Shown piece by piece: positions 1 to 64,000 of a stretch of DNA of 64,000 nucleotides. The DNA comes from Diprion similis (taxonomy: Eukaryota; Arthropoda; Insecta; Hymenoptera; Diprionidae). A program made the position numbers and the translations under genes. Within the stretch, counting starts at the first letter, position 1. The number at the start of each line of letters is the position of its first letter. The DNA is taken from the NCBI RefSeq assembly GCF_021155765.1, contig NC_060109.1:1079001-1143000 (forward strand). Direction: 5' to 3'. The notes below the pieces were generated by a model that was not told the DNA's origin, searched no databases, and was given only the letters and a program-made list of their open reading frames with translations.

Positions 1-2987
<2,987 letters not shown>

Positions 2988-4988
2988 AAGAAAACGTGAT
3001 AACACCGGATTTGTATATCAGGAGACACTGTTTAAAACAATTATTTATTGTTTTAAATATCGTAAAACGCCTTCATATGGTTTGTAAAAAGTATTCTCTA
3101 CCCATATCTTGAAAAACTTGAATATGTCATTTCGGTCGAAGGAAGAATGATTATAACTACAACTTTAATTCGTATCGCTTTACATAATAAGTACATTACG
3201 TTCGAGTCACGAATTGCCCTCAAACTTTTATAATTGAGTTCCGCACAAAGTAATCAACTTGACATAGGATCATAAGAGTGCGATCCACAGATTTATTCCA
3301 AGGAAAATTTGCTTCCATTTGAAATTCAATACTCATTTTTTTTTTTTTATTCCGTTTTAACAACGTTATATTTTATCCTTAGTCTCGAAAGAGAACACGA
3401 CGAAAGGAAGCTACGAAAATCGAGAAGATTAAGCGCAAAGATTTCGAACAATCCTTAATACCTTTCCTTTTTTTACGAATCAAGTTACCTCTGAAACTGT
3501 CAGTACATTTCATCGCGTTAGAGGTTCTTTTTTATACTAAATATTTGGATCATCATTCGGGTTCGTTTTATATTACAGCTAACTACAATATTTCATTAAA
3601 TTAAATTTGAAGGTGATTGAAATTTTTGGAGGGTGAAAAGTATAGAGCAACTAAATGTGATGGAAATATTTCCGAAAAAGTGACCAAAATATATATTAAC
3701 TTCACTTCATTTTGTATCACTTAGAATCTGAACTGAACCAATGTTTCGCTTACAATATTTTTTATTACACCGTCATAACAAGGGGTTCAGTATTTTTTAT
3801 TTGCGTCTACATTGCAAAGATTTTTTTTTGTCATTCAAATACAAGTTGTCTAATTGTGAGATGAGTTCATGAAGTCAGGTGATCAATTTATACAATGAAT
3901 TTTATCGAAGTTACAGATTTTACAGTTACAGTTTTAGTTACAGATTTCTACGAAAATTGAATGGTGCCGTTTACTACCTATAATGTGCACATACAGTATT
4001 TAATTCGCATAATAAGTGATATTACGTCAACGCAATCAGGAATTTCAGTTACAGATTGAAAAAGAAAATTTTCAATTTGAATGCGGCACAAAGAGAAACT
4101 AACGAGTTTAAGAAAATTCACTCAATCAACACTCATATTTTATGCATTTAAGACTAATGTAATCTAGTTCTACTGTATTATACGTATCGTTTGCACGATC
4201 AGGTTATTTAAAAACAAAAATAAGAAAAGAAAGAACAGTACTAAGAAAAAAAACAAACAAAAAACTAAATGTAACGAAAAAGATGAAAGAAAAAGATACG
4301 AATGTGCCTACTATTTTGGTTTGTATCATATTGACTCTTCTTTACATATTGTTCTATTCAAATAAAGCTGAATTTTCATTTTCAGATCAAATTGTAACTA
4401 TGCAGTTGTAATTGTATATCAATAATCCGCCTACCCCGCGATATATCTATTGTATACCCATGTACAGAATAAATGTACATTCAAACTTCTGAAAAGATAA
4501 CCCGCTTCCATCAACCTCTGGAACGTACCTGGATTTCGTGATGAAATTCACTACACCAATTTCATATGTTTTCATTACGAATAGGCGAAAAAATTCCTAA
4601 TGATTAGTTAAGTAGATAAACATTATAAGTATATATGTTTGATAAAAATGTGCCCACAGAAAATAAGTCGGCAAGTCAATGAGTCGACACATTGTTTTAG
4701 ATAACTATAATTGAATGTGAAGCGACACTAACCAGTGTGTCTCAAGTTAGATTATAAAACAAACGATTTTGAATTTACTAAATCCAAAAAACTAACGTAT
4801 CGTTCAAAGTCCAAGTTGTTCGTATACCTAAAGATAAAAATTTATCACGCATAAATTCGAAGAAATCTACACTAATTATGTTGATTAACGAGAATGACCT
4901 ATAATCTTTTTATACATGATCTGCCCGCCTGGCTCCAGCAGCGCCTTTGCCCCGCATTTATCGCCAACATTCCGCAATCTGCAAGCCC
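2988..4988 (+). other. Tgs1 3' flank, AT-rich, no other gene seen
   Basis: No convincing exon on either strand. AATAAA hexamers at 4361-4366 and 4468-4473 are the best poly(A) signals on the Tgs1 strand, so the Tgs1 3' UTR may reach about 1.4 kb; this is inference. A short run of 'agttacag' repeats lies near 3903-3948. Confidence 0.4.
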
Positions 4989-5023
4989 ATAAAATATCTG
5001 AGCATAACAATTCTCGCCTCAGA
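4989..5023 (+). promoter_or_regulatory. TATA/Inr core promoter of the small secreted-protein gene
   Basis: ATAAAATA begins at 4989 and an initiator-like TCAGA is at 5019-5023. The Inr adenine at 5021 is 32 bases from the TATA start, the canonical insect spacing. The implied leader is 23 nt before the ATG at 5044. Confidence 0.5.
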
Positions 5024-5043
5024 GAAGAGTGAACTTTGTCAAG

Positions 5044-6091
5044 ATGAAGTTGTGCGGAGTCGTGTTTATTCTCCTCGCATTTGTCGCCGTATTAATCGAC
5101 TCTATTGAACCGAATGAAATAATATTAACTTTCGAATCTGCGGAGTTGAGCAAGAAGGCGGAGTTGGGTTACCGTAGAATTTTCAAGAGGAGCATGCAAC
5201 AATGCAACGGTGAGTATGATCAGGTGTAACGGACGATACATTAGATATGTTTGCAAAAGTAGGCTTGAAAACGCGGGAAATGCGCTTTAGATTCATTGAG
5301 AACCCCTGAAACATCCGAGTTAATCTCCCAATCGCAGCGCTGTCGTTCGTCAGTTGTTTCAAGGGTTCTCAAACTATCTCGAATGCATGCCTATAAAAGT
5401 AATTTATGCCGCAGGCGTTCCTTTAACGTTACAGAATTTGCGACAGAAACTGATTTTATGATTTACAGAATGTATTACGAAAGGAAGATTTTACGTAACC
5501 TTGAATAAATCGGACTTGGTCGGAACATTCTACCACTTGTGTCCTGCTGGAAAAATATTGAGCGATGACAGGATTTGCGTGGATGAACCTTACAGTAACG
5601 AATGTGTTTGTCCGTGGTTGGTGAGTCCGGTCGGATTTATACTGTACAAAGTGAAGTCCTGACGAGTGCGGCATGGTTCGCCAGCTGCAAAAATATAATA
5701 CGCATGCACTATATTCCGAGAGTAGCTGTTTGCCACGGCGACCAGCCGTCATAAAAGCATCCACAAAATTTTTTACACTTGTTGTTGAGCACAACTCCCA
5801 GCGATAACTTTCAAAATGTTTGAGGTTACATTTAAGACGGTTGGTAGCTCTGGCAAACAGTTGCTCTCGGATTGTAGCGCATGCGCATGAAATTTTTGCA
5901 GTCGATAGGAATTCTCTCGATAAAATAATTAGGGTCTGCCTTCTGGGTTTGTGGATATAATTTTTTTTTCAATTCCCATACCCTTTCAGACCTCTGCCAC
6001 AAATGTGAATGGAACCATCATAGGAATTGAATTGAGGCGACTTCCTAGTAAAGAAGATCAGCTTCGATCGTTGATTGTACTACACAACTGA
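5044..6091 (+). CDS. Small secreted cysteine-containing protein, family not recognised (3 exons)
   Basis: Inferred exons 5044-5209, 5469-5620 and 5990-6091 join in consistent phase (1, then 0) to give 139 residues ending in TGA. The first Met is at 5044; the open frame upstream has no ATG. Residues 1-20 form a clear signal peptide (MKLCGVVFILLAFVAVLIDS). A dibasic KR at 48-49 could release the remainder. The likely mature part has six cysteines: a C-x2-C pair at 54/57, single cysteines at 80 and 92, and a C-x-C pair at 101/103, enough for three disulfides. Sequons N-K-S at 68 and N-G-T at 113 suggest glycosylation. AATAAA at 6303-6308 lies about 210 bases after the stop. The spacing does not match any inhibitor or defensin signature I know, so no function is assigned. 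Confidence 0.7.
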
Positions 6092-6302
6092 CAGTAAATG
6101 ATGTACAGAAGTAAATGAGAGGAGGAGGAAACAGGAATGATATTACACACTCATTTCGTTTTGTGCCTCACGTTGTCGTAATCGTAAATTAATTGTGATA
6201 ACATTAATATGACAAGCAGGAAAACGGTAATCGGATAATCACGAGAAATTGAAACTGAAATGTCCATAAATGTGCAAAATACAAACATTTGAAAGTTTAT
6301 GT

Positions 6303-6308
6303 AATAAA
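6303..6308 (+). terminator. Poly(A) signal AATAAA
   Basis: Canonical hexamer about 210 bases downstream of the stop of the small secreted-protein gene, on the same strand. Confidence 0.5.
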
Positions 6309-6794
6309 AGTACCTAATATATAAACCACCAAGTCTCCCAGCGTTTGCTTTTTCTTTACCAAAATTGATTGATAATTTTTACTTGGATTATAAGCTTTGT
6401 CACAATGTCGCAATGCTACAAACTAAAAATAATCCATGTTTCTCGAATCAACTGAGATGAATACTCAGTTTAACAGATCTTAGTCGACGCTATACTTATT
6501 ACACAAATAACCAAGAGTTTTTTACTCTTATTGTTATTATGACTATGCTCTCCAGCAAAAACACCGAGTGCTTTATATTTTTTCTTATAAAAATCGTTAA
6601 TCGCTGCGAAGATTGACCCCTGACATTGCTTGAGACGTTAACTAAAAGTCTAGAGATTAGTCGATCTCATTCTATTCATACGCAGTTCTCGTAAATCCAA
6701 CGAAACCAGAATATGATACGAATCAGTTACAGCCATAAATATGTTTACCAATGCCAAATACCGATGTGAATCCGCCGAGTATGTTTCACCTACT

Positions 6795-6855
6795 GATCTC
6801 TGCTGTATAGAGATCTCTGCTGTATAGAGATCTCCACTGATCTCTATTGTATAGA
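6795..6855. repeat. 17-bp tandem repeat
   Basis: The unit gatctctgctgtataga occurs at 6795-6811 and 6812-6828, then a 10-base partial, then a two-mismatch unit at 6839-6855. Each unit contains a small palindrome (tctcta/tagaga-type), so it could fold. Confidence 0.8.
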
Positions 6856-8490
6856 GATTAGTGGTTTCACCCAATGCCTAACGGAGTTGATTCCGCGGGT
6901 TTCTAGGTGTTTTTAGTACAAAGGTTTTGCTATAGCCCCTGTCTTGTAGGGACTCTATGTACTTCTAGAGTCCTTTCAAAACAGAGTCCGGTTAACTGCT
7001 TCCACCTTGGTCGCCATTTTCTTGCGAACGGAAATTGCGAGAAGTTTTACACACGTGCAACGTGATGTTATATAGTATTATATTACGTACCTAGGGAGGT
7101 AAAGTAGGGTATTCCAAACTGGGTGCAAGATTGACACCCGAGCCGAAGATGAGGTTGGCAAGAACGCAGTTTGGGATAGCCTTTTTCACTTCCGTGATGC
7201 GTATACTATTTTTCACCATCCCCTGCATCAGAAAGTACAACTTCCCGTTTATGCGAGGGGCCGAAAGTTTTACTTTCCGTGCAGGTCTGGTAAAATAACA
7301 TTTTCCGTCCGACGGTGGCGTCGTCTATCGTTGAAGAAATGAACCAGAAAGAGCGCAAGATGTTCAGGAGGTTGCGTGTCGTCAGGAGCATATTTCTGTG
7401 GATTTAAGTTCGGGAATTTTCCTTACCCTCGCAAAATTCACAAGCGATAGCGATTCGGGAATTTGTAATTATCGCAGGAACGTTTCAATTCAAACATTTC
7501 GCTCTACTTGATTCATTTGTTCCAGTATTTGCTTGTTTATTGATCAAGTACTTACGTTACACTTGAAACGCTGTGATTACGTGAGTGCAATTAGACATTT
7601 CCTATAATGTATTTTTCGACGCTGAATGCGAATCTGATGTGAGAAACTTAATAAGAAAACAAAACACCTCCCAAAACGGGGCGAAAACGGGGTGAATTAT
7701 CAACATTGTTTAAACAGTGTTTTTGAATGAGGTTTATATGAATATTTATTCAGAGACGGTACAATTTTCGGCCGAGAATAGGTGCAACCCCCAATATCAT
7801 CTATATGCATCGATATACATATATTTATATATATATTTCCATATGTTAGTGTATAAAAATTATAAACTATCACGGATTCAGAAAATATCTTAATTATTCA
7901 AAAACTTTTCATTTTTTTATCATTAGCTGAAAATGCAAAAAAGAAAAACAAGAAGGGTACCACTATAGCAGGGTTTTGTGACTGAATTAAGGGTTAACTC
8001 TTAAGGTGTGAGCAATTTAGGTTTATTTATACAGCATTGTGGGTGGTGTTAAAATTGAAATCATTACGGTTTGTTAGCTCACTTTTATTTTGCATTTAAT
8101 AACAATTATAATATCGATAATTTAATAATCATACAGCAACTACTTTTACGAACAGAATAATTGAAATAACTGCAGAAGCGTTATTGCAGCACCGCAATTC
8201 CGATGCTGCAGAAATAGACAAAGGTAAAGAGAGAGAGAGTGAAGGAAAGAAAGAAAAATATGAGAGCACAATTTATTCTTTCCAATATAGATTAAACCTA
8301 TCATGGTGCGATCGCGATAAACATCGGCATGTCTCGATTTCGCATTATTCGCACATCGCTTGTCTGTAGGTATTTCTCTGTTTACACGAGATCCTCCCGC
8401 TTTTTTCCAATCTGAAACAGAATCACCCGTCTCACACGATTGATAAAAAAATGGACCAGCATCTTTTTATGCCAAACAAAATCTTCCCAC

Positions 8491-8742
8491 CTTTGAGAGG
8501 TCTTTCGTAGTAACGCGAGAATCAGGTTCTCCTGGTTCTGAGGCTTAACGAGCCCGAAGGGGCTGTCTCGCTTTCCGAAACCGATTGCAGTTGACAAATA
8601 TTCCGGCTTGAAGCCGCGGATTTCTCTCGGCTTGGTACGATGCTTGACGTAATGATTGTAGCTGCGTGAGCATCTTGTACCTTCTGTGAATAGCAGCCCC
8701 ACCGTTGCTATAATTATTACAACATCGGAGCGCATTTTTCCC
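8491..8742 (-). CDS. AT: Allatotropin precursor, exon with signal peptide and mature peptide
   Basis: On the minus strand an acceptor (pyrimidine-rich tract then CAG) precedes the exon at 8742, and the ATG is at 8735-8733. Residues 1-20 or so are a signal peptide beginning MRSDVVIIIATVGLLF. Residues 41-56 read GFKPEYLSTAIGFGKR, directly preceded by Arg: a 13-residue peptide with Gly as amide donor and a KR convertase site. The GF start and GF-amide end are the hallmark of insect allatotropins, neuropeptides that stimulate juvenile hormone synthesis and gut or heart muscle. The candidate donor after 8491 (AAAG then gtggga) would end this exon at 81 codons plus two bases. If it is not used, the frame runs on to a stop at about 8382, giving 117 residues. 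Other exons are not located. Confidence 0.85.
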
Positions 8743-11654
8743 CTGAAATTCGAACGAAGAAAAACGAAAAACGAAAAACGAAAAATGAAAAACGTAAAGA
8801 TAAAAAATTGCGTTAATATCATTCGTTTGCGATTAGTATCCTTAATATTTTTTTTTTTTGTATTTCACCGTATACGGCAATTCGCCAAAACAACGACCTT
8901 TATTTTGCCCGTGAAATTCAGTTGGTTGTTCTGCGCTTAATTTTAGTGCCGTGGAATTTATCAGATATCGGTATTTGCCTAAATATCAAGTGATCACTTT
9001 TCTCGATAAATTTTACTTATGTTATTTAGTTCCACATTTTTTCTTAGTACTCACTTTTTCAGATGATTATATGCTCTCAATTGCCAATTGTTATGTCTAT
9101 TAGAATGGAAAATTACACGTTTGTGAAATTTCACTTATGCCTAGAATCTACATAACGGAATAATCGGGTTATAGAAGCTACGAAAAATGAAAAACGGACA
9201 AGTTTCGTAAGCAATGCCTAACTGCAAAATTATTGATGCAATAGGAAGATTAATTATTCGAGTTTCTGTACAGTAAAAAATTAAGAAAAGTCGAAATCTT
9301 TACTTATACTGTACTCTAGATCAAATCATGAATTCATACGTTTACCTACAGACTATCAGTAAAATAAAAAGTGTTGTGCATAAAATTTTAACCACGAATT
9401 ATCACAATTTATTTTGCATGAATTTTTTTTTTCAAGTTTCAATTCAAGTCGCAAATAAAAAAACTGCGAATTATCGTTTTATCCTTGATTATTTTATAGA
9501 AAATTCATTTGCACGTCCCAGGTTTTGATGCTTTTTCAATACCAATTATTTAAGGTGACTATCTAAAACGTAATCAGGATTGCAGTACTGATTTGAGTTT
9601 GGAATATATGTATGCGAGTAGTATATACTTACCTACGTACATACTCACCAAAGTAGGTCGTGAATTTTTACGTGCAATTACTCTCTTCGTCGTTAAGATA
9701 CGTGCAAATACGATCCCATTTCAAAATCATAGCTCTTCCTTCAACCCGCTTGTCATTTCGTCCGAGAATCATCAACGATTTGTATTTACTTCTTGAATTG
9801 ACCGAGCTTGGATTTTAAACGAAGAAAAAAAATATTACGGATCATCATTCTATGATACGATGTAAAATTAAATTTTCTTTTTTTTTTTTAATCAGTTATT
9901 ACTTGTTTCTATTGCGGTGCATTTTTTTCTCCCAATTGCAAAATTTCTATACCAAAGAAGAAATAAAGAAAGAATAAGACGTATACCTTTAAGGGGGCAC
10001 GACCGAGTAGTTAGCAAGAAAAATAGGCTAGTTTCGAGAATTTTTTATATTGATATTCCACACAATATTCTTCGTACTTGAAACTTTCAAAAAAGCTACT
10101 AAAAAGAGAATCGATTTTCAAAATATTCTACTCGGATGTCCCCCCCCCCTCCCCCTCCCCTTACCATTTCAAGAATCTCAAAATGATCGTTGCCTGCAGC
10201 TACTCACCTGGCTGCTTTGCGTCTCAGAAACGATTTCAAATGTTTCTTTGAATTTGTATAAATTTTGTGTTGCAGAAATTGTTGTTAAATTTTTTTCGCA
10301 CTATGCGCCGCAAGCAAATTAAATATCTTCGCAATATTGCGCGCCGTAAATCGAAGACAGGCGATAACCGTTCAACGAACCCGGCGATGTCAGGATCCGA
10401 TCCACAAGTGGATTCCACCTCGAATTGGGTCCTGTTTTTGTACCATCGGGCCGCTACCGGCGGTGCCGCCGGTGCCGGCGTCGATCGCCGTTTGCCGCCG
10501 ATGCGTACGTCGCACTACTGCAGCGTTCTATTCCTCTAACCAAATCACACCAGGAGCAGGGACTCGAGTATCGATTTTTAGTAAGACTGCAAGAAGAAAT
10601 TTTTCATTTTTCAACTTCACTCCTATTTTTTATCCCATTCACTTGCGTCCGTCACGAGTTAAAATACCGTTTAAACATTCTGCATTTCTTTCTCCACTGT
10701 GACCTATAAAAATTTTGTAAAATTGCTTCATTTTTCATAACGTGTGGTAGAATTTTTCGAATTTTTTAGTACAATAAAAACCTCTCTCGCGTGTAATGCA
10801 TTCGTATTTTTTCCACCTTTTTGGATATTTTTTGAGAAAAACAAATATCCTCAGTCATTCTTCATCACTCGCCGATTCATTACTCAGATTTTCTTGCTCG
10901 TATTCTGCTGCAAAAATTTACTCACATTTTTTCGAACTCTGTTCGTCTGTATATTTTTATGTGAAGACAGAATCAAATTTTTTATGAACCATACTCAAAC
11001 ATATTTAGTGCATTTAACTGCCAAAATTTTGATCAACTTTTTATCTAGAATCTTCTAATATTTACAAAATATCGGAACAATGCTTTACTGATTCGTATGT
11101 GCAGTGATTAATTTTCCAGAGTATGAACAATTTTTTATTACCATATGTTAATTATCAGAAATTTAACTGAAAATAAGTAGTCAAGAATTCTCCGACGCAC
11201 ATCTATGATCGAGGAAATATTCATAAGATCCACGAGTTATTAAGAAAATTCTGTTGTTTTCAAATCCCCTAAATTGGTCAAGTAATTTAGATAAGATATT
11301 AAATTTGTGAGTTTCTATAAGATTTCGGATATCAGAGTTCCGGTTCCGGTTGTTAACGCGATGACACAGCTATAATTAACGTGAGTGGTACACGCCCTAG
11401 AAAGTTTATACTCTGACGAAAAATGGAAGCATCGCAGCTTACGGTTCTCAAGGTTAATTTTTGGCAATCTTTTTCCATCTGCCTTTGCAGGCAGTTCAAA
11501 TGGTATCCAATCAGATATAAATGATATGAAACGCTGCGATTTTCCGTCTGATTCTATTTACCCAATATAATGATTACGTGCAAATCGTCCTCTGCGAGAA
11601 AACGTTGGCCGATGGTGGATATAACACGATGACATCGTTGGTGTGTTGCTGACA

Positions 11655-11662
11655 TGACGTCA
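11655..11662. promoter_or_regulatory. Perfect palindromic CRE (TGACGTCA)
   Basis: Consensus CREB/ATF site in a GC-richer patch between the allatotropin exon and the KIAA0513-like gene. Function is inferred from the motif only. Confidence 0.3.
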
Positions 11663-12424
11663 ATATACTTGCGACGCACGTTGACGCAGGTTACGTGCAT
11701 AGAGAGTGCTTCGCGAAAACCGACGAGTCACGTAATAATTTTCAAGTTAATAAATTTAAATAATAGCTGGTTGAATGACAACACGTAAAAGGCATCAGTA
11801 ATCAAAATAAAAGAACGAGTTGTAAAAAATACTGTTCAAAAACTGTGCAAATAAAATGCTGGTAAAATGATGAAAATGAGAATAAAAATATAGTTTCATT
11901 TGAAAACAGCGTTGTTTGTCTTTTTATTTAAAAAATGAAAAAACGAATTTTCAACGGAATATTTTCGAGACTACCGACAATGCGTGAAACATTTTTCACC
12001 ATTTGCATTTACACGTTTTACTGTACACATACAGAAGCTTTCGTTGGTTCAACTGTCCAAAAATCTATAAATGCGGTTTGAAAACTTTCCTCGATATAAA
12101 GAATTTTGAAGACTGTAGGATCCGAAAATTTGCCACTTATCCTGAGCTTAAATCCCATTCTGGCAACAGAAGAGGAAGACGAAACTTCGCAACAATTAAT
12201 TATCATGCTGATCCGCATTTCTGTGAAAACAGTCGACACAAAGAAAATATGTAAAACAGATGTTTTAGGCATTTTAAAAGACATCCCCAAAGTAATTCTT
12301 TGATTGATTTGGCAAGTTAATAGCTGTCATGGGATCACATCCCATGAATAATAATAATAATGATAATAATGTTGTGTAATGTAAAATGAAATGACGGGGC
12401 ATTCAAACGCGCAGCTCCCTGTGC

Positions 12425-12452
12425 GCTCGCCATTGGCAAATGACGTCGATGC
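12425..12452 (+). promoter_or_regulatory. 28-bp CRE-like block, copy 1
   Basis: Matches 62216-62243 at 25 of 28 positions and has the CRE-like core ATGACGTCGAT. A second 35-bp block at 12666-12700 matches 62502-62536 at 28 of 35 positions in the same order and orientation. It could be a shared regulatory module or the remains of an old dispersed repeat. Confidence 0.3.
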
Positions 12453-13115
12453 GTGGCGAGTAACAGTCGTCAATTTCGTAAGGCACAAATTTGAATTCGG
12501 CAAATTAATCGACGTCGTATATTTTACGAATTTAGCCGATGACTGGCGCGGTCGAACTTCTCTAAATCACTGGACACGTAAACGATACAAATAAAAATCG
12601 GTATTCCTATTTTTAAATGTTACAGCAATATATCTTGCAGAATGTAACTCGAATACAGGACTCTGTAATTTGGTTGAACCGACAATCGGTATATCAGTTG
12701 ACAAAGCCGGCATCATAGAAGGATTAACTAGCTGCGATCAAGTATTCTACCAGGACGAAAGTTTCCTTTTTAAGTATTCGCCAGCAATGTAGAAAGGACA
12801 AAATTCGCGATTTTATCTGCAGATGTACCTGTAATATCGTACTGTTAAACGTACCCAAAAAAAGAACCAATATTTCCAAAAAGTAACACAGTGAATTTTC
12901 GAACCATCAAAGTATAATAAAAAATTAAAAAAAAAATAAAAAAAAATAACTATTTGCGCATGATGGAAAAACGAAGAAATTTCTACGTCAGAAACGGTTC
13001 ATGTAAGATAAAAAAAATAAAGGTTGAAGAAAAACATCAAGTTAGATATTTTTTCTAAACTCGCAATTTTCAACTTATAACCTTTGAAAATTTCCTCAAC
13101 CGATAAAAAGGCGCG

Positions 13116-13123
13116 TGACGTCA
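13116..13123. promoter_or_regulatory. Perfect palindromic CRE (TGACGTCA)
   Basis: Second perfect TGACGTCA, about 180 bases upstream of the TATA-like element at 13294. Confidence 0.3.
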
Positions 13124-13293
13124 AATTGTGCGTAGGTTTATTTCGAATTACTGGGTCCAACGCCTTGATATTGATCGCGAAGAGGCGCATGCGCGATTCG
13201 GGCGATGTGGAGGCGGCTATGCTGCGTTGCAATCACTGTCAGTGGCTGCCTACGGGCAGGCGGGGAAAATGCGGTCGCATGCAGCTGCTGCTC

Positions 13294-13431
13294 TATAAGT
13301 TCAGTGTCAGTGCACACATGTGCAGAACTTGGCGATACTCGACGCTATATTAAACCGAAGAGGGCACGTCCATCATTCGGTCGCTTAATCGATTCCGAAT
13401 TAGTGGGTGCGATTACGTTTTGAATAAACAC
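13294..13431 (+). promoter_or_regulatory. Candidate promoter and non-coding first exon of the KIAA0513-like gene
   Basis: TATAAG at 13294-13299 is followed by a GC-richer stretch ending in a strong donor, with GTGAGT starting at 13432. No long frame is open, so if transcribed this is a 5' UTR exon that would splice to the acceptor just before the coding exon at 15456. The assignment is inference from motif order and strand. Confidence 0.3.
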
Positions 13432-15423
13432 CGTGAGTAAAGCAATAATAGTTAACGATAAAAAATATGTTGTATCGATTGCTTCGAATTGACACCATTC
13501 GATTCATCACGATCACAAAATCTAAAATGGACAAACGATTGTTTGGACAGAAAATTGCGGCATTTTTTTATAATTGTTGTTATAGATCTAGCGGATAATG
13601 GACCAAAAAAATCTGTCAATTCGACACTTTCATTATGCCAGATTGACGGGAATAAATGTTTTTTTTTTTTTTTTCTTTCACTTGCTAAACTTGGTCATCA
13701 ATTTTCTTAGTTTTTGATTAGAAAGGGTGATTCAAAAGCAATTATACCAGCTGCATTGCATTTGTTATTTGTCCGCATTGCACAATTTCTATACGCGTCC
13801 CTCACCTGAATAAGAATCGGTCGATTATTTTACCCGCATTCAACAAGACGACGTCGTGACTTTACCGTAATTTTTTACGTTTTTTTTGCATTGTTTTGTA
13901 ACACTTTGATCACGACGAAAGGGGTTTGGGTGAAATTCATTACAAGGATCTTAGTTTTTATTTACAACATGTATTATGTTATGTCACTTGTGAACATATG
14001 TTTCGCGCTCTAATCGCATAACACAGGATGTGGCTAGTAGATTATTTACCTCGATTATGGTTAATCGCGATTTCATATCATCACAAAAACCGCAGTCCAA
14101 CATTTTTTCAACATTCTCAGAAGAACCTACGATGCAAACATTTACATTTATATTGTACGCTGTATTTTTAATTCAAGCCAATGCAACTAATGCTGCCTTC
14201 CTTTTAAAGCTCAAATCCAATTGCTTGCAAGAAATTTGATCATGATCGCATACGATATTCTAATAATAAAAAAAAGGAGAAATCAATGTCAAATATTTTA
14301 TAACCTTGAGCTAATTTTTCTCTCACGTCTTTCTGACGCAATTAATTAGTTTCGAGAGTATCTTCAGATATGATAATTAAGAAAATCTGATAAGAAATTT
14401 TTTTTTTTCAACGTTCTACAATCTGCTTTGAATACTCAAAAACGTATACATCGCTAAAGGTTTCAGTCTGGAAAGAGTTTGAATTTTATTCAAAGCGTAC
14501 TTTTCGCATATTTCATATTGCATATCCAATTTGTTGCTTGCCACGTGCGTCAGCTGGATATTTCTTATCATGAGAATACATTATAAAGGCAAATCGCGTG
14601 GGCGCGAACGTCTGAAAATAAGCGACATGTGGTGGCCCAATTGCATGTCTGATGCGATTCAATTTCGTTATCTAAGATTACTTTTCACTTCGCATTTATA
14701 TTGACGTCAATCCGCTCGGTAGTCGAAGTGATTACAAGAACAATTACCGAGGAAGAAAAATCTTCCAGAGAAAATTCAATTCGGATCAGGTCTAATTACG
14801 ATTTGAAATTCATTTTATTCCCTACAAATTGACAGGAAAAGTTCTCTATTTTTTTTTTTTTACTCGTTTTTTTTTCTTTCTTCTTTATATTTTTTCATGT
14901 TAGTTTTATCCTGACTGGAGAAACGTTTTGATGGATAAATAAACTTAAATTTTATACAGGCTAAGAGAGTATTTTTTTCGACCATTTATCTTTTTAAAAA
15001 TTCACTAATCATTTCCACGCGCAGCATTTTTACCACAGCACCTGTAATTAATTAATAAATTCATTCAAAATCCTCATCACGTATAATAATAATAATAATA
15101 AGTATAAAATTTCGTACAGTAATTCGAAGTAATTACGGCGTATCTTTTCTTTTCCGTTAAAAATAACAATCATTGCGATCAATTGAATTGAATTTCAATA
15201 TTTTGCTACACATCTTGGACTGAATGACGTAATAAATCTGTAGTTTTCAAAACGTCAAAAAAAAAAAGGAAAAAAATAAAATAAAAATTCTAAACTTGTT
15301 TCAATAATCATTCTCTTAAATTTTTGTACGATTGGAAAAAGCAAAAAAATATTGCCAAACTATTTTTTCGACAGCTATTCAGACACGTAATTTTTTTGAT
15401 TGATTGAAACAAAAAAAAAAACA
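13432..15423. other. Probable 5' intron or upstream DNA of the KIAA0513-like gene
   Basis: AT-rich, no supported exon. A third perfect CRE is at 14702-14709. An ORF at 14132-14239 has a signal-peptide-like start but no splice sites or similarity to support it. A short (taa)n run lies near 15084-15102. Confidence 0.35.
14702..14709. promoter_or_regulatory. Perfect palindromic CRE (TGACGTCA)
   Basis: Third perfect CRE, about 750 bases upstream of the first coding exon of the KIAA0513-like gene. Confidence 0.3.
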
Positions 15424-15455
15424 GGATTTGGCCCGATTCCTGGCTGCCGTTTAAC

Positions 15456-18400
15456 ATGGTCGACGTTGCTGCTGCAATCCCTGTAACCAACGGCGGCGGT
15501 TCTTTGATGGGTCGAACTCGGGGCGCCTTGAGGTCAATGCGATCTGCCCTCGGAGGTGGCGGCGAGTATCTTCAGGGTCTAGGAAGCAGGCTAGGATCAG
15601 CGCTGAGCAGCAGCCTCGAGGATAGCGAATTGACGACGACGCCATCCTCACCGTCATCGCCACCGCGCCAAGGACCTTCACCGGCGATGAAACAGGAAGC
15701 CGACGAGATCCGGAGGCGGAAGCTACGACTCCCAAGGTACGCGATCGGCGTTTCGGAAATTCGGTTAGAAAGGAAAAAGGAATTTTTTATTCTACCATTC
15801 TCACTTTTGTTCAATTATAATTATGTTTGAGGCATTTTCTAGACATTTTTTTTTTTTTTTTTTGGTGACCAATGAAAAGATAGAACTTTGAAATTTTTAT
15901 CATATATTTGGTAACATTTCAGTGGCGTGTAAAAAAATTTTCCAGGCATGAATCTTCGTAACAAAATAAGTTGTGCCACCTCGAAGACAACCGTTTGGGA
16001 AAAAAAGTTGTTGAGTGTTTTCATGATTCCGGTTGATTGGCTCATTTGACATCAAAGAATCAAATAGCATTTTAATCTGTAAGCCTGTGGCGATAGAATG
16101 AACTATAATCATTTGAAAATTCCGAGCGGTTCTACAATTTTTTTTTTTGGAAGCAAAATTATCGAAATAGTTATGAAATTTTACAATTAATTTTCAAAAG
16201 CCTGTCAATTATTCAATTTTCAATATTTTCAAATGATTCTAGTTGATCCTATCGCCACCTGTTCACAGATTAAAATGGTGTTTGATTTTTTGATTTCAGA
16301 TAAGCCAATCAGCAATTTTTTTCAAAATGGGTGTCTTCAAGGTGCTAAAACTCATTTTATTACGGAAATTTATGTCTGAAAGTTTTTTTTTACACATTAC
16401 TGGAATATTAATAAATGTATCATGAAAAGTTCAAAGTTCTAACTTTTTATTGGTTGACAAAAAAAAAAAAAAAAGCCTAGAAAATGCTTCAAAAATTTCC
16501 TTAATGTATTCACTTGTTTTTTACAATCTCATTTGTTCGAATAATGATTTTTTTCAATTCGGACAAGATAAAGAATTTATTATAATTAGTGCAATCGCAA
16601 TTTTTTTTTTCAATTCAAGTTTGATCTTCTAACAGAAAGCAAATTTTGGCTAAGGACTATTCAAACAGTGCAATTTGAGGTTTTTTAAATCCCAGAAACC
16701 GTCACTCATTGATTCGAATATTATTACCCCAAATTGAGAAATTTTCTGATCCTTAACGCAGGTTTGGATCCGGCATGTCCTACGAGGATTACGAAGCGAT
16801 GGCGCGGCACAAACTGGAGCGACAAGGCAGTGCCACGTCCTCAAGGTCCTTGAAGCGTTATCCTCCGGGGATGACCTACGAGGAGATCACATCCTCGAGG
16901 AATTCGTCGGGCGCCAGGATCATCGAGGTGGCGAAAAAGCGGGAGGATAACGATCAGCCGCAGGAGGCCGAAGAAAGTTCACCGGAAAGTGTAGGACCTC
17001 TGCAAGAAAAGGATATCAAGGCGACTGGCACCGATCCTTACGAGAAATTTCATTACAAAATGGGTGAGATTTTTATCGGTGATAAATGAGCTCGTTTCGT
17101 TTGGAGCGAAATTTTTGAAAGAAATAAAAAAAAAAAATGCAAGCATTTGGAAAATGAAAATTTGAAAAATCTCATCTGGAAAAAAATCAACGAGACCAGT
17201 GACCTTTGAATTTTTGATTCTCTTTTTGTTTTAACTAAATATGTACATTCCTATTTTGCATATTACATATTATGTGTTGTTAATATTTTTGCCAAAGCAG
17301 GGACAATGGTCCGGGAAATTTTCAAATTAGGTAACGAAGAAGAAAGATACCGTAATTTTTCGACGTAGGTATAACTGTTTTTTTATTCAGTTTTCACGTA
17401 GAAGCAACACTCGTAAAGTATTTTGCATATATAGCAATAATTTTATATATTGTTTACACCTAATGCGAGAACCGTTCAAATACACCTTCGTATGTTTGTT
17501 TGTGCAAAATTACGCAGCGTATCATTTGTTCAAGTGTGATTCTTAGGTATAAATGATACGTATGTGTACATACAAGTACAATAGTGAGGTAGAACACTTT
17601 GTAAAAGTAGATTATCGATTGTTTCTCTGACGACAAGTAGACTCAACACAAATTAACATTCGTCAACATTTGATACATATACAATAATATATTTATTATC
17701 TTATGCCTCGAGAGCAGTCTTCGTGCGATTTGAAAAAATTTACTTATACGATGAATCATGACATTTTTTTTTTTTCAAGTAAATATTATCGAGAAAACTT
17801 TACACAACTTTTCTGCCAAAGTTCTTAAATTTCTATATTATTTTCGTTCAACTTCTTAACTCTTTAAAAGTTATGATTATTTTCTTCAGAAAGGATTATA
17901 ACCTAAATATACTATCAACAGTTATTCTAACCTATGCAATTGATATTTGACCAATTTTTTATTATAATTTAATGCCTCTTTTAATCGGTATGAATAATTT
18001 GTGCGAATTGACGGCAAGAAAAAAAAAATTAACAGTAGATATCGCTAGTTAATTTTAGTTTAACACAGGTAGGTGAAAACGGATAGCGTTTTATTAGCAC
18101 TAATTTTCGTAATTAATCATAAACAAATAATTGTTGTCAATGTGCCTAGAGATCATAATTAGAATTAAATACACGACAACTAGCAAATTAATTTTGAATT
18201 GTTTTTTTCGTTGTTGTTGTTGTTGTTTTGTTTTATTATAGAGTCACGGTCGCGTCGGATAGAAATAAAATAGCCGGTGTGAAAAAAATTGTGTTCAGTC
18301 ACGATGGGTATGTTTTTTTGCGAAGAGTAAATTAAATCACGTTTTTTTCTAGATCTACCGTGCAGCAGTGGATCCAACAGCGATCAAGACGGTTATGGAC

Positions 18401-21400
18401 CAAGTACGAGTTTAGATTCGAACATGGATGGTCGGCGAACTTGGCAGAGATCAGGCAAGTGCCATTTTCCTTGATGTAAAAATATTTTTCTAAATTTCCT
18501 TAAACAAAAAAAAAGGGAGAATGAAAAATGAAGAAAACTAGTCGATGAGAAATGGAATTAGGAAAGGGTGGGGCAAATTGGGCCCCTAAAGAAAATAATG
18601 CCTAAAATTAGAATAAGATGTTTAGTTTTCGTATGGAACACAATTGTGTTAAATTATTATCTAGCCTTCTCGAGAAAAAGTAATCATGAATTCAAGTTCA
18701 GAAAATTATTTGACTTTGACGAGTTGAGAGTAAAGCACAACTTGAAACTTTTCGCGTTACGATAACTGTGCGATTACTCGAGTAAATGATTTTCGAATAA
18801 TTCATACTTAGTAAAATATTCAGGTGATGAATTTTATTCCTTGTTATTTAAAAAATTTCAGGGGGTCCACTTTGCCACCAAATTTTTTCAAGATATCAAA
18901 AATTTCAAGGGACCCACTTTGCCCCATCCTCCCCTATTACAGAAACTACGTATCGCGATTTCCTGTTAAGTTTACGAAAAAAATGAAAGCCAAAAAACAG
19001 GTTTCTATGAGAAATCGAAAGATTTGAAAAGAGACAATTATTAACAACAAAAAAAAAAAAGAATTCTCCGCAGACGTTATTCTTTCACGCTTTTAACACC
19101 CTTGTCGACAGGATCTTCCGGTTCCTGTCAATCCTGGGCGTCGAGTTTGTCGGCTGACAGTCAATCCGAGGAAGCAGCAGCCGACTTTATGAAAAGCTTT
19201 GTTCCGATGCTTTTTGAGAGTCCAGACAGCGTTGATCAGGAACAGAAAGCAAAATTTGGGCAAATGGTTTTGGTACGTTTAACTCGGGATATTTTTTAGC
19301 CAAATTCAAACGCTTTCAAGCTTACAATATATCGTAAGTAAAACTTATTCTAAAAAATGAGAAAAGTTGAACGGCCATTTATAGAATGAGCGTCAATTTT
19401 TTATTTTTTATTTATAGAACGAAACCTTCGATATTGTGATGAATAAAATTTAAATTGATGAAATCAAAGTCGTTTTCCTCAGATAAATGATGTGTTGCAA
19501 CTTATTTTCATACGGTTTAAAGAAAATGAAATTAACACAGGTTTTTTTTCTATTATTATTTTTTCTTTTCTTTCTTTTTTGATTCTACGTAATGTAGAAT
19601 TTCGAAGCAAAGTAGTGAAAATAAAAGGAAGCTGGAAACATTGATTTACGACTTTCATCCATTTTCGTCGATTCTTTCTAGACGGAAACGGGGCGAGTTT
19701 GGTTTTCGAGGGTGGTAAACGCGCGAAGGGCGCGAGCCTGCGTGACTGAGGGTTCGTTTTACTCCTTGGCTCAGCATTTTGCCGTCGCATTATTCGAGTG
19801 TCATGAGGCCGACGATTTTGCCCCGGCGAAGAGTCTGATGAACATGTGTTTCACATTCTATCACGAAGGTTTGTTCAAACGATTGAAAAATTTTCATTAT
19901 TTAACCAAAATTATTAACTATTATTTTCAAACAATTTGATTTTCATTCAGCAATTAAAATAAAATTAATGGTTCGTCATAAATTACTGGCTTATAAAGGT
20001 TGAAACTTTTGTTTTAAGTTAAGTCAGTAGTAGAAAAACAAAAAATAAATTATTTTTACGGCATGGGCATTGAAACGTCCACTTTTTGTGGCAGTTTTCG
20101 TTCCGTAAAGTGACGCTTTATACGGCAGCGAACAAAGTTGAGGAATAAAGTCTTTATTCCGCAGTTTTGATGCGCAGTTCGAAGTGCGCATCCCAAACTG
20201 CCGAATAAAGTAGCTTCGTCGAACAGATCGCGACATAACCTCACTCTTCGTTATGCTTTTCAATGCCCATACCGTAAAAAATATTGTATGTGGCATGCCC
20301 GTAAGCCATTTTTTCGCTCGGATAATTTCAGTACTCGCTTCCGGCTCGCTTCCGGCTCGCTTCCGGCTCGCCTTCAACTCGTCCTGAAATCTTTATCCTT
20401 GCAAAAAAAAAAAAACAGACGGTTTACGGGCATGCCACATAAATAGCTATTTTAATGTAGAATTTTAATCTTACAAGCTGAGGTTTGCAAATTTCGTTGT
20501 AACAAAAAATTACCCAAAAGAAAAAGGAAGAACAAAGAATTTTAAATAAAGTCATGCTAATTCAAGAACAATTTAGTGAAAATATACGGCGTCGATTGCA
20601 AGCAATTATTACTATATTTAATTAAGATAAAAATCATTGTTGAAGTAGTTTTAAACGTGTTTCGAAATTTCACATGAAACCGTTTGAAACATAGTGAAAC
20701 AGAAATTGGAATTATTTGAAGTGGCGAAAATCAATGTATCAATGACCGATTCGTCTCATTTCATTGACAGTCGAAGTTCCCGGTTTAGAACCGTATCGAG
20801 AATATCTTTACACTCATCTCCGAGTCCAGCCGATATGGACGTCGATGCGTTTCTGGACGGCAGCCTTTTTCGACGCGGTTCAATGCGAAAGGGCGACTCG
20901 TCCGGTTCCTCCGAGAAACAAGAGCCTTGCTGGGGAGGCGATTGCAGCCGATGACAGAAGGTTTCAGGCGAATATCGTCTTCGGGCAGTTGGGGTAAGCT
21001 AGGACGATAATTTCCTTAACTGTGTGCGCAAAGTTCGATTTTGCGCATCCGAATCAGGGCGCGAAATAGCAGATTTTATAAAACTATCTAGTTCCTCCAC
21101 AACAAAAGACATTTTGACTAAATTCTCGCACCAGTGCGGGAATACACTATTTTACGCACTCATTTGGGTGCGCAAAATAGAATTTTTCGCACGCGGTTGG
21201 AGAAAAACAGTATTATGCTAAATATGTACGCCAAACGTGATGTGGTTTTCGTATTTCAACTACACTCGTGCGTTAACATCCTACTCAGCGCAGTTTTTGC
21301 GAAATATACTATTACCACACTGTATAATATTTACTTTGTTATAATGACTAAAATTTGTAATGAAATTTTTTTTAATATTGTTGGAATTACGGAAATATTT

Positions 21401-22337
21401 AGTTGTCTGGAACAAAAGGAATTCATCCCTATATTATTATCCTGTTGAGTAATTTATGGGTTTTTAGGGAGAAAATTTTATTTGATTCGATCAAAATTTA
21501 TTCCAATCCTTCACCTTTTTTCCGAGGATCTTTTGTTCTTGGTGCGATTGCGAATACAAATTTTTCCTTGTTATTACAATATCAAGTCTGTTTGTTGATT
21601 AAGCTTTATTAATTAAACCAAGCCGCAAGACGTGACAATTTAAAATATTGAAATGAAAAGGACGCGTGAAAAAAAAATTCATTCTACGTCATGGGCATTG
21701 AAAAGTCCACTTTTTGTGGCAGTTTTCGTTCCGTAAAGTGACGCTTTATACGGCAGCGAACAAAGTTGAGGAATAAAGTCTTTATTCCGCAGTTTTGGTG
21801 CGCAGTCCGAAGTGCGCATCCCAAATTGCCGAATAAAGTAGCTTCGTCGAACATATCGCGACATAACCTCACTCTTCGTTTTGGTTTTCAATGCCCATAC
21901 CGTAAAAAATATTGTATGTGGCATGCCCGTAAACCGTTTTTTGGCTCGGATAATTTCAGTACTCGCTTCCGGCTCGCCTTAAGCTCGTCCTGAAATCTTT
22001 ATCCTTGCAAAAAAAAAAAAAAAAAAAAACAGACGGTTTACGGGCATGCCACATAAATAGCTATTCCTCGTCGTCAAATCTTTTCCATTTTTCAGCACCT
22101 TTACGTGCAACATGCACGCGTTTGGATTATCCCGAAATCTGTGCCTCGAGTTTTTGAGAAAACAGTGCGCCATCGCTAATTTGTCATCGGGTAAGTTTTG
22201 AGACTGGGTAAGAGAAAATTTGCGAAATTGAATCCTACCTTTCACTACATAATTTCTATTGTTTATCTTCAGAGCAAGAGAAAATGCTGAAAGACAATAT
22301 TGAGAGAATGTACGACGAGACGGAACCTTGGCGATAA
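15456..22337 (+). CDS. KIAA0513-like protein (8 exons, 471 aa)
   Basis: Inferred exons: 15456-15736, 16762-17063, 18353-18454, 19112-19272, 19682-19868, 20771-20993, 22096-22190 and 22273-22337. Phases are consistent throughout and the length is exactly 471 codons plus TAA. The C-terminal half matches the conserved region of human KIAA0513, a cytoplasmic brain-expressed protein, as I remember it: ADFMK with QEQKAKFGQ (exon 4); [25 protein letters not shown] and MNMCFTFYH (exon 5); [27 protein letters not shown] and GQLG (exon 6); [12 protein letters not shown] and LRKQ (exon 7). The family is linked to the SBF1/SBF2-type domain and is implicated in neuronal vesicle or signalling roles; the molecular activity is unknown. 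The N-terminal 200 residues are Ser/Pro-rich and arthropod-specific. Exon 3 seems to use a GC donor (AG then GCAAGT at 18455). The start is inferred; AATAAA at 22505-22510 fits the 3' end. Confidence 0.88.
15826..16493. repeat. Fold-back (MITE-like) element in intron 1 of the KIAA0513-like gene
   Basis: Termini TTTGAGGCATTTTCTAG and CTAGAAAATGCTTCAAA are inverted repeats with one mismatch. The arms stay alignable for about 270 bases each, for example the tgaccaatgaaaag region on the left against the ttttattggttga region on the right. No ORF, so non-autonomous. Confidence 0.75.
18561..18935. repeat. Short inverted-repeat element in intron 3 of the KIAA0513-like gene
   Basis: The left end contains GGGTGGGGCAAATTGGGCC; the right end contains its imperfect complement GGGACCCACTTTGCCCCATC. 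Repeats with this GGGGCAAA-type terminus are common in insect genomes. No coding capacity. Confidence 0.6.
20051..20450 (+). repeat. MITE family M1, copy 1 (intron 5 of the KIAA0513-like gene)
   Basis: Two nested inverted repeats sit side by side. The first has arms at about 20051-20075 and 20256-20280 (core GGGCATTGAAA / TTTCAATGCCC). The second has perfect 17-bp arms ATGTGGCATGCCCGTAA at 20288-20304 and TTACGGGCATGCCACAT at 20424-20440. It ends in AAATAGCTATT. An 11-bp unit (cgcttccggct) is expanded to three here against one in copy 2. No protein is encoded. Confidence 0.85.
21684..22065 (+). repeat. MITE family M1, copy 2 (intron 6 of the KIAA0513-like gene)
   Basis: Same orientation and nearly the same sequence as copy 1. 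Its right end is only about 30 bases from the acceptor of exon 7 (AG at 22094-22095), so the element border or its poly(A) run may affect the branch-point region. Confidence 0.85.
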
Positions 22338-22504
22338 TCATTGATTGATCGATGATTTATCAATGTAAAGAGGACCATCGGATGAGAAGAAGAAATATTA
22401 AGTCCCGAAAAAAATTTATCTTTATAAAATTTCTTATCATGGAAGAATGAGAAGACTTGCAGAGCGAAGAAATCGCGAAATATTTGCCGCCGAAAAAAAG
22501 GCAG

Positions 22505-22510
22505 AATAAA
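22505..22510 (+). terminator. Poly(A) signal AATAAA of the KIAA0513-like gene
   Basis: Canonical hexamer about 168 bases after the TAA at 22335-22337. Confidence 0.5.
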
Positions 22511-22860
22511 ATTGGTAAAAAATAAACGAAATCGATTATTCACCAGAGATTTTTATTTTAAAATCGATTATCGAGTTTCAGGGATTGAAAGGATATCAAT
22601 TCTTGTAGATTTATGTACACTTTATCGCTGATGCAGCACTAATTATACAGTGAAAAAATATCAGTAAAAACCATCAAACAAATTTTACGGATAAAAATTA
22701 TAAAGAAACTAATGCTTTACGCATAGTAATTCCAATTATTTCTCAAACCGTTATAATTCCTATAGAAATCATTTTTCACAGAATTTTATGAAAAAATCGA
22801 GCATAAAGATGACCGTCGATAAGTCAATTTAGAATTGCGCCTCTGATTGTATAGAATATA

Positions 22861-23624
22861 TGGGGCATTCCAGGTCAATACGACAAGGGTCTGACCCTCA
22901 CCCTCTCCAATCTGAGTCTTAATGACCGGAGGTGTTTTGTTAGCCTAAAATAACATCTCGAAATTTTTTTCAGATTTTTACCAAGCCCCCCGACCCCTTA
23001 AGATGATATTTTCGAAAATGGTCAATCGGACATTTTTGAAAATTATGAAAAAAATTACATAAATTCTGTAGGCAAAAAGAAAAATATCCCAATCAAAATC
23101 GAAGTGGGCAGGCAAAACGGTAATTTTTTATCAATTTTTTTACTGAATAATTTTTTTTTCTTCAGTAATTTCGACTTTTTTCGCATTTTTCAGGATTCAA
23201 CATATTTTCCTATATAATCTATATAATCAATAAAACATATTTTCCTATATAATCTATATAATCAATAAAATATATTGAATCCTGAAAAATGCGAAAAAAA
23301 TCGAAATTACTGAAAAAAAAAAATTATTCAGTGAAAAAATGGATAAAAAATTACCTTTTTGCCTGCCCACGTCGATTTTGGTTGGGATATTTTGCTTTAT
23401 GCCTACAGAATTTATGTAATGTTTTTCATAATTTTCAAAAATGTCCGATTGACCGTTTTCGAAAATATGATCTTAAGGGGTCGGGGGGGCGTCAGGGGGC
23501 TTGGTAAAAATCTGAGAAAAATTTGGAGATGTTATTTTAGGCTAACGAAACACCTCCGGTCATTAAGACTCAGATTGGAGAGGGTGAGGGTCAGACCCTT
23601 GTCGAATTGACCTGGAATGCCCCA
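22861..23624. repeat. Fold-back element FB1 with 4-bp TATA target duplication
   Basis: The left end TGGGGCATTCCAGGTCAAT is the complement of the right end ATTGACCTGGAATGCCCCA. The two arms are near-perfect inverted repeats of about 340-370 bases. TATA flanks it at 22857-22860 and 23625-23628. The centre holds a roughly 33-bp direct duplication (cctatataatctatataatc type). No ORF of its own. Confidence 0.85.
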
Positions 23625-23631
23625 TATACAC

Positions 23632-24239
23632 TAGGGTGGTGCAAAAAAACCGATTTTTTTTTCTTCTTGAGTTGCGTGTGACAAAATGTTAGTTTTTGAT
23701 GTTTTGAGAGCCCACTCCAAAGGACAGTTCCAAAAAAATTTTTAAGAGGTTGCTCCACATTTTTTAAAACGTCAGAAATCGTCAAAAGCCCAATTTTTTT
23801 TTTTATATTTTTTTCTCTTTACGGTATAATTTTATAGACAAAAAAAATAAGCTTCCGAAAGTTTCAGTTCAAAATTTGAATTTGGAAAGGTTGCTCATAA
23901 TTTTTTTTCAATTTTTTGGTGCATTTTTTTAGATTTTTTCGAGCAACCTTTTAATATTCATATTAAAATTTCATACATTCGTTTTCTTTCATTTGGTAAA
24001 AAAGAATCGATAAAAATACACCACGACATGAATTAAAAATCAAACAAAATAGTGAAAATATAATTTTTTTAATTATATTTTTGGACGATTTTTGACATTT
24101 TAAAAAATTTGGAGCGACCTCTTAAAATTTTTTTTTTTTCGAGCTGTCCTTTGGAGTGGGCTCTTATTACATCAAAAACCAACATTTTGTCACACGAGAC
24201 TCAAAAAAAAGAAAAAATCGGTTTTTTTGGGCCACCCTA
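23632..24239. mobile_element. hAT-like non-autonomous fold-back element FB2
   Basis: Termini TAGGGTGG and CCACCCTA begin long inverted arms (cttgagttgcgtgtgacaaa against gtcacacgagactc, and ccaaaggacag against ctgtcctttgg). A perfect 8-bp direct repeat, ATATACAC, flanks it at 23624-23631 and 24240-24247. Eight-base duplications with TAGGG/CAGGG-type ends are typical of hAT transposons. No transposase. Confidence 0.75.
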
Positions 24240-24346
24240 ATATACACGTATGATATATACATGTATGTAAACAAAGAGACTTAAGATTTACGTATAAACT
24301 GACTTTCAAAATTCGGGAGATGAAATACATGTGATTAATTTATACA

Positions 24347-24827
24347 TGGGGCGTTCCACGCCAAATCGGATGATTTGAAAAATTTAGATTTCTAATTTCC
24401 TCGATTTTTTTAAATATTTTTACTACCCCTCAGAAAAGCCTTTCTGATAAATTTTAAGATTTTTTTGATGGCTTGTTGAAAAAATATCATGTTTAAAAAA
24501 AAAAAATCGCTCTTTTTTGATTTTCTGTTCATATCTTTCTTAATACTGGTCCAAATTGAAGCTTTTTTTTATCTTTGTTCTTAGATGACCTGGACAGAAA
24601 AAAATACACCAAAAATATTCAAAGTATTCTCGATTAAGATTTTCAAGTTTGAAATTTTAAATCGTGTTTTTGAAAGTGATTGTATCGTTCGATATTTTTG
24701 AAAATTTGATATTTTCTCAACAAGGAATCAAAACAATCTCAAAATTTACCAGAAAGGCTGTTTTGAGGAATGCCAAAAAATATCAAAAGATCGAGGAAAT
24801 CACAAATCAAGATTTCAATACGCCCCA
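24347..24827. repeat. Fold-back element FB3, related to FB1
   Basis: Ends TGGGGCG and CGCCCCA are followed by inverted arms sharing the gatcgaggaaat / atttcctcga and agaaaagcctttctg / cagaaaggctgtttt segments. The TGGGGCRTTCCA terminus is shared with FB1, so both belong to one family. No target duplication was clear. Confidence 0.7.
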
Positions 24828-26418
24828 AATATACAAAAAAAAAAAAAAAAAAACACAGAAACGAGTCAATTTTACAATACGAGCTGCTTTACACGAGAGA
24901 TCTGCGCATGTTTACAGTATTAAATAATTAAACATATACAACTATTATAAATAGATCTGATGCAAAGCATATCAGCACGATAGTATTATGAAGATATGTA
25001 ATGTAAAACTGACAATAAGAATATAAATGATAAATTATGTATTTAATGTATAAATGATATATTGTAAATAGAAATTATATTGAATGTAATTGAATGAGAA
25101 TATAAAAAAATAAAAATTAATTTACTACTCCAACCGAATACGAAACTTGTCGTACTTTGACTCTTGAAATTGAAATTCATCTTAGAATTGATTATTTTCT
25201 TAAAATTCTTTATTTTAAATTACATTATCCAATCGTCTTGGCTATGTATTTAGAAAAATTGTGTCGATGTTATAGAAAAAACTCAATTGATGTGAGTTTT
25301 TTTTTTTTTTTCAAGATTAAAGTTGAAACAGTATCTTGTACTTCGTTATTTTAATGTCACTTTCTTGAATTGAAGAATATCGCATGACTATCTCTGGGAA
25401 ACCAAGACTATATTGATAAGATTCTAAAGGTTATGATCTTCCAAGAGCAGTTGAATAATAGTTTTCGCAATATATTAGGTTACCAAAATTATCACGACTA
25501 TAATTTAATAGATAGAAAATAACTGTAATTTCTGTAAAAATTGTACCTCGCGTGCTAAGTTTTTGTCTGATTCTTGGTAATGAACACGATAATCGTCGTG
25601 AATGGAAAAAATAAAACTCTGAGTACAAGGAAAAAAAAAAGAGGAAATCTTTTCATTTCAAAAACGCGAAGAACGCTTCATCGAACAAATTTCATATTAT
25701 TATTATCGTTGGCACAAATATTTCAAATCACTGAGATGCGAGGTCAGCACCGAATCTTGCTTACCGATCCGTTATCTAGTGATTCGATATACTGTTTCCT
25801 TTATTTAATAAGCTTTGATCACTGTTCGTAAACAAAGCGATAAAAATATGATGAAATAATTTCATTACTCGACAACAAGGAAAAAATTTTACAAATATAT
25901 GCTGGCTCCTCTGGGAAGCTTTAAATTGGACTAGAATTGGGGAAAGTTTGAAAAAACGAAGCGGAAAAATTTAATGAAATTTGTACAGTAATTTTCCCTG
26001 AAAAAATTCTACGTTTGCGTAAAAATGGAAAAAGCTCTACGGATTTCTTCGCAAGAATCTTCGAAACGTAATAAAAGTTGTTGAAAGCAGATAAAAATTG
26101 TATCAAATTTGTAGAAATTAATAATCGAATTGTAGTTACTGAATGTAATATATGGTGAACAATGATGGTGACTGGGCGTCGAAGATTGAATATCAGGCGG
26201 GAATTTCTGATGTTGGAAGAATATTTTTACCACGACGCGTTACGTATGTGAAGAAAAGTTTCCTCGACCGTGAGTTGGGTGTGAAGCTACGCATTGAATC
26301 GCAATCGAGTGGAATATGGAGTTTTGAAACGATTAACTCTATTCGTGTGTGCGATGATATTCTTTCCCACATGTGAGATATTCATACAAGAATAATCGTC
26401 AACACAGAGACACGGAGC
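24828..26418. other. AT-rich DNA upstream of the gene array
   Basis: Contains poly(A/T) runs and short unsupported ORFs only. The last few hundred bases are the upstream flank of array copy A. Confidence 0.4.
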
Positions 26419-26467
26419 TGATAACTCGATTCTATATCAGACCCGCAGAATGAGCGAGCGTCTCAGT
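26419..26467 (+). promoter_or_regulatory. Core promoter of array copy A
   Basis: TGATAA (GATA-type) at 26419-26424, TATATC at 26433-26438 and Inr TCAGT at 26463-26467. With the Inr adenine 26465 as +1 these lie at -46 and -32, and the leader is 28 nt. The same spacing recurs in all seven copies. Confidence 0.7.
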
Positions 26468-26492
26468 ATCCAAAGGATTTTGTCGTGATACG

Positions 26493-29102
26493 ATGTACAA
26501 ATCTGCGGTGATTCTCGTGCTGCTGGTTGGAACGGCGCGTGCGTTTCCACCCAACAATATCTGGGGGGAATCGGTAGCCGAGGATGCCGTCGATAAAAAG
26601 GCTCCGGAAGTCCCGCCGCAAGGATCGGAGGTCGAAAGTCAGAAGGAAGGTGCCACCCAGAAGTCTGACGACGAACTGACCCCGACCATCGCGCTTTCGC
26701 GAACCGAGACACCGTCGTCAGCAACATCCGATCGAAGCACCGAGGTGAGACCGAATTTCGAATCAGAGCTGCTAGCGTGCAATATCGAAATTTGCAGACG
26801 ATTTTCGACGCGAAATTCTGAATCGTCGTCCTTTTGAATAGTCGGAATTTCGATAGTCTGAATTCGAAAAGGGTCAAAATGATCGCGAATTATCAAGGTT
26901 TTGAATATGCAGTTCAAATCGCCGATGGTAACTAAAATATCGAAGGATCATCACCGATTATGGAGAAATTCGAGACCACTTTCAGGAATAAATAATCGCC
27001 AGCGTTTCGACCGCTCTCGGAATTGACCATTTTCGAATTTCGATTCAGTGGGAAAGCTGATCAATACCAATTTTTATCCGCATGCACTGATCAAGAATTG
27101 GACTATGTCCAGTTGATCGCAGAAATTTAATCATTTTGACCGCACGAGGCAAAAGCTGCAACAATTTTCAGACAATTAACGAAGGCCCCGTACTTGAGAG
27201 TGAAAAAATTTTTTCCCATTTTTCAAGTTACCAAAAACAGAATGAATTTCGAAACTAAAAATTATTCTGTTCATCCGTTGACTATAAAATGAATATCTCG
27301 TCTCAAGATACCTCAATTTGAGTAAAGAAACACTTTTTGAACGATTTTAAGATGTTTCGGACATATTTCGGAAATAAACATTTTTTTTTCAAGACTTCCG
27401 TTTTTCTGGCAATGTGAGAATAATTCTCCAAAACAAATAGCGGCAATCGATTGGTCAAAATTCATCTTTCGTTATTTTATTTCCACATATTTGAAATTTC
27501 GATATATCGGCCATTTGCAATATTGGCCCATCCAAGTTTTGACCCCCGTCCGAAAAAATTTGTTTTCTCGTTATTGAAGGATAAGAGTTTCGCAATAGAC
27601 GTTTCTTGCTTACAATTTGGACTTTGTTCGTGACGCATTTGTAATATGTAATTGATAACGTTGCATTATTAACATCGTTGTATTATGCCCGACAGGAAAG
27701 CGAAGAGCCAAAAAAGTTGTGTGAGGAGGATGCGGCGGGCTGTGATTTGCTCGGTGAACTTGCATCACGTCGAAAAAGAACCATCGAAACGCTTCCGTTG
27801 GATCAGCTTCTGAATATTCCGATTGAAAGATTGGGAATGATAGATTTCTCGAACATTGAGATACCAAATATTTCGATCGATAACGCGGAAGTATCAAATC
27901 CTGCACTGATTAATTTACAAGATTTTTCGCAATTCTATATGAACAAACTCCTTGAGACTGGAATAGTGGTTAACGACGGCTCACATATTGAAGAAATTAA
28001 AATAACGAATGTCCCACCGGTTGAGATAAGAAGTGATGGTTCGATAGTAATATCGCTTAGAGAAGTGAAGGTTCCCATTGACATGCCAGGGGATAATTCC
28101 GGCAGTGAGACGAACGCCAGTGAACTGAAAAAGCTTCAAGAAGAGAATCAAGAGATGAAGAAGAAATTGGAGAAGACGGAAGAAGACCTGGCACAGCAAA
28201 CAAAGAAGACCAACGACGAGAAAAATCGAGTAGAGGAGCACTGGAAGAAAGTATTAAAGGAGACCAAACAGAAAGAAGATCAAGAACGTAAAACGCTGCA
28301 GGAAATACATGATGCAGCGGTCAAGGCCTTGGCGGAAGACTTAGCTGATATGAGAGAAAAGTTTAATCAGCAGTCCAGAAATTTCACAACAACGATGCAG
28401 GAAGGAAAGGAAGTTTGTGAGAAGACGTTGAAGGACAACGAAGAAAGAGAAAAACAGGAACGCGAGACGCTGCAGGAAAAACATGATGCAGCGGTGAAGG
28501 AATTGAAGAAAGAATTACATGATTTGAAGGAAGAGTCGCAACAGCAATCCAACAATTTCTCAACGATGGTAAAAGAAGGAAAGAAAGGGTGCGAGAAGTC
28601 ATTGAAGGATTATAAAACGACAGCAGATGAGAAACTCAAAACGCTTCAGGAGGAACACGATGCAGAGGTCAAGGCCTTGGCGGAAGACTTAGCTGATTTG
28701 AGAGAAAAGTTTGATCAGCAGTCCAGAAATTTCACAACAACGATGCAGGAAGGAAAGGAAGTTTGTGAGAAGACGTTGAAGGACAACGAAGAAAGAGAAA
28801 AACAGGAACGCGAGACGCTGCAGGAAAAACATGCCGCTGAAATAGAATCATTGAAGGCAAGCTTGACGGCGGCAGAGCAACTCTCAAACGACTTAGTGAC
28901 ACAAATGAGTCAGTCATCCACTAATTGCAATAAGAACCTGGAGGAAGAGAAGGAACGCTGCAACAACCAACTAACCGAACAAACGGAGCGGGCGAAGAAA
29001 GAACTCGCGGAACGGGAGAACAGTTACGATGCCAGGATAGAGGAGAGGGAGATGCTAATACGAAACATTTTAAACAGTTGTAAACAAAGAAACAGGAGCT
29101 AA
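26493..29102 (+). CDS. Array copy A: secreted coiled-coil proprotein, 552 aa, 3 modules (2 exons)
   Basis: Exon 1 is 26493-26744 and exon 2 is 27696-29102, joined in phase 0 (...STE then ESEEPKK). Residues 1-17 are a signal peptide (MYKSAVILVLLVGTARA). Residues 18-108 form an acidic Pro/Ser/Glu-rich propeptide with cysteines at 93 and 100. RRKR at 109-112 is a furin-type site. After about 110 residues with hydrophobic strand-like stretches (IPIERLGMIDF, GSIVISLREVKVPI) comes a GDNSGSET linker at about 217. From about 225 to the end it is a heptad-like coiled coil. Three 58-residue modules start at 283, 341 and 399 (K/ETLQ...), each with one cysteine near position 43; a non-repeated C-terminal segment starts at 457. 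I recognise no named family. Secretion and processing are inferred from motifs; a structural role as filament, glue or silk-like protein is speculation. Confidence 0.85.
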
Positions 29103-32100
29103 AAATATGTGTGTCAAACCCCTCAAGACGTGAAATGATCCTTTGAATATCACTGATCAATCGGCTACTTTTGTTTCTTATTACATATATAAAAGATAAT
29201 GTATTGTGTAATATAAAAATTGCAAAGTAGACAGTTTTTTCTCACTCAACGATACCCGGTATTTATAGGATTTCTATGAACAAAATTTCCCAAATTCCAC
29301 CAACATCGCCAGTTCACGATCCCGGAGTACAAACGGCACTGCACAAGTTTCACTCGGCAACTTTAGATCCACTCCGACGCATTGTCACATAATTCGTACA
29401 AAAGCAAAGTCTCATTTTGTTTCGGATCGCAAACAAGTTATCCGGGAGGGGGATTCAGCAATGAACGTTACTCTACAATCCGAAATATTCCGACAATCAA
29501 TCTCTCCGAACGAAGTGGGAACAATGCTCGATAATCTTCAAGAAAGAAACGATAAAAATTTATTCATAAAACACGTATACGATAAGGAACTTGAAAGTTG
29601 ATGCAAATTATGTAAAATGGTTCAGCTACACATTCAACTTCGTTTCGTTTCACGGGATGAAATTTCACGTACTGTCGTGCAAACCATTCCGTGGTATGTC
29701 AAAGTATTCACATAAATCATTTTTCACAGAATCGTATCACCTGATCGAACCCTTGAATGAAAAACCACCAGGTCAACAATCCGGAAGTACATCTCCGTGT
29801 GATTGTGTAGGATCTATGCATACATGCATTTTATTAATAAAGAAGTCATCAAATTGACGTAAATAATAACGACAAGGAGATTCCAAAATTGGAATTTGAC
29901 CACCACGTGCAAACGCGAACGCAATAATAAAAAAAATTACACAGACTGGTCAATTTTACGACATTCTGGATTAATCGAGATTCTCGCATGTTTATACTAC
30001 GGAAAACCTGAAAAAAGTTATGTAAATAATATGTATGCATAATCAGAGCGTGAACGACATTCGGTGAATAAAAATTGTATTATTATAATTCAATGTAAAC
30101 GTAAAAAAATTCATTTGCCACCGACATCGAAAATGAGACCTGCGTCTTCACTTTCAACATAAATGCACAGTAAAACTAGTCATTCTTCTGTGCTTTGATT
30201 TTTTTCCGGGACCTTCGTGAAAATTTCACAAACTGTTTGGATTTCGTGAAAAATTTGAAGTTGATTTGCATTTTCTAATTCACATCTTCGATGCTATCTA
30301 ATTCATAATTCACAAGTCCGACGTTATCGGTAGAACGTCACAACCGTAATTCGGTACTTGCTCGTTGGAAGTCACTGGCAACGTGACAATTGACCACCAA
30401 TTTTATTTTACTTTTGCTCTCGTTGAACCGCACGGTTTGGCCCAATGTGGTATCACTGTTTCAGATTATATTTATCAACGATCGCATGTAAATCATACCG
30501 ACTTGCAGACTACGGCTGCCGCAATTCATACGACAACTGTACTTTTATTCACTGATGTTCTTTCATTCTTTATATTTTTACTCGCATTACCAAAATCATC
30601 ATGGCTTTCACGTTGACGGAAGAATCAACAGACGGTCAACCTTGAAAAAATTTTCGTGGCCAGTACTCGGCCGGTAAATTGGCCTGTCTGGGCCTCGAGT
30701 CTTGAGTAGCTGTGTCGCGATCCAGTGTCTTCTTTATCGGCGGGAGCCGTTCAACGCGCAATCCCGAAGGCACAAGAAACTCCATGATGGTAACCGGCGT
30801 TACTCCTGATAGAACACACCTCCTGATCGATCTCAGAATCGCTTAACGGTCACACGGGGTGAAATTCGTGATATTTTACTTTCAGAATGAGTTCTAAAAC
30901 TCTAAAAAAAATATTCAAGTATTCTTTACGGATCACAGAAAAATCTCTCTCAGTTTTCCCAACCAAAATTGATTGTTCAAATATTGTAAAACATCGCCAA
31001 TGTCAAAGACCGTGCCAAGCATGTGGGTAAAGGCATTTGTTTCTCACGAAGAATGGCGCCAAGAGGCCCATTTCCACGACTAAGGGACGCGGGGGACTCT
31101 ACGGAGAGTTTGAGAATTTGTATACATAATCAAATTTCCCGAAAGGCTTAGGAGAGCTAGAAAAAAACAACGTTGTAATGAAATGATAATGATCGATCAC
31201 GCATATACGTACAGACACCCGTGTATTATCGCCATATTCTTACAGAGCGCGGGAATTGCCACAGATAAAACAATCACAGGTCAAGTAAAAAATAAGTAAA
31301 TCAAAATGAGAGAAAAACATTTTATATTTGATATCATGCTTGTTATTCAAATTATAGTTGAATTATCTCAGCACATGACTTTCATGTTGTTTTTATACAC
31401 GAGGAAAAAACTTCAAACCCCATTTCGAACGTTTCTGTATAATCCTGTGAAATTCTAAAAGGAATTCTTTTTGTAAAAGTTTCACGTTTGCTTCAAAATG
31501 GTCCAAGTTCTACGAATTTCTTTGACAAAAGTCTTCAAAACTCGATAACAATGATCGAAAGCTTGAAAAAATTGTGGAAATTCCGTTAAACTCTTAGATT
31601 AAATCATAAGTGGGAATCGCCCATATCTAAAGAATTTTTTTTTCCTCTAAGTTGCGTCATCCGCAGAACATTTCTTTGACGTAAGTTGGATGTAAAAATA
31701 ACACATCAATCACCAACTATCTCCAGATATGCACTCTGCAAAGATTGCCACTCTATAAATTGGCGATTCATTCGGAACCGAAAGTGAATCTTGTCGACGA
31801 TATTGAATGCTTTGTGATAAAATAAAAATCTGAAACAAATAAACCGCAGTGAAGACCTTAGAAAAATTATCCTTGAATACGAATCGTGCCCAAAAGTTAT
31901 CAATAAATTGCTTAAGCAAAACATTGTTTAACAAATTTTCAGGGAATGTTTTTTTTTGTTAATTGAGATGAATTCTTTGAGTTTGCTAAGTACAAATTAT
32001 TTTTCAAGAATTATCAAATTATTTTAAAATTCTCGTTTTCGAAAATTTGTAAAGACTGTATTTACAATACTATTCGTTCGATGTCTTTTTTGATTGTAAT

Positions 32101-32641
32101 GTACAACGTTTTTGCGAAAATGTATCAAAAATTGTAGATTTTTTCTCATTTTTAGAGTGTACTCGGAATTGAATAGTCTCTGGTTAGCTTCCTAACTTTC
32201 GGTGATAAACGTAACGTAACGACCGTTGGTGGTGCCTATTAGGCACACCGCACCTGACCTTGTTTGATTTTTGAAGGACGAACTTTTTTTGTGATCACTT
32301 TTTTTCAATTCAATTTTAATTTTTTTTTTGTGGGAGCAGGGGATGGTTCTTAAATTTTGCCTCCCAAGCGTAAGTATTTTTTTTTTCGGTATTTCTTTGC
32401 GTATGTCCTTTGAATAAATCCTCACAAAGGTAACTAATCTTAATCTCTAGCGTAAGATTATTTAAAATAGGTTTCATGGACGATTTACAAAAATGAGTCC
32501 CTCAGGCACACCGCGTCTGGCTCAAGGAATCTCCCAGTGCACCCAAAGGAGACTTTGAGGACGACCCCACCTCTTGTCTGATGCGGTTTCTCCCATTTCG
32601 GGGAATTTCCAGAAATAATGATAAACAAACAAAGACGGAGC
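29103..32641. other. Spacer A-B of the array
   Basis: Holds the 3' UTR of copy A (AATATA at 29210-29215 is a possible poly(A) signal, conserved after most copies). A segment at about 29461-29600 resembles the ORF at 52307 but is broken by TGA. Another at 30365-30616, open for 83 codons, recurs after B, C and E and in decayed form after D. From about 30430 the spacer aligns at a constant 5,400-bp offset with spacers B-C and C-D. No gene is supported. Confidence 0.5.
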
Positions 32642-32690
32642 TGATAACTCGTATCTGTATCTGAACCGCGGAATGAGCGAGCGTCTCAGT
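32642..32690 (+). promoter_or_regulatory. Core promoter of array copy B
   Basis: TGATAA at 32642-32647, Inr TCAGT at 32686-32690 (+1 at 32688). The TATA position reads TGTATC at 32656-32661, one base off the TATATC of other copies, which may weaken it. Confidence 0.6.
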
Positions 32691-32715
32691 ATCCGATGGA
32701 TTTTGTTGCGGTACG

Positions 32716-35268
32716 ATGTACAAATCCGCGGTGATTCTCGTGCTGTTGGTTGGAACGGCGTGTGCGTTTCCACCCAAAAATATCTTGGGGAAATCGGTAG
32801 CCGAGGATGCCACCGATAAAAAGGCTCCGGAAGTGCCGCCGCAAGGATCGGAGGTCGAAAGTCAGAAGGAAGATGCCACCCGGGAGTCTGACGACGAACT
32901 GACCCCGACCATCGCGCTTTCGCGAACCGAGACGCCGTCGCCAACATCATCCGATCGAAGCACCGAGGTGAGACCGAATTTCGAATCAGAGCTGGTAGCG
33001 TGCAGTACCCAAATTTGCAAACGATTTTCGACGTGAAATTCTGAATCGTCGTGCTTTAGAATAGTCGGAATTTCGATAGTCTGAATTCCAAAAGGGTCAA
33101 AAAGATCGCGAATCATCAAGGTTTCGAATATGCAGTTCAAATCGTCGATAATAATTAAAATATCGAAGGATCCTTACCGATTATGGAAAAATTTGAGAAT
33201 ACTTTCGAATATAAAAAATCGCCAGCATTTCGACCGCTCTCGAAATTGACCATTTTCGAATTTCGATTCAGTGGGAAAGATGATCAATGCCAATTTTTAT
33301 CTGCATGCACTGATCAAGAATTGGATTACAGTCCCGTTGATTGGAGAGATGTAATTATTTCGCATACAATTATTTGCAATGGACGTTGGTTGCTCGCAAT
33401 TTGAACTTTTGTTCATCACGCATTTGTGATATGTAATTGATAACGTTGCATTATTAACATCGTTTTATTATGTCCGACAGGAAATCGAAGAGCCAAAAAA
33501 GTTGTGTGACAATACTGCGACGGGTTGTAATTTGCTCGGTGAACTTGCACCACGTCGAAAAAGAAACACCGAAACGCTCCCGTTGAATCAGACATTAATT
33601 ATTCCGCTTGACAAGCTGGGAGTAATAGATATTTCGAAAATGAAGAAAGCCAATCTTCTGAGCCATAACACGGAAGTACCAAATTATTCGGGGTCCGACA
33701 TGAACAAACCTTTCGAGAGTGTGATAATACTTGACGACAACTCGGATCTCGAACGACTTCACATGACGAATGTTTCACCAAGTGATATGAAAAGTGGTGA
33801 TACGATAGTAATATCGGTTGGAAAAGTGAAGATTCCAATTTTCATATCGAGGGATATTTGCGGCAGTGAGACGAGCACCAACGAATTGAAAAAGCTTCAA
33901 GAAGAGAATGAAGTGGTGAAGAAGAAATTGAAGAAGGCGGAGGAAGACCTGGCAAAGCAAAAACAGGAGTCCAACGATGAGAAAAATCGAATAGAGGAGA
34001 AAGAGAAAGGGAAAGAAGATCAAGAACGTAAGACGCTGCAGGAGAAGTATGATGCAGCGGTGAAGGAATTGGAGGATTATAAATCGACAGCAGAAAAGGA
34101 ATTTAAAACTCTTCAGCAAAAATGTGATGCAGAGGTCAAGGCGTTGGTGGAAGAACTAGCTGATTTGGAAGTGAAGTTTGATCAGCAGTCCAGAAATTTC
34201 ACAAGAACGGTGCAGGAAGAAAAGAAAGCCTGCGAGAGGACATTGAAGGACAACGAAGAAGGAGAGAAACAGAAATGTAAGACGCTGCAGGAAAAGCATG
34301 ATGCAGTGGTGAAGGGATTGAAGGAAGAAATACATGATTTGGAGAAAGGGTCACAACAGCAATCCGACACCGTCACGGCGGTGATACAAAAAGAAAGGAA
34401 AGAGTGCAAGAAGGCATTGGAGGATTATAAATCGACGACAGAAAAGGGACTTAAAACTCTTCAGCAGAAAAATGACGCAGAGGTCAAGGCGTTGGTGGAA
34501 GAATTAGCTGATTTGGAAGTGAAGTATGATGAGCAGTCCAGAAATTTCACAACAACGGTGCAGGAAGAAAAGAGAGCCTGGGAGGAGGCGTTGAAGGACA
34601 ACGAAAAAGGAGAAAACCAGGAACGTAAGAAGCTGCAGGAGAAGTATGATAGAGCGGTGAAGGAATTGGAGGAAGTATTACATGATTTGAAGAAAGAGTC
34701 ACAAAAGCAATCCAACATCTTCACGACAATGATACAAGAAGGAAAGAAAGAGTGCGAGAAGTCATTGAAGGATTATAAAGCGACAGCAGAAAAGGGACTT
34801 AAAACTCTTCAGCAGAAAAATGATGCCGAGGTCAAGGCGTTGGTGGAAGAATTAGCTGATTTGGAAGTGCAGTATGATCAGCAGTCTAGAAATTTCACAA
34901 CAACGGTGCAGGGAGAAAAGCAAGCTTGCGAGGAGATGTTGAAGGGCAACGAAGAAGAAGAAAACCAGGAACGTAAGAAGCTACAGGAAAAACGTGACGA
35001 TGAAATAAAATCATTGGAGGCAAGCTTGACGAAGGCAGAGCAACTCTCAAACGACTTAGCGACACAAATGAGTCGGGTATCCGCTAATTGCAATAAGAAC
35101 CTGGAGGCAGAGAAGGAACGCTGCAACAACCAACTAACCGAACGAACGGAGCGAGCGAAGAAAGAACTCGCGGAACGGAAGGACAGTTGCGATGCCAGGA
35201 TAAAGGAGAAAGAAACGAATATGAAAAAACTACAAGATCTTTTGGCATTGTGTCGCAAAATTGGGTGA
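32716..35268 (+). CDS. Array copy B: secreted coiled-coil proprotein, 679 aa, 5 modules (2 exons)
   Basis: Exon 1 32716-32967 (84 residues), exon 2 33481-35268 (595 residues), intron only 513 bases. The propeptide cysteines are in a CDNTATGC context and the cleavage site is RRKR at 109-112. The domain after the site (NTETLPLNQTLIIPLDKLGVIDIS...) differs clearly from copy A, placing B, C and D in one subfamily. The coiled coil has a truncated module, then five full 58-residue modules alternating between two types (KTLQQKxDAEVKALVEEL and K-x-LQEKxD...), then a C-terminal segment with SANCNKNLEAEKERC. In one module the usual cysteine is replaced by Trp (KRAWEEAL). The frame is intact. Confidence 0.85.
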
Positions 35269-38041
35269 ATCTAGTAATATGTGCATCAAACCCTTTAAAA
35301 CGTGAAATGATTCCCTGAATATCACTGATCGGTCGATTACGTTTGTGTCTTATCTTATAGCTCTCTAGTATTGTGTAATATAAAAATTACAATATTATAA
35401 TGTAGACAGGTTTTACTGACTGAACGATACCCAGTGTTGACGGTATTTCGATACTGCGCAGAAGGGAAAAAACAAATAAAGAGAGAACACGTATACAATA
35501 AGGAACTTGAAAGTTACTGCATTTAACTTAGTTTTTAACTTAGTAACGTAGTTAGAAAATGAGCGCTGCGTCTTCACTTTCAGCATAAATGCACAGTAAA
35601 ACTACTCATTCTTGTGTGCTTTTATTTTCTTCCGGGACCTTCGTGACAATTTCACAAACTGTTTGGATTTCGTGAAAAAATTGAAGTTGATTTGCTTTTT
35701 CTCATTCACATCTCCGATGCTATCTAATTTATAATTCACAAGTCCGACGTTACTTACTTGCTCTTTGAATGTCACTTTCAACGTGGCAATAGTTCACCAA
35801 TTATATTTATCTTCTGCTCTTGTTGAACCGCACGGCGTGGCCCAATGTGGTATCACTGTTTCAGATTATATTTATCAACGATCGCATGTAAATCATACCG
35901 ACTTGCAGACTACGGCTGCCGCAATTCATACGACAACTGTACTTTTATTCACTGATGTTCTTTCATTCGTTATATTTTTACTCGCATTACCAAAATCATC
36001 ATGGCTTTCACGTTGACGGAAGAATCTACAGACGGTCAACCCTGAAAAAATTTTCGTGGCCAGTACTCGGCCGGTAAATTGGCCTGTCTGGGCCTCGAGT
36101 CTTGAGTAGCTGTGTCGCGATCCAGTGTCTTCTTTATCGGCGGGAGCCGTTCAACGCGCAATCCCGAAGGCACAAGAAACTCCATGATGGTAACCGGCGT
36201 TACTCCTGATAGAACACACCTCCTGATCGATCTCAGAATCGCATAACGGTCACACGGGGTGAAATTCGTGATATTTTACTTTCAGAATGAGTTCTAAAAC
36301 TCTAAAAAAAATATTCAAGTATTCTTTACGGATCACAGAAAAATCTCTCTCAGTCCTCCTAACCAAAATTGATTGTTCAAATATTGTAAAACATCGCCAA
36401 TGTCAAAGACCGTGCCAAGCATGTGGGTAAAGGCATTTGTTTCTCATGAAGAATGGCGCCAAGAGGCCCATTTCCACGACTAAGGGACTCGGGGGACTCT
36501 ACGGAGAGTTTGAGAATTTGTATACATAATCAAATTTCCCGAAAGGCTTAGGAGAGCTAGAAAAAAACAACGTTGTAATGAAATGATAATGATCGATCAC
36601 GCATATACGTACAGACACCCGTGTATTATCGCCATATTCTTACAGAGCGCGGGAATTACCACAGATAAAACAATCACAGGTCAAGTAAAAAATGAGTAAA
36701 TCAAAATGAGAGAAAAACATTTTATATTTGATATCATGCTTGTTATTCAAATTATAGTTGAATTATCTCAGCACATGACTTTCATGTTGTTTTTATACAC
36801 GAGGAAAAAACTTCAAACCCCATTTCGAACGTTTCTGTATAATCCTGTGAAATTCTAAAAGGAATTCTTTTTGTAAAAGTTTCACGTTTGCTTCAAAATG
36901 GTCCAAGTTCTACGAATTTCTTTGACAAAAGTCTTCAAAACTCGATAACAATGATCGAAAGCTTGAAAAAATTGTGGAAATTCCGTTAAACTCTTAGATT
37001 AAATCATAAGTGGGAATCGCCCATATCTAAAGAATTTTTTTTTCCTCTAAGTTGCGTCATCCGCAGAACATTTCTTTGACGTAAGTTGGATGTAAAAATA
37101 ACACATCAATCACCAACTATCTCCAGATATGCACTCTGCAAAGATTGCCACTCTATAAATTGGCGATTCATTCGGAACCGAAAGTGAATCTTGTCGACGA
37201 TATTGAATGCTTTGTGATAAAATAAAAATCTGAAACAAATAAACCGCAGTGAAGACCTTAGAAAAATTATCCTTGAATACGAATCGTGCCCAAAAGTTAT
37301 CAATAAATTGCTTAAGCAAAACATTGTTTAACAAATTTTCAGGGAATGTTTTTTTTTGTTAATTGAGATGAATTCTTTGAGTTTGCTAAGTACAAATTAT
37401 TTTTCAAGAATTATCAAATTATTTTAAAATTCTCGTTTTCGAAAATTTGTAAAGACTGTATTTACAATACTATTCGTTCGATGTCTTTTTTGATTGTAAT
37501 GTACAACGTTTTTGCGAAAATGTATCAAAAATTGTAGATTTTTTCTCATTTTTAGAGTGTACTCGGAATTGAATAGTCTCTGGTTAGCTTCCTAACTTTC
37601 GGTGATAAACGTAACGTAACGACCGTTGGTGGTGCCTATTAGGCACACCGCACCTGACCTTGTTTGATTTTTGAAGGACGAACTTTTTTTGTGATCACTT
37701 TTTTTCAATTCAATTTTAATTTTTTTTTTGTGGGAGCAGGGGATGGTTCTTAAATTTTGCCTCCCAAGCGTAAGTATTTTTTTTTTCGGTATTTCTTTGC
37801 GTATGTCCTTTGAATAAATCCTCACAAAGGTAACTAATCTTAATCTCTAGCGTAAGATTATTTAAAATAGGTTTCATGGACGATTTACAAAAATGAGTCC
37901 CTCAGGCACACCGCGTCTGGCTCAAGGAATCTCCCAGTGCACCCAAAGGAGACTTTGAGGACGACCCCACCTCTTGTCTGATGCGGTTTCTCCCATTTCG
38001 GGGAATTTCCAGAAATAATGATAAACAAACAAAGACGGAGC
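35269..38041. other. Spacer B-C of the array
   Basis: Short 3' UTR with AATAAA near 35475, then the 83-codon open segment at 35765-36016 and about 2 kb of non-coding DNA shared with the other spacers. The empty version of the MITE M1 insertion site (cagtaaaactactcatt) is at about 35594. Confidence 0.5.
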
Positions 38042-38090
38042 TGATAACTCGTATCTGTATCTGAACCGCGGAATGAGCGAGCGTCTCAGT
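38042..38090 (+). promoter_or_regulatory. Core promoter of array copy C
   Basis: Identical to that of copy B: TGATAA at 38042-38047, TGTATC at 38056-38061, TCAGT at 38086-38090. Confidence 0.6.
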
Positions 38091-38115
38091 ATCCGATGGA
38101 TTTTGTTGCGGTACG

Positions 38116-40668
38116 ATGTACAAATCCGCGGTGATTCTCGTGCTGTTGGTTGGAACGGCGTGTGCGTTTCCACCCAAAAATATCTTGGGGAAATCGGTAG
38201 CCGAGGATGCCACCGATAAAAAGGCTCCGGAAGTGCCGCCGCAAGGATCGGAGGTCGAAAGTCAGAAGGAAGATGCCACCCGGGAGTCTGACGACGAACT
38301 GACCCCGACCATCGCGCTTTCGCGAACCGAGACGCCGTCGCCAACATCATCCGATCGAAGCACCGAGGTGAGACCGAATTTCGAATCAGAGCTGGTAGCG
38401 TGCAGTACCCAAATTTGCAAACGATTTTCGACGTGAAATTCTGAATCGTCGTGCTTTAGAATAGTCGGAATTTCGATAGTCTGAATTCCAAAAGGGTCAA
38501 AAAGATCGCGAATCATCAAGGTTTCGAATATGCAGTTCAAATCGTCGATAATAATTAAAATATCGAAGGATCCTTACCGATTATGGAAAAATTTGAGAAT
38601 ACTTTCGAATATAAAAAATCGCCAGCATTTCGACCGCTCTCGAAATTGACCATTTTCGAATTTCGATTCAGTGGGAAAGATGATCAATGCCAATTTTTAT
38701 CTGCATGCACTGATCAAGAATTGGATTACAGTCCCGTTGATTGGAGAGATGTAATTATTTCGCATACAATTATTTGCAATGGACGTTGGTTGCTCGCAAT
38801 TTGAACTTTTGTTCATCACGCATTTGTGATATGTAATTGATAACGTTGCATTATTAACATCGTTTTATTATGTCCGACAGGAAATCGAAGAGCCAAAAAA
38901 GTTGTGTGACAATACTGCGACGGGTTGTAATTTGCTCGGTGAACTTGCACCACGTCGAAAAAGAAACACCGAAACGCTCCCGTTGAATCAGACATTAATT
39001 ATTCCGCTTGACAAGCTGGGAGTAATAGATATTTCGAAAATGAAGAAAGCCAATCTTCTGAGCCATAACACGGAAGTACCAAATTATTCGGGGTCCGACA
39101 TGAACAAACCTTTCGAGAGTGTGATAATACTTGACGACAACTCGGATCTCGAACGACTTCACATGACGAATGTTTCACCAAGTGATATGAAAAGTGGTGA
39201 TACGATAGTAATATCGGTTGGAAAAGTGAAGATTCCAATTTTCATATCGAGGGATATTTGCGGCAGTGAGACGAGCACCAACGAATTGAAAAAGCTTCAA
39301 GAAGAGAATGAAGTGGTGAAGAAGAAATTGAAGAAGGCGGAGGAAGACCTGGCAAAGCAAAAACAGGAGTCCAACGATGAGAAAAATCGAATAGAGGAGA
39401 AAGAGAAAGGGAAAGAAGATCAAGAACGTAAGACGCTGCAGGAGAAGTATGATGCAGCGGTGAAGGAATTGGAGGATTATAAATCGACAGCAGAAAAGGA
39501 ATTTAAAACTCTTCAGCAAAAATGTGATGCAGAGGTCAAGGCGTTGGTGGAAGAACTAGCTGATTTGGAAGTGAAGTTTGATCAGCAGTCCAGAAATTTC
39601 ACAAGAACGGTGCAGGAAGAAAAGAAAGCCTGCGAGAGGACATTGAAGGACAACGAAGAAGGAGAGAAACAGAAATGTAAGACGCTGCAGGAAAAGCATG
39701 ATGCAGTGGTGAAGGGATTGAAGGAAGAAATACATGATTTGGAGAAAGGGTCACAACAGCAATCCGACACCGTCACGGCGGTGATACAAAAAGAAAGGAA
39801 AGAGTGCAAGAAGGCATTGGAGGATTATAAATCGACGACAGAAAAGGGACTTAAAACTCTTCAGCAGAAAAATGACGCAGAGGTCAAGGCGTTGGTGGAA
39901 GAATTAGCTGATTTGGAAGTGAAGTATGATGAGCAGTCCAGAAATTTCACAACAACGGTGCAGGAAGAAAAGAGAGCCTGGGAGGAGGCGTTGAAGGACA
40001 ACGAAAAAGGAGAAAACCAGGAACGTAAGAAGCTGCAGGAGAAGTATGATAGAGCGGTGAAGGAATTGGAGGAAGTATTACATGATTTGAAGAAAGAGTC
40101 ACAAAAGCAATCCAACATCTTCACGACAATGATACAAGAAGGAAAGAAAGAGTGCGAGAAGTCATTGAAGGATTATAAAGCGACAGCAGAAAAGGGACTT
40201 AAAACTCTTCAGCAGAAAAATGATGCCGAGGTCAAGGCGTTGGTGGAAGAATTAGCTGATTTGGAAGTGCAGTATGATCAGCAGTCTAGAAATTTCACAA
40301 CAACGGTGCAGGGAGAAAAGCAAGCTTGCGAGGAGATGTTGAAGGGCAACGAAGAAGAAGAAAACCAGGAACGTAAGAAGCTACAGGAAAAACGTGACGA
40401 TGAAATAAAATCATTGGAGGCAAGCTTGACGAAGGCAGAGCAACTCTCAAACGACTTAGCGACACAAATGAGTCGGGTATCCGCTAATTGCAATAAGAAC
40501 CTGGAGGCAGAGAAGGAACGCTGCAACAACCAACTAACCGAACGAACGGAGCGAGCGAAGAAAGAACTCGCGGAACGGAAGGACAGTTGCGATGCCAGGA
40601 TAAAGGAGAAAGAAACGAATATGAAAAAACTACAAGATCTTTTGGCATTGTGTCGCAAAATTGGGTGA
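38116..40668 (+). CDS. Array copy C: identical duplicate of copy B, 679 aa
   Basis: Exon 1 38116-38367, exon 2 38881-40668. No nucleotide difference from copy B was seen in exons or intron. Either both are expressed and double the dose, or the pair is an assembly duplicate of one locus. Confidence 0.82.
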
Positions 40669-43590
40669 ATCTAGTAATATGTGCATCAAACCCTTTAAAA
40701 CGTGAAATGATTCCCTGAATATCACTGATCGGTCGATTACGTTTGTGTCTTATCTTATAGCTCTCTAGTATTGTGTAATATAAAAATTACAATATTATAA
40801 TGTAGACAGGTTTTACTGACTGAACGATACCCAGTGTTGACGGTATTTCGATACTGCGCAGAAGGGAAAAAACAAATAAAGAGAGAACACGTATACAATA
40901 AGGAACTTGAAAGTTACTGCATTTAACTTAGTTTTTAACTTAGTAACGTAGTTAGAAAATGAGCGCTGCGTCTTCACTTTCAGCATAAATGCACAGTAAA
41001 ACTACTCATTCTTGTGTGCTTTTATTTTCTTCCGGGACCTTCGTGACAATTTCACAAACTGTTTGGATTTCGTGAAAAAATTGAAGTTGATTTGCTTTTT
41101 CTCATTCACATCTCCGATGCTATCTAATTTATAATTCACAAGTCCGACGTTACTTACTTGCTCTTTGAATGTCACTTTCAACGTGGCAATAGTTCACCAA
41201 TTATATTTATCTTCTGCTCTTGTTGAACCGCACGGCGTGGCCCAATGTGGTATCACTGTTTCAGATTATATTTATCAACGATCGCATGTAAATCATACCG
41301 ACTTGCAGACTACGGCTGCCGCAATTCATACGACAACTGTACTTTTATTCACTGATGTTCTTTCATTCGTTATATTTTTACTCGCATTACCAAAATCATC
41401 ATGGCTTTCACGTTGACGGAAGAATCTACAGACGGTCAACCCTGAAAAAATTTTCGTGGCCAGTACTCGGCCGGTAAATTGGCCTGTCTGGGCCTCGAGT
41501 CTTGAGTAGCTGTGTCGCGATCCAGTGTCTTCTTTATCGGCGGGAGCCGTTCAACGCGCAATCCCGAAGGCACAAGAAACTCCATGATGGTAACCGGCGT
41601 TACTCCTGATAGAACACACCTCCTGATCGATCTCAGAATCGCATAACGGTCACACGGGGTGAAATTCGTGATATTTTACTTTCAGAATGAGTTCTAAAAC
41701 TCTAAAAAAAATATTCAAGTATTCTTTACGGATCACAGAAAAATCTCTCTCAGTCCTCCTAACCAAAATTGATTGTTCAAATATTGTAAAACATCGCCAA
41801 TGTCAAAGACCGTGCCAAGCATGTGGGTAAAGGCATTTGTTTCTCATGAAGAATGGCGCCAAGAGGCCCATTTCCACGACTAAGGGACTCGGGGGACTCT
41901 ACGGAGAGTTTGAGAATTTGTATACATAATCAAATTTCCCGAAAGGCTTAGGAGAGCTAGAAAAAAACAACGTTGTAATGAAATGATAATGATCGATCAC
42001 GCATATACGTACAGACACCCGTGTATTATCGCCATATTCTTACAGAGCGCGGGAATTACCACAGATAAAACAATCACAGGTCAAGTAAAAAATGAGTAAA
42101 TCAAAATGAGAGACAAATATTTTGGCTGCTATCACGTGGAGAGCACGCAGATGATGAAACGAATTTGATATCATGCTTGTTATTCAAATCATAGTTGAAT
42201 TATCTCAGCACATGACTTTAATGTTGTTTTTATACACAAGGAAAAAAAACTTTAAAACGCATTTCGCAAGTTGCATCATCCACCGAACATTCCTTTGACG
42301 TAAGTTGGATGTAAAAATAACACATCAATCACCAACTATCTCCAGATATGCACTCTGCAAAGATTGCCACTCTATAAATTGACGATACATTCGGAACCAA
42401 AAGTGAGTCTCGTCGACGATATTGAATGCTTTGTGATAACATAAAAGTCTGAAACAAATAAACCGCAGTGAAGACCTTACAAAAATTATCTTTGAATAAG
42501 AATCGTGCCCAAAAGTTATCAATAAATTGCTTAAGCAAAACATTGTTCAACAAATTTTCAGGGAATGTTTTTTTTTTCTTTTGTCAATTGAGATGAATTC
42601 TTCGAGTTTTCTAAGTACAAATTAGTTTTTCAAGAACTATGAAATTTTTTAAAAAATTACCGTCCTCGAAAATTTGTAAAGGCTGTATTTACAATACTAT
42701 TCGTTCAATGTCTTGGAAACTTTTTGATTGTAATGTATAACGTTCCTGCGAAAACGTATAAAAAATTGACGATTTTTTCTCCATTTTGATAATCTTGAAT
42801 TTTCGAAAAAGAAATTTTCAAAACTATAAGAAAATTCTTTAAGAATTCACGTGTGTTCAGAATGAGCAACGACTTTATTTCAAATGAAAAAAAAAAAAAA
42901 ACCTGTCATCAGAATTTTTTCCAACAATTCATTCATAACTGTGCAGCATTATTATTATTCAGATTTAAATTTCTCATCGTCTTTGTTGTGATTGACTTTT
43001 TTCAGATTTTTATCACATCACGAAGTATTCAATAATGTCGATGATACTCACTTTTGGTACGGAATGTATAGCCAATACATCCTTAATCGAGGCAGTAAGA
43101 ATCGAGTGTACTCGGAATTGAATAGTCTCTGGTTAGCTTCCTAACTTTCGGTGATAAACGTAACGTAACGACCGTTGGTGGTGCCTATTAGGCACACCGC
43201 ACCTGACCTTGTTTGATTTTTGAAGGACGAACTTTTTTTGTGATCACTTTTTTTCAATTCAATTTTAATTTTTTTTTTGTGGGAGCAGGGGATGGTTCTT
43301 AAATTTTGCCTCCCAAGCGTAAGTATTTTTTTTTTCGGTATTTCTCTGCGTATGTCCTTTGAATAAATCCTCACAAAGGTAACTAATCTTAATCTCTAGC
43401 GTAAGATTATTTAAAATAGGTTTCATGGACGATTTACAAAAATGAGTCCCTCAGGCACACCGCGTCTGGCTCAAGGAATCTCCCAGTGCACCCAAAGGAG
43501 ACTTTGAGGACGACCCCACCTCTTGTCTGATGCGGTTTCTCCCATTTCGGGGAATTTCCAGAAATAATGATAAACAAACAAAGACGGAGC
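40669..43590. other. Spacer C-D of the array
   Basis: Identical to spacer B-C until 42113. It then continues with a shortened, diverged version of the same spacer (for example 42325-42543 against 37106-37324), rejoining closely at about 43106. No gene is supported. Confidence 0.5.
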
Positions 43591-43639
43591 TGATAACTCG
43601 TATCTATATCTGAACCGCGGAATGAGCGAGCGTCTCAGT
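43591..43639 (+). promoter_or_regulatory. Core promoter of array copy D
   Basis: TGATAA at 43591-43596, TATATC at 43605-43610, TCAGT at 43635-43639; +1 at 43637, leader 28 nt. Confidence 0.7.
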
Positions 43640-43664
43640 ATCCGATGGATTTTGTTGCGGTACG

Positions 43665-46600
43665 ATGTACAAATCCGCGGCGATTCTCGTGCTGTTGGTT
43701 GGAACGGCGTGTGCGTTTCCACCCAAAAATATCTTGGGGAAATCGGTAGCCGAGGATGCCACCGATAAAAAGGCTCCGGAAGTGCCGCCGCAAGGATCGG
43801 AGGTCGAAAGTCAGAAGGAAGATGCCACCCGGGAGTCTGACGACGAACTGACCCCGACCATCGCGCTTTCGCGAACCGAGACGCCGTCGCCAGCATCATC
43901 CGATCGAAGCACCGAGGTGAAACCGAATTTCGAATCAGAGCTGGTAGCGTGCAGTACCCAAATTTGCAAACGATTTTCGACGTGAAATTCTGAATCGTCG
44001 TGCTTTTGATTAGTCGGAATTTCGATAGTCTGAATTCCAAAAGGGTCGAAATGATCGCGAATCATCAAGGTTTCGAATATGTAGTTCAAATCGGCGATAA
44101 TACTCTAAATATCGAACGATCCTCACCGATTATGGTAGAATTGGAGAACACTTTCGGAAATAAAAAATCGCCAGCATTTCAACCGCTCTCGAAATTTACC
44201 ATTTTCGAATTGCGATTCAGTGGGAAAGCTTATCAATGCCAATTTTGATCCGCATGCACTTAATAAGATTTGGATTACAGTCCCGTTGATTGGAGAAATG
44301 TCATTATTTCGTCCGCACGAAGCAAAGTTGCTACAATTTTCAAACAATCGGCAAAGGCCTTGTGCTTGAAAGTGAAAGAATTTCTCCCATTTTTCAAGTT
44401 ACCAAAAAGAAAACGTGAATTCGGAACTAGAGATTATTTAATCATTGTTTTTTTGACCTAGTATAAAGATGTCCATTTCGAAAAATAGATGATTGGATTA
44501 AAGAAATGTCATGATCGAAGGACAAGAGTTCTGCAATGGACGTTTCTTGCTCACAATTTGGACTTTTGTTCATTACGCATTTGTATTGTGTAATTGATGG
44601 CGTTGCATTATTAAAATCGTTTTATTATGTCTGACAGGAAATCGAAGAGCCAAAAAAGTTGTGTGACAAGACTGCGACGGGTTGTAATTTGCTCGATGAA
44701 CTTGCACCACGTCAGAAAAGAAACACTCGAACGCTCCGGTTGGATGAGACTTTAAATATTCCGCTTGACAAGCTGAGATTAATAGATATCTCGAAAATGA
44801 GGAAAGCCAATCTTCTGAGCCATAACACGGAAGTACCATATTTTCCGGGGTCCGACATGAACGAACCTCTGGAGGGTACGATGATAGTTTACGACGACTC
44901 AGATGTTAAACGAATTTACATATCGGATGTTTCACCAGTTGATATAAAAAGTGATGGTTCGATATCAATATCGCTTGGAGAAGTGAAGGTTCCCATTGAC
45001 ATTTCAGGGGATAATTCCGGCAGTGAGACGAGCGCCAATGAAGTGAAAAAACTTAAAGAAGAGAATCAAGTGATGAAGAAGAAATTGGAGAAGGCGGAAG
45101 AAGAGCTGGCACAGCAAACAAAGAAGTACAACGAGGAGAAAAATCGAGTAGAAGAGAACTGGAAGAAGGTATTAGAGGAGACCAAACAGAAAGAAGATCA
45201 AGAACGTAAGACGCTGCAGGAGAAGTATGAGGAAGCGATGAAGGAATTGAAGCAAGAATTACATGATCTGAAGGAAGGGTCACAACAGCAACCCAACACC
45301 TTCACGGCGGTGATACGAAAAGAAAGGAAAGAGTGCAAGAAGGCATTGGAGGATTATAAATCGACGACAGAAAAGGGACTTAAAACTCTTCAGCAGAAAA
45401 ATGACGCAGAGGTCAAGGCGTTGGTAGAAGAATTAGCTGATTTGGAAGTGAAGTTTGATCAGCAGTCCAGAAATTTCACAAGAACGGTGCAGGAAGAAAA
45501 AAAAGCCTGGGAGGAGGCGTTGAAGGACAACGAAAAAGGAGAAAACCAGGAACGTGAGAAGCTGCCGGAGAAGTATGATGAAGCGATGAAGGAATTGAAG
45601 GAAGTATTACATGATTTGAAGAAAGAGTCACAAAAGCAATTCAACATCTTCACGACAATGATACAAGAAGGAAAGAAAGAGTGCGAGAAGTCATTGAAGG
45701 ATTATAAAGCGACAGCAGAAAAGGGACTTAAAACTCTTCAGCAGAAAAATGACGCAGAGGTCAAGGCGTTGGTAGAAGAATTAGCTGATTTGGAAGTGAA
45801 GTTTGATCAGCAGTCTAGAAATTTCACAAGAACGGTGCAGGAAGAAAAGAAAGCCTGGGAGGAGGCGTTGAAGGACAACGAAAAAGGAGAGAAACAGAAA
45901 TGTAAGACGCTGCAGGAAAAGCATGATGCAGTGGTGAAGGGATTAAAGGAAGAAATACATGATTTGGAGAAAGGGTCACAACAGCAATCCGACACCGTCA
46001 CGGCGGTGATACAAAAAGAAAGGAAAGAGTGCAAGAAGGCATTGGAGGATTATAAATCGACGACAGAAAAGGGACTTAAAACTCTTCAGCAGAAAAATGA
46101 CGCAGAGGTCAAGGCGTTGGTAGAAGAATTAGCTGATTTGGAAGTGAAGTTTGATCAGCAGTCCAGAAATTTCACAAGAACGGTGCAGGAAGAAAAGAAA
46201 GCCTGGGAGGAGGCGTTGAAGGACAACGAAAAAGGAGAAAACCAGGAACGTGAGAAGCTGCCGGAGAAGTATGATGAAGCGATGAAGGAATTGAAGGAAG
46301 TATTACATGATTTGAAGAAAGAGTCACAAAAGCAATTCAACATCTTCACGACAATGATACAAGAAGGAAAGAAAGAGTGCGAGAAGTCATTGAAGGGTTA
46401 TAAAGCGACAGCAGAAAAGGGACTTAAAACTCTTCAGCAGAAAAATGACGTAGAGGTCAAGGCGTTGGTAGAAGAATTAGCTGATTTGGAAGTGAAGTAT
46501 GATCAGCAGTCCAGAAATTTCACAACAACGGTGCAGGGAGAAAAGCAAGCTTGCGAGGAGATGTTGAAGGGCAACGAAGAAGAAGAAAACCAGGAACGTA

Positions 46601-46923
46601 AGAAGCTACAGGAAAAACGTGACGATGAAATAAAATCATTGAAGGCAAGCTTGACGAAGGCAGAGCAACTCTCAAACGACTTAGCGACAAAAATGAGTCT
46701 GGTATCCACGAATCGCGATATGAACCTGGAGGCAGAGAAGGAAATCTGCAACAACCAACTAACTGAACAAACGAAGCGGGCGAAGGAGGAACTCGCGGAA
46801 CGGGAGGACAGGATAAAGGAGCAGGACTCCCGTATAACAACACTAGAAGAACTTTTGGAACCATGTCGCAGACTTTTGCGAAATTCGAAATCTTTTTGTG
46901 AAACCTTTCAAGACGGGGAATGA
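43665..46923 (+). CDS. Array copy D: secreted coiled-coil proprotein, 845 aa, 8 modules (2 exons)
   Basis: Exon 1 43665-43916, exon 2 44638-46923 (761 residues). Longest member. The cleavage site is RQKR at 109-112 (R-x-K-R kept). The domain after it resembles B and C at its start, but the stretch before the coiled coil (DGSISISLGEVKVPIDISGDNSGSET) resembles A, E and F, so D looks mosaic. The coiled coil contains four 116-residue dyads, that is eight 58-residue modules, visible in DNA as a 348-bp tandem repeat; adjacent dyads are almost identical, which implies recent expansion. Three of the four modules of one type have Trp (KKAWEEAL) where others have Cys. The C-terminus is distinct (LEELLEPCRRLLRN...). 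Confidence 0.85.
45300..46610 (+). repeat. 348-bp tandem repeats inside exon 2 of copy D
   Basis: Equivalent positions recur every 348 bases, for example the agtccagaaatttcaca/agtctagaaatttcaca motif at about 45463, 45811, 46159 and 46507. Each 348-bp unit equals two related 58-codon modules. The frame is kept because 348 is divisible by 3. Confidence 0.85.
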
Positions 46924-47982
46924 TTTCCTGAATATCACTGATCGGTCGATTACGTTTGTGTCTTATCTTATAGCTCTCTAAAAAATAATGTATTGTGTAA
47001 TATAAATATTACAATATTATAATGTAGACAGGTTTTTGCTGACTCAACGATACCCAGTGTTGACGGTATTTCGATTCTGCGCAGAAGGGAAAAAACAAAT
47101 AAAGAAAGAACACGTATACAATAAGGAACTTGAAAGTTAATGCAAATTATGTAAAATGTCTTAGCTACACATTTAACTTTGTTTGTTTTACGGGATAAAA
47201 TTTCACGTACAATGCAAATTATTCTGCGGTAGGTCAAAGTATTCACATAAATCATCTTTCACAGAACCGTTTCACCCGATTGAACCCTTAAGTGAACGCC
47301 ACCAGGTCAACAATCCGGACGTACATCTCTGTGTGATTGTGTAAGATCTATGCACACACGCATTTTATTTATAAAGAAGTCATCGAATTTACGTGAATAA
47401 TAGTAGTCATTCTGTACTTGCTCTTTGAAAGTCACTTGCAACGTGGCAATTGTCCACCAATTTTATTTAACTTTTGCCCTCGTTGAACCGCACGGCTTGG
47501 CCCAATGTGGTATCACTGTTTCAGGTTATATTCATCAACGATCGCATGTGAATCGTACTTTATTCACTGATGTTCATCAATTCGTCATATTTTTACTCGC
47601 ATCACCAAAATCATCAAAGCTTTTACGTTGACGGAAGAATCTAAAGACAGTCCCTAAAAAAATTTTCGTGACCAGTACTCGGCCGGTAAATTGGCCTGTC
47701 TGGGCCTCGAGTCTCGAGAAGCCTCTTTGTCTTTCATTGTGTCTTCTTTATCGGCGGGAGCCGTTCAACGTGCAATCCCGTAAGGCACAAAATACTCCAT
47801 CAGGGTAACCGACTTTATGGGGGCAAATAAGTATAGACGCTTCAAAGAATTCAATTTTTCTTTCATCAATCACTTGTCAAACCATTCAAAAATGTAGTCT
47901 TCAAATTTCAAGTAAAAATTCCAATTCGTTCCAAAAAAGTTATCAGCGATTAGACGTAAGCCGATAAAATCGACGCGATTCC

Positions 47983-48111
47983 TTAGACAACAAGGAAGCT
48001 CGAGTAGCTCAAAAAGATATGTTGCAAGCTGAGAACGAAGCATATGAAGCTGAAGACGGATTGCTATGTAATATGGTGCTGGAATCGCTGTTTAACCAGC
48101 AAGTTGGTTGA
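47983..48111 (+). pseudogene. Orphan coding-like fragment in spacer D-E
   Basis: A frame running LDNKEARVAQKDML... to ...FNQQVG then TGA looks protein-like (Glu/Ala/Gln-rich) but has no start or obvious partner exon. A close copy in spacer E-F at about 54157-54270 ends earlier. It may be the remnant of an exon or of a mobile element; the source is not recognised. Confidence 0.3.
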
Positions 48112-48534
48112 ATTGATTCATTTCTCCCTTCAATTTACCTTTTCTGCTACTTTAGTTTCAAACGCGTTTTTTTCGAAAGGGCTTTTTTCGAATTTGCGTA
48201 GACTCTAGCACGAAAGGTTTTCAACTAGTCATATTGAAATTTGGTATTTAATATGTTTATATAAATACACTTTGTCTGAACTTAAATCCTTGGTAATATT
48301 GTTTGTTTAAAGTATTTTTTATTGTACTAAAACGTACGAAAAAATGGCAAAAAATCATGCTTTATGTTCGCACCCCTCTAAAAAATACTAATGTAAATTT
48401 TTTTTTTGAATTCTTGACAAATTTTACGTTTACTCTAAAATTATCAAAGTTCCACACAAACTCTGTTCATGGAGATTAGTATCAAGTGAAGATTACCGAT
48501 GTCGCAGCAATACTTCTTTCCAAGTTATGTGAAC

Positions 48535-49519
48535 TAGGCCAAGAGCCGCGTATTTTTTTTTCTGCAATCTTCTACACACCAATTTAATTGATGCAAATTA
48601 ATTTTTTGACGAAAACGGACTGAAACATTCATTTTCATACAAAAAGTGGCACGTTATTTTATGCAGTGAGTCTCATGTATGAGAAAATTAATTTGCATCA
48701 ATTAAACTCTGTTATCCCCTTCTTCACCTTTTCCTTCTCATTATTATTATCATTATTATTATTTTTATTACTATTCAACTAAATTAATCTAATTACGGAT
48801 CCGGGAGTCCGTCACTCCGTGCATAAGGCATTTCCTCTGCCATGAAAAAAAAGAAATAACTAAATAAATTCATATTATAAATAATATACTATAAAATAAA
48901 ATAATGTAATAAAAATATAATATAATAATAACATTCATTATTATTTATAATAGTAGTATTAATAATTTCTGAACATCTTATGCCGTTTTATCCGATACGA
49001 AATGTTTTCCGCTCGTAGTAACGAGCAACATTTCCACTGATAATTTACGAGGTGCAAGTTTTATCAAGCTATAGCTCTTAAAGTATACATTTCACGGAAA
49101 AAAGTGTCAGATAAGATTTATAGGAAATTTTATGTTCTACAAATTTGGTTATTGCCATTTTTCATGTATCATCAATTGTTAACTATATATTTAGCAATAA
49201 ACAAATTAAGAAAGGTTAGGGGGGGGGGGGGGGTTTAAATAAAAATCTATGCATTGTACAGAAAAAATTTATAATCAAAAGTTGTAGAGAATGTTATTAT
49301 CTACGAAAATGATTTCTACTATTTTTGTCGTGTGATGCACGGTTCACGAGATATTTGATAAAACGTCTTTTCCAAGATGGCGGCTAACGCGGGCACCCCC
49401 CGTGACGCAAACCTTGCATTTATATTCAGTGGACACCCCTGAACATGTTCCAACAATAAAATTTGGAATGTAGAAGATTGCATTACGAACCTTGTTTTCT
49501 TGCTCTGGCTCTTGGCCTA
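48535..49519. mobile_element. 985-bp terminal-inverted-repeat element in spacer D-E
   Basis: Perfect 13-bp TIRs, TAGGCCAAGAGCC at 48535-48547 and GGCTCTTGGCCTA at 49507-49519. A second inner inverted repeat (aattgatgcaaattaa / ttaatttgcatcaatt) lies near the left end. The paralogous spacer E-F reads straight through (gtgaactacagaaaat), so this is an insertion with an apparent 3-bp AAC duplication. No transposase ORF. Includes a G-run at 49219-49233. Confidence 0.75.
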
Positions 49520-49710
49520 AACTCCAGAAAATATTTTACACGTAAATTGGATGTAAAAATAACACATCAATTACCAACGAGCTGCAGACATGCGTTTTAC
49601 AAATATAGCCCGTTAAACATTAAGCGGTGACCCCTGTCCTATTGTCCAAAGAACTTTTTTACCATACATAGGAAATTCCAAGGGAAATCATTAACACACA
49701 GGCACGGGGC

Positions 49711-49759
49711 TGATAACTCGTATCTATATCTGAACCGCGGAATGAGCGAGCGTCTTAGT
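49711..49759 (+). promoter_or_regulatory. Core promoter of array copy E
   Basis: TGATAA at 49711-49716, TATATC at 49725-49730. The initiator reads TTAGT at 49755-49759, one base off the TCAGT of the other copies. Confidence 0.6.
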
Positions 49760-49784
49760 ATCCGAGGGATATTGTCGTGGTACG

Positions 49785-51948
49785 ATGTACAAATTTGCGG
49801 TGATTCTCGTGCTGCTGGCTGGAACGGCGTGTGCGTTTCCACCCAACAATATCTGGGAGGAATCGGTAGCCGAGGATGCCGTCGATGAAAAGGCTCCGGA
49901 AGTCTCGCCGCAAGGATCGGAGGTCGAAAATCAGAAGGAAGGTGCCACCCGGAAGTCTGACGACGAACTGACCCCGACCATCGCGATTTCGCGAACCAAA
50001 ACGCCGTCGCCAGCATCATTCGATCGAAGCACCGAGGTGAGACCGAATTGCGAATCAGAGCTGGTAACGTGCAGTATCCAAATTTGCAGACGATTTTCGA
50101 CGCGAAATTCTGAATCGCCGTGCTTTTGAATAGTCGGAATTTCGATGGTCTGAATTCCAAAAGGGTCAAAATGATTGCGAATCATCAAGGTTTCGAACAT
50201 CAGTTCAAATCAGCGATAATAACCTAAATATCGAAGGTTCCTCACCGATTATGGAAAAATTGGAGAATACTTTGGGAAATAAAAAATCGTCAGCGTTTCG
50301 ACCGCTCTCGAAATCGACCATTTTCGAATTTCGATTCAGTGGGAAGTTGATCAATGCCAATTTTGATCCGCATGCACTGATCAAGAATTGGACTAATTGA
50401 AAGTGAAAAAATTTTTCCCATTTTTCAAGTTACCAAAAAGAGAATAAATTTCGAGACCAAAGATTATTCTGTCAATCCGTTGACTATAAAATGAATATGT
50501 CGTCTCAAGATACCTTTATTTGAGTAAATAAACACTTTTTGGACGATTTTAAGATGTTTTGGACATATTTCGGAAATAAACATATTTTTTCAAGATTTCC
50601 GTTATTCTGGCAATGTAAGAATAATTCTCCAAAACGAAAAGCGGCAATCGACTCGTCAAAAACTTGAAGGTCAAAATTCGGAAGAGTCATCATTGCGAAT
50701 GGCCGATATATCGAAATTTCAAACACGTGGAAATAAAATAACGGAAGATAAATTGTTCGGAATCTATAGTCACCGGTTGGTAGTCATTCTAATCAGCGAA
50801 ACTTTCAAAAATCAAGATTTCGAAAAATTCATCTTTCGTTATTTTCTTTTCACATATTTGAAATTTCGATATATCGGCCATTTGCAATATTGGCCCATCC
50901 AAGTTTTGACCCCCCACCCGGAAAAATTTGTTCTTTCGTTATTGAAGGATAAGAGTTTCGCAATAGACGTTTCTTGCTCAAAATTTAGACTTTCTTCATT
51001 ACGCATTTGTAATATGTAATTGATAACATTGCATTATTAACATCGTTTTATTATGCCCGACAGGAGAGCGAAGAGCCAAAAAAGTTGTGTGAGGAGGATG
51101 CGGCGGGCTGTGATTTGCTCGGTGAACTTGCATCGCGTCGAAAGAGAACCATCGAAACGCTTCCGTTGGATCAGCCTCTGAATATTCCGATCGAAAGCTT
51201 GGGAATAATAGATTTCTCCAACATTGAGATACCAAATTTTTCGATCGATAACGCGGAAGTATCAAATCATGTACAGATTAACTTACAAGATTTTTCGCAA
51301 TTCGATATGAACAAACTTCTGGAGAATGGGATAATAGTTAACGACGGCTCACATATTGGAGAAATTAAAATAACGAATGATTCACCGGTTGAGATAAGAA
51401 GTGATGACTGGATAGCAATATCGTTTGGAGAAGTGAAGATTCCCATTGACATGCCAGGGGATAATTCCGGCAGTGAGACGAGCGCCAATGAAGTGAAAAA
51501 ACTTCAAGAAGAGAATGAAGTGATGAAGAAGAAATTGGAGAAGGCGGAAGAAGACCTGGCACAGCAAACAAAGAAGTACAACGAGGAGAAAAATCGAGTA
51601 GAAGAGAACTGGAAAAAGGTATTAGAGGAGACCAAAGAGAAAGAAGATCAAGAACGTAAAACGCTGCAGGAAAAACATGACGCTGAAATAGAATCATTGA
51701 AGGCAAGCTTGACGACGGCAAACCAATTCTCAGTGAACTTAGCGGCAAAACTGAATCAGCAAACCATTAATTGCAATACCAACCTGGAGGCAGAGAAGGA
51801 ACGCTGCATCAACCAACTAACCGAACGAACGACGCAGGCGGAGATAAGACGCACACAACTAGAAAACAGTTACAATGACATTATAAAGCAGAAGGAGATG
51901 GAAATACAAGAACTTATAATCGTTTGTAAACGAATTGACCCGAGGTAG
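49785..51948 (+). CDS. Array copy E: secreted coiled-coil proprotein, short form, 378 aa, no modules (2 exons)
   Basis: Exon 1 49785-50036, exon 2 51064-51948 (294 residues), intron 1,027 bases. The signal peptide is MYKFAVILVLLAGTACA. CEEDAAGC and RRKR at 109-112 match copy A, as does the following domain (TIETLPLDQPLNIPIESLGIIDFSN). The coiled coil goes directly from the SANEVKKLQEENEVMKKK start to the C-terminal segment without any full 58-residue module. The C-terminal cysteine region (INCNTNLEAEKERC) is kept. Together with F it shows the minimal architecture. Confidence 0.85.
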
Positions 51949-53015
51949 AAACATGTGTAACAAACCCCTCAAGACGTGGAATGATTCTTTGAATATCACT
52001 GATCAGTCGGCTACTTTTGTTTCTTGTTACATGTATAAAAGATAATGTATTGTGTAATATAAAAATTGCAAAGTAGACAGTTTTTTCTCACTCAACGATA
52101 CCCGGTATTTATAGGATTTCTATGAACAAAATTTCCCAAATTCCACCAACATCGCCAGTTCACGATCCCGGAGTACAAACGGCACTGCACAAGTTTCACT
52201 CGGCAACTTTAGATCTACTGCGACGCATTGTCACATAATCTGTACAGAAGCGAAGTCTCATTTTGTTTCGGATCGCAAACAAGTTATCCGGGAGGGGGAT
52301 TCAGCAATGAACGTTACTCTACAATCCGAAATATTCCGACAATCAATCTCTCCGAACGAAGTGGGAACAATGCTCGGCAGTCTTCAAGAAAGAAACGACA
52401 AAAATTTATTTATAAAACACGTATACGATAAGGAACTTGAAAGTCGATGCAAATTATGTAAAATGGTTCAGCTACACATTCAACTCCGTTTCGTTTTACG
52501 GGATGAAATTTCACGTACAGTCGTGCGAATCATTCCGCGATATGGCAAAGTATTCACATAAATCATTTTTTACAGAACCGTATCACCTGATCGAATCCTT
52601 GAATGAACGCCACTAGCTCAACAATCCGGAAGTACATCTCCGTGTGATTGTGTAGGATCTATGCATACATGCATTTTATTAATAAAGAAGTCATCAAATT
52701 GACGTAAATAATAACGACAAGGAGACTTCGAATTTGGAATTTGACCACCACGTACAAACACGAACGCAATAACAAAAATAATTACACAGGCTGGTCAACT
52801 TTACGACACCCTGTATTAATCGAGATTCTCGCATGTTTATACTATGGAAAAACTGAAAAAAGTTATGTAAATTATATATCCGCATATTTAGAGCGTGAAT
52901 GACATGCGGTGAATAAAAATTGTATTATTATAATTCAATGTAAACGTAAAAAAATTCATGTGCCACCGACATCGAAAATGAGACTTGCGTCTTCATTTCA
53001 GCATAGATGCACCGT

Positions 53016-53391
53016 AATAGCTATTTATGTTGCATGCCCGTCAACCGCCTGTTTTTTTGGCAAAGATAAAGGTTTTAGGACCAGCTGAAAGCGAGCCGAA
53101 AGCGAGTACTGCGAAATTATCCGAGCCAAAAAACGAATTACAGGCATGCCAGATATAATATTTTTTACGGTATGGGCATTGAAAAGCATAACGAAGAGTG
53201 AGGTTATGTCGCGATCTGTTCGACGAAGCTACTTTATTCGGCAGTTTGGGATGCGCACTTCGAACTGCGCATCAAAACTGCGGAATAAAGACTTTATTCC
53301 GCAACTTTGTTCGCTGCCGTATAAAGCGACCTTTTACGGAACGAAAACTGCCACAAAAAGTGTAATTTTCAATGCCCATGCCGTAAAAAAC
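53016..53391 (-). repeat. MITE family M1, copy 3, inserted in spacer E-F
   Basis: Reverse orientation relative to copies 1 and 2. The uninserted site is present in spacers A-B, B-C and C-D (gcacagtaaaactact); here the same flanks (gcaccgtaa ... aaactactta) are split by the element. A TA- or TAA-type duplication is compatible, but A/T runs blur the edges. Confidence 0.85.
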
Positions 53392-54825
53392 TACTTATTC
53401 TACTGTGCTTTTATTTTCTTCCGGGACCTTCGTGACAATTTCACAAACTGTTTGAATTTTGTGAAAAACTTGAAGTCGATTCGCATATTCGTAATTCACA
53501 AGTCCGACGTTATCGGTAGAACGTCACAACCGTAGTTAGGTCCTTGCTCTTTGGAAGTCACTTGCAACGTGGCAATTGTCCACCAATTATATTTATCTTT
53601 TGCTCTTGTTGAACCGCGCGGCTTGGCCCAAAGTGGTATCACTGTTTCAGATTATATTCATCAACGATCGCATGTAAATCGTAGCGACTTGCAGACTACG
53701 GCTGCCGCAATTCATACGACAACTGTACTTTTATTCACTGATGTTCTTTCATTCGTTATATTTTTACTCGCATTACCAAAATCATCATAGCTTTCACGTT
53801 GACGAGAGAATCTGAAGACGGTTACCCCTGAACGGATTTTCGTGACCAGTACTCGGCTGGTAAATGGGCTTCGGGTCTGGAGAACCCGTGATGACCCGTG
53901 TCGCGATACAGTGTTTTCTTTATCGGCGGGAGCCGTTCAACGTGCAATCCCGTAAGGCACAAAATACTCCATCAGGGTAACCGACTTTATGGGGGCAAAT
54001 AAGTATAGACGCTTCAAAGAATTCAATTTTTTTTTCATCAATCACTTGTTAAACCATTCAAAAATGTAGTCTTCAAATTTCAAGTCAAAATTCCGATTCG
54101 TTCAAAAAAGTTACCAGCGATTAGACGTAAGCCGATAAAATCGACGCGGTTCCTTAGACAACAAGGAAGCTCGAGTAGCTCAAAAAGATATGTTGCAAGC
54201 TGAGAACGAAGCATATGAAGCTGAAGACGGATTACTATGTAATATGGTGCTGGAATCGCTGTGTAAACAGTAAGTTAGTTGAATTGATTCATTACTGCCT
54301 TTAATTTACCTTTTCTGCTACTTTAGTTTCAAACGCGTTTTTTTCGAAAGGGCTTTTTTCGAATTTGCGTAGACTCTAGCACGAAAGGTTTTCAACCGAT
54401 CATATTGAAATTTGGTTTATAATTTCTTTAAATAAATACGCTCTGTTTAAACCTGGGTTCTTGGTAATATCTTTGTTTGAAGCATTTTTTTACTTTAATA
54501 AAAGGTACGAAAAAATGGCAAAAAATCATGCTTCATGTTCACACCCCGTTAAAAAATACCAATTTTTAATTTTTTTTTGAGGGAATTAGGGTTCACACAG
54601 AAGAGACACGTACAAAAAAATAATTCTTCGTGCATTCTATTTCGGATAAAAACTGCGGCCTCCAAGATGTCACGCAATCTGTTCGGTCGAATGGGGACCT
54701 CCAACGCGCTGCAGCTGGTATTTCCGTTACTTTTGATGAAAATCTTCGAAAGTTTCAAGAAGTTATTCTCAAATATATGTATAAAATGTCCTCATGATAT
54801 CAATTAATTATATAAATGGAACTTT

Positions 54826-55490
54826 TTTTTCCAAGCCGGATTGATTTGGATAAAAATTGACCGACACATTTTTAATTTGACTGAATTTTTCACGGGTTCT
54901 ATAACCAAAAAAAGAGATACGTATTTGAGGATTTTTTCTGCACTTATTTTGGGAAACAGAGGGGATCGAAATATTGACAATCTGGTTATTTTCGGCATGT
55001 AAACTCATTTTCAAAAATTCATAAATCCGGTTCTATTTGAGCTACAAAGTTTTTTTTTCATTTTATAGCTATAGGAATGAATCTTAATAGAAAAAAAAAA
55101 AAAAAACAGTTTTATTCAAAATCATAAACAAATTCACATTATCACAAGCAATTTAAATTTTTAGATCGAGTTTTAACTATATATCCATATGAATTTGTCA
55201 ATAATTTTCAATGAAACTATTTTTCTTTATTAAAATTCATTTTTGTAGCTTTAGAATAAAAAAAAATAAAAACCTTCTAGTTCAAATAGAACCGAAGTTA
55301 TGAATTTTTGAAAATGAATCCACAAACCGAAAATCACCAAATTCTCAAATTTTCGATCCTCTCTGCTTTCCGAAAAATAAAGAAAAAAAAAATCCTCACA
55401 TACGTGCCTCTTTTTTTCGATACAAAAGTCGTAAAAAAAAAAAAAACATTCAAATCAAAGATGTCTCGCTCAGAAAGGTGTTCGGCCTGC
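54826..55490. repeat. Fold-back element in spacer E-F
   Basis: Inverted arms: gaggggatcgaaat, attttcaaaaattcataa and ccggttctatttga on the left pair with ttcaaatagaaccg, ttatgaatttttgaaaat and tttcgatcctctc on the right. Arms of about 220 bases each. Edges are approximate. Spacer D-E lacks it at the matching place. Confidence 0.7.
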
Positions 55491-55843
55491 AAAAGAAAAT
55501 CCCAAATTGTTTATCTGTAAAAAAAAAACTTGACAAACTTTACGTTTACTCTAAAATTGTTAAAGTTCTACACAAACAGTGTTTCTGGAGATGGAATATC
55601 AAGTGGGGATGATTACCGATGTCGCAGCAATACTTCTTTCCAAGTTATGTGAACTACAGAAAATATTTTCCACGTAAATTGGATGTAAAAATAACACATC
55701 AATTACCAACGAGCTGCAGACATGCGTTTTACAAATATAGCCCGTTAAATATTAAGTGATGACCTTTGTCCTCTTGTCCAAAGAATTTTTTTTCCCATAC
55801 ACAGGAAATTCCAAAGGAAATCATTAACACACAGGCACGGGGC

Positions 55844-55892
55844 TGATAACTCGTATCTATATCTGAACCGCGGAATGAGCGATCGTCTCAGT
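55844..55892 (+). promoter_or_regulatory. Core promoter of array copy F
   Basis: TGATAA at 55844-55849, TATATC at 55858-55863, TCAGT at 55888-55892; +1 at 55890, leader 28 nt. Confidence 0.7.
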
Positions 55893-55917
55893 ATCCGAGG
55901 GATTTTGTCGTGGTACG

Positions 55918-58161
55918 ATGTACAAATTTGCGGTGATTCTCGTGCTGCTGGCTGGAACGGCGTGTGCGTTTCCACCCAACAATATCTGGGAGGAATCGGT
56001 AGCCGAGGATGCCGTCGATGAAAAGGCTCCGGAAGTCTCGCCGCAAGGATCGGAGGTCGAAAGTCAAAAGGAAGGTGCCACCCGGAAGTCTGACGACGAA
56101 CTGACCCCGATTATCGCGCTTTTACGAACCAAAACGCAGTCGCCAACATCATCCGATCGAAGCACCGAGGTAAGACCGAATTGCGAATCAGAGCTGGTAG
56201 CGTGCAGTATCCAAATTTGCAGACGATTTTCGACGCGAAATTCTGAATCGCCGTGCGTTTGAATAGTCGGAGTCCCGATAGTCTGAATTCGAAAAGGGTC
56301 AAAATGATCGCGAATCATCAAGGTTTCAAATATGCAGTTCAAATCGGCGATAATAACCTAAATGTCGAAGGATCCTCACCGATTATAGAAAGATTGGAGA
56401 ACACTTTCGAAAATTAAAAATCGCCAGCATTTCAACCGCTCTCGAAATTGACCATTTTCGAATTTTGATTCAGTGGGAAAGCTGACCAATACCAATTTTG
56501 ATCCGCATGCACTTAATAAGATTTGGATTACAGTCCCGTTGATTGGAGAGATGTAATTATTTTGTCCGCACGAGGCGAAAGCTGCAACAATTTTCAAACA
56601 ATTAACGAAGGCCCCGTAATTGGAAGTGAAATTTTTTTTCCCGTTTTTCAAGTTACCAAAAACACAATGAAATTTCAAAACTAAAGATTATTCTGTTGAT
56701 CCGTTGTTTATGAAATGAATATGTCGTCTCAAGATACCTTTATTTGAGTAAAGAAACACTTTTTGGACGATCTTAGAATGTTTTGGACATATTTCGGAAC
56801 TAAACATTTTTTTTCAAGATTTCCGTTTTTCTGGCATTGTAAAAATAATTCTCCAAAACAAATAGCGGCAATCGATTTGTCAAAAACTTGGTTGGAGATC
56901 AAAATTTGGAAGAGTCATCATTGCGAATGGCCGATATATCGGAATTTCACATATGTGAAAATAAAATAATAAAAGGTAAATTGTTCGAAATCTTAAGTCA
57001 TCAGCTGGTAGTCATTCTGATCAGCGACACTTTCAAGAATCAAGATTTCGAAAAATTCATCTTTCGTTATTTTATTTTCGCATTTTTGAAATTTCGATAT
57101 ATCGGCGATTCGTAAAGTTTTCACCCCCAATCGAAAACATTTGCTTTCTCATTATTGAAGGATGAGAGTTTCGCAATAGACGTTTCACGGTCAAAATTTG
57201 GCCTTTGTTCATTACGCATTTGTAATATGTAATTGATAACATTGCATTATTAACATCGTTTTATTATGCCCGACAGGAGAGCGAAGAGCCAAAAAAGTTG
57301 TGTGAGGAGGATGCGGCGGGCTGTGATTTGCTCGGTGAACTTGCATCGCGTCGAAAGAGAACCATCGAAACGCTTCCGTTGGATCAGCCTCTGAATATTC
57401 CGATCGAAAGCTTGGGAATAATAGATTTCTCCAACATTGAGATACCAAATTTTTCGATCGATAACGCGGAAGCATCAAATCATGTACAGATTAACTTACA
57501 AGATTTTTCGCAATTGGATATGAACAAACTTCTGGAGAATGGGATAATAGTTAACGACGGCTCACATATTGGAGAAATTAAAATAACGAATGATTCACCG
57601 GTTGAGATAAGAAGTGATGACTGGATAGCAATATCGCTTGGAGAAGTGAAGGTTCCCATTGACATGCCAGGGGATAATTCCGGCAGTGAGACGAGCGCCA
57701 ATGAAGTGAAAAAACTTCAAGAAGAGAATGAAGTGATGAAGAAGAAATTGGAGAAGGCGGAAGAAGACCTGGCACAGCAAACAAAGAAGTACAACGAGGA
57801 GAAAAATCGAGTAGAGGAGAACTGGAAGAAGGTATTAGAGGAGACCAGAGAGAAAGAAGATCAAGAACGTAAGACGCTGCAGGAGAAACATGACGCTGAA
57901 ATAGAATCATTGAAGGCAAGCTTGACGACGGCAAACCAATTCTCAGTGAACTTAGCGGCAAAACTGAATCAGCAAACCACTAATTGCGATAAGAACCTGA
58001 AGGCAGAGAAGGAACGCTGCAAGAACCAACACACTGGACGAACGACGCAGGCGGAGAAAAGACTCGCACAACTAGAAAACAGTTACAATGACATTATAAA
58101 GCAGAAGGAGATAGATATACAAAACCTTTTAAATAGTTGTAAACAAAGAAATAGGAGCTAA
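55918..58161 (+). CDS. Array copy F: secreted coiled-coil proprotein, short form, 378 aa, no modules (2 exons)
   Basis: Exon 1 55918-56169 (donor GTAAGA rather than GTGAGA), exon 2 57277-58161. Closest paralog is E: same length, same domain, with scattered replacements. Its last residues (NLLNSCKQRNRS) instead match those of copy A, as does the 3' UTR start, which suggests past gene conversion or unequal exchange between A-like and E-like copies. RRKR at 109-112. Frame intact. Confidence 0.85.
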
Positions 58162-59326
58162 AAATATGTGTGTCAAACCCCTCAAGACGTGAAATGATCC
58201 TTTGAATATCACTGATCAATCGGCTACTTTTGTTTCTTATTACATGTATAAATGATAATGTATTGTGTAATATAAAAATTGCAAAGTAGACAGTTTTTTC
58301 TCACTCAACGATACCCGGTATTTATAGGATTTCTATGAACAAAATTTCCCAAATTCCACCAACATCGCCAGTTCACGATCCCGGAGTACAAACGGCACTG
58401 CACAAGTTTCACTCGGCAACTTTAGATCTACTGCGACGCATTGTCACATAATCTGTACAGAAGCGAAGTCTCATTTTGTTTCGGATCGCAAACAAGTTAT
58501 CCGGGAGGGGGATTCAGCAATGAACGTTACTCTACAATCCGAAATATTCCGACAATCAATCTCTCCGAACGAAGTGGGAACAATGCTCGATAATCTTCAA
58601 GAAAGAAACGACAAAAATTTATTTATAAAACACGTATCCTTGGTAATATGTTTGTTTATAGAATTTTTTATTGTACTAAAAGGTACGGAAAAATGGCAAC
58701 AAATCATGCTTTATGTTTACACCCCTCTAAAAAATACTGAATTAAAAATACTGAAGAAAAACCTTCCAGTTCAAATAGAACCGGAGTTATGAATTTTTGA
58801 AAATGAGTCTACAAGCCGAAAATCACCAGTTTCCTAAATTTTTGATCCTCTCTGTTTTTTTTTTAAATACAGAAAAAAAATCCTTAAATACGTGCCGCAT
58901 TTTCGATCCAAAAGCCGTAAAAAAAATCATATAAATCAAAGATGTCTCGGTCAGAACGGTGTTCGGTTTGTAAAAGAAAATCCCAAATTGTTCATCTGTA
59001 AAAAAAAATTCGAGACAAATGATACGTTCACACTGAAATGGTCAAAGTTCTACACAAACAGTGTTTATTAGATTAAAGATTAAATATCAAGTGGGGATTA
59101 CTGATGTCGTAGCAATACTTCTTTTCAAGTTACGTAAGCTACAGAAAATATTTTCTGCGTAAATTGGATGTAAAAATAACACATCAATTACCAACGAGCT
59201 GTAGACATGCGGTTCACAAAGATTGCTCGTTATCATTAAATGATGACCCCTGTCTTCTTGTCCGAAGAATTTTTTCCCCATACATAGGGAATTCCAAGCA
59301 TAATCATCAACACACAGGCACTGACC
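58162..59326. other. Spacer F-G of the array
   Basis: Shortest spacer. It matches spacer E-F until about 58637, then jumps to sequence seen much further along in E-F and D-E (ccttggtaatatgtttgtt...), so some 1.9 kb is missing relative to E-F. A lone right arm of the E-F fold-back lies at about 58745-59000. Confidence 0.5.
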
Positions 59327-59375
59327 TGATAACTCGGTTCTATATCTGAACCGCGGAATGAGCGAGCGTCTCAGT
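59327..59375 (+). promoter_or_regulatory. Core promoter of array copy G
   Basis: TGATAA at 59327-59332, TATATC at 59341-59346, TCAGT at 59371-59375; +1 at 59373, leader 28 nt. Confidence 0.7.
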
Positions 59376-59400
59376 ATCCGAGGGATTTTGTCGTGGTACG

Positions 59401-61828
59401 ATGTACAAATTTGCGGTGATTCTCGTGCTGCTGGCTGGAACGGCGTGTGCGTTTCCACCCAACAATATCTGGGGGGAATCGGTAGCCGAGGATATCGTCG
59501 ATAAAAAGGCTCCGGAAGTCCCGTGGCAAGGATCGGAGGTCGAAATTCAAAAGGAAGATGCCACCCGGGAGTCTGACGACGACCTGACCCCGACCATCGC
59601 GATTTCGCGAACCAAGACGCCGTCGCCAGCATCATCAGATCGAAGCACCGAGGTGAGACCGAATTTCGAATCAGAGCTGGTAGCGTGCAGTATCCAAATT
59701 TGCAGACGATTTTCGACGCGAAATTCTGATTTACCGTGCTTTTGAATAATCGGAATTTTCGATAGTTTGAATTCGAGAATGGTCAAAATGATCGCAAATC
59801 ATCAAGGTTTCGAATATGCAGTTTAAATTGCCGATAATAATCTAAATATCGAACGATCCTAACCGATTATGGAAAAATTCGGGAACACTTTCAGAAATGA
59901 AAATTTTCAGTATTTCGACCGTTCTCGAAATCGACTATTTTCGAAATTCGAATCAATGCCAATTTTTATCCGCGTGAACTGAACAAGAAGTACACTATAG
60001 TTTAGGTAATTGCAGAAATGTAATGATTTGGTTCGCGTGACGCAAAAGCTTTAAAAATTTTCAATAAATTAACGGAAGTAACGCATTTAAAAGGTAAAAG
60101 TTTTTTTTAATTCTATTACTCTACGAAAAATGAAATATGAAATTCAAAACGCGATATTGTTCGGTGAGAGAAATATTTTTCTGGTTTACTATACGTAGAC
60201 ATTCAGTTGAGAAAATACAAATTGGATGAGAAATGTTGTTCCTCAAACGTGATTCATTATGCCCTGAAAAAATGGTGCAATTTCATCAATAATTATTGAA
60301 ATTCAGATTCAAATTTTTCTTATCACGGTGTGTGAAGCATTTGCATAACAATCGCTCGTCTCAAATTGCTGATACGATTTCTTTTCGGAAGTTTCCAACG
60401 AAATATGTAAGCTCATAATAAGAATATGATGAATGAATTTTCGATACGCCTTGTTGAGTAGAGTCCAACGCAATTGATAGACTAATTCATTATTTCGTTG
60501 TCGAATGATAAAAGTTTCGGTACAGATGTTTTTTTATCTCAGTTCAAACCGTCGTTCAGTGTCAGCTTCTGATGTGCAAGCGCGTTATTATTATCGTTGA
60601 AAAAAACGTCGCAAGAAAATGAAGAGATTTTAATAAAGTTGCCAATTTTTTTTTCAAACAGGAGAATGAAGAGGCAAAAACGTTATGCGCCGAGGATGAG
60701 GCACCCTGCGATTCCCTTGATGAAGCTACGTCACGTCAGAAGAGAAATACCGAAAAGTTATCTTGGAATCAGATAACAAACTTTCCGATGGACAACGTGA
60801 AAGTTATAACAATGGACGATCTGCCGAATTTCCAGGGAATTAACATACCCGATCTTAGTAATATCGATTTCGAAAAGCTTGTGATGGGTGATGTGAAAGG
60901 TTTTGAGATCCCAAATTCGTATCAGATTCAGATACCGAATTTATCCGGGATTCAGATACCGGATTTATCCGGGATTCAGATACCAGATCTTTCGAAGCTC
61001 GGTTTACAAGATCTTCTAGATGGTCAAATAAAAATTGAGAATATTCCTGACCTCCAGGGGATTAAAATAACAGATGGTATTTTGAATGGAAGCTCTGCGG
61101 TAGGAGTAATATTCGGAAATGCCAACGATACCAATATACTGGATGGTTCGTTCTTCAATAACGCTGGAGCCGGTAACGCGAATAGCGAAGCAGTAGGAAA
61201 GCTTCAAAAAGAGGTTGAAGCGTTGACGAAAAAGTTGGAGGAGGCGGAAAAAAATCTTGCGCTCAAGGAACTTGCAATCCAAGAATCCAACAAGGAGAAA
61301 GAGAAACTGAAAGATGACTGGCAGAAGGTATTGAAGGAGAACGAAGGGAAAAAAGAAGAATGTAAGACGCTTCAGGAGAAACATGATGCAAAGGTCAAGG
61401 CCTTGACGGAAGAATTAGGTGATTTGAGAAAAAAGTCAGACGAACAGTCCAAGAATTTCACTACGATAGTAGTGGAAACAGACAACAAGTGCGAGAAGAC
61501 ATTGAAGGACAACGAAGAAAGAGAAAAGCAGGAACGTAAGACGCTGCAGGAAAAACATGACGCTGAAATAGAATCATTGAAGGCAAGCTTGACGGCGGCA
61601 GACCAATTCTCATCGAAATTAACGGCAGAACTGAATCGGTTAACCACTAATTCCAATACGAACCTGAAGGCAGAGGAAGAACGTTGCGACAACGAACTAA
61701 CCGAACTAACGACGCTGGAGGAGAAAAAACGTGCAGACCTGGAGAACAGTTACAATGACATTATAAAGCAGAAGGAGCTGGATATACAAAACCTTTTAAA
61801 TATTTGTAAACAAAAAAACCAGAACTAG
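59401..61828 (+). CDS. Array copy G: divergent secreted coiled-coil proprotein, 472 aa, 1 module (2 exons)
   Basis: Exon 1 59401-59652, exon 2 60662-61828 (388 residues). Exon 1 is almost the same as in E and F, but exon 2 and most of the intron are far more diverged, so G is the oldest branch or has received a conserved exon 1 by conversion. Cysteines at 93 and 100 and RQKR at 109-112 keep exact spacing. The domain after the site is longer and includes three tandem IQIPxLSG repeats at about 173-195, encoded by a 24-bp repeat starting at 60926. One full 58-residue module (KTLQEKHDAKVKAL...) precedes the C-terminal segment; the usual C-terminal cysteine motif has lost its first Cys (TTNSNTNLKAEEERC). 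Confidence 0.83.
60926..60997 (+). repeat. 24-bp coding repeat (three units) in copy G
   Basis: Encodes IQIPNLSG, IQIPDLSG and IQIPDLSK in a row; found only in copy G. Confidence 0.8.
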
Positions 61829-64000
61829 AAAAATGTGTATCAAACCCCTCAAGACGTGAAATGATTCTTTGAATATCACTGATCGGTCGATTACTTTTGT
61901 TTCCTATTATGTATATCTAAGAAATAACGTTTTGTGTTAAATGAAAGTTATAATATTATAACGTAGACAGTTTTTGCTAACTAACCGATACCGGGTATTT
62001 ATAGTATTTCCATATTGTCCAGAAAGAAAGAAAATAAATAAAAAAAACTTCCTTAATTCCATCAATATCGCCACTTCGCGATCTCATAGCACAAACACCA
62101 CTGCACAAGTTTCACTGGATAATTTTAGATCTACTCTCTAACTGTTTGAGCCTCGCAACACGTACGACAACGCAATCAAACTGCGCGTGATGTCCGAGCG
62201 CGTCGTTCGCTGGACGCTCGCCATGTGCGAATGACGTCGATGCTCGCTTCAGTTCCCCTCCCGCTTGGGGTGCGCATGCGTGAACTGTGTGCCTCTGGTT
62301 GCCGTTTCACGCACTCTCAGGCGTAAATACGAATCTCAAACCTCGGTATCCCAACGACAAGCAAACATTCTGCGTCTTTTAGCTATGATGAACGCGTTTA
62401 GACTATCTAAAATGCACTCATACATAAACGGGGTGATTGAGGAATGGGTGTTCCACTCTGAAGGTAATTCTGGGGCTTGATTTAAGACTGTCTGAATATC
62501 GTAACTTCGTTAAATCGACAATCAGTACGTCAGTTGCCTTTTTAATCGGGAAAGCAGTCGGGCATCTTTTTTTATGTGCCTCCAGTAGGTAAAAACTAAG
62601 TTTACTAAATTACCGGCAGTCAAGAACCGATACCTGTCCACAACACGGTGAAAAACAAATTATTTATTTTTAACCAGCTACTCATTCCGGTGAAAGTGGA
62701 AAACTTGAGATCGTATCGTAGAAAATAATTGAAACATTTCGCTTCCGAAAAACATTATTTCCTCACATTGGTGCGATTAGCACTTCGAAATTGCTCCAAG
62801 TTGTGAAAAATGGTAAACCAGTTACACGGAGATCATTAAAAACATATCAAGGAGATTGTTTCGACTCTTTTCTTCCTTTTACCAGAGGTTTTACCACCAT
62901 TTTTAAAGTAGGGCCTTCACTTTTTCGTTCTTTTCTTTTTTTCCCAGCTTTCTCGTCTTTGTTTCTTCCCGGCACGCAAGTAAGCAATAACCTAAAAATT
63001 GACTCCCCGAATTCGAAATCGTTAAATGCATGATGTATACATGTATGTACAATATACCTCACGTACGTACGTAACAGGTTACATAATGTTTAACGGAGAG
63101 CGGTTAAACAGAAACAGTCGGATTCAGCTTTATTCGAGAAGTTGAACATCTCTGGGGAAATATTCGAAGAGAAGAGAGCCGCCCAAGCATTTTGCCATTT
63201 GCGGACTCCGCAGGTCTTCAGCTCGCAGGACAGAGTTTACCGTACTTTGCTAATTAGGACGAAAACTTTTATCATTATACGGTATGCGCTATGGTCTATG
63301 AGGCGAACGTTTTTCCGCGTCAGAGATGCGGGGTAAAAGCAAAGGCATAAAAAAAAAAAAGAAAAAACTAGGAAAAACAAGGGCTAAAAAAGAAGAAGAA
63401 AGTTTTTCCTAATTCCATTTTACGACAGTTGCACGAATCTCCATAGGTATAATTTGCGTTTGAAACCGCATGAAATGTCTCATATATATACGGTACATAC
63501 GGTGCATACTATGCCAATTCAATAATCACGAATTTAATACACGACGTTTCTATTTCCCATATTTTTTTCTGTCATCTGTGAGACATCATGAGCAAAATGA
63601 ACGGGATTTCGCGGCAGGAAAATATATTTCTCAGTATGAAGAGTAAAAAATCATCGCACATTTTCCCAAAAGCATCAGGATCAAACAAAATTAAGAACAA
63701 GATAAATTATCATGCGTTAACCCTGTTCTAAAAAATTCAAATGTAAAAAAAAATCATATCGTAGTAGCTATGTAATACATATATCTTGATCTTGAAACGT
63801 GCAGAATTTCGTCCGTATAATTACTTCCCGGAGGCCGCAGGATTACAAGGGTTGGATGTAGGATGCTTGCAGCAAATATTCCGCCGGATTAAACGTGGCA
63901 GGTCAATCGCGAAAATGCGTTTACACATCGCGTTACACGATTAATGTACGTATACGCGTGATAGAATTTATCGAGAATGTAATTCGCACTGTAGCGTAAT
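61829..64000. other. Right flank of the array, no gene supported
   Basis: Begins with the 3' UTR of copy G (AATAAA near 62033-62040). A GC-richer patch at 62150-62480 looks promoter-like and holds the second CRE-like block. An ORF at 62265-62480 ends near a donor-like GGTAAT but nothing else supports it. The rest is AT-rich with a short (acgt)n run at about 63061-63072. Confidence 0.4.
62216..62243 (+). promoter_or_regulatory. 28-bp CRE-like block, copy 2
   Basis: 25 of 28 positions match 12425-12452. The companion block 62502-62536 matches 12666-12700. The spacing between blocks differs (about 260 against 213 bases), so it is not a simple recent duplication. Confidence 0.3.

Follow-up and report, generated by a model that had tools for sequence, protein, structure and literature searches.

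The window analyzed here, a stretch of 64,000 nt from the sawfly Diprion similis, contains seven similar genes arranged in tandem, which raises the question of what kind of protein such an array encodes. Diprionid sawflies are conifer pests. The titles and abstract starts among the literature matches listed contained no description of diprionid cocoon proteins, and no paper on this gene family was found by title or abstract start. A preliminary description of the locus had proposed secreted, convertase-processed coiled-coil proteins outside any recognised family; beyond that description, we report a non-heptad helical period, a mosaic structure of the genes and a third, exchanged head in Neodiprion.

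Organization of the gene array

As initially described, all seven genes (g1–g7) are intact, with two exons and one orientation (plus strand): each reading frame runs uninterrupted from the ATG to its stop codon, the GT-AG introns occupy a common position, and the stop codon of the last gene closes the array at 61828. Several intron acceptors were possible per gene and the first was chosen, in agreement with RefSeq for g6, g7 and g2/g3. The proteins g1 to g7 comprise 552, 679, 679, 845, 378, 378 and 472 aa. In g1, exon 1 (26493–26744) encodes the signal peptide (residues 1–17) and propeptide residues 18–84, while exon 2 (27696–29102) contains the RRKR site (27768–27779), an A-type head (27780–28121) and a helix (28122–29099) with three 58-aa units (28293–28814). 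Exon 1 of g2 (32716–32967) is followed by an exon 2 (33481–35268) with RRKR at 33553–33564, an A-type head (33565–33882) and a helix (33883–35265) including five units (34108–34977, residues 294–583). The exons of g3 (38116–38367 and 38881–40668) encode the same protein as g2, exon 1 being identical. Both genes lie in an exact tandem duplication (31295–42113) with a period of 5,400 nt and an identical run of 5,419 nt, and one copy therefore arose either by very recent duplication or through duplication in the assembly. The longest protein is encoded by g4 (exons 43665–43916 and 44638–46923), with RQKR at 44710–44721, an A-type head (44722–45039) and a helix (45040–46920) with eight units (45211–46602). 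No 58-aa units are present in g5 (exons 49785–50036 and 51064–51948; RRKR 51136–51147, A-type head 51148–51489, short helix 51490–51945) or in g6 (exons 55918–56169 and 57277–58161). Finally, g7 (exons 59401–59652 and 60662–61828) combines RQKR (60734–60745) with a B-type head of IQIPDLSG repeats (60746–61189) and a helix (61190–61825) with a single unit (61367–61540).

Three Diprion RefSeq models were returned. P0001, the uncharacterized protein LOC124406326, is identical to the g6 protein; P0002 (g2/g3) and P0003 (g7) depart from the window frames in that they include intronic or flanking sequence or skip pieces, and hence provide weak evidence of transcription. P0002 was not accepted as the correct model of g2/g3: the sequence it adds is intronic or belongs to the 3' flank, and the longer intron piece contains stops in 4/5 other non-identical copies.

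Upstream of g1, a block on the plus strand (26433–26467) combines TATAT (26433–26437) with an initiator-like TCAGT (26463–26467), with 32 nt from the first T to the A. An alignment of the 260 nt upstream of the seven ATGs showed TATAT in 5/7 genes (TGTAT in g2 and g3) and TCAGT in 6/7 (TTAGT in g5). The block is core-promoter-like by consensus resemblance only.

Predicted secreted precursors with a fixed convertase-type site

A signal peptide at residues 1–17, with a basic start, a hydrophobic core and an A-x-A end, was recognized by rule rather than by a trained predictor in the 12 complete members listed. It is followed by the acidic propeptide noted earlier, whose C-x6-C motif (Cys at residues 93 and 100) is present in 7/7 genes. 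R-x-K-R likewise starts at residue 109 in 7/7, as first described, and its R, K and R are invariant in a 9-row alignment; R109, K111, R112, C93 and C100 are kept across head types and genera. Beyond the signal peptide, the highest hydrophobicity in a 19-residue window was 1.34 (12 proteins), with no further membrane-like segment. Every complete family member carries a signal peptide and a convertase-type site, as would be expected of proprotein-convertase substrates.

A predicted helical stalk without heptads

The preliminary description had also proposed a Glu/Lys-rich coiled coil. The richness is evident in the window proteins (E 11.6–15.7%, K 8.4–14.4%), but the proposed coiled coil can be upheld only as a long helix, since no heptad signal is present. 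AlphaFold places a helix of 153 residues in P0001 (pLDDT about 96) and of 194 residues in P0003, both as single chains and hence silent on bundling. The hydrophobic period was 3.585–3.625 residues (about 3.62) in 12/12 proteins and on three scales, with far lower power at 3.5; the GCN4 zipper used as control peaked at 3.495. In 33/36 tests the peak was reached by 0/100 shuffles. The signal of g7 was weak on one scale, where 6/100 shuffles reached the peak, and fell below the shuffled 95% level in another analysis.

The stalk, predicted as one helix without interruption, is lengthened in steps of 58 residues, with 0 to 8 units per gene. Unit counts and trees left out g3 (identical to g2), P0001 (identical to g6), the deviating models P0002 and P0003 and the partial P0008, and g5 and g6 contributed zero units. 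Among the 38 in-register units (31 distinct), Cys42 is present in 34/38 and an N-x-S/T sequon at positions 30–32 in 25/38; only three other Cys occur in these units. The sequon is missing from 6/17 Diprion and 7/21 Neodiprion units and Cys42 from 4/17 Diprion units (Trp instead), so neither is indispensable. Some units start with A or V or carry a Cys at position 6. A g2 stretch at residue 269 was rejected as a unit, being a hybrid stretch.

Relatives and database names

Three word-based protein database searches returned 10 distinct relatives, all named Diprion or Neodiprion. The suggested lineage-specific set is thereby borne out and narrowed to these two genera within the database searched, although very distant homology could escape word-based searches. 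The RefSeq names in the family include myosin-11-like, MRCK alpha-like, axoneme-associated mst101(2)-like, DNA ligase 1-like and M protein-like. Such names are misleading, and a single orphan family stands behind these automatic labels. The first three would suit cytoskeletal or myosin/golgin-like coiled-coil genes, a reading that we consider extremely improbable given the secretion signals and convertase-type site of all complete members, the missing heptad signal, and PDB sequence searches in which neither the P0003 protein nor the g4 helix found a match at E ≤ 0.01.

A strong match to a myosin tail or golgin was looked for in Pfam and PDB, and no significant one was found; no credible Pfam or PDB family fits, in line with the initial impression. 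All Pfam and NCBIfam matches of the window proteins lie below curated cut-offs, and myosin, golgin, SMC and AAA-lid identities were rejected. Although PF21396 (AAA_lid_12) exceeds its cut-off in three proteins (P0007, P0009 and P0010), it too was rejected, the best-matching stretch being 33 residues within the 58-aa helix unit. PF27241 is a precomputed label on P0006 that our profile search did not reproduce, and the PDB matches of the g1 head to the D13 scaffold, which reach at best E 0.77, were rejected. Foldseek against PDB returned no match at E ≤ 0.001.

A predicted extracellular material

Considering this anatomy, we tentatively favor diprionid-specific, tandemly duplicated secreted proproteins that would form a disulfide-linked, glycosylated extracellular material. 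Late in the secretory pathway, a furin-like convertase may cut off the propeptide, and the freed rods may then pack side by side as hendecad-rich helical bundles. With a hydrophobic stripe that recurs about every 3.62 residues, a near-straight packing would be expected. In most units a single Cys lies on this stripe and would link chains, and the N-x-S/T site at position 30, likewise present in most units, would bear a glycan on the flank. A fibre, gel or glue would be the likely product, for example a cocoon, egg-sealing or salivary material whose binding partners are determined by the head.

Exchangeable heads

Between cleavage site and stalk, at least three head types (A, B, C) occur. The hydrophobic domain described earlier at this position is actually an acidic segment (pI 4.1–5.0 in the six Diprion heads computed); in both AlphaFold models the head lacks a confident structure, pLDDT staying under 50 as far as residue 222 in P0001 and residue 259 in P0003. 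The C-type head, found in two Neodiprion proteins, is cationic and proline-rich (pI 11.7–11.9) and follows the acidic propeptide. P0009 and P0006 are 89–96% identical in their flanks while their heads are unrelated; by this comparison, the C-type head is a segment exchanged between cleavage site and stalk. Searches of Pfam and of PDB sequences at E ≤ 1 yielded no match for it, and hence none to a known antimicrobial peptide family. In Diprion, tblastn of the window and its 10-kb flanks detected nothing better than chance (E 0.52). Its charge and position suit a peptide released after an acidic propeptide, yet it is still joined to the stalk in sequence.

Mosaic evolution and substitution rates

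Trees of exon 1 and of the C-terminal tail split by genus (support 100/100). In the cleavage-site region, however, sequences of the two genera cluster according to their head type (100/100), and a monophyletic Diprion is rejected for this region (p-AU 0.0021). Judged by these trees, the genes are mosaics, with both ends following the genus and the cleavage-site region following the head. Gene conversion or unequal exchange would keep exon 1 and tail uniform within each genus, and the heads would meanwhile diverge or undergo replacement.

In exon 1, dN/dS was 0.74–2.22 in 18/21 pairs, the remaining three showing no synonymous change; in the pre-helix region it was 0.48–1.27 (13 unsaturated pairs). 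Nonsynonymous differences exceeded intron divergence in the g2–g4 pre-helix region (p 0.02) and the g1–g5 helix (p 7e-7), in tests with approximate site counts and uncorrected p values that are sensitive to gene conversion and repeat misalignment. Ratios of around 0.5–2 would also fit a relaxed, largely neutral family heading for decay. In neutral simulations of g1, g4 and g7 at 0.10–0.20 substitutions per site, however, stop-free runs numbered 0/300 in each of four settings, which excludes chance openness of the seven frames. Together with the residues conserved across head types and genera, this makes decay very unlikely. Gaps that are not multiples of three made up 10/36 in exon 2 alignments versus 50/63 in introns. 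The 10 frame-breaking gaps in exon 2 all fall in the pairs g1–g5, g1–g6 and g1–g7, where repeats probably misalign.

The same ratios suit a load-bearing material no better than they do proteins that are weakly constrained or engaged in an arms race. The main rival of a secreted material is a family of fast-evolving secreted effectors, acting in saliva on pine or as ovipositor or egg-secretion proteins against tree, parasitoids or microbes, with an active head and the helix as multimerising stalk. The rates in exon 1 and the pre-helix region, the nonsynonymous excess and the replaceable heads, one of them cationic after an acidic propeptide, would be consistent with this idea. In addition, a passage of PMC10784483 describes that the egg secretion of Diprion pini acts on pine via diprionin, an annexin-like protein. 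Considering that the cationic head matches nothing in Pfam or PDB, we regard effectors as possible but less likely than not. Reproductive-tract proteins under sexual conflict (seminal fluid, spermatophore or egg coat) would share the array, the rates and the secreted, processed anatomy, but none of the observations is specific to reproduction, and we consider this origin unlikely.

Implications

If the family makes an extracellular material of the kind favored above, the array provides the genes for it, and biomaterials could draw on a helical design without heptads. A bolder proposal, which we regard as doubtful, is that these proteins represent an unnamed class of animal extracellular material: non-heptad, near-straight rods with one core Cys and a glycan site in most units, a convertase-exposed, cassette-swapped head, ends kept uniform by gene conversion, and one head that is a tethered cationic, proline-rich (antimicrobial or binding) segment. 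Whatever the function, the mosaic pattern is a clear natural case of a gene with both ends homogenised and a diverging, swapped middle.

Comparison with known systems

In Aculeata (bees, ants and hornets), silk fibroins are alanine-rich heptad coils. As the preliminary description stated, the window proteins are different, with Ala at 6.1–6.9% of the whole protein in 7/7. Hornet silk is called alanine-rich in the title of a paper cited in PMC6150510. Partly according to the same source, aculeate coiled-coil silk resembles the present family in being hymenopteran, secreted, helical and encoded by a small multigene family. The period of about 3.62, the propeptide, the convertase-type site, the sequons and the repeat Cys, in contrast, are features of the diprionid proteins, and the three word-based searches gave only Diprion and Neodiprion matches, with no homology to aculeate silk. 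Sawfly collagen silk, described in a passage of PMC12976744 as Gly-Pro-Pro repeats forming a triple helix, is, like the predicted product, a secreted structural protein of sawflies. The seven window proteins, however, contain no Gly-Pro-Pro repeat.

Chironomid Balbiani-ring silk proteins are secreted and built of tandem repeats, each with a conserved Cys; by this general description, they share secretion and Cys-bearing repeats with our family. Hendecad or near-straight helical stalks of prokaryotic surface proteins, such as tetrabrachion, have a hydrophobic period above 3.5, and this period and the stalk layout may be seen as an analogy to the predicted diprionid rods. The SSGPs of the Hessian fly form tandem effector arrays with a conserved signal exon, a divergent mature exon and high dN/dS. 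The tandem arrangement, uniform exon 1, diverging exon 2 and high dN/dS recur here, but in the diprionid family the C-terminal tail is homogenised as well, and a long helical rod is predicted for the mature protein.

Gene structure and integrity of the array

The window carries a genuine gene family of secreted type that, as far as searched, is restricted to pine sawflies and combines a helix of unusual period with swappable head segments. Its seven members (g1–g7; 26419-61828, + strand) lie head to tail, each with an exon 1 of 252 nt (84 codons), a GT-AG intron whose phase is common to all seven and a long exon 2. They encode 552, 679, 679, 845, 378, 378 and 472 aa, respectively; the g6 protein is identical to a RefSeq model (P0001, uncharacterized protein LOC124406326, Diprion similis). 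Searching the insect's own genome (269-Mb assembly, 60 contigs) with a piece of g1 exon 2 and with exon 1 DNA gave seven loci per probe, every one within the window; a strongly diverged family member at another locus may have escaped both probes.

The seven genes are real. All reading frames are open, and in a neutral simulation of g1, g4 and g7 at 0.10-0.20 substitutions/site, run under four settings, 0/300 sequences per setting escaped a premature stop. Among intron alignment gaps, 50/63 are not multiples of three; in exon 2, 26/36 are, with the exceptions confined to g1-g5, g1-g6 and g1-g7, alignments probably disturbed by internal repeats. The proximal promoter is alignable in 7/7 genes. 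It contains a TATA-like TATAT in five (TGTAT in g2 and g3) and, about 30 nt 3' of it, an initiator-like TCAGT in 6/7, both candidate core-promoter elements by their resemblance to the consensus.

Substitution rates were estimated for all gene pairs. The dN/dS ratio was 0.74-2.22 for exon 1 in 18/21 pairs (the other three having zero synonymous change), 0.48-1.27 for the pre-helix region in 13 pairs (six with g7 being saturated at dS 1.3-2.8 and two lacking synonymous change) and 0.50-1.84 for the helix in 20/21 pairs. Pooled over 10 non-independent pairs, it was 0.75 for the signal peptide and 1.25 for the propeptide. Divergence exceeded the intron level in a few comparisons; since such an excess can also arise from gene conversion or from the way repeats align, it suggests positive selection but does not prove it.

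Regarding individual gene models, no difference separates g2 from g3 across 5,419 nt; an exact tandem duplication of 5,400 nt (31295-42113) carries both and may be a true copy or an assembly duplicate. The corresponding RefSeq model P0002 takes in intron pieces as an additional exon (33270-33350 and 38670-38750) and looks wrong, because the homologous stretch contains stops in four of the five other non-identical copies. P0003, the RefSeq model of g7, lacks 18 residues (g7 291-308) inside an open exon (60662-61828), reflecting either a mini-intron or a model error.

Elsewhere in the window, 2410-2823 (+) matches Pfam Methyltransf_15 (RNA cap guanine-N2 methyltransferase, E 2e-30); a TGS1-like gene that extends back to the window start probably ends here. 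An ORF at 8385-8864 (-) opens like a signal peptide and contains GFGKR, a motif for amidation and cleavage (GFKPEYLSTAIGFGKR); it resembles a neuropeptide precursor and had no match in Pfam. Closely similar translations from both strands at 20027-20443 and 21682-21990 probably mark a local repeat or mobile-element relic.

A long predicted helix with a non-heptad period

AlphaFold predicts one continuous helix in P0001 (residues 225-377, pLDDT about 96) and P0003 (residues 259-452), with pLDDT below 50 for nearly all residues N-terminal of it. The preliminary description had proposed a coiled coil, but the heptad period of 3.5 was not borne out: the hydrophobic period, 3.585-3.625 in 12/12 proteins, lay well away from it. 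This peak was reached by 0/100 shuffles in 33/36 protein-scale tests, and by 1/100 and 3/100 (both g5) and 6/100 (g7) in the remaining three.

In-register units of 58 residues occur in the helices of g1 (3), g2 and g3 (5 each), g4 (8) and g7 (1), as well as those of Neodiprion, and are absent from g5 and g6. Since such a repeat confines peaks to fractions of 58, regions without perfect repeats were examined separately. The peak lay at 3.615-3.625 in g5 and g6, and at 3.60 for the last 110 residues of the 12 proteins summed (individually 3.57-3.63, except 3.41 in g4). A period of 58/16 is that of four hendecads combined with two heptads, giving a nearly straight stripe.

Across 38 units (31 distinct, g3 omitted), 34 have Cys at position 42, which lies on the hydrophobic stripe; the units hold just three Cys besides these. 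N-x-S/T is found at positions 30-32 in 25/38 units (Diprion 11/17, Neodiprion 14/21). The unit cysteines may form interchain disulfides, and the N-x-S/T sites may bear glycans. The g4 units (45211-46602) alternate in a 116-aa super-unit: the four with NFT have Trp42 in three and Cys42 in the last, and the four without NFT all have Cys42.

Relatives, heads and mosaic evolution

Searches of 5.8 billion proteins by one sequence, one region and one profile gave 10 distinct relatives, all Diprion or Neodiprion by name, whose automatic names bear no relation to each other. Remote relatives in other sawflies may have escaped, because the searches require shared 5-residue words and the profile search scored only the best 7,995 candidates. 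The earlier statement that the proteins belong to no recognised family holds: Pfam matches of the window proteins were all under cut-off and not credible, and neither P0003 nor the g4 helix had a PDB sequence match at E<=0.01. AAA_lid_12, which exceeded the cut-off in the relatives P0007, P0009 and P0010, was rejected, its best stretch being 33 residues of charged repeat. As far as searched, the family is undescribed, with no account of it among the matches listed from the open-access literature.

The head, between convertase site and helix, comes in three kinds: A (g1-g6, P0004, P0005), B (g7, P0006, P0007; IPDLS-like motifs) and C (P0009, P0010; 58 aa, proline-rich, three Cys, pI 11.7-11.9). 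The C-type head had no match in Pfam or PDB and no credible counterpart within the window plus 10-kb flanks. P0009 matches the B-type P0006 near-perfectly through RQKR-TI, where the match breaks off, to resume at EKLQ; the head therefore appears to have been swapped inside an otherwise B-type frame.

Trees of 12 sequences, with Neodiprion rows from several species, separated the genera at 100/100 for exon 1 (B and C types together rejected, p-AU 1e-8) and likewise for the C-terminal tail (grouping by types rejected, p-AU 9e-57). The short stretch adjacent to the cleavage site plus the helix start (54 columns) was split by head type at 100/100, with Diprion monophyly rejected (p-AU 0.0021). Between g1 and g7, exon 1 dS is 0.05, whereas the pre-helix region is saturated (dS 2.8). 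The trees and this dS contrast indicate that both ends are homogenised within each lineage (for Neodiprion, at genus level across several species), with gene conversion or unequal exchange as the presumed mechanism, and that the A and B centres are older than the Diprion-Neodiprion split.

Possible function and comparison with known materials

A signal peptide followed by R-x-K-R implies secretion and then convertase trimming, and from these features both are predicted for the g1–g7 proteins. The acidic propeptide may keep the rods separate until release. We tentatively regard the product as an extracellular glycoprotein material; that the proteins act as effectors is less likely, and a reproductive role less likely again.

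Hymenopteran materials already known are a poor fit to the family. Aculeate coiled-coil silk is alanine-rich and heptad-based. These traits, in part documented in PMC6150510, do not fit g1–g7, and neither does willow-sawfly silk, a collagen according to PMC12976744, when set against these helical proteins.
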